Shown in pieces: positions 1 to 64,000 of a stretch of 64,000 nt of DNA (its first letter is position 1; every line of letters starts with the position of its first letter). Origin of the DNA: Megaleporinus macrocephalus (Eukaryota > Chordata > Actinopteri > Characiformes > Anostomidae); NCBI GenBank assembly GCA_021613375.1, contig CM038726.1:9432253-9496252 (forward strand), written 5' to 3'. Made by a program: the position numbers and the translations under genes. Under the pieces are notes generated by a model. That model had not been told where the DNA came from. It saw only the letters and a list, made by a program, of their open reading frames with translations, and did not search any database.

Positions 1-853
1 AACTATTATCCACAATATACATTTATAGAATGTTATTATTACTATATTAGTTGAAGTAATTGGGGTATACAATTTGAATTTCTGTCCATTCTGAAAAAAG
101 TGAAAGAAGCTCTTAATCACTAAATTCTCACAATGAGTTTACATGTTTTATTTTATTTCTAAAGTTTTATTTTTTGGGAAATGATGGAAACTTATTGGAG
201 TTGAACTTCTGACATGGCCTGTGAGTTAGAGATGAAACCACAGTAAAAATTTTCCTGCTTTTTTACTGTTATTCATGAAGATATTTTCTTGTTGTAACTA
301 ATAATAAATAATAAAATCTAATAAAACTGTAATAATAAAAGCACTAGCTAGGTTAGCTGATTAGCTATTACAGTCAGTTCCTACTACACTTACTGTCTTC
401 ACAGACAACCAGACGTGAAGAAGCAGTTTTCAGTTTCATATTTAAACTACTTTACTGAGACTTTATACCTGTAGTATAAAAGTGTTTGTTTTTCTTATGA
501 AACTATACTGACTTGAATTAACTGCTTCAATCAGATTATCAGATATAATCAAACAGTAAACTGTGTAAATTAATCTTTATCATAAATGTTTTATCATAAA
601 ATCCTCCAAATGTCTGTTTGTGAGCAGCTGCTCAAAATGCTTTACTGCTTTTAAATGAATTTATTATATTATTATATTTATTTAAATGATTAAATAAGAA
701 AGTGTTTCTTAAATATGAGTTTGTTTTATAAACAGTGATATTTGATGATTATAATCTGCTGGATTTTCTGTTAATATCTGTAAATAAAATGATTGTTTTG
801 CTGGTGATGTTTATTGATTTGGATATAATTTTAATAATTGATCTTCAGTAAAT
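1..853. other. AT-rich DNA, no gene seen
   Basis: I see no convincing exon, repeat array or transposon end in this stretch. It is strongly AT-rich with only short chance ORFs. Confidence 0.5.
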
Positions 854-941
854 ATGAAAGGAGGAAGATGTTTCAGCTTTTCTCATCCCTCTCTTATCTC
901 TCACTCTTCTATCTTCCTGATCCTCCTCTCAGCCACGCGCT
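854..941 (+). CDS. Candidate signal-peptide first exon of an Ig-type receptor
   Basis: An ATG opens 29 codons plus one base, ending at a good donor (GTGAGT at 942). The second half is hydrophobic and runs into a small-residue cleavage-like stretch (IFLILLSATRC), as in first exons of fish Ig-superfamily receptors, which also end in phase 1. No matching Ig exon follows on the plus strand within the window, so this may be a relic, the start of a gene with its other exons lost, or chance. It opposes the minus-strand genes that dominate the window. Confidence 0.28.
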
Positions 942-1329
942 GTGAGTCTGATATGCAGTTATATATATGTTTATGTGATGAAAGTACATGAAAAGTATGA
1001 GTTTAGAAGATAAAGAGAAGATTAAAAATGTGGTACATACGTCACAGCAGAGGAAAAGCAGCTCAGCTCTGATATGATTCAGAATGTTAGTAGTTATTTA
1101 GTGACGCGCTGTAGTTTCTGTAAATCTACTTTCCTGAATCTGATCTGCAGGTTGTGTATTTGAGCTGCTACACTGTGTGTGTATGTGAGCTTGTCTGCAT
1201 TCACAGGAAAGCTGATGAGCTGAGAGTCGACAGTGTTCTTAACTGTAGCAGTTAAAAGCTGCAATATTAGCAGCAATGATTTGAAGATTTGATTCTCTAA
1301 ACGTTTCTCTACATTAAACACGTATCACT

Positions 1330-1890
1330 GCTGCTGCTGTGAGTCCACAAGGTGGCAGCAGAGTTTTAACAGTGTTAGCGACTGTTCTTTCTGAAAAGGC
1401 TGAGAAAATTTTACCTTCAGGCAGACGTTACAGGAGTGTGAAGTCCAGGACCACAAGACTGACAAACAGTTTCTACTCACAGGCCATCAGGCTTGTGAAC
1501 ACCTCACGCACTAACTCTCTAACCTCTCCTATCTGAACTGGTTTTAACTGGTCTGATTTTAACTGCGCTGTACTGCTGTTTACATACAAAACTGTTTACA
1601 TTCGCTACTCGCACAAAAACATTATTGTTTACATTTGTTACTTGCAACTTGCACTTTATGGCTGCTGCTCTTCATACTTGCACATAAAAGCACATGTAAC
1701 TTTTATTTTTTATTCTTTAACTATAAAAATACTTTTATTTACTTCAACTTATATTATAATACTTTTTTATTATTTCTTTTTTTGTTATCTATTGGTGAAT
1801 GGAGGAACAGCAAAGTAAGAATTTCATTGTACAGTGTAACTGTCTGTTCTGCTGTACACATGATAAAACTCTTGAATCTTGAAAGCAATA
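1330..1890 (+). mobile_element. 3' end of a LINE-type retrotransposon
   Basis: Translation from about 1339 to 1536 gives a C-terminal tail with the pattern LPSGRRYRSVKSRTTRL then NSFYSQAIRLVN, which I associate with the carboxy end of fish LINE ORF2 proteins. The AT-rich tail after it ends around 1890 in a TCTTGAATCTTGAA-like terminus, typical of fish LINE 3' ends. The upstream ORF is absent, so this is a 5'-truncated, dead copy. The LINE clade is not certain. Confidence 0.45.
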
Positions 1891-4800
1891 GGAAAAATGA
1901 GCAAGCTGAGTTTAAAATTAGGGGAAATCTAGCATTTTTTCAAAATTTCAACATCATTCAATCAATGCAATGTAAAAATGCAGAGTGGTTTGATGTGAAA
2001 TTTTGCAACGTGAAAACTGGAAAGCATCCTACAGTTTTTAATGACTTTGTAAGCAACTGATAATCCCTAAAAACATATAGTTTGTATGCATGTTTAATGT
2101 TGTACAAATCTATTTCTGTGATGTGTTAATAAGGTCTTCTTCAGGTTAGTTTTTAGGACAAGAAATGCCTTTATTAACATAATAATCAGGGAATGTGTGC
2201 AGGGACCAAACCTGATAGTAAATGTGAATTAATGGTCTTATTTCAGATGCAAATATAATCATACATGTTATTTGTGCGTGTTGTTTTTTAATAATATAGT
2301 GTGGATGTCTGTAGCTCATGCAGGGTCTTTACACACAAGTCAAGTGTGCTGAAGACTGAAAACTACCTGAAAAAGACATTCATCAACTTTTACCAATGTT
2401 AGTCTAATGAAAGTTAATTTAACTTTTCTAAGCCTAAAATCTTCTGTTTGATCAGCGAGGTTAAAATAAGACCTAAAAACAAATTACTCAAAAATATTAT
2501 CTAAAAATATGACTTTAAATATGTTTAAAAATTGTTGTTTTAATTATCAACACGTACCTGCTCTGACATGCTCACACATGAAAATAGTTTACAAAGAGAC
2601 AATTACATCTATAAGATCTTTAATAGTAAATTTACAAGATAATAACTAAAGAAGAACTTGACTTGCATGACCCTTATAAAATGCTTGTGAATACAATTTC
2701 CATGTTATAAATTGTTAAAGACATTACATTTTTTCATAAATATACAACAAAATACTGTAATTTAACTAAACATTTTTTATTGTAAAATTAAAAGTGTAAA
2801 AGTGTCTGCAGTTATAATTGTTGACAAGCACACCTGGTCATTGTGAATTCAGATGACTAATTCATATTAGTCATATTAGTCATGTCATTTCATATTAGTC
2901 ATGTCATTTAAACACAGTTTATGTATGCTCTTTACCAAAACATTACAATTAATATACATTTAGTTGATCACTTAACAAAAGTTTTAGAACTAATTAGCAA
3001 AAAGCCTATGTATCCCATAATAGAAGTTCAGTCAAGTGTAAAATGTCAGAGACATGGATGTCAGGATGCTTACTTGAACTGCGCATGTTCATGCTGACCA
3101 GTAACTACCATCATCACCCACAGCAGAGGTCAAAGTACCAGTAGGTTTGTATCACACAGGCAAAAGTGCTTTTCATATAAAAAAAAGGCAACAGACAAAA
3201 CAAACATTAGCCTAAACCTTTGGACTGTGTGGCTTCCGCTCTCACAGACGTTCTGTAACAATCACTGTGATCAACCACATCTCGTCTTATGTGCAAGGCC
3301 GCAAGATTTTGTGTTGCTGTTTTTCTTAATTTCTAAGTATTATATTTTGGGACCCCTCCCATTTCGTTTATGCCTTAGGGCCAAAATAAATGGCAGACTT
3401 ACAAAAGCCTTTTCAGGGATGTACATGTGAAGTCCATGTGTCTGAATGCTGGAGATTTAGACAGAAGCCTAGAGTGTCGTAATATAAACATATACAGGTG
3501 ATGAGTGGGAGGTCTTAGTGAACCTGTACTACTACTGATATTGCTACTGAAACCAGTTCTTGTCTCCGCCCTGTCCCATGTGTTCCCAGTTCCCCTTGTG
3601 TTTTTTTTCTGTTCCTGTCTGGTACTAATAAATAAAGATTATCTGCGTATGTATCCAACTCCTTCATCTCCCGCTACATTACAGGTGCCAGATCTGCAAT
3701 TGGAAAACAAGGTAGCTGGTGAGTCCAAACGAGGCAAACCATGAAGTGAATGAGCACCATATATTAGTTATGGGTTAAAAGTATTGCAACAAATAACTTT
3801 GCTGTAATCAAGATGAGACTATCATAAGTGTTCATTTATGGGAAGATTAGTGTATCTTCTGTTTTTTTGTAAATAAAAATAAGAATAATCTTTTGTTATT
3901 TTATTAATGTAATGTATGTCACAGTAATGTATGTAACAGGTTTCATATGAGGTTAATATTTCCAGGGACATGCGTTCATCTGCTCAAAGAGAATCTGAAA
4001 AACAAACTTAATAGCATAAGATGTCATCATTCTTTTTAGATCATGTTAAAAAACACAGGTTTGAAAAAGGATGCTGGAGTAATTAACTAATTAACCCCGA
4101 TTGATTAAGCAATGAATTTATTTTGCACCAGGTTTTAGACATGATAGTTTGGCTTGGTTTGAGCACAAACCTTAAACACAGTCTTGTTTAATCTCAGGTA
4201 AGGGTTAGACGAGGTCACACGAAGAACAGTTTTTATAAAAAAGATTTTATTGGTTGAACATTAATAAAAGAGTAAATAAGGAATCAAATGAAAGAAAGAA
4301 ATAAAATAAAGAATAAAAAGAGAAAAGAACATTGTATTAAACTGAGGAAACATCTTGAGTTTACTATTCTGTGGGAGATGAGCAGCTCCGCTGGATGTGT
4401 TGGCTACCCTGAGAGATGGGCTAAGTTGGGGCAGACAGCATTTAATCTGGTAGACACACGTGGCTGGGTTGCTTCGTGCTGGTCACGTGGACTTGCATGC
4501 GGCTGAAGACCTCTACTGTGGAGCGCTGGTCGTCAATGCTGGTTTATTGATGATATGCTAAACTATGTTCATGGGAGGTTTGATATCAAACAGTCGGCCA
4601 AATTAGACTTACAGTCACAAGACACGAAACAAAAGCAGCTTGTCCAGCTGTTTAAATAAAACAGAGTACAGTTCACATGAACATGGTGAACCGTTAACTG
4701 AACAAAACTACATTTGAATGACGAAACTATGAAAACAGTCTCGGCTAATCTTGAGTTACTCCTTTCTCAATGAGGCTCTCGTCTCCTGAAGCTTTCTGCA

Positions 4801-6172
4801 GGGTTGCTAAGTCTAAACCATTCTTCTGCTTCTGCAGGTAGCTCAGCTTAGCTGGCCTGCCACTCTAGTGCTGAACTTACTGGATGAACTGCTGGACTCA
4901 TCTGGTCTCGTCTCGTCTGAACTGCATTGTTCTCCTTTTCTTCTCTCCTGGTCTTATCTCCGCATTATTCTTTTTTCTATGTTTTTTCGCCCTTGTTTAT
5001 CTAACTACAGACGCGGTCCTTTAGGGCGGCACCGATAGGTTGTTCCTATACTGGGTGGTTTGAACGTTACCTACTCTGATTGGTGGAAACTACTCTAGGA
5101 CTTAACCCAAAAACTGGATACTGTCTCACCCTAATGACTTGCATACAAGGGAAATGAAAACCAAATACAATTAAAGAAATAAAAAGAAAAGAAATTTTGT
5201 AGGTTTTAACACTAAATAATTGTTAAAATAAAATAAAATAAAATAGGCATAGTTAGAGATTCACAGCTTATAAAAAAAGGAACCAGGGTTACAGATTCCA
5301 AGAAGACTAAGTATACCTTTTAACATCTACTAAATTCAGAGATGCTCACCTCCAGATTCAGATACATCAGATAAAGAACACAGAATACCACATTAATCAT
5401 CAGATAAAGAAAAGAAAGCTAACTACGTATCTAATAAACTAGTTTATTTAAACAGATCATAGTAAATTAGAACAACATGTTAACACTGGTTCTTGGAATG
5501 CTGTCCTGGAGAAATGTGACTTAGGTAATGTAGTTAACAGGGGAATAAAGCTGTAAATGTTTTAGTCCTATGTAATTAAGGCAGGGTACCTTTATAAGTT
5601 AAAGCTGTTAAAGTTCTTAATCCAGCCAGGGTTTGAGTCAGACATCAGGGTTAATGTGATGACCTGAGGTAGTTCACCCACTGACACTGCGGTTTTCTGT
5701 TGTTCCACAGATGGCTGGGTAATTTTTCAGAGAATTAATAATTCAAGAACATTTAACTTTTAGTTTTGCTGAAATTTTGTGTCTTTATATTTTCTGAGCG
5801 AGAGGCCACCTTTGCATCATCCGATGGGCTATCACCCTGTTGGCTGGGTCAGTTGATAAGGAGACGTCGTTATGAAACAAGAGGCCCAGTGTTGCTGGAC
5901 GGAGATCATTGTGAAATTGGGTCATGTAGCTTTATGCCTTTATGGCTTGTGACAGGCACAAGACATCCTGAAGCCAATCAAAAACTCAGTCAGTTTATGC
6001 ATATAGATGGTAAATACGCTACAAAAAGTTGAAGGAGCAATGTTTCTACACATAAATATTTCTGGAGAACTTCATGAGAACCTTTCATGTATGCCTGCAT
6101 ATATGATTCATGTCTGACTTAATTCAGTGTGGCACTAAAATATTAAAATTATTATTTAAAAAAGTTATTACT
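1891..6172. other. Unassigned AT-rich DNA
   Basis: No gene recognised. The segment around 3540-3700 is CT-rich with an AATAAATAAA stretch and resembles the 3' part of a retroelement LTR. The segment around 4740-5110 is richer in GC and may be another old repeat. Neither has ends I could define. This lies downstream of the CARD gene. Confidence 0.4.
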
Positions 6173-6178
6173 TTTATT
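6173..6178 (-). terminator. Polyadenylation signal of the CARD gene
   Basis: On the minus strand this reads AATAAA, about 110 bases past the CARD stop codon. Position and sequence fit a normal 3' UTR end, but AATAAA is frequent by chance in DNA this AT-rich. Confidence 0.55.
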
Positions 6179-6289
6179 CTTCACACAATCTGTAACATAT
6201 AATTGTTAATTAACATTAAGACGCTTAAACAAGAACATATTCTCTGTTCCCACCTTCGAAGGGGAAAAACCTCTAAAAGTCCACTAAGA

Positions 6290-6555
6290 TTAGCTGGATC
6301 CAGCCCTCAGGTCATCCATTAAGAAACTCTGCTTCTCTTGAAGGATCTCATAGAATTCAGCTTTTGCAGCTGTTCCTCCTGGGACTAGAAAGATGAACAA
6401 GATCCTCATTTGATCCTGAGATGTTTTTTCAGCTTGTACCTTGGAGTACATTTCATCATTGATCATGTTTTTGCTTAGTAGAGAGTCTGCTATCTCCATC
6501 ACTGATTTAACTTTCTGAATGAGCTTGTCTTTGTTCTTATCCACAAATTCAGCCC
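6290..6555 (-). CDS. Terminal exon of gene 2: CARD domain
   Basis: Starts after a TTTCAG acceptor in phase 1 and runs to TAA. The 87 encoded residues open with [15 protein letters not shown] and carry the helix pattern of ASC/NLRP1-class CARDs: an FVD-x-x-x-x-x-LI start, a central [19 protein letters not shown] segment (compare the AE-x-T motif before helix 4 in that class), and an [16 protein letters not shown] end. CARDs form homotypic filaments that nucleate caspase activation. The preceding coiled-coil exon ends in phase 1, so the two join in frame. It could instead belong to a separate short transcript, but no independent ATG lies close upstream. Confidence 0.72.
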
Positions 6556-9500
6556 CTGAAATGAAGATTAAAATTCAATTGGTTATAATTAAAGCATAAC
6601 AATCTTCAACAATGTAAAGCATGCTCCACATAATCTGGCAATACTGTATAACAATTTTGTCTAATAAAACATTTACGGACCATTAATAGCTGAAAACAAA
6701 TTATTAATTCGTCACTGTATGTAAATGTGCAAATTATTATAAATGACAGCTGTTAAAATGTGTATTCATATTTGTAAGTATTTTACATGGTGTATTTAAG
6801 TACATTCACAACAAAATATGTCAGTAATAATGAGTATGCCATCGGCACATGGATAAAAATCTCCAGTTCTGGCATGCAAAAGAAAAAAGGGAAAAAGAAC
6901 AAGCTCAAAATTTGATGCTGACAGTATGAATCCATGGATCCAACCTGCTTTCTGTCAACAGTCCAGGCTGGTGGAGGTGGTGTAATAGTGTGTGGAATGT
7001 GATCATGTGAACAGCTATGATCACAAATGCAAGCAAAACAAGGAATTTCTTCCAAAAAAAAAGAAACAGCACTGTAAAAAGTTTATCACTGCATATGGTA
7101 AAAAGGACTTGAACTAGTTTTTGTGACATTTACAATCTGAACTCAGTTGCCAGTTTGTAATAAAACACTGTAGCGCCTGCTAGCAGCTTGTTTGGGTATA
7201 AATGGGATTCGCAGAGCAAAAAGAGGGAACTGTTTTTTCCCAGCTCTGACAGAGATATCTGCATTTCAGCTATGTGTTCATACCCAGCACGCATTTAGTT
7301 ACGCTTCTTGTGTTTGCAAAAAAGCCACAAAAGTTTGTTCCAGTTTATCTTTGTTTAGGGATTTTGAGTGATTATCATAACTGAAAGATATGTGTGTTGT
7401 AAGCTCTATTTGCCTTATTGTCAAGTGTGCACCTTCTCACAACAGACATTGAGTGTGAGATGCGAAATTCAAAAGTTTGGTAGCGTATGCCCAGCTTCTA
7501 GCTGTGAGAATCAGAACAAGCACCACTGATAACTTTACTTTGCATAGCATGCTGCTCTACTTTATGATAAGTGTGACATTGCAAATATAACATCTCTACA
7601 TTGCTAATCAACTGTGCATCTTTCAGAGAATAAACACAGAGTCATAGGTTGTGCCTGTAGCTCTAACATAGACACGTTATACACAAGAGACTTGTAAATA
7701 AGTGACAGCAGGAACAGTACTAAAGTCATTGCTCCAGCTCGTACTCACCATAACACAGTAAAAGTGTTTTGTGGATTTTTCCTTCATATAAATGAAAGAT
7801 TTAAGATAAGAAAAAACGAAGTGACAGATGAGTGAAGAGGAGTAAGGGGGGACACGCTCAGCCCTCTTCCTTTTACCGCCGTGACTCTTGCGTCAAAAGA
7901 ATGCAGAATGAAGACAAAAAAAAATCTGCAAATCGGACTGCTTTCCCAAGGGTATATATATCTAGCTCATTTGCTGCTGGGAGTTAAGGCTGATTGCAAC
8001 CCTGCCATTGCCCCCTGGTGGCTGGAGCTGGTCTGGCACCCAGACCAATCCCCACAAGAACCACCCCTTCTAGGGGCTTCACCAGATGTCTTCAACCCAG
8101 CGGCAGATCCCACCGGAAGGCCCGGATGAGTTCAGGGTCCAGGATGCAGCGAGCTGGGACCCATGACTGTTCATCCAGGACATAGCAACGCCTGACAAGT
8201 TGCCAGGCTGTTAGGACTCCAGCATCCACCTCCTGGACGGGGAACATGGGGGAAGCATAGCCACTTTGGCACTTGAAGGGGAATTTACCCAAAAAAGAGT
8301 GCCAAAAAGTGTTATGGGCTACTTCCACCCACAGTAACTGGTCAGACCAGGAAATGGGTTTGGAAGAGGCCATGAACCTGTTTCTGTCAGGGTACTTTTC
8401 AGATCTCAACTGACCGTTCAGTTTGGCCGTTGGGATTGGGATGGAATCCCGATGACAGGCTGACATGATCCTGACAGAAGGCTTTCCAAAAGCAACTGAC
8501 AAATTGCGGGTCTTTGTCAGAGACTACATCCCTGAGCAGGCCACGCAGTCTAACCACATGCTGGAGGAACAAGTTGGATGTCTCTCTGGCTGATGGTCGT
8601 TTCGTCTGTGCAATGAATTCTATACTATATATTACTATTACATATTATATATGCTAATATATACTAATTATTTATTATATGTACTAATATATACTAATAG
8701 CTAATATATACTCTTTATGTATACTAATGTGTGTGTTTCTCTCACTTAGAAGTTTCAGTTCCTTTCTCAGTGTGTCCAGTTGTTTGCTGTCCACCTCTTT
8801 CACTGTGTTCTCCAGCAGAGTCTCTTTCTCTCTCAGCAGTTTGATTTTATTCTCCAGCCGTTGTATCTGATATTCTTTGGTCATTTCTTCTAGTTTGTCT
8901 TTTGTCTCCTGAAGAAGTTTTTCTTTCTCCTCCAGCATCTTGTCCTTCATCCGAAGTGTCTCTGTGTTTCTGGTTAGAAGTTTGTCTTTCTCTTGAATTT
9001 GTTTGTCTTTTTCTATCAGTTGTGTGTTTCTCTCTATTAGAAGACTCTCGTTATCTTTAAGACGTTTGATCAGTCCTGGTAAATCTGTGAGAAACACATT
9101 ATTAACAAACATTATTAAAATATTAGTTTCAGTATTTGCAGATCTTATATTCTGTTGTTTCTATCAGTTTTGATTGTCCTTTGTCTGTGAACTAAACTCC
9201 ATTAAAGGTAAATTCCAGCCATTTAAAATAATTAAGTATAATTAAATAATTAGGATGATGAGACATTCCATGTGGTTTAAGGTGAAATCACCACTGTAGA
9301 GAAACTTACTGAGTCAGAATTTTTCATAGTGTTGGTGATGAGAACCAGAAGTCTGAAGGTTAATGCTTCTAAAATCTTCCTCACAGAAAGTTATTACATT
9401 AAATACTTATAAATATGCTGCCTGATTCCTGAGATATTGATTTATGAGAATTCTGAGGTTACATTTTGGCATAAATCTTGTTTTTACAATGTATTTATGT

Positions 9501-12500
9501 ATGTATTTATGGTGTAAAGGAACATGCAGGGAGAGTAAAACCTTTAAAGAAAACATATTCTTCAGATTTATCACTATTTTACCATTAACACACACACATA
9601 CATATAAAAACTCAGAAGATGCGTGTAGGCACACTAGTCATTATGGATGATACTCAGTGCCTTGCAAAAGTATTCAGGCCCCTTTTTTAACCTTGTGCCA
9701 CATTTCAGGCTTCAAACATAAAGATATGAAATTGTAATTTTTTGTGAAGAATCAACAAGTGGGACACAATCGTGAAGTGGAACGAAATTTATTGGATATT
9801 TTAAACTTTTTTTAGAAATAAAAAACTGAAAAATGGGGCGTGCAAAATTATTCGGCCCCCTTGCGTTAATACTTTGTAGCGCCACCTTTTGCTGTGATTA
9901 CAGCTGCAAGTCGTTTGGGGTATGTCTCTATCAGTTTTGCACATCGAAAGACTGAAATTTTTCGCCCATACTTTCTTGCAAAACAGCTCAAGCTCAGTGA
10001 GGTTGGACAGAGAGTATTTGTGAACGGCAGTTTTTTAGCTCTTTCCACAGATTCTCGACTGGATTCAGGTCTGGACTTTGACTTGGTCATTCTAACACCT
10101 GGATACATTTATTTGTGAACTATTCCATTGTAGATTTTGCTTTATGTTTTGGATAATTGTCTTGTTGGAATATAAATCTCTGTCCCGGTCTCAGGTCTTT
10201 TGCAGACTCCAACAGGTTTTCTTTCAGAATGGTCCTGTATTTGGCTCTATCCACCTTCCCATCAATTTTAACCATCTTCCCTGTCCCTGCTGAAGAAAAG
10301 CAGGCCCAAACCATGATTTTTGTGGCCAAAAAGTTAGATTTTGGTTTCATCTGACCAGAGCACGTTCTTCCACATGTTTAGTGTGTCTCCCAGGTGGCTT
10401 GTGGCAAACTTTAAACAAGAAATCTTTTTTGGAAATCTTTGAGAAATGGCTTTCTTCTTGCCACTCTTCCACAAAGGCCAGATTTGTGCAGTGTATGACT
10501 GATTGTTGTCCTGAAAATTTAGAGGGACGGCCGGGTCTTGGTAGATTTGCAGTGGTCTGATACTCCTTCCATTTCAATATGATCGCTTGCACAGTGCTCC
10601 TTGAGAAGTTTAAAGCTTGGGAAATCTTTTTGTATTCAAATCTGGCTTTAAACTTCTCCACAACAGTCCTGCCTGGAGTGTTCCTTGGTCTTCAGGATGC
10701 TCTCTGCACTTTAAACAGAAGCAGGTGCATTTATACAGAGACCTCATTACACACAGGTGGATTCTATTTATCATCATCAGTCATTTAGGTCAACATTGGA
10801 TCATTCAGAGGTCCTCACTGAACTTCTGGAGTGAGTTTGTTGCACTAAAAGATTAATTTTGCACAACCCACTTTTCAGTTTTTTATTTCTAAAAAAAAGT
10901 TTAAAATATCTAATAAATTTCGTTCCACTTCACAATTGTGTCCCACTTGTTGTTGATTCTTTACAAAAAATGACAATTTCATATCTTTATGTTTGAGGCC
11001 TGAAATGTGGCAAAAGTTTGAAAAGTTCAAGGGGGTCGAATACTTTTGCAAGGCACTGTATAAAATGGCTTTGTTTGTGTTGTAGACAATGTGACTCCTG
11101 GTTACATGACCAGCACTGTAAAAACATCTCAGTCAGTAAATTTCCTACCACCTCATGTCAAACCTCTGAACGACTGTGTTTATGTCTCAACCACTGAATA
11201 ATACTAATTTTATGAAATATTGGTGTAATTGCCCTTCAAACTAAATGTATATAAATAGAAATAAACACAAAAAGTGACACAAACTGAGGGTGTGTCCTTC
11301 TACTCAGTAGCTGAATTCAGTAGGCGAGCGTGGCTAATATGTCCGAATACTCAGTAAGCATCAAGTAGGGGGCGAACGGTACCCGGATGACCTCCTGAAT
11401 CAGCAGCCATTTTTATGTATGCGACAGCAGCACACTGTGCTATCCCATGATTCACCTGGAGCCGTGGATGAATTCAAAGCGGAGGAAAAAAAACTATGTA
11501 AAGCAGTACGTCGGCTCTGTGCGTCCGTAGCTATGGCTAGTGACCTGCCACTACAGAAATTAGTGCTACTTCTGAGATAAAAGAAATATTACATTTCTCC
11601 GAGCTACAGCTCGACTCCGTCTGAGTACATATTCAGACAAAAACCCAGATCAGTGTCACAAAAAGTATCTAAAAGTATGTCAGTAAATGGGACTTTTAAA
11701 TGAATAGCGGATGTAGTATGTCTGAGATTGTGTGGATGCTAAAACTCGCCTACTAAAATTGCCTACTAGGCTGCCGCTCGAGCAGTACGTACTGGCTCTA
11801 ATCCAGTACCTACTGACTAGTAGGCGATTCAGACGCAAGTGAAAGAATATCTGCAATGTGTAAAATCATCACATCCTCCATGAGAGAACTTTAACAGAAA
11901 AGAGTGATGTTCAAAAACAACTGCAGACAAAAAAAAACAAATCTGTAAAAGAGAACTGAACTGTTTCATTATAATAATAAATGACATTGTTTGATGAACT
12001 TGCTCACATTACAATATTAGAATTGATTTTAATTCTGTATCTCTTTTAAATCTCACCAGTCAACAGAACAGATCCCTCCATTTTCATTCTCTCCTCTTCT
12101 GTCCATTTTCTGAAACTCTAAATAAAACAGTGTAAAGATTTCATGTATGTTCATTATTTGTTTACAGTTGTGGGACTTTAAACACAGTCTAACTGACACA
12201 GAGTTCACACATACACTACAGAGACTGTGCTGTGATCATCACACACAGTATTTTATTAAGAACTGAATAAGACCTATTTTACATCTTATACTTTCAGTTT
12301 TCAGAATAAATCATTCATCAATCAGGACCCCATGGGAAGAGAGTAACAGATCCACAGAAACACCCAAATCAGAAAAGAGGAATTAAAACTAGTTCCAGCT
12401 CTGCAGCGTCTGAGGATCATGATCACTTACAGAACACTGATCAGCATTAACACTGTAATAACATCAACTCAACACCATGAAAGAGAAATCAACATCAAAG

Positions 12501-15500
12501 AAGCTCAATTAATGTAAACTTTATGAAGAATAAACTCTGAGCACATTTTACACACAATAATGTTTATATTCATAGATTTATTAAAATCATATTAAAGCAG
12601 ATTATTAAGGAAATGTGGTCTATTTAGAATAATGTGCTCACCTGATAAACTTCAGCACCTACAACAGATTAGAGAGAAAACAAAACTTTTACAATATTGA
12701 AAATATAATAGGATAAAGCATTATATCACTGTTTTCTTCAGTAATACAGGAAGATGTTATGCAAAGGCTTAAAATGAAGGTATCCTGGAAAATGTATTGT
12801 AATATAAAATTGTTTTTCAAATAAAAGAGTTCAGACCTGCCAACCTGGGAATTTTTTTTTTGAGTAGCAATTTCTTGCAGTGGGGCGACGCAGCACATCA
12901 TGCCATGGCGCGTGGCGGGCAGGTACATGTGCTCATCAGTATTGATTGAGTTTACATGCTCTCTCATCACAACTTAAGCACATAGTACCCACCAGATCTA
13001 GTTATTCAACATACAAGGAGACTATGAAGAAAACAAAAACTTTTTTAATGAAAAAGTGATATATTTCAGTTTCCATGCTTTCATACACTTCAAATTTCAA
13101 ACATACGACAGATGTTTTTTTTACCAAGACATTAGGCATATGGTCACTGAAAATCCCTAAAAATATGTCCTTTAAACAGAACTTAAACGTAAACATACTT
13201 AAACATTGTATTGGCCTATGGCATATTATGTGTCTTAAATAAACTGGACATTATAAATAACAATAAAATCTACTTTCTAGAAGATATTAACTGTTCTTTC
13301 AGGACAATACAATAATATCACTCAAAATTACAAGACATTGCAGAAGTAATCCTGACAATCACAAAGGAAATAATGCTGCAGTCAATCTACAGAGAATATT
13401 TCATTGCCATATTTCAATCTAGTTATACAGACTTTCAAAAACACTACTTGTTGCATTAACCATTGGCAACCATTGGATTAATATTAAATTTATCTATTGT
13501 CTAAATAAACCCTGGACTGATATCTATTATTTTTATGAACATTTAATGCTATTAAATGTGTTAAATTACAATTATCACTAAAATACATTTAAACATGGTG
13601 GTGATATTGGATGACATTTACTTAAAAACTGTTCAGTAGAATTACTTCATAATTCATATGTACATAGTGTTCTAGACTCTGATCTGTTGACTTTATGGAT
13701 TACTATTAGAAATTGCTATTTTATAAAGCTGTGAATTAAGCTTTTTTTCTGCATGTGCAATGACTCTTACCAACAAGTGTATAGTAGCTGCGCACTCACA
13801 GTTCACGTGCGGCTAGTTTACCTGCGTTTTGGCGATAGGCGGCTTAACCGGAGTTTCACATTTACACTCGCAAGAGATATTTACACACACAAATTGTTAA
13901 AACTTGCAAGCTAATATTTTGCATCTTGTGTTTTTGAGTCCCCTAGTTTTGACATTCACAATTCCCACACCCTGCCAGTTATCTCTGAAACTGCGTTTAG
14001 CACCGTCCTCCCTGCAAAACCAGTCACCGTATGAAGATGGACTGAGAGAGATGAAACCCATTTTTGTTATTTTCGTTATGACGGCTCGCTGGCTCTCTGC
14101 TTTTAGCCTGTTTGCAGAGTTTAAAACAAGCGCCTATGATTGGTCAAAGTCTTCTTTTCCCAACAGGTTGCTACCCACTGCGGTTACACCCATAGACGAG
14201 TTGCCTAGTGCGCGAATACACAGACAGTTGAGCTCAAAGCCATCAATGACTTTTCTAGTATTTTGAAGTGAAAAATCGTAGCAGCATAGTTTGATGTCTA
14301 AATGCGTATCTGCTATGCAAAATGCGTAAAGGTTGGCAGGTCTGAGAGTTTGATGTAGTTTGGAAACATTGCTTAAATTTGAAAAGGTACTGTTCACTCT
14401 CCACTTCATACAGTCCATATATGGAAACTATGCTGCAAATACAGCCCGTTTTGCGTTCACTGTGTTTGTGATGTCACAAAAACCAGCACAAAACATATCT
14501 GTCTATTCAGCTTACAGTAGTTCAGCTCTGCTGTTAAAATACATGTAAGAGAGTGAAAAACTGTGAACTTCACTCATCTAAATACAAACATTACACACTG
14601 ATTACTACTCACCACTCATCTAAGTACACACATTACACACTGATTTATACTCACCACTCATCTAAATACAGACATTACACACTGATTTTTACTCACCACT
14701 CATCTAAGTACACATTACACACTGATTTATACTCACCACTCATCTAAATACAGACATTACACACTGATTTATACTCACCACTCATCTAACTACACACACA
14801 TTACACACTGATTTATACTCACCCCTCATCTAAATACACACATTACACACTGATTTATACTCACCCCTCATCTAAATACACACATTACACACTGATTTTT
14901 ACTCACCACTCATCTAATTACACACATTACACACTGATTTATACTCACTACTCATGTAAATACACACATTAAACACTGATTTATACTCACCACTCATCTA
15001 ACTACACACACATTACACACTGATTTATACTCACCCCTCATCTAAATACACACATTACACACTGATTTATACTCACCCCTCATCTAAATACACACATTAC
15101 ACACTGATTTATACTCACCACTCATCTAAATACACACATTACACACTGATTTATACTCACCACTCATCTAAATACACACATTACACACTGATTTATACTC
15201 ACCACTCATCTAAATACACACATTACACACTGATTTATACTCACACTCATCTAAATACACACATTACACACTGATTCATACTTACACTCATCTAACTACA
15301 CACATTACACACTGATTTATACACACCACTCATCTAAATTCACACATTACACACTGATTTTTACTCACCACTCATCTAAATACACACATTACACACTGAT
15401 TTATACTCACCACTCATCTAAATGCACACATTACACAATGATTTATACTCACCACTCATCTAAATGCACACATTACACACTGATTTATACTCACACTCAT

Positions 15501-18500
15501 CTAAATACACACATTACACACTGATTTATACTCACACTCATCTAAATACACACACATTACACACTGATTTATACTCACACTCATTACACACTGATTTATA
15601 CTCACCACTCATCTAACTACACACACATTACACACTGATTTATACTCACACTCATCTAAATACACACACATTACACACTGATTTATACTCACACTCATTA
15701 CACACTGATTTATACACACCACTCATCTAAACACACACATTACACACTGATTTATACTCACCACTCATCTAAATACACACACTACACACTGATTTATACT
15801 CACCATTCATCTAAATACACACATTACACACTGATTCATACTCACCACTCATCTAAACACACACATTACACACTGATTTATACTTACACTCATCTAAATA
15901 CACACATTGCACACTGATTTATACTCACACTCATCTAAATACACACATTACACACTGATTTATACTCACCACTCATCTAAACACACACATTACACACTGA
16001 TTTATACTTACACTCATCTAAATACACACATTGCACACTGATTTATACTCACACTCATCTAAATACACACATTACACACTGATTTATACTCACCACTCAT
16101 CTAAACACACACATTACACACTGATTTATACTCACACTCATCTAAATACACACATTACACACTGATTTATACTCACGTCTCAGTGGACTGTCCTGTGAAG
16201 ACAATAATATGAAGTGAATATTTCATGCATGGAATCATAAGTGCTGCTGTAATTTTGTCTCTGTCCTCTCTGTTTGTTTCTCTGTCATTAATTTCCTGCA
16301 GGGTTGTGTTATAATTCATTGATGATATGAACACGAATGTGTTTCTTTTATCTGCTGTGTGTGTTTCTCATCAGTGAACTTCACTGTCTCTACATTTCTG
16401 CAGTGCAGTGGGATTATGTACAGGTGCATTGTGGGAAGGAAGGAGGGAGATGGAGATCAATAACCTTCATTCTGTTATCAGAGACTTTGTTCATCACATG
16501 ATCATTAAATAAAACTGTTATTTTAAAATGTGGTGTATGTGAGTATCAGCTGTCAGTAGGAGGAGAAAATATTATTTACTTACCACATAAACTGTTTAAA
16601 CAACAGAAAGAGACAATGTTTACAATTAGAAAAGTTCAGAATCTCTTTATCTCCTTATCAGAAATCTCCTTTTCTCATCTGTACTGTCGTTTTTCATCCT
16701 TCACTACTGAACTGTCACTCAATGCTTTCAGTACAGCTTCATGAAGATGTTCAGCTAAACAGTTAAAGTGTAAACCTACAGCAGAAACTCAACACTTACA
16801 GATATAACTGATAAATATTTACAGTAAAGTTCATTAGTAAACTAGTAATTATGCAGTAACAATTTATTAATTAATATATTAAATATCAATAATGAGTTAT
16901 GTATTATACTTTGTTAATAATGAATAAACATAAGAAGTACTTTTTTTTTCCTGCAGTAGTTACATTTAAAGTAAAGTAAAGTACATTTACAGACTGATCA
17001 ACTGATATATTAACTAATAGATTAATCAATATAAAAACTATTATTAACTAATTATTACACACTGATTTATACTCACGTCTCAGTTCTTCTGTTTCGAATT
17101 CCCCCTGTGAAGAGAATAATATGAAGTGAATGTTTCATGTGTGGAATCATAAGTGAATTATTAGATGTAAATATCAGTAATGCTGGAGACTTAACAACAC
17201 AGTGAATGTAGAAAACACTGCACTGTTTGTGGAGTTTCTTTTCTTTATGAGGATCTGATACAGACTGAACGTCATATTTCATATTTTTGTTTCAGTAATT
17301 ATAATATTATCTGCTGCTGTAACTTTGTCTGTGTCCTCTCTGTTTCTGTTCGTACTTTCCTGCATATCTGTGTTATAATTCAGTGATGATATGTATATGA
17401 ATGTATATGTATGTATATGTATATGAATGTGTCTCTATTGATCATTAAAAGAGTTTATTAAAGGGGATTACATTTTCTGCTTCAGCTGCTTCTAAAATTC
17501 CATCTTCCAGCTTCTCTGCTGGCAGCCCAACTGCTTCTCCCTCACATTACAATCTTCTGTTTATTATTACACCTGAGATTCTGTTATTTACTAATGAGAT
17601 TCATTCAGACTGCCTCATATTTGAGTCACATGTTATAAATAAATGAACTTTTGTAAAATAAAGATCATTTTATTTTTTAAACATTTGAGTGAAAGTAGAA
17701 ATGAGGGCAGACGTGTGTTTCTGGGATGTGAGTAAAAATACTGTGGAATCAACTGTTCATCTGAATTACACACTTGAGATCCTGTTTGCATCAGTTTTAT
17801 TTAAAGATGCAGGGAAGAAGAAACACAGCTGGAGAAATACGACTAGTTCACTGAATAATGGAGGAAATCTGCTCTCACAGTTTTAGATTATTGTGTTTGT
17901 ACAGTATTATATAAAAACCCTGCTGGACAGCTCTGTGAGGGGAAAGTACAACATTAATGTAATAAATACAATAATAATAACAACGTTATTCATATAGAAT
18001 CAATGTATGAAAAATATATTATTCTTCTCTATTTCAGTCTGTCTTACTCTCCTCCCTCTTCATTCTCTCCTTTCTTATCTGTCTTATAACAGACTATAGA
18101 ATTTAGAGCTGCAGGATAAATTATGTTTTTACTGTAATGGTAATAAGAGATTCCTGGCCCTTCAAAATAAGATTCCTTGCTGAGAAACACACATAAAAAT
18201 GTTTTTACATAAATATAATTGGATTAAACTTAGTATTAGTCCCTTTTTAGAACTGGACATAATGAAGTTAAATACTGAACTAAACCCAGTATTAGACTCT
18301 TTTTAGAACTGGATATAATAAAGTTAAATACTGTACTAAACCCAGTATTAAACTCTTTTTAGAACTGGACATAATGAAGTTAAATACTGTACTAAACCCA
18401 GTATTACACTCTTTTTAGAACTGGATATAATGAAGTTAAATACTGTACTAAACCCAGTACTAGACTATTTTTAAACTAATCCCAGTATTTGACTGTTTTT

Positions 18501-21500
18501 ACAGTTGGATATAATTAAGTTAAATACTGAATATCCAGCTCTAAACAGCTCTAAATGGGTCTAATACTGGGTTTAGTTTAGTATTTAACTTCATTATACC
18601 TAGTTTTAAAAAGTGACTAATACAGTACATAACTTTATTATATCCAGTTCTAAAAAGAGACTAATACTTTGTTCAGTACAGTTTTTAACTTCATGATATC
18701 CAGTTCTAAAAAGGTACTAATACTGGATTTACTACGGAAATTAGTATTAGTCTCTTTTTAGAACTGGATATAATGAAATAAAATACTAAACTTAACCCAG
18801 TATTAAACCCTTTTTAGAATTTGATATATGAAGTTATGTACTGTATTAGTCAAAAACTATGTATAAAGAAGTTAAATACTAAACTAAACCCAGTATTAGA
18901 CCCCTTTTTAGAACTGCATTTAATTAAGTTAAATGCTGTACTAAATCCAGTATTAGACTCTTTTTAGAAATGGATATAATGAAGTTAAATACTGTACTAA
19001 AGCCTGTATTAGATTAGACTATTACTAGACTATTTCTGGAACTGGATAGAATGAGCTTAAATACTAAACTAAAACCAGTATTACACTTTTTTAGAACTGA
19101 ACATAATGAAGTTAAATACTGTGCTAAACTCAGTATTAGTCTCCTTTTTTAGAACTGGATATAATGAAGTAAAATACTGTACCACACTCAGTATTAGTCT
19201 CTTTTTAGAACTGGACATAATGAAGTTAAATACTGTACAAAACTCAGTATTAGTTTTTTTTTTTAGAACTGGACATAATGAAGTTAAATACTGTACTAAA
19301 CCCAGTATTAGAATCTTTTTAGAACTGGATATAATGAAGTTAAATACTGTACTAAACCCAGTATTATACTCTTTTTAGAACTGGATATAATTAAGTTAAA
19401 TATTGTACTAAAGCCTGTATTAGACACTTTTTAGAACTGGATAAAATTAAGTTAATTCCTGTAGTAAATCCAGTATTCGTCCCTTTTTAGTTAAATACTA
19501 AACTAAACCCAGTCTTAGTCGCTTTTTAGCACTTGATATAATGAAGTTAAACACTGTACTGAACACGGTATTAGTCTCTTTTTAGAACTGGATATAAGGA
19601 AGTTAAATACTGTTCTAAATCCAGTATTAGACTCTGTTTAGAACTAGATATAATGAAGTTAAATTCTAAACTTAACCCAGGTGTGCACAGACAACACTAT
19701 ATTCAAAATCAAACAATAAAGTGGGCCAAAAATCTTAGGTTGTTGAGGTAATTCTGACTGTTTCTCAGCATTTTTAGTGCATTTATAATGTGCCCTTACT
19801 TCTGAATGAAGTTTTAAGATTTTTATTTAGTATAATACTGCACAGTTCTGTTGTAATTGTTAAAAAGAGAATTTAAATTTCTGTTTACATAATATGTCTG
19901 TATTTGTGTCACATCCAGTCAGAAACACTCCTATTAATAATAATTTATTGTTTCTACTTTCTATTGTGACATCTGACAGATTTATTGTACATCTCAAGTT
20001 ATGTTAATCTCTCAAATCTCTTTCTAGAAAATCTATAATGAGAGATCTGCAGACTGAATAAGAGAAGCTGATTATTCTTAAATGAAGTGAAAGGACGTGT
20101 AGGAGATGAGAGGATCTCAGTAATCAAGTGTTTCAGAGCTGCTGACTGTTCAGTATGTGCTGCTTGTTGTGAGTCACTGATATAGAGACTCATACAAACA
20201 GGCAGATAGTGTGTGTGAGTGTGTCAGAAGCTCCTGCTGTGTGTGTGTTCTGGGCTATTTTCAGTAACAGAGGTGAGAAAACTACAGTAATGAGAGACTC
20301 TCTAATGATAATGATGTACTGATGATGGAACGTCTTACATTATCACATAAGAACAGTGACATCACTCCCAACAGAGTCAAGACTGCTTTAATCTGTAGTG
20401 GGATTATGTACAGGAGCATTGTGGGAAGGAAGGAGGGAGATGGAAGTCAATAACCTTAATTCTGTGATCAGAGACTTTGTTCATCACATGATCATTAAAT
20501 AAAACTGTTATTTTAAAATGTGGTGTATGTGAGTATCAGCTGTCAGTAGGAGGAGGAAATATCATTTACTTACCGGATAATCACCTGTTTAAACAACAGA
20601 AAGAGACAATGTTAGATACAAACATCCACAACATCATTTAAAATGAGAAAAGTTCAGAATCTCTTTATCTCCTTATCAGAAATCTCCTTTTCTCATCTGT
20701 ACTGTCCTTTTTCATCCTTCACTACTGAACTGTCACTCAATGCTTTCAGTACAGCTTCATGTTGTTCAGCTTAACAGTTAAAGTGTAGAAACTCAACATT
20801 TACAGAAATAACTGCAAACAATTTACAGTAAAGTTCATTAGTAATTCTGCAGTAACAATTCATGAATGAACATATTTAATATCACTAATAAATTATGTAT
20901 TACACGTTATTAATTATTATTCATTCATTATTAATAATGAATGAACATGAGAAGGAATTGTCTTTTCCTGCAGTAGTTACATCTCATAAAGTACATTTAC
21001 AGAATAAAAAGACAGATTAACTGATATATAAATTAAAATATTAATCAATATAACAACTATTATTAACTGATATAGCAGCAACAGAGAGAAGATCATAAAC
21101 AAACATTAATAAACTAATAATAAATAGTTAAAATAAGAAGAATGTTTTGTGTTGTGATATTTCCTCAATGAATAAGGAATATAAAAGCAATGAATGAAAT
21201 GAATGAAAAGCAATGAATAAACTAAATATAAAGACTAACAGATTAATCAGTGTAACAGTCAGGAGTCATGATCTTCAGGGTAGAGTCTTAATACTTAAAC
21301 ACAAATGTTCTGCCCTCGATATAGGTGCTGAATATATCTTGACAGACAGATAAACGTTCTCCTAACATCAAGACTCTGAAGACACTTGGTCCTTATCCAC
21401 AGGTTTATTGACGTTGCAAGGAAAGGTGAAACTAAAACATACAGAAAAACAATATTCAATAATATGCTCGCCTTTAGCATGTGCTGATTAACCACCTTTT

Positions 21501-24500
21501 GAAATAAAATCTCTTGGGTTTACTGCAACAGTGCATGAATTAATATATAGGAGAAGTGCAACTGCCACAATGGTACCCCAGTCAGTTCTCAGTATCAAAC
21601 GTAACAAAAGTAACATTTCCCTAAAATAATGGCCTAGGTTGGTAGATAACAATAAACAATAGTTTGTTGGATTGACTTTCACTTCCTGCTCTCACTTCCT
21701 GATAACATGTGATAGGCTGCTCTAACCCCCAGTGGTTCTCGGCTGTTGACACCTAGTGGTTTAATGGTGAACTACAACTGGCTACTGAATATTCTTATAC
21801 AAAAATTGAATGAGGCTTCTAAACCCAACAATGTACTTGTGGCAGGACACTCCCCACCTGACGTGGGAACACATCACTCAACAATCGCAACCTATACATA
21901 TGTTTCTGGGGAAAGAAGAAGCACCATTTCCATAATAGGCCTAAGGAAACATGTAGCTTTTCCGGGCTTCATGATCCTAATCTCAACCTGACGCACTCTC
22001 CCGTCTTTGCTAGGAAAGGTCTGTGTTACTTGTCCAAGAGGCCATTCATTTCTAGTAACCTGGTTGTCCTTGAGGAGAACAACACTTCCTATTTAGATGT
22101 TTGGATGAATAGACCGCCACTTCTTATGTGCCTGTTATGTTGGGAGATACTGCTTCCGCCATCTGTCCCAGAAAGTGTTGAGCAGGTGTTGAACTTGCCG
22201 CCACTGGCACTTGAAGAGGTCTGACTCTCCAAACTCCCCCACCGGAATAGAAACAACATTCACCTTTTGTGTTAGGAGAGTTGCTGGTGTAAGAATAAAT
22301 AGATCACCAGAATCAGTTGTCCCGGGAACAAGAGGCCTGGAATTGATAATGGCCGATACTTCGGTCATCAAGGTGACCAGCACTTCATAAGTAAGTGTTT
22401 CTTTCAGCTGGAGAAACATGGAGTCTAGAATTCTCCTTGCAAGACCAATCATTCTTTCCCATGTTCCACCGAAATAGGAAGCGTGTGGCGGATTGAAGGT
22501 CCATGAGCAGCCATAGTCTGACAGGTACAGTATGTCGTCACAGCTGTGCCATCAATGTTCGACGGTATCTTTAAGTCCTTGCAAGCACCAACAAAGTTTG
22601 TGCCGCAATCCGAACGAATATGTTTAACTGGCCCACAAACTGCAAGAAAACGCTTTAGCGCACTGATGAAGCTGGATGTGTCGAGGGATTCTATGACTTC
22701 AGTATGGACAGCCCTTATGCTCAGACATGTGAAGATCACAGCCCATCGTTTACTGTGCAAGAGACCTCCTCTGGTTCGATGTGAGGAGACATTCCAAGGG
22801 CCAAACACATCTAATCCCACATTTGTAAATGGAGGATCTTTGGAAAGAGGATCTGTTGGAAGACTGGCCATTTTTTTGGTTGCCAAGTGGAGCTCTTAGG
22901 CGTCTGCATGTCATGCACTGATGTATGATGCTGCTTACTTTCCTCTTCCCACCAACTATCCACAAACCAGCTGAACGAACAGCTCCTTCTGTAAACAGGC
23001 GTCCTTGATGTTGAGTTTGTTCATGGTGCCGTCTGATAAGTAAGGTTGCATTGTGATGTTTGCCAAATATAATCAAGGGGTCTTTTCACCTTGATCAAGG
23101 CTTGAATGGTGGAGACGACCTCCAACTCTCAAAAAGCCATGGGCATCAATGAAGGGGTCCAGATCTTTGAGAGGACTACTTTTAGGGATCTTCTCCTGCT
23201 TTTGAATGCATCTGATCTCTTCGCTGCAGACTTCCTGTTGCACTGCTTGAATAATGATGGCTGAAGCTTGATTAGACTCCCCTGAGTCATCTTGAAAAGT
23301 TGGGCTGTGTGTATGAGGTGAGCAATAGCATGAGTTAGTGATTTCCAGGAAGAGAACTTGGTGAACCTGTGTTGGAACTTGGAGAACCCAGTTGCTTAGA
23401 TGATGATGTAGTGCTTAAAGTGGACACTAAAGGCCGGATGTCCGGGTCTGAGCTTGGCTCAACAAGCTCAAAATTGCCCTCAGTGCCTGGGTGGTGTACA
23501 GACAGAAATTTAGATCCACTTAGCCAGTTAGTGTCTTTCAAATGGCTTGCAGCCACAAACCGTGTTGCATGATATGCAGGGTTCTGCTCTGTTGGCACAT
23601 AGTGCCACTGGTTTGGATGGGGGGGATCTTCGGATGCGAAGTGCCCTGTTACTGACGTAGATATACAAGCGCCTCGTTTCATTACAAATATAACCCAGAA
23701 CGATCTTGCTGTCTGAGTAATAGGATATGGCATCAAGCTGAAGGTCTAGCTCTTCAGAGATAAGGTCTCCCAATTCGACAGCAAGCACTGCTGCACAAAG
23801 TTTCAATCTCGGTACTGTGTGCTCAGGCCGGGGCGCCAGTTTGGCTTTGCCCATCACAAACCCAATATGATTGTTGCCAGCAACATCTGTGACTTTAATG
23901 TATGCAACTGCAGCAACAGCTCTGGTTGAGGCGTCCGAAAAGATACACAGTTCTCTCTTGACAGCCGCTGAAGATGAAGTTTCTGTATAAGGTCTGGAAA
24001 CGGAGAGATTGGATAGCTCTGCTAAGGAGGCTCGCCATGACATCCAAACTTCCTTCATTTCCTGGGTTAATGGTGCATCCCAGTCACTGTTCTCAACAGT
24101 GAGTTCTCTAAGAATATCCATGCCCTGTATTGTAACTGGTGCTACAAACCCAAGAGGAGCATAAAGGCTGTTGACTGTGGATAGGATACCTCGTCGAGTG
24201 GAAGGTTTTACCTCGTCAGTTACACTGAAGATGAAGCAATCTTTTTGGAGATCCCAGTTGAGTCCCAAACTGCGTTGCACTGGCATACGGCAAGGTCCAA
24301 GTCCTTAAGGTCACTTGCATGATCTCTTGATGGAAAAGCTTCCATGAACTCCTTGCTGTTTGCTGCGATTTTATGTAACTTTAGGTTTGATCTAGCGAGA
24401 GTGTCCTATGTCCTCTTTAGCAAGTCAACAGCAGCTTCAGTAGGCACGGTAGGCATAGACGTCATCGCGTCGTCTACATAAAAGTCACGGATCACAAATC

Positions 24501-27500
24501 GCTTAACGTGGAGGTTGACATGGAACCCTTTACCCTGCACAGACTGGTGTAGGCAATAAATAGACACTGCGGGTGAGGGGCTATTACCAAAGACGTGGAT
24601 TCTCATGCGATAATCTACACCTTCCTTGGAGAGGTCATTGTCCAGATGCCAAAGAAAATGTAGGAAGTTCCTGTCTTCTTTCCTGACCAAAAAACAATAG
24701 AACATCTGTTATATGTCAGCTGTAAAAGCGATTGCTTCTTTTCTGAAGCACATCAGTAAACCAATCAGTGTGTTGCTTAAGTCAGGCCCAGTTAACAGCA
24801 CATCATTGAGTGACACACCATTGTATTTGGCACTGGAATCAAACACAACTCTGATTTGCTTCAGTTTCTTAGGATGATACACTCTGAACATTGGCAGATA
24901 GCACTGTTCTTCTTCCTCCCTGACAGAAGGAGCCAACTCAGCATGACCGTTCTTAAACATCTTGTCCATGAAACTGAGGAAGTGATCTCTCATCCCAGGC
25001 TTCTTGTCAAAGTTGCGCTTGAGAGACATGAGACGCTTCAGTGCTTAGGGCTTGTTGTTGGGGAATCATTGCCTTGGACACTTGAAAGGTAATGGTGCTA
25101 TCCAGCGGTTGTTTAAATGTTTCTGCTGTCCTTCATCCATTATTTTCATGAAGGATGCATTAGTGGTCAGTCTTACAGGAACAATTCTCCAAAGATATTG
25201 GATGGTGACTGGACATCACTGTACTTTTCCTTGATACGTAATACATTGGGACATGGATCAAAGAGCGTAGGGCGCTGTAGCTCTGTGGTGTTGGTGTGGA
25301 AAGTGTTGATTGTCTAAGGTTTGTGGACGCTACCTAGACAAACATTGCCTACAATGACCCACCCTAGTTCCAGTTTCTGTGCATAAGGCAGGTTGTGTGG
25401 ACCATTAACCTGTTTGCGGCCTTTATGCACTCTAATGATGTCCCGACCTAAGAGAAGCATAATTGGGGCTCGAGGGTCGACGTCTGGAATGAAGTGTGCC
25501 ACTAACTTGAGGTGTGCATGATGAAGAGCCACATCGGGAGTTGGTATCTCATCTTTGTTATTGGGAATATCATTACATTCTATAAGACTAGGCAATGGAA
25601 TATGGACAGTTCCATCCAGAGATTCCACTTCATAGCCACTGGCGCATCTTCCTACCAATTCCTTTACTCCTGCACACATTCTCAATGTATAAGGAGCCCC
25701 TGAACTTTGATCATTGAACACATCTAAGAACTGTGAGCGAACTAAGGACCTGTTGCTCTGCTCAACCAGAATCGCGTATAGTTTTACTGCTTTGTTTCTG
25801 TGACCAACCGGATATACCTTTATGAGGCATATTTTAATAGTTTGTTTGGCTTCCAAATTGCCTTTTCTGACCTGAGACCTGTATCTGGGTGTGAGATGAA
25901 GTTGAAGCTTGGGTCATTTCCAATGTTAGCTTTTTGTCTACAAAGTACCAAGTAGGGAAAGGGAGGATAGGGAACATGCATTTGCCGCTTGTAGGATGCA
26001 CCAACTGATGCCCACTTTTCCTGCAAACAAAATGGAAGCTTCTGTAGAATTGGGTTCACTCCTCTCGCCGTGTCGAGGAAAAAGAGACCAGGCAGGTCTC
26101 CTTGGCCTTGGCTGACAACAGTTCCATTAGTAGATCACGTAACTTTGTAAGTTTAGTATAATCACGATTTGATATTTTTGGAAAAGCATCAATGCGTTTG
26201 AACAGTGCATCTTCTATCACCTCTGTCAAACCATAGATTTGTTTGAGTCTGTCCCATGTCATAGCCAACCCTGCTTCTGGATGATTGATGTGTATTGCTC
26301 TTATCTGTTGAACATGTTCTGCTGACTCCTTGCCTAGCCATTTTAGCAGAAGGTCCATCTCCTCATTGGTGTTAGATTCAACCCACTTGTAGCAGACTGA
26401 AAAGAACGTTTCCAGGCTCTGTAATTCTGAGGTTTGTCATTAAATTGAAGTAAACCTGTAGCTACCACTTCACGGCGAGCAAGGTATCTCACAAAGTCAT
26501 GAACGGACGAGCTGCCATCACTGGAGTCTTGGCCCATAGGATAGGCTGAAGGAGTGGGACAATTGTCTTTTGGAGGCGTGAAATGTTGCTCTTGAACCTA
26601 ACTTTATGTGGTACATGGAGACCTTCATCGTCACAGGTGTGGAGCTGCTTTAAGATGTAAGGTAAGATGAGATGACTGGGAAGCTGTGTTTATTTTGTCT
26701 GGAAAGAATGGTTAGGCTTCAGGTTTAAGATGTGTAGGTACAAAACTGTAGCTAATACTTGGCTCTGCTCTTGGTAAGAGACCACTCCCATCTAGCTGGA
26801 ACTTATTCTCTTGTGCTTGGGCTTGCTCGACAATATATCGCTCTGTGTGTTGTGCAGCTTCCAAGGGAACAGAATTTAAACTTAACTTGCCAAGTTTCTC
26901 CATATTGAAATCAACTGCAACTTCGAGTGCTTCTGCTTCAGAAACGGCAGCAGCAGTTTCCTTCTGGTAATAAAGCATTTCCATAGATGTTTCCAACTTT
27001 GCCTTTTCCAGTTTCAGGTTGATTTCCTCTTCAGCAAAGGAAAGACGTGCCTTTGCTGCTTCTGCTCTTGCTCTTGCTTTGGCTGCAGCAGACCCGGTTG
27101 ATGATCGTACCGAAAAGCATGAAGCGTAAGACCCGGTCTTTAAGGAAGACGTTTTCTCCATTGTATCACAGTTTGATTATCCCTCTCCCAGCTCTAACAG
27201 TTGTTCACTGGTTGTGTGAAGACATCACTGTTGTCTGCCAGACTATACTGCATTATCTCATGTCCACCAGAAAGACGTGGTTTCACTGTTCTGTCCCAGA
27301 TATACAGGGGTTGGACAATGAAACTAAAACACCTGGTTTTAGACCACAGTAATTTATTAGTATGGTGTAGGGCCTCCTTTTGCGGCCAATGCAGCATCAA
27401 TTTGTCTTGGGAATGATATATACAAGTCCTCCACAGTGGTCAGAGAGATTTTAAGCCATTCTTCTTGCAGGATAGTGACCAGGTCACTATGTGATGCTGG

Positions 27501-30448
27501 TGGAGGAAAATGTTTCCTGACTCGCTCCTCCAAAACACCCCAAAGTGGCTCAATAATATTTAGATCTGGTGACTGTGCAGGCCATGGGAGATGTTCAACT
27601 TCACTTTCATGTTCATCAAACCAATCTTTCACCAGTCTTGCTGTGTGTATTGGTGCATTGTCATCCTGATACACGGCACCGCCTTCAGGGTACAATGTTT
27701 GAACCATTGGATGCACATGGTCCTCCAGAATGGTTCGGTAGTCCTTGGCAGTGTAAAAGTAAAGTAACAAAAGTAACATTTCCCTAAAATAATGGCCTAG
27801 GTTGGTAGATAACAATAAACACTAGTTACATACCCACAATGCTAGTAATGACATTAGGATGTATGCAGATCTCACTGGACTGACTTTCCATTCAATGTAC
27901 CACAATTCTGAAGAGCAGCCTGCTCTCACTTCCTGATAATATGTGATAGGCTGCTTAAACCCCCAGTGGTTCTAGTCTATTGAGACCAAGTGGTTTAATG
28001 GTGAACCACAACTGGCTACTGAATATTCTTATACAAAAATGGAATGAGGCTTCTAAACCCAACCATGTACTTGTGGCAGGACAACAACCAACACTTCAAC
28101 TCATAATATCTCTCAGAAATAGGAGAATCTCATGAGATTAAAACTACAACTGGATTTAAATAATAAAATCTTAATAATGGAGAGATTAAGTTAAATATCT
28201 TACACAAAAGATGGAAAAGTAAGAATTAAATGAGTGAGTCGAGTTACCTTCCTCTATCATTAACATCCTGTACTGAGACTCGTTTATACCACAGTAAGAC
28301 ATTAGGAATATCTCCTAGTAGACACACAGACAAGATCTGCTCTTCTGTATCTTCTGAAAAGTGAATGTGATCATCTCCTCAATCACTTTCTGCTGCACTT
28401 CTCTGACTGTCTGTAACCTGTTTGTTCTGTATTTACTTCATATTCCAGCTGATCAATTACTAATATTTCATTATTAACTACATTATTTCTTCATTAATCA
28501 GTATTAAATATAAATGCTGATATAAACGTGACTCTGCGGTTAAAGTACATGTAAGTACACCACTCATCTAAACACACATTATACACTGATTTATACTCAC
28601 CACTCATCTAAATACACACATTACACACTGATTTATACTCACCACTCATCTAAATATATACATTACACACTCATCTATACTCACACTCTTCTACATACAC
28701 ACATTGCACACTGATTTATACTCACGTTCCGAATGAATCTCCTGTGAAGAGAATAAAATGTATGGAATCATAAGTGAATTATTAGATGTAAATATCAGGG
28801 AAGCTGGAGATTTAACAACATAGTGAATGCAGGAAGTGCTGTTTCTTTTCTTTGTTTTCCTTCTTTATTTTTTTTTCCTGTATTTTTATTTTATTTGCTG
28901 CTGTAATTTTATCTGTGTCTTCTCTGCCTGTCTCCCTTTTACAACTGGATATAATCAAGTTAAATACTGTACTAAACTCAGTATTAGACTCTTTTAGAAC
29001 TGGATATAATGAAGTTAAATATTGTAGTAAACCCAGTATTAAACTCTTTTAGAACTGGATAAAATAAAGTTCAATATTGTACTAAAGCCTGTATTAGAGT
29101 CTTTTTAGAACTAGATATATTATAACTGCCTGGTCCCCTGTACATGAACAGCGGGACCACCAATCATCAACATTCTGCGGAGTCATCACAGTCCTTATAG
29201 GGGGAGACACAGGCTCCGGGGCTTCCACTTAACCCCTCACGTTCCAACACAGATTGAATAGACATGTTTGAATAATTTATTTGCCTATTTTTTTGTAATT
29301 GTCTAGATGTTGATTGTCAAACTGTAGGTAGATAAAGTAGACTCTACAGTGTCTCTACATTTCTGCAGTGCAGTGGGATTATGTACAGGAGCATTGTAGT
29401 AAGGAGGGAGGGAGATGGAAGTCAGCAACCTTCATTATGTTATCAGACTTTGTTCATCACATGATCATTACATAAAACTGTTATTTTAAAATGTGGTGTA
29501 TGTGAGTATCAGCTGTCAGTAGGAGGAGGAAATATCATTTACTTACCAAATCACCTGTTTAAACAATAGAAAGAGACAATGTTAGATAAAAACATCCACA
29601 ACATCATTTACAATTAGAAAACTTCAGAATCTCTTTATCTCCTTATCAGAAATCTCCTTTTCCCATCTGTACTGTCCTTTTTCATCCTTCACTACTGAAC
29701 TGTTACTCAATGCTTTCAGTACAGCTTCATGAAAATGTTCAGCTAAACAGTTAAAGTGTAAACCTACAGCAAAAACTCAACACTTACAGAAATAACTAAT
29801 TACACAATTAAAAGTACAGTTCTTTATTAAAGTAGTAATTAAGAACTTAAGGTAACAGTGTTATTAGTGTAGTGTCAGGCTGCTGTGAGTTCTCCACTAT
29901 AGTGATACATACAGTGCTGAAGTGTGTGTTAGTAACTCTCTCTGCTGATGATGTTCAAATGAAAACTCTGAACACTCAGTACAGAAAAATACATTCAGTC
30001 TTTACACCAAAACACTCATCAACAATCAACACGACTAAATACACACAATACACACTGATTTATACTCACTTTCCGGTGAAATCACCTGTGAAGAGAATAA
30101 TATGAAGTGAATATTTCATGTATTATGAATTATTATGTATTATGAATTATTAGATGTAAATATCAGGAAAGCTGGAGTGACACAGTGAATGTAGAAAACG
30201 CTGCGAGTTTCTTTTCTTTATGAGGATCTGATACAGAATGAATGTCACATTTTATATGTTTTTCAGTAATTTTAATATTATTTGCTGCTGTAATTTTGTC
30301 TGTGTCCTCTCTGTCTGTCTGTCTCTCTGTCTGTCTGTCTGTCTGTGTTTGTCTGTCTGTCTGTATTTACCTGCAGGGCTGTGTTATAATTCAGTAATGA
30401 TATATATGTTTATGTATATGTATATGAATATGTATGTATATCTATGTG

Positions 30449-30479
<31 letters not shown>

Positions 30480-33400
30480 GTGTATGTATATGTATATGTA
30501 TATGTATATGAATATATATGTATATGTATGTGTATGTGTATGTATATGTATATGTATATGAATATATATGTATATGAATGTATATGTATATGCATGTGTC
30601 TCTATTATTCATTAAGAGTTTATTTAAGGAGATTTATTTTCTGTTTCAGCTGCTTTTAATATTCCATCTTCCAGCTTCTCTGCTGGCAGCCCAACTGCTT
30701 TCAGAGCTTCTTTTTTACAGTAACCCTAACCCTAACCTTCTGTTCATTATTACACCCAAGATTCTGTTATTTGAGTATTAGATTCTTTTTAGAACTGGAT
30801 ATAATGAATTTAAATACTGTACAGTACTCCTTATTAGATTATTTTTAGAATGGATATAATGAAGTTAAATACTAAACTAAACCAAGTATTAGTCTCTTTT
30901 TAGAACTGTATATAATGAAGTTAAATACCACAACTAAACCCAGTATTAGACTCTTTTTAGAACTGGATGTAATAAAGTTAAACACTAAACTAAATCCAGT
31001 ATTAGTCTCTTTGCAGAACTGGCTATAATGAAGTTAAATACTGTACTAAACCTATTATTAGACTCTTTTTTAAACTGGATATTATAAAGATTAATACTGT
31101 ACTAAACACAACATTAGACTCCTTTTAGAACTGGATATAATGAATTTAAATACTGTACTAAACCCAATATTAGACTCTTTTTAGAATGGATATAATGGAT
31201 TTAAATACTGTACTAAACCCAGTGATGATCTCTCTATAGAACTGGATAAAATACCGTTAAACACTAAGGTAAACCCAGCCTTAGACTCTTTTTAGAATTG
31301 GATATAATGAAGTTAAATACTAAACCAAACCCATTATTAGACTCTTTTTAGAAATGGATATAATGAAGGTAAATACTGTACTAAACCCAGTATTAGTCTA
31401 TTTTAGGAATGGACATAATGAACATAAATACTGTACTAAATCTAGTATTAGACTCATTTTAGAAACGGACATAATGAAGTTAAATACTTTACTTAATCTA
31501 TTATTAGACTCCTTTTAGAACTGGATATAATAAATTTAAATACTGTACTAAACCCAGTAATAGTCTCTCTTTAGAACTGGATATAATACCGTTAAACACT
31601 GAGGTAAACCCAGTATTAGACTCTTTTTACAAATGGATATAATGAAGTTAAATACTGTACTAAACCCAGTATTAGACTCTTTTTAGAAATGGATATAATA
31701 AATTTAAAAAACTAAACCCAGGTGTGCACAGACACCATTATATTCAAAATCAACAAACAATAAAATTGTGCAAAATATCTTTTTTACAAAGTTAGTGGCA
31801 ATTCTGACTGTTTCTCAGCTTTTTAGTGCATTAATAATGTGCCCTCATGTCTGATTAAAGTAACTGTTAATATTTCGTTTATTTTTATTTAGTATAATAC
31901 TGCACAGTTCTGTTGTAAATGTGTGTTCTGCTGTTTGCTTAAAGGAGGGTTTAAGTATGTTGTGGTGAGGTGAGAAAACTACAGGAATGAGAGACTCTAA
32001 TGATAATGATGTATTGATAATGGAACGTATCGAATATTTCCTTATCACACAGTGGCATCACTGCGCTTAATTCTTTTGCCTGTTTCTCATCAATGAACTT
32101 TCTGCAGTGCGATGGGATTATGTACAGGGAATTGTTGTGGGAAGGAAGGAAGGAGATGGAAATCAATAATCTTTTTTTCTGTTAGCAGAGACTTTACATT
32201 AAATAAAGACATTAATAAAACTGCTATTTTAAAATGTGTATGTGAGTATCAGCTGTCAGTAGGAGGAGGAAATATCATTTACTTACCAAATCACCTGTTT
32301 AAACAACATAAAGAGACAATGTTAAATAAAAAACATCCACAACATCATTTACAATTAGAAAACTTCAGAATCTCTTTATCTCCTTATCAGAAATCTCCTT
32401 TTCTCATCTGTACTGTCCTTTTTCATCCTTCACTACTGAACTGTCACTCAATGCTTTCAGTACAGCTTCATGAAAATGTTCAACTAAAGAGTTAAAGTGT
32501 AAACCTATAGCTACAGTAAACCTACAGTAAAGCTCATTAGTAAACTAGTAATTATGCATAGAGATGGACCAATCAGCGTTTTTGAGGCCAATTCTGTTCG
32601 CCGATCATCTATCAGCACGATCGGCTGATAGCCAATACCGATCGAAGGCAGGGCTATATGCCATGGCAGAGATACATGTAGTTATTAGCGCAAGCAAGTC
32701 ATGAAACATGGTCTACACTGGTTTATTACCATTATTAACAAGCTCTTGTGAAACAGCATAATGTTTAAACAAAATTAACAGTAAATCAAACAAATATCCC
32801 CAATACTGCATTCATTAAATTTAGACCCTTTAAAACTAAGAAAGCTAATTAAATACATGCAGTTAAAACTGCAGTCACTAAACGCGGACTCTGGTTAATT
32901 TAAACAAAAACTGCAATCATTAAATGTAGATCTTGAATTGTTGCTGCTGTACTGTTCGTACCGGTCAGATCTGGTCTGCCCGGTGTTCTGGGTTATTTGT
33001 TTTGTGCTAACTGCTGTTTACTGATACTCACTGTATTCAGCCATGTGGTGTACTCTTAAGTGCCGTATCAGAGTAGTAGTATTTGAATGTCTTTGTCTTG
33101 GTTCCCCCACGAGACACGATTTTACAAATTGTAAAAACATCCTCCATGATTCTGTGTCACATATGGTAAACAACTGCCAGACGGACGACATGTTTTCTAT
33201 CAGCGAAAGCAGTGAACGCCATATTTTGATCATATTTTAAAATCGGCCGTTACCGATACATAGTCGATCAATATTTCCATCTCTAATTATGCAGTAACAA
33301 CTCATGAATTAATATATTAAATATCAATAATGAATTATGCATTATACATTTACAGAATAAACAGACAGATCAACTTATATATAAACTAAAAATGAATCAA

Positions 33401-35110
33401 TATAGCAACTATTATTAACTAATATAGCAGCAACATAGAGAAGATCATAAACAAACATTAATAAACTATTAAACCTAATAGATCCCCAACAACAAGACAT
33501 CAAATATATCAGCCCTCAAACAGACACAGACTTTCTGGAGTTTATAAAGATCAATCTGTACATTTAGTGTTTCTCTATTTACTGTTTACTTTGTTTATAT
33601 TGGGTGTTTAGTAAATAGTTCATGTTGAAATATTATTAAGGAATCACAGCACATTGTCACGCCTGTCCGTCCACGTGCCCCTGTTTACACTCTGTCATGT
33701 CAGCGTGGTGTTTGTTTTGGTCTCGTGCTCCTTGTCTCCGCCCTAGCCCCGCCTGTCTCAGCTGTATGTCATTTTGTATTAGTCTCATCACCTGTTTGCT
33801 CCTCGTTCTCTTGTTTGTCCGTGCATACTGTCTATTCAGTCTGTCGTCGTCGTTCATTATTGTATGTTAGCTGTACCTGCCCATCTGTCTGTATGTTTAT
33901 TAAAAACCCTGTTTCGTTTAAAATCTCGCAAGTGTGTTCGCCGCCTCCATCTGCTCCAGCCGTGACACACATCTGTTATTGTTTATGTATCAATCAGACA
34001 CTACTTTCTTCACTGGGGAGTACGTTTGGAGGAAAAAGGATTTCTTCATCCCTTTAGAGAAAATAACAACTCAAAAGGAGCTAGAAATGGATTTTTAATT
34101 GTGAAAACATTTTAATTCACATTCATCCTGTATCTTAAAATTCTGCATGTAGAAATTAATTATTCATATCTTTGAAAGAAATATAAAGATTCAGTATTTA
34201 AGAAGATTTAGAACTGAACTAATTTAGAGTTTACACTAAAACTCAGCTTGATTTCATTAAATAAAGGAGCTTTTTGTTTAAATGATTTTTGATGGAAATG
34301 CATGATGTGTCTGTCAGGCTGAAGGGTAGATGCATTGAAATAACTGTAGTGTAAAACTGTAGTATTGCTGTGAACTTACAGATGACACTTTGCAGTCATG
34401 ATGTTTTGGTTTTGTGTCCGAGTGAGAAACAGAGTTACTGTTTATTCTACTGAAACGCTCCATCTGTCCTTCATCCACCTTCACATAATTTATCCTCTGT
34501 ATGTTTCACCTTCTTTATCTGAACACAACACCATTCTGAACATCTGTGTTTCTCATTTCTGTCTCTTCATCTTTCATTCTGAGATCAGACTCTGATGATG
34601 ATGTTGAGTTTATGTACAGTGAATTTCTGAATACTTACTTACCCCTTATTTGTATTGTACACTCCTCTGTTGTGTCTCCGTTGATGACCTGACACAGATA
34701 ATCTCCTAAATCAGACTCTTTGCAGTCTCTGATCTGTAAGGAGACGTTTCCTCTCTCTGCAGTGAACAGACTCACTCTGTCCTTATAGCCCCTCCCCTCT
34801 GTCAACGTCCTGTTCTTATACACACAAACACAGTCCGTCTCCTTAAACCACCTGATCTGCATGGTAACAGCACTGATTTCAGGAGACAGGTGACAGTAGA
34901 GAGTGACCGAAGAGCCAGACTGTTCATATCCATCACGCGGTCCAGAGAGTTTAAACTGATCTGTGTAGAAACACACACACATTAATAGCTGTAGGTCGTG
35001 TGTCTCCACAATAAAAATAAAATCTCTGATAGAAAATTATTTAATGATGTTCACAGTAAAACCTTTTGTAGCTTCTGGAAGTTTAACTTACTGTTACTTG
35101 CAGTCGCCAT
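6290..35110 (-). CDS. Gene 2: Ig V-set / microexon linker / coiled coil / CARD protein (14 exons, span)
   Basis: Gene model assembled by splice-site reading. From 5' to 3' the exons are 35110-35092, 34960-34643, 32294-32287, 30085-30070, 29554-29547, 28741-28726, 20584-20574, 17104-17077, 16591-16584, 16192-16177, 12658-12642, 12117-12057, 9084-8746 and 6555-6290. All 13 introns are GT-AG, the lengths add to 1131 nt (377 codons with stop), and the frame stays open throughout. Domains in order: short N-terminus, V-set Ig domain (about residues 7-112), an acidic Ser/Pro-containing linker of about 43 residues built from microexons, a coiled coil of about 115 residues, and a C-terminal CARD of about 85 residues. 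CARDs recruit caspases or other CARD proteins, so the product may be an inflammasome-type adaptor or regulator. No signal peptide or membrane segment was found. The role is inferred; transcripts would decide the model. Confidence 0.66.
6905..7000 (+). mobile_element. Short Tc1-like transposase relic
   Basis: The plus-strand reading around 6945-7000 gives [19 protein letters not shown], matching the conserved transposase block just before the second catalytic Asp region of Tc1/mariner elements. No terminal repeats or other parts remain. It lies in the region upstream of the CARD exon, inside the last intron of gene 2. Confidence 0.5.
7001..8089. other. Intronic DNA, no feature seen
   Basis: Last intron of gene 2. 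I see no exon or clear repeat boundary. The stretch just before 8090 is GC-richer and may be the 3' continuation of the gypsy fragment that follows. Confidence 0.4.
8090..8625 (-). mobile_element. Ty3/gypsy pol fragment: integrase C-terminus plus chromodomain end
   Basis: The minus-strand reading contains the typical fish gypsy integrase tail, including [19 protein letters not shown], followed by a chromodomain-like end, [18 protein letters not shown]. An NGQTER-like block lies upstream in another frame. The reading frame is broken and neither LTR is visible, so this is a decayed fragment. It sits in the intron between the coiled-coil and CARD exons of gene 2. Confidence 0.7.
8746..9084 (-). 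CDS. Gene 2 coiled-coil exon
   Basis: 339 nt, phase 1 to phase 1, bounded by a TCTCACAG acceptor and a GTGAGA donor. It encodes about 113 residues of highly charged heptad repeat (for example [18 protein letters not shown]), expected to form a long alpha-helical coiled coil for oligomerisation. It is a close paralogue of the gene 1 exon at 54975-55451 but stops earlier, right after the RKEL segment, where gene 1 carries about 46 further codons. Its phase matches both the 61-nt exon upstream and the CARD exon downstream. Confidence 0.72.
9655..11058 (-). mobile_element. Tc1/mariner transposon, inactive
   Basis: A 1.4-kb element bounded by inverted CAGTGCCTTGCAAAAGTATTC-like ends with terminal inverted repeats near 190 bp, next to a TA. 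The transposase is on the minus strand in three broken frames: an N-terminal helix-turn-helix part (about 10661-10347, with [19 protein letters not shown] and the GRPSK linker), a catalytic part (about 10350-10120, with [15 protein letters not shown]) and a C-terminal end (about 10108-9866). Stops and frameshifts make it non-functional. It lies in the intron between the 61-nt and coiled-coil exons of gene 2. Confidence 0.85.
11285..11850. mobile_element. Probable non-autonomous DNA transposon (MITE-like)
   Basis: GC-richer island with repeated subterminal CAGTAGGCGA / GCCTACTA motifs near both ends in opposite orientation (for example near 11316 and 11815). No coding sequence. Ends and target duplication are not resolved. 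Confidence 0.4.
12057..12117 (-). CDS. Gene 2 exon D (61 nt)
   Basis: Acceptor TTATTTAG, donor GTGAGA; starts in phase 0 and ends in phase 1. Encodes a short acidic helix-like segment, [20 protein letters not shown], leading into the coiled coil. The counterpart in gene 1 (55862-55922) differs at 10 of 61 bases, of which 7 change the amino acid. Confidence 0.72.
12642..12658 (-). CDS. Gene 2 microexon C (17 nt)
   Basis: Sequence GTGCTGAAGTTTATCAG between a CTGTTGTAG acceptor and a GTGAGC donor. With one carried base it adds six codons (R-A-E-V-Y-Q) and returns the frame to phase 0 for exon D. The flanking intron is almost identical to that around 56586-56602, but the exon differs from its counterpart at 6 of 17 bases. 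Confidence 0.62.
12832..14344. mobile_element. 1.5-kb DNA transposon with TIRs and 6-bp target duplication
   Basis: Inverted termini CAGACCTGCCAACCT (left) and AGGTTGGCAGGTCTG (right) are flanked by direct repeats AGAGTT at 12826-12831 and 14345-14350. No transposase is recognised inside, so it is non-autonomous. The CAG terminus is hAT-like, but a hAT would normally give an 8-bp duplication, so the superfamily stays open. It is inserted in the intron between microexon C and the nearest B microexon of gene 2. Confidence 0.72.
14560..16176 (-). repeat. 42-bp minisatellite starting at a splice donor (gene 2)
   Basis: About 38 tandem units, most 41-43 bp, on the plus strand containing CTCATCTAAATACACACATT and CACTGATTTATACTCAC. 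On the gene strand each unit begins GTGAGTATAAATCAG. The unit nearest the gene supplies the real donor of the B microexon ending at 16177, so the array grew out of the 5' end of that intron. Apparent 14-residue repeat ORFs here are artefacts of the array. Confidence 0.9.
16177..16192 (-). CDS. Gene 2 microexon B4 (16 nt)
   Basis: GACAGTCCACTGAGAC between acceptor CTTCACAG and donor GTGAGTATAAATCAG. Adds D-S-P-L-R plus one base and shifts from phase 0 to phase 1. Its acceptor and donor contexts are shared by all six B microexons. Confidence 0.6.
16584..16591 (-). CDS. Gene 2 microexon A4 (8 nt)
   Basis: TTTATGTG between acceptor GTTGTTTAAACAG and donor GTAAGTAAAT. With one carried base it encodes L-Y-V. 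The most divergent of the A microexons, while its flanks match the others. Confidence 0.55.
17077..17104 (-). CDS. Gene 2 microexon B3 (28 nt)
   Basis: Between CTCTTCACAG and GTGAGTATAAATCAG. Encodes G-E-F-E-T-E-E-L-R plus one base. It is 12 nt longer than the 16-nt B exons, so the phase is preserved (length 1 modulo 3). Confidence 0.58.
18235..19680. repeat. 58-bp minisatellite with an inverted block
   Basis: Roughly 25 diverged units containing TTTTTAGAACTGGATATAAT and GAAGTTAAATACTGTAC. Units between about 18540 and 18735 run in the opposite orientation, giving a large imperfect palindrome within the array. It lies in the intron between B3 and A3 of gene 2. The same satellite recurs at 28935-29120 and 30778-31715. 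No coding role is seen. Confidence 0.88.
20574..20584 (-). CDS. Gene 2 microexon A3 (11 nt)
   Basis: GTGATTATCCG between GTTTAAACAG and GTAAGTAAAT. With one carried base it encodes R-D-Y-P. It is 3 nt longer than the other A exons, again preserving phase. Confidence 0.6.
21309..21849 (-). repeat. 3' LTR of the BEL/Pao element
   Basis: The part 21600-21849 aligns with 27768-28083 in the same orientation, including the shared terminal GGCAGGACA (TGTCCTGCC on the element strand). The outer end at 21309 is chosen for a TG terminus and is uncertain. Confidence 0.65.
22135..23076 (-). pseudogene. BEL/Pao integrase fragments
   Basis: An N-terminal zinc-binding-like part ([12 protein letters not shown], then a CMTCRRLR pair of Cys) is followed by a core with VGLDVFGPW and [13 protein letters not shown], the first two catalytic Asp contexts. 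A final part carries INSRPLVP and the tail [15 protein letters not shown], typical of BEL/Pao. The parts are in different frames, so the protein is broken. Confidence 0.8.
23335..24286 (-). pseudogene. BEL/Pao RNase H region
   Basis: Contains [18 protein letters not shown] (the conserved BEL/Pao linker after RT), then an RNase H-like domain with [15 protein letters not shown] and [15 protein letters not shown] frameshift near 23600 separates the distal part. Non-functional. Confidence 0.8.
24406..25029 (-). pseudogene. BEL/Pao reverse transcriptase
   Basis: Contains [20 protein letters not shown] and the [16 protein letters not shown] block, and after an in-frame stop near 24706 the active-site motif FYVDDAMTS. 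These are diagnostic of BEL/Pao reverse transcriptase. The stop shows the copy is dead. Confidence 0.85.
25314..25856 (-). pseudogene. BEL/Pao protease region
   Basis: Shows the BEL/Pao protease-to-RT connector, including [20 protein letters not shown], then GRDIIRVHK and [15 protein letters not shown]. It is followed by a stop before the RT segment. Confidence 0.7.
25820..27161 (-). pseudogene. BEL/Pao gag-like region
   Basis: Starts with an ATG at 27161 and an Ala/Glu/Lys-rich helical stretch ([20 protein letters not shown]), then a segment with [20 protein letters not shown] that resembles the capsid region of BEL/Pao gag. Several frame breaks occur between 26712 and 25820. Confidence 0.65.
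27303..27757 (-). mobile_element. Tc1-like transposon fragment inside the BEL 5' LTR/leader
   Basis: Begins at a TA with CAGGGGTTGGACAATGAAAC, a Tc1-type terminal repeat. The minus-strand reading is the C-terminal half of a transposase, with [16 protein letters not shown] and [20 protein letters not shown] (second Asp and the final Glu context). The other half and the other terminus are missing, so it is a truncated copy that arrived after the BEL element. Confidence 0.8.
27758..28083 (-). repeat. 5' LTR of the BEL/Pao element (partial)
   Basis: Aligns with 21600-21849 but carries an extra stretch of about 70 bases around 27826-27895. The distal part is missing where the Tc1 fragment lies. 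Confidence 0.7.
28559..28725 (-). repeat. Short 42-bp minisatellite copy (about four units)
   Basis: The same unit as at 14560-16176, directly following the donor of microexon B2. It shows the array at an early stage of expansion. Confidence 0.85.
28726..28741 (-). CDS. Gene 2 microexon B2 (16 nt)
   Basis: GAGATTCATTCGGAAC between CTCTTCACAG and GTGAGTATAAATCAG. Encodes E-I-H-S-E plus one base. Confidence 0.6.
28935..29120. repeat. Short 58-bp minisatellite copy (three units)
   Basis: Units with ACTGGATATAAT and GTTAAATACTGTAC. A truncated version of the large arrays, in the same position within the repeated B-A module. Confidence 0.8.
29547..29554 (-). CDS. Gene 2 microexon A2 (8 nt)
   Basis: GTGATTTG between GTTTAAACAG and GTAAGTAAAT. 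With one carried base it encodes S-D-L. Confidence 0.6.
30070..30085 (-). CDS. Gene 2 microexon B1 (16 nt)
   Basis: GTGATTTCACCGGAAA between CTCTTCACAG and GTGAGTATAAATCAG. Encodes V-I-S-P-E plus one base. Here the 42-bp minisatellite has not expanded: only one unit follows the donor. Confidence 0.6.
30310..30600. repeat. CTGT and TATATG microsatellites
   Basis: A CTGT-rich tract (about 30312-30364) and a TATG/TATATG tract (about 30395-30595) in the intron between A1 and B1. Related short tracts occur at the same place in other module copies (near 17390-17430 and 58370-58425). Overlapping Tyr/Met and His/Ile repeat ORFs here are artefacts. Confidence 0.9.
30721..30738. repeat. Telomere-like CCCTAA hexamers
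   Basis: Three near-perfect TAACCC units interrupt a module sequence that reads ACATTACAA at the matching places (about 17543 and 58557). Short interstitial telomeric repeats like this can mark a repaired double-strand break. Confidence 0.6.
30778..31715. repeat. 58-bp minisatellite
   Basis: About 16 diverged units of the satellite also seen at 18235-19680, here all in one orientation, in the A1-B1 intron of gene 2. Confidence 0.88.
32287..32294 (-). CDS. Gene 2 microexon A1 (8 nt)
   Basis: GTGATTTG between GTTTAAACAG and GTAAGTAAAT. Takes one base from the Ig exon (G) to give G-D-L. First of four A/B pairs in gene 2. Confidence 0.6.
32559..33285 (-). mobile_element. hAT transposon with 8-bp target duplication
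   Basis: Inverted ends TAGAGATGG and CCATCTCTA are flanked by perfect ATTATGCA duplications (32551-32558 and 33286-33293), the hAT signature. On the minus strand 33233-33018 encodes a BED zinc finger remnant, with [20 protein letters not shown] then HLRVHH. The catalytic domain is missing. It is inserted between the Ig exon and A1 of gene 2, and cleanly interrupts a sequence seen intact near 16850 and 63680. Confidence 0.9.
33655..33967. mobile_element. Solo LTR with 5-bp target duplication
   Basis: 313 bp with TGTCACG...CGTGACA termini and CACAT duplications on both sides (33650-33654 and 33968-33972). A TATTAAAAACCC stretch near the right end suggests plus orientation. The internal region was removed by LTR-LTR recombination. 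Gypsy-type by appearance. Confidence 0.85.
34643..34960 (-). CDS. Gene 2 Ig V-set exon
   Basis: 318 nt, phase 1 to phase 1, the symmetric layout of Ig exons. Encodes about 106 residues with V-set hallmarks: [10 protein letters not shown] (first Cys), MQIRWFK (core Trp), [18 protein letters not shown], and [10 protein letters not shown] (D-x-G-x-Y-x-C, second Cys). Closest in style to the MOG/butyrophilin/B7-like V domains of fish. It normally would be extracellular, but neither a signal peptide nor a membrane segment is found in this gene. Donor GTAAGTAAG; acceptor preceded by a T-rich tract. Confidence 0.85.
35092..35110 (-). CDS. Gene 2 first coding exon (start codon)
   Basis: ATG plus five codons and one base (M-A-T-A-S-N), ending at donor GTAAGTT. 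It ends in phase 1, matching the Ig exon. No hydrophobic stretch follows. Chosen as start because it is the nearest ATG exon upstream with a strong donor in the correct phase. A different first exon farther upstream, encoding a signal peptide, cannot be excluded. Confidence 0.5.
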
Positions 35111-35154
35111 TTTATCTCTTTATCTCCTCCTAAAGACTCTCACTAACACAGTCC

Positions 35155-35210
35155 TACAGAGAGAGAGACAGAGAGAGACAGAGAGAGACAGAGAGAGAGA
35201 GAGAGAGACT
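35155..35210. repeat. GA/GACA microsatellite upstream of gene 2
   Basis: Purine tract of GAGAGACA units about 50-100 bases before the gene 2 ATG, so within the 5' UTR or promoter. On the gene strand it is a pyrimidine (TC) tract. Confidence 0.8.
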
Positions 35211-35264
35211 TTTTCGCCTTGTTGTAGCTCAGTTCTATTGTAGCAAAGTTCATCAACTGACACT

Positions 35265-36790
35265 TTATTTTATTCCTGACATATTTTGCCCCGAGAATAA
35301 AACACTGTGGCGTAAACTTGAAGTAAAGCTGACTGTCTGCTTGCGAATCCCAGTGGGCTCTAATGAGACATTTCCTGATTCAGCTCGCACAGCATTCATG
35401 AACCTTTTCTGTCCATTTTTCTGCTCAAGGCTAAAAAAGAATTTAGATGGAGCGTCCATCTTGGTTACACCTTTAAACTGTGAACGGACAAGCGCTCCCC
35501 CAATCTGTGGTACCCAGCAGGTCCGCCAGTGTAACTGTTTATCTTTTGAGAGCTTCAACATCTCGATTTTTTGTGGTTGCCCCCAAATTCTGGAGCTCCA
35601 CTATTTAGGTCTCTAGAGCTTTGAGAGACCTGGTGATGTCCCTAGTAACATTGAGAGTGTACTGCTGCTATGTCCCACCATTGCTGCAAGGAACAGAAGG
35701 ATGAATTTTGTGTTCTAACAGGGCTCAGGTTTTCTAAAATTAATATAATTTAAAAGTTCTGTGTTAAAGTGCCAGTATGCACCCCGGGGCTTGACACAGG
35801 GCTTTCTGACAACACACTGAACCACACAATGATCAGAAAAGCCAACAGGGTATATACAACATTGTAAAAATACAGTCCGTTGAGACTTATAGACGTAAAA
35901 CCGGTCTAGTCCCGCTAGTGAGAGCATGTTATCTCTACAATGAGTCCATGTGTATTGTCTATGGTCTGTGTGAAAGCTCACACAGTTCGTTAGTCTCCAC
36001 TATCTCACACAACCGTCTGCAAGAAGCATCATGCGGTTTCATATTATCAGCAGACTTTTCCAGCACATTGTGTAGTGTCTAAAAACACCATCCTCCTTGA
36101 TCCCCAGTTGGAGCATAAACACAAAAAAAAAAAAAGATCTCTTTAGATCTCTTTAGTCTCACACGAAATAAAGGGAATGAAAGGGAATAAGACTCTTTCA
36201 GAATAAAACAGCAGCTCCTCCACATAGAGAGGTGTTATGGCTCAGACCTGTGAGCCCGTCCCACTCTTTAGTCCAGTCACTGTGTGTTTCCTAAAGCAGA
36301 GCCACATCCAACCTTTTCTGTTCAATCAGCTCAAATATTTTAGCTCTCTTGTCACAAAATCTCGCTCCGTTCACATTTAGGGTAGCGACTTTAAAACCTT
36401 CCATTAATTTTTTTTTTTTCCAAATAGCCTATTAAAAATACCAGCCTAGTTAAAGGTGAACTAAACAGCATGTCCTTTATTATTGTTAATCTCTTTTCTA
36501 CATTTAGTAAGTCACTTTTTTTAGCAAAATGTTTCCAGCTCAGTAAAAGCCCCAGCTATCCTAAAAAGAGCCTACAACGGGTGCAGGTCCAACCAGCTGG
36601 TCCTCTGCCAGTGTCGCCTCATCAGTCGGGGCCGGTTCCCCTGCCTGCCAGCTTTAGAGGGTCTGGCCACTTCCTCAGAATATTGCCAGCGTCTGCCTTA
36701 TTCTGTCCACCAGGGCAAACACGATCAGTCCACATCCAAAGACCACATAATCAAAAGTTTGAAGGCCACGCCCAGCGAGTCAGCACCATC
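35265..36790 (-). mobile_element. Tx1-like LINE fragment 1 (endonuclease region)
   Basis: On the minus strand from about 36400 there is an APE endonuclease start (VATLNVNGARF), then a middle part (LAGLDRFYVYKSQ and YPVGFSDHCVV at 35981-35715), then the post-endonuclease linker (TKMDAPSKFFFSLEQKNGQK at 35561-35265). The stretch 36500-36790 may be the end of ORF1. All frames are broken. It ends about 150 bases upstream of the gene 2 start codon, so it may have altered the original promoter. Confidence 0.7.
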
Positions 36791-37075
36791 TCGTAGCACC
36801 ATGTAGACCAGCCTTCAAAAAGATACCAGGTGTTTAACCAGGGGTGATCTGCACCCCAGGGGGATCTTCCTAATAGTGGACAACAGTTTGCCCAGCAGAG
36901 AAAGATCTTTAACGAGCAGTTATCTTTGATAGACAGTGTTCTACAGAACTACCGCATGATTCATCCGTGAGGTGTTATTGTGTCAGACCACATTCCCCGC
37001 AGCCAGACCGCCTCCCCCGCAGCCTCCACGCTCACCTGGCTCACCACCTTCACACAGTGCCAGTGCATTAAACTT

Positions 37076-38165
37076 TCAAAAAGTTTGCTGATTGGAGCCA
37101 CCAAGTTTCCCGCAAACAAGCTGGTGGTGAACCCCTCGCAGACAAAAACCCACTAGACGCAAGAGAGTGATAGATGGATGAGTAAATGTTTTAATGGCAA
37201 GTAAATTAAACAAAAGCAAAGTGCCAAAAGTCTCACCCTCATGCGTTATTTTCTCTTTTCCACTCAACCACATATGCGCACAGAGAGAGAGAAAGAGAGA
37301 TTTAAAGTGTGTTGACCAGCACCACCAGATCATCAGTGTAGGCCAAGACACATACAGGTGATGTACAGTTAGGAGCATGTAAACCAGAGAGGTTCAATAG
37401 CCAGAGTATATAACATTCCAGGCAGAGCACAGCCCGGTCTGATACCCCTGTGAACTTTAAAAGGGGCTCATAAACCATTGTTAACTTTAAGTACACTCTC
37501 ACTGTACAACACCTTGATCATGGCTATTAAACCTGGATTGAACACAAAGTTCTCCAAAACGTTCCACAAATACTCATGTTCAACCTCAAAGGTGTTTTCC
37601 TGGTCCAAGAAAATTAAACCAGTCTTCAAACCCAATAGCCTGGAGACGTCCAAAACATTCTGAATTATATCTATATTATCAAACACAACCCTACCGGGCA
37701 CACAGTACGACTGATCAAAATGAATCACCTGCTCCATCACCTTTCCCAGTCTCAAGACTAATGCTTTAGAGAGCAACTTACAGCAGTGAAACGGGGAGCC
37801 AGTTCCCTAAGATCTGTCAAGCACGCTGCGGACAGCTTTCTTACAGGACTCCTCCCTTCGTGTAGTCTACACGAAGGGTGGCTTCCTGTGAGGACAGCCC
37901 TCCCACAGGAAGCGTCCATTTCCGCCACACACTAAAAGCGTGATCGGAGCAGTTCCCCCTTTGCTGTGACGCCCAGCAGGTCAGCTAAAACAGTGTTTTT
38001 TCTTTTGAGAGCTTCAAAATGCCCTCGATCTCCTGTGGTCTCTGCTAAACACTGGAGCTCCACTATCTCCAGAGCTTTAAGAGATCTGGTTATGTCTCTA
38101 GAGACGTTAAGAATGTTATCAAAACATTGAAACTTTAGTAAGAAATTTAATTTTTTATTTGATTT
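37076..38165 (-). mobile_element. Tx1-like LINE fragment 2 (linker and reverse transcriptase)
   Basis: Minus strand: linker with LQCLAETTGDRGHFEALKRK and a VTAKGELLRSRF end (38174-37932), then reverse transcriptase with FDNIDIIQNVLDVSRLLGLK, EHEYLWNVLENF and a degenerate active site AYTDDLVVLV (37776-37302). The order of fragments (RT here, endonuclease at lower coordinates) shows these are two separate insertions rather than one element. Confidence 0.75.
37854..37913. repeat. Two adjacent perfect hairpins
   Basis: CCCTTCGTGTAG and CTACACGAAGGG (37854-37865 and 37867-37878) form a 12-bp stem with one spacer base. GCTTCCTGTG and CACAGGAAGC (37881-37890 and 37904-37913) form a 10-bp stem right after it. 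Both lie inside LINE fragment 2. Confidence 0.7.
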
Positions 38166-38174
38166 AATAGTCAA

Positions 38175-40629
38175 TTAATAACATTCTTTTTATTGGATAA
38201 TCACATTGTGAGTGTTTTTATTAATGAAAGCAACATGCTGAAATACTTTACACACAATAATGAATTATTTGTGGAATTATGTACATATTTACCATGTAAT
38301 TCACAGACTCTTCAACAAGGACTTACTCCCCAAACTAGATTTTAAAGTATTGCTTATGGGTGATAAATTATAAACATGTTCTAAAATAGAAGTTTAAACA
38401 TTGTTCTTTTAAATTCATTTCTCTATATGAAATGTAAGTTTTTACATCAGCTGTACAAAATATAAACTGTTCTGTTCCGAGTTTAACACTGTAAACTGCA
38501 GTTTTACTAATTCCAAGGGCAGTAAAAACAGTTCTATAAGGTTCATGCAGACACTTGCCAGCCAAACACTGCAGTATAAACAAGCTCATGGACCGTCTGG
38601 AGGTGCAACCCAGAATAGTCAGAAACACAATACAGCATTAATGAGTATTTAATACACACACAGCTCAGCTAACATCACTACTGTTATCACTCTTATCAAC
38701 ACTTTAAGACTCACAATAAAGTTCAGAATATTTAGTTGTTCAGCAAAGTGATAGAAATAAATGTGGAATCAACAGCAGAGAATCAGTGAATATTACACTA
38801 AAGTTACTGAGAACTTTATAAAAGCTCTTTCAGTTTCTTATCAATGTGTGTTTCATCACATTCTATCAGTTCAGTAGTTTCCATCTTATGTACTCATGAT
38901 ATGAGAAACACATGTATGAGAAACTTCATCATACACAGTAACTGTCAGCTATAGTCGCCTCCACGTCACCTGTTTGTTACACTTTTAAAAAGATAAAGAC
39001 ACTTAATAAAACAAAATAAAATAATAAAAATAGCAAACACATTTAAAAAGTCTAAAATCAACAATGTAAACAAACATTTAGAAACAAATAAATTCTGGTT
39101 ATTAACTTCTTTTACAAAAAGAACAAGCAGACAATAATGTACTGATGTACATAAAGCAGAATATTAAACTTTATATACTGAAATAGATGTTTGCCAGGTG
39201 TTGCATAGCTGCTCTTTTCATCACATGGACTGAGAGTCCCACAAAAATGATGTAAAATCTCTTACAGTAACAGTTCAGCATTAAACAGTGCAAGATAAAC
39301 AACAAGTGTACAGCTCTGTGCTTTTTGCTCTGGGGTCTTTACTAATGAGGCTTTCAAACCCATTTACTATGTCACTGTGAGGCTGTGTATATGACCTTAA
39401 TGTCTCTTCTATTAGACAGAACCAGAGGTTTATATCTCCTTTAAATTATAACTTATTTCAGGAAAGTCTGAGGATGAAGTAAAAAATGTGGGTTGAGTGC
39501 TCATACCGAGCATCAGCATATCATTAGTACAGTGTAGTGATTCAGTGTTTTAAAGGTTTTACTGTAATCACTTATTACTCCTGATGAAGGATATTAATAT
39601 ATCATAATTATTCTGTGTTGTCAGAGCAGCAGAGTTCTTGTTAGCTTAGTTATTCCGTTCAGTAGTAATTGTGTAGTCTTTTGTTACAGGGACTTTTATA
39701 TTGATAGAGAACTGTGTGTTTAGGTAAACAGTGAGAGTCTAGCAGTAAAGAAGTTGTCTATCTGAGACAGCGTGCCATTTCTCTGTTTGTGTTTGAGTTT
39801 TATTAAGATCCAGTTATAGATTATGATCTTGTCTTCACTGAACTCTCTTCGTTAGTCTTTTAATGCTGGTGATGTGTTGTAAGGAGATTCTCCAGCTTCT
39901 TGTTAGAATTTTTCTGTTCGACCTTAAATAGTTAAACAGTTCTAGCACCTCACTCAGGTACCAGAATGTAACAGCTGCACCATTTAAGGTGGAACGGAAA
40001 CACTGGAACAAGAAGCTGTGAATAAGAAGCAGCTTTGTGTAACTGAGTGTATTAAAGTCTCCTGGCTGTAGTTTTCTGTGGAGCTCTAGCTGTGAATATT
40101 ATATTTGCATGAGTAACAGTGGTGCAGCACAAGGAGAGGCACAAAGACAGAAAGTAGTCAGAATCTGTACGTACAGAACCGACTGTTTTGTTATTTTTAT
40201 TCTATTTCTGAGTACACCTCCCCCTCGAGATCAAGTCAACACTGTTGTAAATGAGATTCAGATCCAGACCCGCTAGATTATGGTCTGAGTAGTACAACAC
40301 TAGTCTTAGTAACGTATTACAACATCTATTAAACATTACTAAATATTTATAAGGTTTTCGTTTAGGGAATTTTATGTACATGATGTAAATAAAACAATAA
40401 AGTTTTAGTGATTAGAATAACATAGTAATGGAAGGCAAGGGCATAGATCTGGTCTCAACATTGGTAGGGACATTTTTTTCATTCAAAATTTCACATTAAT
40501 TTAACTTTAAATAACTGTATTTCAACAATTTTAATATACAATTTCAGATCATTTAATTTTTAATCACTTCCATGATATTATATTGCAGTCTCAGCTACTG
40601 GTTCTTAAATAACTAGTTAATTACCTTTC
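38175..40629. other. Intergenic AT-rich DNA, no gene seen
   Basis: No exon, array or transposon end recognised between LINE fragment 2 and the next hAT-like fragment. Confidence 0.45.
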
Positions 40630-40825
40630 ACGGCAGGCTACATGCAATTATTAGCGCAAACAAGCCATGAAACGTGGTTATCTAGCGCTATAAACTAAAT
40701 CACTTTGGCTGTGATTCCTTTAGCTGCTGTACTGTTTGTATCGTTCAGATCTGGTCTGCACGGGTTTCCGGGTTATTTGTCTTGTGCTAGCTGCGCGTGC
40801 TAGCGCTGCTGTTTGCTGTTACTCA

Positions 40826-40827
<2 letters not shown>
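40630..40827. mobile_element. hAT fragment related to the 32559-33285 element
   Basis: Shares diverged stretches such as ATTATTAGCGCAA and CAGATCTGGTCTGC with the hAT copy near 32680 and 32965. Truncated at the TA microsatellite that follows. Confidence 0.6.

Positions 40828-40904
<77 letters not shown>
40828..40904. repeat. (TA)n microsatellite
   Basis: About 38 uninterrupted TA units; likely polymorphic in length. The Tyr-Ile repeat ORF here is an artefact. Confidence 0.97.
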
Positions 40905-40909
<5 letters not shown>

Positions 40910-42445
40910 CTGCGCTCTGACTCGACTTTTAGAGGCACAAATGACTTGAAGCCTACACACCTCATGGACAAGAAATCGGACAGTTTATGGACTGTTTATT
41001 TTGGCAGATAGCCATTTGAGAACCAGCTACTACGTGTGGTTAAAATCTCCCACGGTGTCAAGAACAGCCTTATGTATTTTCACTGGATGCTTTAGAAACA
41101 GCTAGAAATGTGACTACTACTAAAAAAAACATATTAAAGGCACATAATTTGCACTTTTGGGAAAGCTTACAATACCACTGCGATACCACTGGAGGGCAGT
41201 GCAAGACCAACCAGTTTCATACGAGCACAACAAAGAAAAAATGGCGGGACTTTTTGAAGATTGGTTGTCCAAGTTGGTTAGAAATTTTAACCATGATGTA
41301 ACTTCGCCGCAGACCAGAGACAAACAGTTGTTTTGTGTCATTGTTGAAGTTAATACAGAACTACGAGCTCCTTTACTGTTGCCATGTTTGATTTACTCTG
41401 GACTGCCCTCTACTGGATGTGTTGCTCAACAACCATGCAAACGGAGCTGACGCAGAGAAGTATGTGGGCAGTGACGACTATATCGCTTCAAACATACGCA
41501 GACATTTCCACACGTAGAAGTATAAATCAGCCTTTTCGTGTGTTAATAATCTTAAAATACTATGCCAAGATAAGAAAAACAAATAAATGGAATTTACGGT
41601 GCTGTCCTGCTGCTGTGTTGACAAAGCATCCCGGGATGTTATCGCTCAAAGTGCTTGTGTACAGCAGTTGTAATGTTGTGATAATCTCCACTGTGGAAAG
41701 CTGACAGGGCACCAAACGTTTCTGAGTGAAATACTCCTTACAGGAAATTACAGGAAAACAGTGTTTGGTACTAAGATTCAAGAAATTGTTAACATTTTAA
41801 CTTAAACAATTTAAAAGAATCTAAAAAAATAGATCAAAGTATTAATTGACGAAGAAGTCAAGAAATAAAAAACACACCTGGTGTCCATTGGATGTTCTCA
41901 CAAAACCAGCCTTGAACCATGATCATACATTTTTATACACCACAATCATACAGATATATAGTAACCATATAACTTGATCAGAGAGAGCTCTGTATGACAT
42001 AAGAAATCTTTATTTTTTGCTGTATTTCCAAAACTTTTAAACAGATTTACTATACTGCTCATTACTACACAAGTACATTTCTGTATATTTGGTGTATATA
42101 AATAATAAACAAAACAAAAATAAAACCAATTCTCTGAATATACTAAAACCACACAAAACCTTATATGAAATGCTATTCTGTGTGAATGCTTAAATATGAT
42201 TATTATATTTAATGCAAGTGGAAACAATTACAGCATTTGAAAATATGACAGATAATCAAGACAATGGCGCAGTTCTGTTATTTTTGCTACATTTATTTGT
42301 CAAGCTAACCTACAACCTTAACATCCAGAATAAAAACCTACTATATATTTCACTATGTATTTCACCTTTATCATGTTTTCTGAGAATAACCGTTAGAAGA
42401 CACTGTATCAGTTGTTAGTGTCACGATAACTAAACCTTAAATCCA
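40905..42445. other. Intergenic repeats, unassigned
   Basis: The part around 41120-41700 has higher GC content and resembles an old non-autonomous transposon, but no terminal repeats were found. The rest is AT-rich with no gene. Confidence 0.4.
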
Positions 42446-42825
42446 CTTACCTTCAATAATGACATCACCCCAACTCTGCCACCGGCTGTTTAGATTTCTC
42501 CTCTTTTCTTTGGCCAAAATCTGCTTTGGAGCAAAGAGAGACATGTGTGTTGTCTCCAGTTCTCTTCTTAAGTGTCCTTCACAGTAAACTGTTAGTTTAG
42601 TCTAGTTTAGATCTAGAACTTGGCTCTTGAAGTCCACTACTGAGGTAACGTTCCTCACAGCGAGGCTAACACTGAACAATGTCAGCTCTTACAGGTAACA
42701 GCTGTTAGCTAAGTCAGTAAAATATTAAATACAATATTACATATTAAACAAAACATTAAATGTTCTTTACTTAAAAACGAGCGAAACTGGATTAAACTCA
42801 CCGCTAAACACGACACGGCCAGCGA

Positions 42826-43011
42826 TTAGTTTCTGCTGAGGGAACCTGTTTTCACAAGATGGAGCTCCCCTTCTCGTTTGTACCGCAGGTGAAGAAGTGT
42901 ATCCGGCTTGAGTTTGTACATGTCCGGGAGCTTCACTTCTGATATTTCACACTTATGAAGTGTATTTTCGGTGGAAAAGTCCACTAAAGCGCTCCGCGGC
43001 GAACGTCCCAT
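42826..43011 (-). CDS. Candidate first exon of an unidentified gene at a CpG-rich promoter
   Basis: ATG at 43011 opens 61 codons beginning MGRSPRSALVDFSTENT, with a later KLKPDTLLHLRYKREGELHL segment. The upstream 43012-43130 is CpG-dense (CGCGCGCC, GCCTCGCG), unlike its surroundings, suggesting a promoter. The N-terminus faintly resembles the short ALV-x-F starts of some fish BEN-domain proteins. A strong donor (GAAG|GTAAGTGG near 42450) could end a second exon, but I could not join the two in frame. It may be a decayed or single-exon gene. Confidence 0.33.
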   Translation of the reverse strand: MGRSPRSALVDFSTENTLHKCEISEVKLPDMYKLKPDTLLHLRYKREGELHLVKTGSLSRN

Positions 43012-43186
43012 CAGTTTAGCTCTGTGTACTTTATCAGAGTGTCCGTTACAATATTCGGTCGCGAGACTTGATTTAAACGTTCCGCGCGCCTGCTGTCATT
43101 TAAATACGCCTCGCGTGCTCCTCGTTAGCGACCCTGTTACAAACATCCCTCTTCCGAGAAACATCCAGCCTACAAAGTGTTTCTAG

Positions 43187-45450
43187 AAGATGAAACATCA
43201 TGAAATAAAACTCTCCCAAAAGAAGAGAACAGTACAAATCATTTCCTGAAGACTCTTTTTTTTATAAAAACATGGAAACTTTAGTAAGAAAGTCATTTTT
43301 TTTGATTAAATAGTCAACTCATCAAATATGTCAGAAAACAGTATTATTAGATCTACCAGAAGCAAAATTGTGTGGGCTTAAGCTTGTCTTTTGATAAATG
43401 CTAGCATATAATGGTGGTTTTTGTAAGTTATTTTAATGTCCGTTTCGTTGTGCTTTTGGTAAGAGGTTTGCATGTAGGGATATGAAAATGATAAAAGCTG
43501 CAATTTTATTACCCGTGTGGTGCTAATTCACTTGAATGCAGTGGAAGACCGTGTGAAGGAGCCTAAGAAGTTTTGGATAAGTAGTGGAATATTCAGAAGA
43601 AGATAGTTCTGAGAAATCAGAATAGCTCTGTAAATTAGGTTGATATTGGATATTCAGTAGATATTTGCACGTCACCGCTACTATAGCTCACAAACAACCT
43701 CCTAAAATATGAAACTATATTTTGTTCGTGCTGAACCAGGTAACAAACTACAGTGGTTACATTTCATAATGGAGTAGAATGGAATAGAATCTATAAAATA
43801 GCCACTGTGCCGACAATTTGTCCCATCCAAGGGCGTAGGGGCAGGTTTAATATTCGGGGGGACACATTTGCTAATATGACTCAAAGCCCACCCTATCCCC
43901 TAAAATATTACCTATAAGCTGATTCCACTGTAGGTAAGTTAGTAAATCACTGTATGTATAGTGATGTGACAAACATTTGTTGAATTACAGTTAGCAAATA
44001 AATAAACAAAATACAACATTATCTATACTTCTAATTATTATTTAGATAAATCCAATTAAAGATCACTTTACAAACTAAACAAGATACTCCACACTACATA
44101 GTACTGCTGTCAGAAAACTTTTAAACTATGCATACAATGTCTGGATTATATACATATATAACCAAAAAAAAAGGTTTCCTGACAAGACCAACATTAATGT
44201 TAGACAGTAATGCTGTGTCCCAAACAGCACCCTCTAACATTACATACTGTCCTACTGAAAGCACTTCTAATGATGGTGTTTTTTTTATTTATTTATTCAT
44301 TTATTTATTTTATGTATTATATTTTATTTTTACGTGTTTAGTTTAGTAGCAGTCTGCAGTTTGGGACGTGACCAGAGCGTAATGTAACTAACTTATGCCA
44401 AAAGTTAATATAACGTTAGCTAACCCAAACCCTCCTAGTCTGTTACCATAACAACACATTATACATAAGCCGTTTTATTGCAGTATATACAGTCATCGTT
44501 GCTATTCACTACTCTCATCAGTGAGCTCACTTTTAAAGCTGGCGCGAGCTACCCTACGCTCCAGTTAGGCGAGAGCTCGGGTCAGTGAAGCTGCTGACTG
44601 CGGGATATTTCTGAACAGGCATCTCAGCACAAGCCTTAACACAGTGAAGGACCCAGACCACCTAACAAGCAGAGTCAGTTACTAACAACAAACACAGCAC
44701 ATTAATTGCAAAGGCTGCTAAAACACAGCTTTAAAATAAACATTTTTTAAAACAATTTCTGCTTTTCTGTGGTTTAATTTTTGGGTGGGACAAATCTACC
44801 TGTTTCTGATATTGGGTGGAACATGAATAGCAACTCTGTAGTTATTCGTTGTTATTTGTTATTTGTTGTTATCGCATAACTCGTCCTGCAGTTTTTAAAT
44901 ATCAACACCGTTCCAGCTGTGTGATTCAGGCTTGTATACAGCTTTTTGATCTGATGTGTGGATTCCAGAAAACAACAGATTTTTTCCCCCAAATTTTTTC
45001 CCCATAGAGAATGAATAGGATGAAAGTTTACACTCTGATTTGAGGTACTTCTGCTCTACTGACAGACACCATTTCCCAAACACTGACTCAAGGCAGACTC
45101 CTGACTACGACTGCAGTGTTGATCTGACCCACACTCATCTGTTTGTCGTTTTATTCATTTTTGAGCGAAGCCATACGTCATGGTTTCAATTAATGTACGG
45201 CGTCCAAACTGCAGGTACTCACTCAGGACAGGTCCCTAAGACATACCCACCTGCACTCTTCTATTTGTTGTTTATTCATCCCTCTTTCCAGCCCTGATTC
45301 CTATGTCAATGCATTTTGTAATAGTTTCCGATATTTTGATAGTTGCCACAATTTGTCCTATCTTATCGAAAAATCCAACCATGATGCAGAATGATAGATT
45401 AATATCTTGACAGAAAATAATCAGTGTTTTGTGGTGGATTTTTCTATTTG
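43187..45450. other. Intergenic, no gene seen
   Basis: AT-rich DNA. A TTTATTTATT stretch near 44285 and a GC-richer patch near 44540 are the only compositional features; no exon was recognised. Confidence 0.45.
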
Positions 45451-45452
45451 AT

Positions 45453-45580
45453 AATACTCCATGCATTAAAACTACAGTTAGGATAATTTGAGAGCCTAAA
45501 TAACCCTGTAAAACAATACTCCATGCATTAAAATCATACGTAGGATAATTTAAACAAATTATACTCCCTGCATTAAATTA
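45453..45580 (-). repeat. Inverted copies of a dispersed 62-bp repeat
   Basis: Three diverged units with ACTCCATGCATTAAAA and TAGGATAATTT. The reverse complement matches the array at 49760-49930. Confidence 0.7.
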
Positions 45581-45661
45581 AGTTATGAAAACTTAAGCTT
45601 GGGAGAAGGATCATGCCCAAACTCCTCCTCACACTCATTATATGCCTTATATACATTACTC

Positions 45662-46136
45662 CTATGCCCTCACCTCTAGTGACAAAATTTCAGACTGTAG
45701 TCCTTCTGTTACTCTGTAAACTTTGTTACCCTGTTCTTTAATGATCAGGACCCCCACAGGACCAGCACAGAGCAGGTATTGTTTGGGTGGTGGAACATTC
45801 TCATCACTGCAGTGACACTGACATGGTGGTGTGTGTTCTGCTACTGTGGGTGGATTAGACACAGCAGTGCTGGTTAGGTTTTTAAACACCTCAGTTTCAC
45901 TTCTGGACTGAGAATCATCCACCAACCAGCAACATTCAGCCAACAGTGTCCTGTGACCACTCATGAGAGACTAGAGGATGACCAACACAAACTGTGCAGC
46001 AACTGATGAGCTATTGTCTTCGCCTTGACATCAACAAGCTAGACCAACCAGTTAGAAATTAATAATAGAGCGGACAGTGAATGAACACAGTGTTTAAAAA
46101 CAGTGGCAGCACTGTAGTGTCTGAGCCACTCATACC
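45662..46136 (-). repeat. Dispersed fish repeat (otophysan-type, non-autonomous)
   Basis: The minus strand reads ACTGGTATGAGTGGCTCAGA at one end and GTGGTCCTGACC-like sequence near the other. I recognise it as a very common interspersed repeat of characin/catfish genomes. It appears non-coding. The exact family name is not certain. Confidence 0.6.
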
Positions 46137-46139
46137 AGT

Positions 46140-49100
46140 ACTAAACACATTGATATTCCCGAAATAACTCTTTTTAAGTCATGCTTTGATGTTGTGTTGG
46201 TGGTATTTTTCAATGGTACATCTTTTAAAGCATGTACAGTGCATAAAAGCATTGCAAAACAGTTTGATTCATACATAACACACCATATTCTTATGATTAC
46301 TAAACCAAAATCCATTCAGACAGCATAGCTGAGGAACAAAATATAGTGTATAGTGTATTACTATACAACTGACCTTTACGTTCAGGCAATAAACAGGCTA
46401 TCCACATTCGTGCAGTGCTAACAGCCACTTGCATTGTCTGCACATTGTCGGTAGCTTAAGGTAAAAGAAAATATTCTGTGAACTGCAATATTAATTATAA
46501 ACAAACCTTTCAAATCATATTTTCATTGGCCTAAAAATATTTATGTGAACATAAACTAAAAAAGTGAACACACACTTTCAGTACTAAAACTCCACAGCTG
46601 CTCGCATCTTGCTGTTGTGTTGTGCTTCAGTACTGTTGGTCACCATTCAGCGCTGGGGTCTTTGTGTCCAATCATCTTTTTTGTGTCCAATCCTATTTTT
46701 GGCCAAAGATATACAGTTTAAACTCTGGCAGTGTACGTGTTTTTATAACAAGGATGAATCATGCTTCTCAGTAAGCAGCATTACCTCTAGTTCTGCAAAG
46801 TTTTCTCTCTTTCGATTTCTACTGGATCAATGATGAAAAAAACTGTATTATACTATATTTAATTTATTTTATTTAATTGTAAATGGAATAAAGACAACAC
46901 ATCACATGTAAAAACCAAGAAATTTTGTATAGTTTTTGAAAATGATTTGCTCATTTAAATTTATGCCAGATATAATGCCAGAAACGCATTTAAAAAATGG
47001 CTGGGGCAACAAGTAATGCTGAACACACACCTGGTGGAACAACTAATTTGGTTAATAAGTAACAGGTCAGAATGACTGGACATATAAAGAGCCTCCCGGA
47101 AAGGCGGAACCTTTCAGGAGCAAAGATGGGGAGGGGTCACCACTGTGGAAGACTGCACCAGCAACAATTCAAGAATAATATTTCTCAATGTAAAATTGCA
47201 AAGGACTTGAAGTTTATCATCATCATCATTATTTCTTACACTATATAACATCATTAAAATATCCAAAGAATCTAAGGAACCTCTGTATGCAAGGGACAAG
47301 ACCGAAAACCAGTAGTGGAAGGCTGTGATCTTCAGTCCCAGCACCGCATTAAAAAAGACACAATTCTACACTTCCCAAAACCACTGTCTGTAAACACAGT
47401 TCATCACTCATTTTTAGTATCTCAGGCATAGTTGCTAGGCTATTAAGGACCAACTGGGTGAAACAATTTGCTGCAGTACCACCCTGAGGTAGACCAGTGC
47501 TGCTTCTTTATTTAGTTTATTTAAGAATGTCAACCCCAGAACCTCAGCGATTGTGGATGAATCAGCTAAATAATGATCTTTCATTGAATTCCTATTTAAG
47601 CATCTATTTGACCCAGATGGCAAAATGTCATTAGTTCATTTTCGAGGACCCCATTAATTAAAAAAAAAGCAGTTGTCTCCTCGGTTCCCAAATGCTGTTA
47701 AAAGAAGAGGTGATTAACACTGTGGTGAACATGAACTAACATTTCAAAATTTGTTTAAAAACAATACATTTTATATTTTCAACATTTAATGTGCTTTATA
47801 ATTTAATAATAAATAATAAGCAATTATTTTTTACATAATTGCTTATCCTGCAGTTATTTATATTGCATATAAAAAGTTTTTAAGGGTGTCCAATGTACAC
47901 ACTAAGTATTACTTATATCACTGTTTCCCAACCTTTATCCCAGAATACACATTTCAGTGTTTAACCCTTTTAAGAGTTGTTAAAATTAAGCCGATTAATT
48001 TACAAGGCAGGCAACTCCAGGACCAGGACTAGAGATTTTATAAACTTATGTGTTTGTGTTGACTGGAATATATGTCCTGACAATATATTGTGATCCACCG
48101 TATGGAAATGAGCAAAGCTCAAATGTTTTTTAATTAGATGGTGCAGGTATCTACACATGATAATGTGTATAAAATGATAAAATGATAATCGTTAATACAC
48201 AAATAAATAATTCAGTGTACTTTAAACAATGTGATTTCCAGAGTTGGGTAGTAGGTCCAGAAAATAAAAATCTCTCTCAGGATTTTGTTCCAACCACCTG
48301 GTCTCTCTGAATAGCTCAAACCAGCAGCAGAAGTATCTAGCCAGTTGGAACAAAAAAAATTCTCTGAATTACCCACCAGTATTGATTTCTGATTCTTACT
48401 TCATCAGCAACCCATTAAGTCCCTTGCAGACTTTTAAAAGAAGAATCATATCATTTGTATGGTCCAGCAACTGCATCCACATGCTGGTTGTCTCAATACT
48501 GAAAGTCAATATGTTAACATTAGTGTCATCATATCATTTTATCACAAGACAGGGCCAACAAGGCAAGATAGAATGAACCTTGTATATCAAACATGCCAAA
48601 CAGGCCTCATGCAAACAATAAAAAGGAAAGAAATTGGGCGGGCATGATAACCCAAACAATGTAAACATAAGATTTATTAAACAAATGTGTTTAAAAGCAT
48701 TATTAAGGACTGTGGGAGAATTAATAGGAAACAGTGTTTACACCACATTGTGCATACAGTACTACAACACAGCCCAATCCATAAGAAGACCAGTGTAAAA
48801 ATCAAAAATAAGGTAGCTGAACATAGCATTGTGAACCCAGATCTATGATTTGGATGCTTATGGTGAAATTCTGTGACTGCAGCCCTTGATACATTAAATT
48901 TGCATTTTCATAGGTTATTTTGTCCACTCTTTAAGTTAAATGGCCATCTTAAAACCAACAGTTCAAACACAGCCAGTGGGCTTTTATAAAAGGAATAACA
49001 CACCATGGGCAAAATTATGTGAACAAAAAATGAACTGGTGGGGTAGACCAAACTGGTAACAAATGGACCAACTAATATACATAAATGATTGTTTATATGT

Positions 49101-49755
49101 TGCTGTAAATACCTTAACTTGTAAATAATAACATATTAACGTTCACATCATTCGAATAAAATTAAATGTGATTAATAATGAAATTTCGAAATAATCCAAT
49201 AACTAGATTCTAACCTATTTAGGCTCCTATAGCTAGGAAGCAAGATGCTTAATAAGCCAATTTTGACAGTTTAACAGATACATAAAGTTAACAAGACTAG
49301 TATAGTTTCATTCATAAATATGAATGAATAGTTTTGGGTTGCAGTGTCCATATTGTGCAGCCCTAGTTCACTCTATTTTCACTATGCAAAGAGAGAAAAA
49401 AATCTCTTTTGGGACAAAGTTGGTAAATACAATTTTTAGTACCCATCACATAAAATATGATTAATTACAAAAACTATTTTAATTGTTTGACTAATATTTC
49501 ATGCTCACTTTTTACAAGTTTACCCACAATAAAGATGTTAATGCAAGAATTTATCTTAATGCACTGTAGTGTTGTTGTGATTTTTTGCCATTTATCACAT
49601 TCCAAGACCTTTAAGATAAAAACAATAAAAAGCTACATAGCTTGTGGTTCTTTGAAAAACTAAAAAATGAAGAATGGGAGAAGAATGAAAATCCAGAAAC
49701 AGCTTTTATTTCAAAAGAAGAGTTCTCCATCTACAACCATAAACTACATTATTAG
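46140..49755. other. Intergenic, no gene seen
   Basis: AT-rich DNA with only short chance ORFs. No splice-bounded exon or transposon terminus was recognised. Confidence 0.45.
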
Positions 49756-49759
49756 ATTA

Positions 49760-49930
49760 TTAGGCTATCAAATTATGCTACCTATGGTTTTAATGTAGGA
49801 AGTTTTGTTTTATGATGTTATTTAGGCTATCAAATTATCCTACTTGTGGTTTAAATGGAGGGAGTATTGTTTTATGATGTTATTTAGGCTATCAAATTAT
49901 GCTACCTTTAGTTTTAATGCAGAGAGTAAT
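49760..49930 (+). repeat. 62-bp tandem repeat, three units
   Basis: Units start near 49760, 49822 and 49884 with TTAGGCTATCAAATTATG and end in TTTTAATG(C/T)AG-like sequence. The same repeat occurs inverted at 45453-45580, about 4 kb away. Confidence 0.85.
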
Positions 49931-49934
49931 GAGG

Positions 49935-51777
49935 CAGTGAATGTAAACAAAGGTATTATAGCTCATTAAAGCCCCTTTTCCTACACAAAATCAAGGTATA
50001 CTTTTTAAAAACACTTTATGTAGAGTAGTTTTAACACATTAAAGGTACATGAGTATAAGTTGTGAAAGCAACACAAAAAGGTATATGTTTTGCAAACATA
50101 TTTTATTAAAGTATAGTTATATTGCTCAAATATTAGCTCCTGGGCACATTTTGTAAAAGCATAGTTTCAGCATAAAAAAACACATTTATATATAGTATAT
50201 TCATTGTATAAATCGGACATGAACAAAAACCAGTACCACATTACCAGTACCACCAGTAGCACATTAGCTATATAAAGGATACTTTTTTAAAGTATACTGG
50301 AGTACACATTGAGAGGTTAAGTATAACATCATAAGTTTAATGGTTCAAACTTTAAAAAACAAACTTTAATGGTTCCACAAATACTTTAAGTACACTGTTA
50401 TTATTAATAGAATTAAAAATGAAGAGACAGCTTTACACAACTTAATATGCATTAATATAAAGCATGCATAGTCTAAAACTCTGAGACATACAGTCTGTAA
50501 ATTGTGCAGGAAACTTGTAAACCTCAAGGCAATTTGGCTAAGGACTGAGGGAACACAAGGCATAAGTTAGCATGACCTGGTACAGTTTACCACAAGCTTT
50601 GTATCGAGCATCTCCACCTGATTAGGTTTGGATATAATTGGTAATAAAACTCAAGGTCTGGAAAAGACAAAATAGGAGGGGTGACATTATCCCATACCCT
50701 GAGATGTGATGTATATAAAGATGCACCTCTGTACCTGTGTGAGTGTACCTTAATGCTGACTTAGAAGACATTCTCCACTGGAATGAAGAATAAAGAATCT
50801 GCTTCTCTAACCGATGAGTCTTCTTCTTTCTCAAATTGTTTTATTTAGCTTTATGAGTTTATTTTATTAGCGACCTAGCTGGGTGAGTATAGCTTTATCA
50901 TTTACTAAATGTCAAAGGAACAACATTATATTAAAATATAAATTTCTTTTATAAGGGTGAACAGCAGAAGCTTTAGTTATGCTGGTGTTCTGTTTGTTCC
51001 CAGATTCACTTGGTCACGGCCAGTGTATTCCCAGTAGACAAACATAAACGTTCAAAACTGAAATAATGTTTATATACTGTATTAACTTACTCTTTTGTAC
51101 ATTCAAGTATTAATCCTTAAGTGATTACATACACAATTATAACTATGTGCACAGCTTTATCATAAAGATCAAAGAATTTATATATTTTTGCATAGCAGAG
51201 CAGTTAATAGTATAAACTTTACATTTACATATGATTGCAGAGTGAAACACAACAATCAGAGTGAAGTACCTGATTAGTGTTCAGTGTTATTAGTGTTCAG
51301 TACAGCATCATATCCAGTCACTGCTCTAGTGTTACAGTTTGCAGCAGTCGAGTTATTAATGTGACTGAATACAAAGATCTGAAATAGAGATATAACGGTG
51401 CAGAACCAGGTTTCACAGTGAGCTGCTGGACTGAGACAGGAGTAGTGACATCCATACCTGACTGAGACATGAGGATTGATGTCCAGACCTGTTTATGCAG
51501 GGCTTCAAAGTTATACATTTGACCTGTAACACAGATTATACAGTGAACTGCAGTGAAGATCAGCTACTGGAGTAGCTGATGTGAGGAGGACAGACAGTGA
51601 GGGAAGCTGACAGATGAGCAGTATTTGTATGTCATGTTTTGAATAATAGAAACTTTGAATAATAGAAACTGTCTGTACATAAAGCTTCAGCAGTGATACT
51701 GTATCAGTAACAGGCAGTGCTGAAACCCTCCCAGCCTTTTCTATCGAGTCTGTATGTTCAGCAGTTGAGGAGAACTC
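49935..51777. other. Downstream region of the GIMAP gene
   Basis: Probably 3' UTR and intergenic DNA. A possible non-coding exon lies at 51463-51493 (acceptor CATAAACAG, donor GTATGG). The nearest AATAAA on the minus strand is far (about 50872), so the transcript end is not fixed. Confidence 0.4.
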
Positions 51778-53051
51778 TCAGCATGTAGAGACTCTCCTAC
51801 TGATCTCCTTTTGCTCCTGAGCAGCTCCTCCTGTATATTTATGGACCTCCTCCAGTAAAGTGCTACTAAGTTCTCTCACTCTGAGTCTTAGTGTCTCCAC
51901 CTCTCTGTCCTTCTCATCCAACTGGCTGCTGAACTCGTCCTGCATCTTTGACTTTAAGGCCAAAATGTTTCTCTGGAGTTCAGGCAGGATGATCTTCATG
52001 AGGTTTCTTTCTGCCTCCATTCTGGCTTCTCCTTCATACATCTCCCTGATCTCCTCCATCTCCTGTCTGTGTCTCTCCTCCATCTCTCCCCTGTCCTTTT
52101 CACTCTCTTCTTTCAGTCTCTCTAACTCCAACTGAACCTCATTCCTCTGCTCAATCTCTCTCTCCCTCTCTCTTTCCAGCTCTACCTTTCTCTTCTCATC
52201 TCTTTCCTCTTTGAGTGTTTCCTCTAGTTTAACTATTCGCTTTTCATGCTGATTTATTTTTGTATGAAAGTCCGAAGTTGATTCTGTAAACTTCATAAAA
52301 GTCTCCTGTACACATCTCTCCAGTTTCTCTTTTGTTTCTCTTTCTTCTCTCTCTCTTATCTCCTCTTTTTCTCTCACAATTATTTTCTCTATCTCTTTGA
52401 TCTGAGATTCTATCTCCAGGTAGATCTCACTGCTGTAGAACTTCTCTCTGTTTCCTTCCACCATCTTCTCTATCTTCTCCAGCAGCTCTGAGGTTTGAAA
52501 AGCGTCTCTGCTCTCCTTAATGCTGAGACAGTGAAACCTGTTCCCACATTTCTCTACAAGTCTCTGGACCTCCTGCTTTCCTGACTGGATAAACTCTTCA
52601 ATGTTCTTCTCCTGGACGTCATCATTAACAGTGAAAAGGATCATGGTGTTCCTCCAACATCTCTCTCCAAAGATCTCCTCCATTTTCTCCAGCATCCCTC
52701 TCTCCTCTCCTGTAGACTGCTTCACTGGTATAACTAGGAGAAAGACATGGGGTCCTGGAGCAGACAGGCGGACACAGAGTCCCACGTCCTGTCTTAGCTC
52801 CTCCAGAGAGAGTCCAGGACAGAACCAGTCAGGAGTATCCACCACAGTCACCTGCCTCCCAGCCACCTCCCCCTGTCTGCTCTCACTCTGCTGCCTAACT
52901 GTAGACGCTCCAGCCTGGCTCCTCTCCTCTCTGCCCAGGATGGTGTTTCCTGCTGCACTCTTCCCACATCCAGTCCTCCCCAGCAGCACCAGCCTGAGTT
53001 CTGCTACAGGAACTGACACTGGAGAGGCTGAACTAGAGGATTCTCCACTCA
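51778..53051 (-). CDS. Gene 1 terminal exon: GIMAP/AIG1-type GTPase with long coiled coil
   Basis: 424 codons to a TGA stop. G domain, about residues 18-215: P-loop GRTGCGKSAAGNTIL (G1), VVDTPDW (G3, Asp in place of the common Gly), and a LFTVNDDV segment at the G4 position. AIG1-family blocks such as FLLVIPVKQSTGEERGMLEK and KCGNRFHCLSIK are present. Residues about 215-410 are a continuous charged coiled coil. The exon starts after CTGCAG with TG, so its ATG is completed by the A from the preceding exon. Length exceeds a basic GIMAP (about 200-300 residues) because of the coiled-coil tail. Recognised with high confidence as GIMAP; the particular member cannot be named. Confidence 0.93.
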
Positions 53052-56000
53052 CTGCAGATCAACAAGAATAAGGATTTTAATCTCTTATTATAAGCTGGTG
53101 ATCATTCTGTTCAGAGAAATGTATACGACTGTATGAAACTGAAATTATTTACTATATAGAGGAGGTTCTTTACTGTTTCTTCTCCTGAGCGGTGCTGCAG
53201 GTTCTGGAGTCTCTCCACTGACTATGAAACAGAAGAACCACATATAATGAAGATTTTTTAAATTATTATTTAATTTAATTTGTATTATATTGTATATTAT
53301 TCTAGTACAGATTATTTTTAGTAATATTAAAAAATGTGTTCTAATGTAACACCTACAGTGTATGATCAATATTTAGTTACTTACAGTGTTGAGATATCAT
53401 GTCCTTACTGTTTCTTCTGCTGGCTGCCACGGATGACTCTGGATCTGTTCTTTCCTGCAGCTGCTTGTTTCTCTCTTCTAGAAGTCTGTCTTTCTCCTCA
53501 ACCTGCTTCTTTCTTTCCATTAGCTGTGTGTTTCTCTCACTTAGAGATTTCTCCTTCTCTTCCATCTGTTTGTCTTTTTCACTCAGTTCAGTTTTCTGTT
53601 GTTCAATAATCTCTAAATGTTCTTTTATAGTCACGTCTTTCTCTTTCAGTTTTATTTCTTTATCATTCAGTTGTTGTTTAATCTCTTTTAATTCTTCATC
53701 TTTTCCCACAAGTCTTTTCTCTATTTCTTCTCTTTGTATTCTATGATTCTCTGATTTCATTGTTGTTTGTATCAGTTCATCTTGTGTCTCTGTGAGAAGT
53801 TTTTCTTTCTTTTCTAATATTTTGTTCTTCATCTGAAGTGCTGCTGTATTTTCAGTCAGAAGTCTGTTTTTCTCCTCGGCTTGTTTCTCTCTCTCCATTA
53901 ACTGTGTGTCTCTCTCAGCAATAATAGTTCTTGTTTCTTCTAGCTTTTTGTTCTTGTCAGTTAAATCTGTAAGAAAACATACATTTAGAGAAAGTAAGTG
54001 TATTAGCTGGAAAAGAAACAAAACCACAAACTGACTTTATTTTTATTGAACAATTAGCCAGTTTACAGATATACAGTACTGAGATTTAACAACAATTAGA
54101 TTATTAGAAACAAATAGATTTTATTTCCCTGTTACAAAAACATTGGAAAAAATGTCAACTAAAATACAATGAGTCAAATGCATTAATGAAAAAAATAATT
54201 GTGCAAATTAGTTAATAACAATTACACCAGTTAAAACTCTAGAAACACCTACTTAAAAATAGAAATATTAAAATATATACTATAGTCTAGAAATAATAAA
54301 GACGTAAATTAAATGGAGGAGATCAATTAATATTTTTCTCTTTGTTTTTACAATCTGCTGCATTTTACAATCATAGTGAAACATTGAAACTATAATATAA
54401 CACATACAGGATTATATACACACCAAAGAATATAAACAAATCAAAAATATCATCTTATATAGATTTAGTTTTAAATTACACTGCTTTACACACACGTGAC
54501 ATTTTCTCAAGACAGAGTCAGTTTAAAGAGATCCTGGTCAGTTCATATCCCATTACACTAAAAACATGACTGCAAAACACTGGTCCTCAACGAATGGGAA
54601 TTTATAAAGATAATGGCTAAAAACAAAAAAATTATGTTTTCCTTTATTTTAAAGCTTAAAATTCAGAAAGAATAAATTCTCTCTCCTGGTGATTTTCCAG
54701 CAGGACTGAACTCACACATATGCTGATATGCTAAACGTTTGACTGCTCGTGTCTGTCTATAATGATTCAGGTACATTAATGAACACAGTTAATAAAGACT
54801 GAAACTGCTGAGCTTAAACCTGAAAACTCACCAGTCATCTGTGATGAAATGATACTTTTCAGGGTTTCAGTTTCAGTCTGTAGGTCAGAATTCTGCTGTG
54901 CTGAAATGATAAAGACACAATATTAATTTGATCACTCAGATATTTTCTAATCAGTCTGTGTGTTAAATTCTTACCTGTGTGTTTAAGTTGTTGTTCTTTC
55001 TCTTCTAACTCTTTCTGCTGACGAGTGACTTCAGTTTTCTGTTCTTCCAGTCGGATCATCATCTCCTGTAGTTTGCTGCTCTTGTCCTGCAGTTCCTTTC
55101 TCAGTGTGTCCAGTTGTTTTTTACTGCTGTCCACCTCTTTTACTGTGCTCTCCAGTAAAGTCTCTTTCTCTCTCAGTAGTTTGATCTGGTTCTCCAGTCG
55201 TCTGTCTTTATCTTTAAGTCGTATCTGATTCATTTCAGATTCTTTGCTCATTTGTTCTAGTTTGTCTTTTATCTCCTGAAGAAGTTTTTCTTTCTCTTCC
55301 AGCATCTTGTCCTTCATCTGAAGTGTCTCTGTGTTTCTGGTCAGAATTTTTTCTTTCTCTTGAATTTGTTTGTCTTTTTCTATCAGTTGTGTGTTTCTCT
55401 CTATTAGAAGACTCTCTTTATCTTTAAGATGTTTGGTCAGTCCTGGACAATCTGGGAAAAACACATTTATTTAACATTTAACATCCAGCTGGTCATACGA
55501 CTGATTCACAAACATTAATATTAGTTTAAAATATTAGTTTCAGTATTCGCAGCTCATCAATTTTGTTGTTCAGTTTTGATTCTCCTTTGTCTGTGAACTA
55601 AACTCCATTAAAGTTAAATCCCACCAGTTTAAAATAATTCATTATAATTAAATGATTACAATAACAAGATGCTCAATGTGGTTTGATGTGAAATCATCCA
55701 GTCAGAATTATTCAGTGTTGGTGATGAGAACCAGATATCCAAAGTTTAATGTTTCCAAAATCTTATATATTATTATATATTAATAATATATTATTATATT
55801 CAATTATTACAAATTATAAATATGATTCCTGAGACATTGATTTATGATGATTAAATCTCACCGGTTAGCAGAGCAGATTCCTCCATTTCCATTTTCTCCT
55901 CTTCTGTCCATTCTCTGTTACTCTGAATAAAACAGAGTGAAGATTTAATGTGTGACATCATTCTGTATGTTATGTGATCAGTAAGTGTTTCTCTGTTTAA

Positions 56001-59000
56001 ATCACTGTTGATGTGTCAGTATGAATCACTGAGAGCTGATATTAATATAACAGTAGAGACTCTGATGAGTTGAAATGATTTAAAATGATACTGTGCTTGA
56101 AAATCAGCATCTTTTAAAGTGGTGTTTAATCAGCATTATGTTCATTATTTGTTTACAGTTGTGGGACTTTAAACACAGTCTGACTGAGACAGAGTTCACA
56201 CATACACTACAGAGACTGTGCTGTGATCATCACACACAGTATTTTATTAAGAACTGAATAAGAGCTATTTTACATCATATACTTTCAGTTTTCAGAATAA
56301 ATCATTCATCAATCAGGACCTCATGGGAAGAGAGTAACAGATCCACAGAAACACACAAATCAGAAAAGAAGAATTAAAAACAGTTCCAGCTCTGCAGTGT
56401 CTGAGGATCATGATCACTTACAGAATACTGATCAGCATTAACACTATAATAACATCAACTCAACACCATGAAAGAGAAATCAACATTAAAGAAGCTCAAT
56501 TAATGTAAACTTTATGAAGAATTTTAAAAATAATATTAAAGCAGATTATTAAGGAAATGTGGTCTATTTAGAATAATGTGCTCACCTGATAAACGATGAC
56601 ATCTATGACAGATTAGAGAGAAAACAAAACTTTTACAATATTGAAAATATATAAGATAAAACATTATATCACTGTTTTCTACAGTAATACAGGAAGATGT
56701 TGTGTAGATGTTTTGAAGGGACGTATCATGAAAATTTAATTCTCCTCAATTGTTTTTAAATATGGATCTTTAATTAACTCTATCTGCTACCGTATTAACA
56801 GTTAGACTTTTAAACTCTTTATAATAATCATTAGTTCCTCTTTCAGATCATGTTTATATTCTAGAGTTTGAGAGGAAAAATGAATAAACACTAAAACTGA
56901 AACTGCAAGTTAAAGAGATAAAAATGAAGCTGGTTTAAAGTGTGAATGTTCTGTATCTTCTAAGAAGTGAACCTGATCATCTCCTCAATAAGTCTCCTCA
57001 TCTAAATACACACATTACACACTGATTTATACTCGCCACTCATCTAAATACACACATTACTCACTGATTTACACTCACCACTCATCTAAATACACAAATT
57101 ACACACTGATTTATACTCACCACTCATCTACATACACACATAACACACTGATTTATACTCACCACTCATCTAAATACACACATTACACACTGATTTATAT
57201 TCACCACTAATCTAAATACACACATTACACACTGATTTATACTAATCACTCATCTAAATACACACATTACACACTGATTTATACTCATCACTCATTTAAA
57301 CACACACACATTACACACTGATTTATATTCACCACTCATCTAAATACACACATTACACACTGATTTATACTCACCACTCATCTAAACACACACATTACAC
57401 ACTGATTTATACTCACCACTCATCTAAACACACGCATTACACTAATTTATACTCACCACTTATCTAAATACACACATTACGCACTGATTTATACTCACCA
57501 CTCATCTAAATACACACATTACGCACTGATTTATACTCGCCACTCATCTAAATACACACATTACACACTGATTTGTACTCGCCACTCATCTAAATACACA
57601 CATTACACATTGATATATACTCACCACTCATCTAAATACACACATTACACACTGATTTATACTCAACACTCATCTAAACACACACATTACACACTGATTT
57701 ACACTCACCACTCATCTAAACACAAACATTACACACTGATTTATACTCACCACTCATCTAAACACACACATTACACATTGATTTATACTCACCACTCATC
57801 TTAATACACACATTACACACTAATTTATACTCACGTGTCAGTGGAGGCTCCTGTGAAGAGAATAATATGAAGTGAATATTTCATGTATGGAATCACAAGT
57901 GAATTATTAGATGTAAATATCAGTAAAGCTGGAGACAACACAGTGAATGTAGAAAACACTGCACTGTTTGTAGAGTTTCTTTTCTTTATGAGGATCTGAT
58001 ACAAACTGAACCTTATAATAGTATTTACTGCTGTAATTTTGTCTGTCTGTGTGTCTGTCTATATTTACCTGCAGGGCTGATAATATATAATTCAGTGATG
58101 ATATGTACATCGCTGTCCAATGAAAAACATGTATCTCCATTTTTGTCAATTTTGACTTTTCTACATCATTTGAACACGCCAATGGTGGTTTACATTGTGT
58201 GAAAATTCATGATGAATGGACCAATAGAAGTGCTTCAAAATAGCTTGGGAAAAATTCTGGTTCCACTTCCATTGACTTCCATTGAAAGTAAAGTATGTTT
58301 TTGGTCTCTCCTGAAAAGTTTTGAAAAGCAATTTTGGAGATACTTGCTTTTCATTGGACAGCGAAGATATGTATATGTATATAAATGATGATATGTATAT
58401 ATATGTATATGTATGTATATAAATGTGTCTCTATTGGTCATTAAAAGAGTTTAAGGAGATTAATTTTCTGTTTCAGCTGCTTTTAATATTCCATCTTCCA
58501 GATTCTCTGCTAGCAGTCCAACTGCTTCTCTCTAGAGCTTTCAGAGCTTCTCCCTCACATTACAACCTTCTGTTTATCATTACACCTGAGATTCTGTTAT
58601 TCCTAATGAGATTCACTCAGACTGATGCGTATTTGAGTCACGTGTTATAAATAAATGAACTTTTGTGAAATAAAGATCATTTTATTGTTTTAAACATTTG
58701 AGTGAAAGTAGAAATGATGTCAGATGTGTGTTTGTGGGATGTGAGTAAAAATGATGTGGAATCATCTCTTTTCATCTGAATTACACACTTAAGATCCTGT
58801 TTGTATCAGTTTTATTTAAAGATCTAGAGAAGAAGAAACATAGCTGGAGAAATACAACTAGTTCACTGAGTAATATGTAATATATAATAAAGTTAAATAC
58901 CAAACTAAACATTTCAAAAACATTATTCAAAAACAAATAATATAGTATATAATAAATTTAAATATAATTATTTGTTTTTGTGGTCTTTGTACAAAATGTA

Positions 59001-62000
59001 AGCAGCAGTTACTATTTAATTAATTCTTATTGTCTACAACAGTGAACAGTATTTTTGTAATTATGTGTTTCACTGTGTGTTTAAAGGAGATTATCAATAA
59101 TAATTATTAGTAGTAATTTATTGTTTCTAATTTCTATTGTGATAAAACATCACACGTTAGGTTAATGTTGAGCATCTCTGAGAAATAGAAACAGTCTGTT
59201 GAATTGATGCTTGAAGCTCTGAGTTACATATAAAACTAAAAACAAAACAAAACATCTCTCAAATCTCCTTCAGACACTGTAAGATTAGTGTAACTCTTTC
59301 CTGATCATCTAGAAAGTCTATGATGAGAGATCTGCAGACTGAATAAGAGAAGCTAATTATTCTTAAATGAAGTGAAAGGACGTGTAGGAGATGAGAGGAT
59401 CTCAGTAATCAAGTGTTTCAGAGCTGCTGACTGTTCAGTATGTGCTGCTTGTTGTGAGTCACTGATATAGAGACTCATACAAACAGGCAGATAGTGTGTG
59501 TGAGTGTGTCAGAAGCTCCTGCTGTGTATGTGTTCTGGCTATTTTCAGTAATTCAGTAAACTACAGTAATGAGAGACTCTCTAACGATAATGATGTACTG
59601 ATGATGGAACGTCTCAAGTATTACATCATCACATAAGAACAGTGACATCACTCCCAACAGAGTCCAGACTGTTTTTATGTGTTGTGTGTGTTTCTCATCA
59701 GTGAACTTCACTGTCTCTACATGTCTGCAGTGCAGTGGGATTATGTACAGGAGCATTGTGGGAAGGAAGGAGGGAGATGGAGATCAATAACCTTCATTCT
59801 GTGATCAGAGACTTTGTCCATCACATGATCATTAAATAAAACTGTTATTTTAAAATGTGGTGTATGTGAGTATCAGCTGTCAGTAGGAGGAGGAAATATC
59901 ATTTACTTACTAAACCACCTGTTTAAACAACAGAAAGAGACGATGTTAGATAAAAACATCCACAACATCATTTACAATTAGAAAACTTCAGAATCTCTTT
60001 ATCTCCTTATGAGAAATCTACCATTCTTCTTTCATCCCTGCACTGACTGCACTTAAGACTTGTTTATACCACAGTAAGACATTCTGAACATCATATATCT
60101 CCTAGTAGACATACAAACAATATCTGCTCTTCTGTATCTTCTGAAAAGTGAACCTGATCATCTCAATAAGTCTGACTTTCTGCTGCACTTCCTTTGACTG
60201 TCTGTAACCTGTTTGTTCTGTATTTACTTCATATTCCAGCTGACCAATTACTAATATTCCATTATTAGCTACATTAAATTTTCATTGAACTGTGTTAAAT
60301 TAACAGCTGCAATGTATCACATTTTAATAATACAGTTTAACAGACCATCAAATTCGGAAACAACTTTCCAAAGTGTTTTCAAAGACAGATCACATTTAGC
60401 AGTTAACATTAAATCAGTCAACCAATATTACTGCTGACTGATGATGTTCACTATTGTCTGGCTCAAAAATATGAGAAGCAGCCAAGGCTTAAGTGAAGAA
60501 GTGTTTTCGTTTGATCTGGATCAGTTCCTAAAAGTATCGTCTCATTGCATTAAGCTTGTTATTTAACTTTCTAGGTAATTATTACTGTTAGTTCTTAATT
60601 ATTGTCCTTGTAGATATTGTAGTTTTTAGCCTTTCAGATTCACTCAGAGCAAAAAGCAATTGTTAGACTAAAGATATATAAAGATCACGATAATGCAATC
60701 ATCCCAGAGTTTTGCGTGCCTCTATATTTCACAGTGGTTAACGCTCCTGTTATACAGCACCCCGTCCATGTTTATCTAGCTTGTTAGTTCGTTGGGTATC
60801 CTGTCTGACTCACTTTTTATCGAATAGAAATAAATCACTAATGTAAGTGGCCTCATCCACATGTGATGGTTCCTTACTGCACTGCCAGTCTTTTTGATGT
60901 TAGGAAAGTTAGATTAGCTGTGATGACAGGGATTTAGTTGTAACATATTTAGTTGTATATTCAGGTGAATAAAGTCTCAAGAAGTATTTTGTAAGTCAAC
61001 TTGGTGGTTATGTGATGAGTACTGGTAAGTAATTTAGTCACACCTATCTGTCTGTACACCAGCAAAAGTCTTCACCTGTCTGTATACCAGTAACAGTATT
61101 CACCTGTCTGTATACCAGCAAGAGTCTTCACCTGTGTGTATACCAGTAACAGTATTCACCTGTCTGTATACCAGTAAGTCTTCACCTGTCTGTATACCAG
61201 GAAGAGTCTTCACCTGTCTGTATACCAGTAACAGTCTTCACCTGTCTGTATACCAGTAAGCCTTCACCTGTCTGTATACCAGGAAGAGTCTTCTCGTGTT
61301 TGTATACCAGTAAGTCTTCACCTGTCTGTATACCAGTAAGTCTTCACCTGTCTGTATACCAGGAAGAGTCTTCACCTGTCTGTATACCAGTAAGAGTCTT
61401 TACCTGTCTGTTTACCAGCCTATGCCAGCATGAAATTTGCGTTAGTAACTCTCTCTGCTGATGTTCAGCTGAACACTCTGAACACTCAGTACAGATAAAT
61501 ACATTCAGTCTTTACACCAAAACACTCTTCATCAACAATCAACACATACAAATACAAATACACAAATTACACAGTAACGTATACTCACGTCTCACAGCTC
61601 TCCTTAAAATGTCCTGTAAAGAAAATGATATAATGTGAAAAATATATTATTCTTCTCTATTATAGTCCATCCAACACTCCTCCCTCTTCACTCTCTCCTC
61701 TCTTATTTCTTATTACACACTGTGGAATTTAGAGCTGCAGGAAAAATTATATTTATACTGTTAAGGCAATATTACCTTCCCTGCTCTTCAGAATAAGAGT
61801 CCTTGCTGAGAAACACAAATAAAAGTCTTTTTTTTAAATAAACAAAATTAACCTAAACCCAGTGTTCTCTTTTTTTTAGAATATAACCTAAACCCAGATG
61901 TGCACTAACACCACAGTCAAACAATGAAACAGAAATGTGCACTTTTTTCATATACTTGTATACATTTTTAATTTAGTAAATGTTTTTTAGTAAATGTTTT

Positions 62001-63418
62001 TTTAGTAAAGACTGTTTCTCAGCCTTTAAGTGCACAAATAATGTGCCCTCAGTTCTGACTGAAATAACTGTTTGTATTTTTTTTTTTTTAGAACAATAGT
62101 GCACAATATTTTTGTAAATGTTTGCTCTTTCTGTTTTGAGATTAAAATTAATTGATACTTTAGTCAACTAATGAAAACGAGACGAAAATGTTTGGCAGGG
62201 ACGACATCCAATCAGAACTTGTTTAGTTTTGTGAAAGGCGGGGACAAGTTAGGGAAACATCTAATCATAACTACTTCAGCGTATATGGGGAGGCGGGACA
62301 AGCCCAGTAGCCGTCAATCAAACGTCAAAAGTTTAGAGTTTGTGTTTAGAGAAAATCACCTCACCACGCTGGACATCACCCCTCCAGCACCACCGTCAGC
62401 TAGCTTTACCACTGCTAACGCTAGCTTAGCCTTTCTTAATCCTAGTCCTGAAAACACACTGTCCTGTACAGTTTAGAGCGTGTCCTGCTGTAAATGCTGT
62501 ATTAACTCAGTAAGGTGGTGTTAATGATCAGATTAGTTGATCAGGTATGTGGGAAGCAGGTGAAACGCTGTATGTGCAGAGCAGTGTGTCCAGACCAGAG
62601 TCTGGACACAAAACTAGCTAGCTAACTCCAACCATCTGCGTTTGATTATCATGTCCCAAATCTCTCCATACACACTAGAAAGTGCACAAAACAGATTAGT
62701 TTTAGATTCGCTTTTACAGCTAGTTTTATTTACAATTTATTAGTGCACGTGATATGCAGTGTGTGTCTCTAGTGAACACTGTGAATGTGACAGTTTTTCA
62801 TTCATTGATTTACTGTTATGCTAAAATTTAATTGAATTGCACAATTAAAAATACATTTATAGCAAAAAGTGATAAATGCAATTAATGTAAATTAGTTAAT
62901 CACAGAGCATGTAATTTAATTAGATTGACAGCTCTAGTAACAATTAATACATAAATAAGAGATAATAAATAAAAAGGTGATGCAAGGATAAAATAACAGA
63001 TCTCTTATTCACTTTGCAGTTACGGAAGAGCTCAGATGTTTATCTATTTGTGTGTATATTGGTCTTTTAAACATGAATAATATTCCATATCTGGTTAATA
63101 AATGTTTCATTTTGTGTATGTATATATAATTTATGATTAAATTATGATTAAAACTAAATTACATTTTAGTAAAAAGACTACGACTAAAACTAAATCAAAA
63201 TTTGCTGTCAAAATTGACACTGTTCTGCAGTGCAGTGGGATTATGTACAGGAGCATTGTGGGAAGGAAGGAGGGAGATGGAGATCAATAACCTTCATTCT
63301 GTGATCAGAGACTTTGTTCATCAGATGATCATTAAATAAAACTGTTATTTTAAAATGTGGTGTATGTGAGTATCAGCTGTCAGTAGGAGGAGGAAATATC
63401 ATTTACTTACCCAACCAC
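51778..63418 (-). CDS. Gene 1: microexon linker / coiled coil / GIMAP GTPase protein (11 exons in window, 5' end missing)
   Basis: From 5' to 3': 63418-63411, 61613-61589, 59918-59911, 57850-57835, 56602-56586, 55922-55862, 55451-54975, 54900-54832, 53966-53409, 53220-53173 and 53051-51778. With one carried base these sum to 2562 nt, 854 codons including stop, open throughout. Layout: short microexon linker, three coiled-coil exons, two RRN-ended exons, then a GTPase with a second coiled coil. GIMAPs are septin-related GTPases of vertebrate immune cells that assemble on intracellular membranes. The 5' end, probably with an Ig exon as in gene 2, is beyond 64000. Gene 1 and gene 2 are tandem paralogues about 17 kb apart with different C-terminal effectors. 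Confidence 0.72.
53173..53220 (-). CDS. Gene 1 exon H (48 nt), RRN repeat exon
   Basis: Acceptor CATAG, donor GTAAAG, phase 1 to 1. Encodes ISGETPEPAAPLRRRN. The SGE start matches the start of the GTPase exon and the RRN end matches the end of the preceding exon, so these look like duplicated linker exons common before fish GIMAP domains. Confidence 0.7.
53409..53966 (-). CDS. Gene 1 coiled-coil exon G (558 nt)
   Basis: Acceptor TTTTCTTACAG, donor GTAAGG, phase 1 to 1. Encodes 186 residues of heptad repeat ending SSVAASRRN. Its start (AERDTQLMEREKQAEEK) is homologous to the start of exon E ([17 protein letters not shown]), indicating exon duplication. Expected to mediate oligomerisation. Confidence 0.8.
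53967..54831. other. Intron of gene 1
   Basis: AT-rich intronic sequence between coiled-coil exons; nothing else recognised. Confidence 0.6.
54832..54900 (-). CDS. Gene 1 exon F (69 nt)
   Basis: Acceptor ATCATTTCAG, donor GTGAGT, phase 1 to 1. Encodes 23 residues, QQNSDLQTETETLKSIISSQ within a coiled-coil register, bridging exons E and G. There is no counterpart in gene 2. Confidence 0.7.
54975..55451 (-). CDS. Gene 1 coiled-coil exon E (477 nt)
   Basis: Acceptor TTTTTCCCAG, donor GTAAGA, phase 1 to 1. Encodes 159 residues of charged heptads starting DCPGLTKHLKDKESLL. Close paralogue of 8746-9084 in gene 2, with extra repeats at the C-terminal end. Confidence 0.8.
55862..55922 (-). CDS. Gene 1 exon D (61 nt)
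   Basis: Acceptor TTATTCAG, donor GTGAGA. Encodes SNREWTEEEKMEMEESALLT and enters the coiled coil in phase 1. Orthologous position to 12057-12117 in gene 2. Confidence 0.72.
56586..56602 (-). CDS. Gene 1 microexon C (17 nt)
   Basis: ATGTCATCGTTTATCAG between CTGTCATAG and GTGAGC. With one carried base it encodes H-V-I-V-Y-Q. The flanks are nearly identical to those of gene 2 microexon C. Confidence 0.62.
56998..57834 (-). repeat. 42-bp minisatellite starting at a splice donor (gene 1)
   Basis: About 20 units of the same repeat as at 14560-16176, again directly abutting the donor of a B microexon. A parallel expansion, or an inherited array, in the paralogue. Confidence 0.9.
57835..57850 (-). 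CDS. Gene 1 microexon B (16 nt)
   Basis: GAGCCTCCACTGACAC between CTCTTCACAG and GTGAGTATAAAT. Encodes E-P-P-L-T plus one base. Confidence 0.6.
58111..58363. mobile_element. 253-bp MITE
   Basis: Perfect 16-bp inverted ends, CGCTGTCCAATGAAAA and TTTTCATTGGACAGCG, continuing imperfectly to about 35 bp. No coding sequence. Target duplication is not clear because it sits in a TATG-rich tract. Confidence 0.85.
59911..59918 (-). CDS. Gene 1 microexon A (8 nt), second copy
   Basis: GTGGTTTA between GTTTAAACAG and GTAAGTAAAT. With one carried base it encodes R-G-L. Confidence 0.6.
61040..61425. repeat. 27-30 bp minisatellite
   Basis: About 13 units containing CACCTGTCTGTATACCAG followed by a variable TAAGTCTT / GAAGAGTCTT. 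It lies in the intron between the two A/B pairs of gene 1. Confidence 0.92.
61589..61613 (-). CDS. Gene 1 microexon B (25 nt), first copy
   Basis: Between TTCTTTACAG and GTGAGTATAC. Encodes D-I-L-R-R-A-V-R plus one base. Nine bases longer than the common B exon, so phase is kept. Confidence 0.58.
62130..63222. mobile_element. hAT-like non-autonomous element
   Basis: The right end (minus strand CAGTGTCAATTTTGACAGCA, followed by a GATTTAGTTTTAGTCGTAG stretch) is the typical terminus of a widespread vertebrate hAT family. The left end is diverged and only approximate. No intact transposase. It lies in the gene 1 intron between a B and an A microexon. Confidence 0.5.
63411..63418 (-). CDS. Gene 1 microexon A (8 nt), first copy in window
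   Basis: GTGGTTGG between GTTTAAACAG and GTAAGTAAAT. Encodes x-G-W, with the first base supplied by an upstream exon outside the window. Confidence 0.58.
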
Positions 63419-64000
63419 CTGTTTAAACAATAGAAAGAGACAATGTTAGATAAAAACATCCACATCATTTACAATTAGAAAACTTCAGAATCTCTTTATC
63501 TCCTTATCAGAAATCTCCTTTTCTCATCTGTACTGTCGTTTTTCATCCTTCACTACTGAACTCAATGCTTTCAGTACAGCTTCATGAAGATGTTCAGCTA
63601 AACAGTTAAAGTGTAAACCTACAGCAGAAACTCAACACTTACAGAAATAACTGGTAACTGTTCATCAGTAAACTAGTAATTATGCAGCAACTTGTAAATA
63701 AAAACATGAGTAATGAATTATGTATTATATTATATATTGTCTTTTCCTGCAGTAGCTACATCACATAAAGTTCATTTACAGAATAATCAGACAGATTAAC
63801 TAATATAAACTAAAATATTAATCAATATAACAACTATGACTAGTGACATATTACCTAATATATCAGCAACAGAGGGATCATAAACAAACATTATTAAACT
63901 ATTAATAAACAGTAAATTTAAGAAGAATGTTTATAGAAAAATAAATTATTTTTCATATAAAACTATTTATGAGATTGTATTATTAATATTACATTTAATT
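63419..64000. other. Intron of gene 1 reaching the window edge
   Basis: Matches the sequence downstream of the other A microexons (for example 32295-32540 and 16592-16900). No further exon is seen before the edge. Confidence 0.6.

What the first reader, a model, noticed from the sequence alone, without database searches (positions are those of the whole stretch)
16177..63418. Six pairs of alternating, phase-balanced microexons
Six A microexons (8, 8, 11, 8, 8, 8 nt) and six B microexons (16, 16, 28, 16, 25, 16 nt) alternate along both genes. Every A is 2 modulo 3 and every B is 1 modulo 3, including the three with unusual lengths, so each pair adds whole codons. That constraint is hard to explain without translation. 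All A exons share the acceptor context GTTTAAACAG and donor GTAAGTAAAT; all B exons share a T(C/T)TT(C/T)ACAG-type acceptor and donor GTGAGTATA. The result is an expandable linker of 8-13 residue modules.
Basis: seen in the sequence. Interest (0 to 1): 0.86.

Follow-up and report, generated by a model that had tools for sequence, protein, structure and literature searches.

The report
Hypervariable swappable mini-exons in fish genes
In a cluster of fish immune-like genes, tiny exons of 8 to 28 DNA letters that code for a short protein linker differ from copy to copy while the DNA on both sides is nearly or exactly the same, which suggests that these protein pieces are diversified and swapped at high speed.

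Summary
Confirmed and extended. They lie between a butyrophilin-like V-set Ig exon and a coiled coil (plus an AIG1/GIMAP GTPase in gene 2).

An exact search of the 1.28-Gb own genome found 60 A-type sites, all on one chromosome, and 58 B-type sites, 57 on it. A lengths are 8, 11 or 14 (60 of 60 are 2 mod 3); B lengths 16 or 28 (57 of 57 are 1 mod 3). Variation concentrates at codon positions 1 and 2 (1 of 20,000 column shuffles reaches it), so translation is very likely.

The surprise: exons vary, flanks hardly do. 26 of the 60 A copies share identical 100+100-nt flanks but carry 18 different exons; A exon and flank distances are uncorrelated. I read this as diversifying selection on a variable linker plus gene conversion of its flanks. 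No transcripts were available.

The parts
35092..35110 (-). Gene 1 exon 1, coding start ATG (MATASN), no signal peptide seen
   Evidence: the same 24 nt, donor included, occur in 3 places of the 264-kb region, one per Ig exon found
34643..34960 (-). Gene 1 V-set Ig exon, phase 1 to 1
   Evidence: Pfam V-set 1.5e-14; best PDB relative butyrophilin 1A1, 2.9e-13, searched with gene 2's Ig
32287..32294 (-). A microexon 1, 8 nt
30070..30085 (-). B microexon 1, 16 nt
29547..29554 (-). A microexon 2, 8 nt
28726..28741 (-). B microexon 2, 16 nt
20574..20584 (-). A microexon 3, 11 nt
17077..17104 (-). B microexon 3, 28 nt
16584..16591 (-). A microexon 4, 8 nt
16177..16192 (-). B microexon 4, 16 nt; the 42-bp minisatellite starts at its donor
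12642..12658 (-).
   Evidence: intron flanks like those of gene 2's C
12057..12117 (-). 61-nt exon (E61) of gene 1
8746..9084 (-). Coiled-coil exon of gene 1 up to a possible GTGAGA donor; the reading frame stays open only to about 8687
6290..6555 (-). CARD exon; could be the last exon of gene 1 (phases fit) or belong to another gene
   Evidence: Pfam CARD 4.5e-17; phase check
63411..63418 (-). A microexon 5 (gene 2), 8 nt
61589..61613 (-). B microexon 5 (gene 2), 25 nt
59911..59918 (-). A microexon 6 (gene 2), 8 nt
57835..57850 (-). B microexon 6 (gene 2), 16 nt
56586..56602 (-). C microexon of gene 2, 17 nt
55862..55922 (-). 61-nt exon (E61) of gene 2
54975..55451 (-). Coiled-coil exon 1 of gene 2
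54832..54900 (-). 69-nt exon of gene 2
53385..53966 (-). Coiled-coil exon 2 of gene 2
53153..53221 (-). Short exon of gene 2 before the GTPase
51778..53051 (-). AIG1 (GIMAP-type) GTPase exon of gene 2 with stop codon
   Evidence: Pfam AIG1 7.9e-50

Best explanation
The A, B and C microexons are translated and form a linker between an intracellular, butyrophilin-like V-set Ig domain and a coiled coil that in most relatives is followed by an AIG1 GTPase. The genes form one large cluster. The linker exons are under diversifying selection. Their intron flanks are kept nearly identical between loci by ectopic gene conversion, and the same conversion can carry exon variants from locus to locus, so that exon content has become independent of the surrounding DNA. 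Extra A-B pairs lengthen the linker by whole codons. Shown: exon positions, phases, codon-periodic variation, decoupling of exon and flank, homogenised flanks. Inferred: splicing and translation of every copy, gene conversion as the cause of the homogeneity, and the role (a variable surface loop of an immune sensor or effector).
For: Phases 60 of 60 (A) and 57 of 57 (B), no in-frame stop in any. Column diversity by codon position 1/2/3: B .369/.597/.184, A of 8 nt .514/.648/.168, A of 11 nt .407/.539/.126; 1 of 20,000 column shuffles reaches the contrast. A exon versus flank divergence .388 versus .025 over 1,770 pairs, exon higher in 1,729; B .421 versus .086 over 861 pairs, higher in 850. 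26 of 60 A copies have identical 100+100-nt flanks and 18 different exons. Of 231 A pairs with no flank difference, 13 have the same exon, and mean exon changes are 3.57, against 3.93 in 417 pairs with flanks over 6% apart; Mantel r .013, 2,112 of 5,000 permutations as high. Two 3-kb segments with 13 substitutions in about 2,794 aligned sites carry GTTTTTCG and GTGATGATCCG. Of 325 pairs within the 26, 20 have a colinear outer flank: the inner 280 nt differ at 19 of 5,598 sites, the outer 300-1300 nt at 356 of 19,501 (my sums of the rows), and the exon differs in 16 of 20. Control exon E61.104 versus .081, higher in 3 of 6 pairs, pN/pS .48; AIG1 pN/pS .22-.49; coiled coil .063/.173. Relatives: linker identity .20 between Ig .74 and E61 .68 in 26 aligned proteins.
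Against: No transcript or proteome data. Nei-Gojobori pN/pS is only 1.4-1.5 for the A exons and 1.77 for A+B+C of the 264-kb region, with C at .98. Synonymous divergence inside the microexons (.26-.29) exceeds the flank rate, so the flank is not a clean neutral yardstick. Some third codon positions do vary (A column 8 .450, B column 6 .488). For B the exon-flank correlation is weak but present (r .218, 59 of 5,000). 4 of the 20 recent pairs keep the same exon. 27 of the 40 A variants occur once, so plain swapping of whole existing exons does not suffice. The Ig exon itself has pN/pS .68-1.57. The low inner-flank divergence could be constraint instead of conversion. Some annotated relatives lack the linker (zero-length spans).
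Confidence: 0.7

Rival explanations
1. Point mutation and strong positive selection alone: each locus changes its exon by new mutations, while flanks look identical because the duplications are very recent or because microexon splicing constrains them.
For: Variation is mostly at codon positions 1 and 2; many A variants are singletons (27 of 40); flank diversity is lowest beside the exon and rises outward, upstream .010 to .088 over 140 nt, downstream .040 to .110, as constraint would also give.
Against: Window copies work with flanks 2-7% apart, so the sequence is not absolutely constrained; 26 loci over 1.35 Mb on both strands are identical over 100+100 nt; in colinear pairs the inner flank is about five times less diverged than the outer flank. 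The exon rate would have to exceed the flank rate more than tenfold.
Confidence: 0.2
2. A dedicated process targets the cassette, for example templated exchange or local hypermutation that uses the uniform flanks as a recognition or homology element.
For: Exon content is independent of flank relatedness for A; exons differ between segments that are almost identical over 1-3 kb; 15 of 36 column pairs of the 11-nt A exons show all four letter combinations.
Against: Third codon positions 2 and 5 of the A exon are almost invariant (60 of 60 and 58 of 60 T), which untargeted local hypermutation would not leave; ordinary conversion plus selection can give the same pattern; no enzyme or signal was identified.
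Confidence: 0.06
3. The sites are not exons: they are a repeated non-coding motif that happens to look like splice sites.
For: No RNA evidence in hand; some annotation pipelines place no residues there (zero-length spans).
Against: Phase 60 of 60 and 57 of 57, open frames and codon periodicity; annotated relatives carry matching residues, e.g. Pygocentrus model P0066 RDL-SPLRR beside GDL/SDL and DSPLRR of gene 1.
Confidence: 0.04

Closest known systems
Micro-exon genes (MEGs) of schistosomes
   Same: Many very small, phase-compatible exons; variation by exon choice proposed; high dN/dS in mature protein, above 1 in three families (PMC4350168, passages).
   Different: MEG exons are individually symmetrical and most of the coding region consists of them; products have signal peptides. 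Here exons are asymmetric and balance in A-B pairs, sit in one linker of an intracellular Ig protein, and lie in near-identical flanks.
Chicken BG genes and butyrophilin heptad exons
   Same: Single V-type Ig domain followed by a coiled coil coded by repeated 21-nt units; multigene family with expansion, contraction and hybrid genes (PMC4046983, passages).
   Different: BG has an extracellular V domain and a cytoplasmic heptad tail of units that repeat; here no signal peptide was seen, the tiny exons are hypervariable linkers, and an AIG1 GTPase follows.
Zebrafish NLR-B30.2 family
   Same: Large clustered fish innate-immune family shaped by gene conversion and positive selection; conversion is proposed to spread substitutions between loci (PMC4852459, passages).
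   Different: There whole domain exons are affected; here 8-28-nt exons differ while their own introns are the homogenised part.
Accelerated segment switch in exons (ASSET) and accelerated evolution of snake venom genes
   Same: Short coding segments change radically while surrounding sequence is kept (PMC2711939, abstract and outline).
   Different: No microexon cassette and no such decoupling of exon from flank in what I read; different gene families.
GIMAP (AIG1) GTPases
   Same: AIG1 domain, E 7.9e-50, with coiled coil; human GIMAP5 has coiled-coil regions (PMC8201404, passages).
   Different: N-terminal V-set Ig domain and variable linker; the word immunoglobulin does not occur in the main text of that review.

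Membership tests
Butyrophilin-like V-set | V-set domain closest to BTN/MOG | tested here: met
   Pfam V-set 1.5e-14; best PDB sequence match butyrophilin 1A1, 2.9e-13
Butyrophilin-like V-set | Signal peptide and transmembrane segment | tested here: not met
   Start MATASN directly before the Ig exon, stop codons upstream; highest 19-residue hydropathy of gene 1's Ig to coil part is 0.75. Simple hydropathy only, no dedicated predictor
GIMAP/AIG1 GTPase | AIG1 domain | tested here: met
   Gene 2: 7.9e-50. Not found in gene 1, whose coil exon is cut short
Schistosome-type micro-exon gene | Most of the coding region in small symmetrical exons | tested here: not met
   A is 2 mod 3 and B is 1 mod 3, never 0; most codons are in large exons
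Schistosome-type micro-exon gene | Variation by alternative splicing | not testable with these tools
   No transcripts. The phase classes allow 55 in-frame paths for four pairs and 8 for two pairs, which is arithmetic, not evidence of use
Gene-conversion-diversified family | Homogenised tracts of limited length between paralogues | tested here: inconclusive
   Inner flank 19 of 5,598 versus outer 356 of 19,501 in 20 colinear pairs; constraint could also give this
Gene-conversion-diversified family | Donor and recipient tracts observed | not tested
   Needs population or pedigree sequence

The most novel reading that the evidence does not exclude
A vertebrate germline exon-cassette system: about 60 loci of one fish chromosome share near-identical intron cassettes that act as homology arms, so that 8-28-nt coding inserts are exchanged and renewed far faster than the genes themselves, giving each intracellular Ig-GTPase a private variable loop. 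Whether or not a dedicated enzyme is involved, this would be a new way to generate receptor diversity in the germline.
Probability: 0.25. Interest if true: 0.96.

Novelty: new variant of a known kind. Interest (0 to 1): 0.85.

Why it matters
If true, it shows selection and conversion acting on units of 3-9 codons that are exactly delimited by splice sites, in a vertebrate innate-immune-like family that I did not find described as such in ten library searches (open-licence papers only, so not exhaustive). It gives a clean natural test of how fast ectopic gene conversion and diversifying selection work, because exon and flank can be compared within a few hundred bases in dozens of loci. It also warns that annotation without RNA will drop such exons.

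Tried and rejected
Chance splice-like motifs: rejected by shuffles and phases. A lone 8-nt C-type match far from other elements and the single B-type match on another contig with a 12-nt insert were set aside as strays; the reversed B control gave 1 match, the reversed A control 0. Simple recent segmental duplication as the sole cause of identical flanks: most of the eight 3-kb loci lose identity beyond a few hundred bases, partly because a minisatellite follows downstream. A first exon alignment with cheap gaps understated exon differences and was replaced by codon-wise alignment. In the first sliding-window test 3 of 198 flank windows reached the A exon's value and 24 of 173 the C exon's. 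A first gene 2 model broke the frame after coil exon 2 and was corrected. The structure model of Colossoma P0042 (mean pLDDT 64, pTM 0.37) gives strands for the Ig part, a strand at 124-129 and a helix from 135; the linker (116-128) is not predicted disordered there; I did not run a fold search with it. A count of Ig exons genome-wide did not complete. Two Colossoma models that differ by a B+C-sized piece (P0070, P0072) lie on different contigs and are therefore no proof of alternative splicing.

Full report
What the window holds. Two minus-strand paralogues. Gene 1 runs from a short first exon (35092-35110, MATASN) and a V-set exon (34643-34960) through four A-B pairs, C and the 61-nt exon to a coiled-coil exon; gene 2 enters at the window's end with two A-B pairs, C, the 61-nt exon, coiled coils and an AIG1 GTPase. 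Gene 2's first exon and Ig exon lie just outside. The spliced frame is open throughout the Ig-to-E61 part in gene 1, gene 2, a further gene and one partial gene of the neighbourhood. The V-set is closest to butyrophilins; I saw no signal peptide or membrane segment, so an intracellular protein is inferred.

Relatives. A protein search drawn from residues 1-180 gave 84 hits among 612 candidates; 48 of the 84 list the AIG1 domain (my count of the table). They are ostariophysan and a few other fishes, many characiform. The AIG1 exon is up to 90.6% identical over 213 residues to a Metynnis protein, so the source is probably a characiform. Between the Ig end and the 61-nt motif I found 46 linker spans in 42 of the 84 proteins, 0 to 106 residues long; the two longest look like gene-model faults and four are empty. 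In 26 aligned proteins mean pairwise identity is .74 for Ig.20 for the linker.68 for E61 and .85 for the AIG1 core. A piranha model, P0066, has linker residues close to those of gene 1.

Exon against intron in the window and its 264-kb neighbourhood. With 10 A, 11 B and 4 C copies, divergence in exon versus flank is .374/.039.438/.064 and .294/.060; exon is higher in 44 of 45, 55 of 55 and 6 of 6 pairs. Over random disjoint pairings the largest Poisson p is 1.3e-6, 1.3e-4 and .026. The control exon E61 gives .104/.081, 3 of 6. The window alone gave the same picture: 14 of 15, 15 of 15 and 1 of 1.

Genome-wide. GTTTAAACAG-N{2,32}-GTAAGTAAAT matches 60 times in 1.28 Gb, all between 7.06 and 9.87 Mb of the window's chromosome; the reversed control matches 0 times. 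Lengths are 8 (21), 11 (37) and 14 (2). TCTTCACAG-N{4,34}-GTGAGTATA matches 58 times, 57 in the same region (7.06-9.89 Mb), with lengths 16 (48) and 28 (9); control 1. The tool calls such counts lower bounds, and near matches such as the window's 25-nt B are not included. No A exon has a stop in the inferred frame; the next frame has none either and the third has 32 of 60. For B the numbers are 0, 28 and 2 of 57.

Codon periodicity. Diversity falls at codon position 3 in A and B (values in the evidence field); the contrast is reached by 1 of 20,000 column shuffles. Exceptions are A column 8 of the 11-nt exons and B column 6. Nei-Gojobori ratios are moderate (A 1.5; B 1.93; A+B+C 1.77), higher than the controls E61 .48, coil about .36 and AIG1 .22-.49, but the Ig exon reaches 1.57 in one of three pairs.

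Decoupling. For A, flank and exon distance are unrelated (Mantel r .013); 231 pairs with no difference in 150+150 nt share the exon in only 13 cases. 26 copies, spread over 1.35 Mb on both strands, have identical 100+100-nt flanks and 18 exons; 21 are identical over 150+150 nt. For B, 42 copies with flanks show 62 pairs without flank difference and the same exon in 3; ten copies with identical 80+30-nt flanks carry 7 exons; here the correlation is weak but not nil (r .218).

Age and cause. Two 3-kb segments (L080, L083) differ at 13 of about 2,794 aligned sites outside a minisatellite gap, yet their A exons have no more than partial resemblance. Among 325 pairs of the 26 copies, 20 have a colinear outer upstream flank; in these the exon differs in 16, and in 12 of the 15 with outer divergence under 2%; the inner flank is about five times less diverged than the outer. 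These pairs share 15 copies and are not independent. Local homogenisation by gene conversion explains the inner identity; constraint is the alternative. Whole-exon swapping alone is not enough, since 27 of 40 variants are singletons; 15 of 36 column pairs show all four combinations, which fits mosaic tracts or recurrent mutation.

How it may work. In the model of P0042 the linker leads from the last Ig strand to a short strand at 124-129 and then a long helix. A and B residues would form a loop at the foot of the V domain, opposite the antigen-loop end of classical V domains (recalled geometry), and extra pairs would lengthen it. A sensor or effector whose loop is under pressure from pathogens is my inference; nothing here tests it.

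Comparison with the known. It works like schistosome micro-exon genes in building a variable stretch from tiny exons, like chicken BG genes in joining a V domain to repeated small exons, and like zebrafish NLR-B30.2 genes in combining conversion and selection (papers seen as passages). It is not a member of the first, because the exons are asymmetric, and lacks the signal peptide and membrane segment of butyrophilins. I therefore call it a new variant of a known kind, with a bolder reading in the novel case.

Noticed in passing
14571-16176, 56997-57834, 28558-28725: A 42-bp minisatellite (39, 20 and 4 copies) begins at the donor of B4, B6 and B2 and repeats the donor itself: GTGAGTATA occurs 29, 10 and 4 times there. 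It looks like a minisatellite born from a splice donor.
   Followed up: partly
about 21400-28100: A BEL/Pao-type retroelement (Peptidase_A17, 4.8e-40) sits in the gene 1 intron between B2 and A3; similar sequence near both ends, read by eye, suggests long terminal repeats.
   Followed up: partly
6290-6555 and 8687-9084: Gene 1's coil exon is cut short; a GTGAGA donor would join it in phase to a CARD exon, giving Ig-linker-coil-CARD. An Acnodon model (P0079) has V-set, FIIND and CARD domains.
   Followed up: partly
27360-27821 and 37471-37806: Transposon remains: DDE_3 transposase (4.2e-12) and a reverse transcriptase (7.8e-8).
   Followed up: no
18225-19680 and 30774-31708: A 56-bp minisatellite lies in introns of gene 1; repeats also follow the A cassettes about 265 nt downstream in most of the eight 3-kb loci.
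   Followed up: no
P0002 (Tachysurus): One catfish model repeats the Ig-linker-61-nt-motif unit three times in a row.
   Followed up: no
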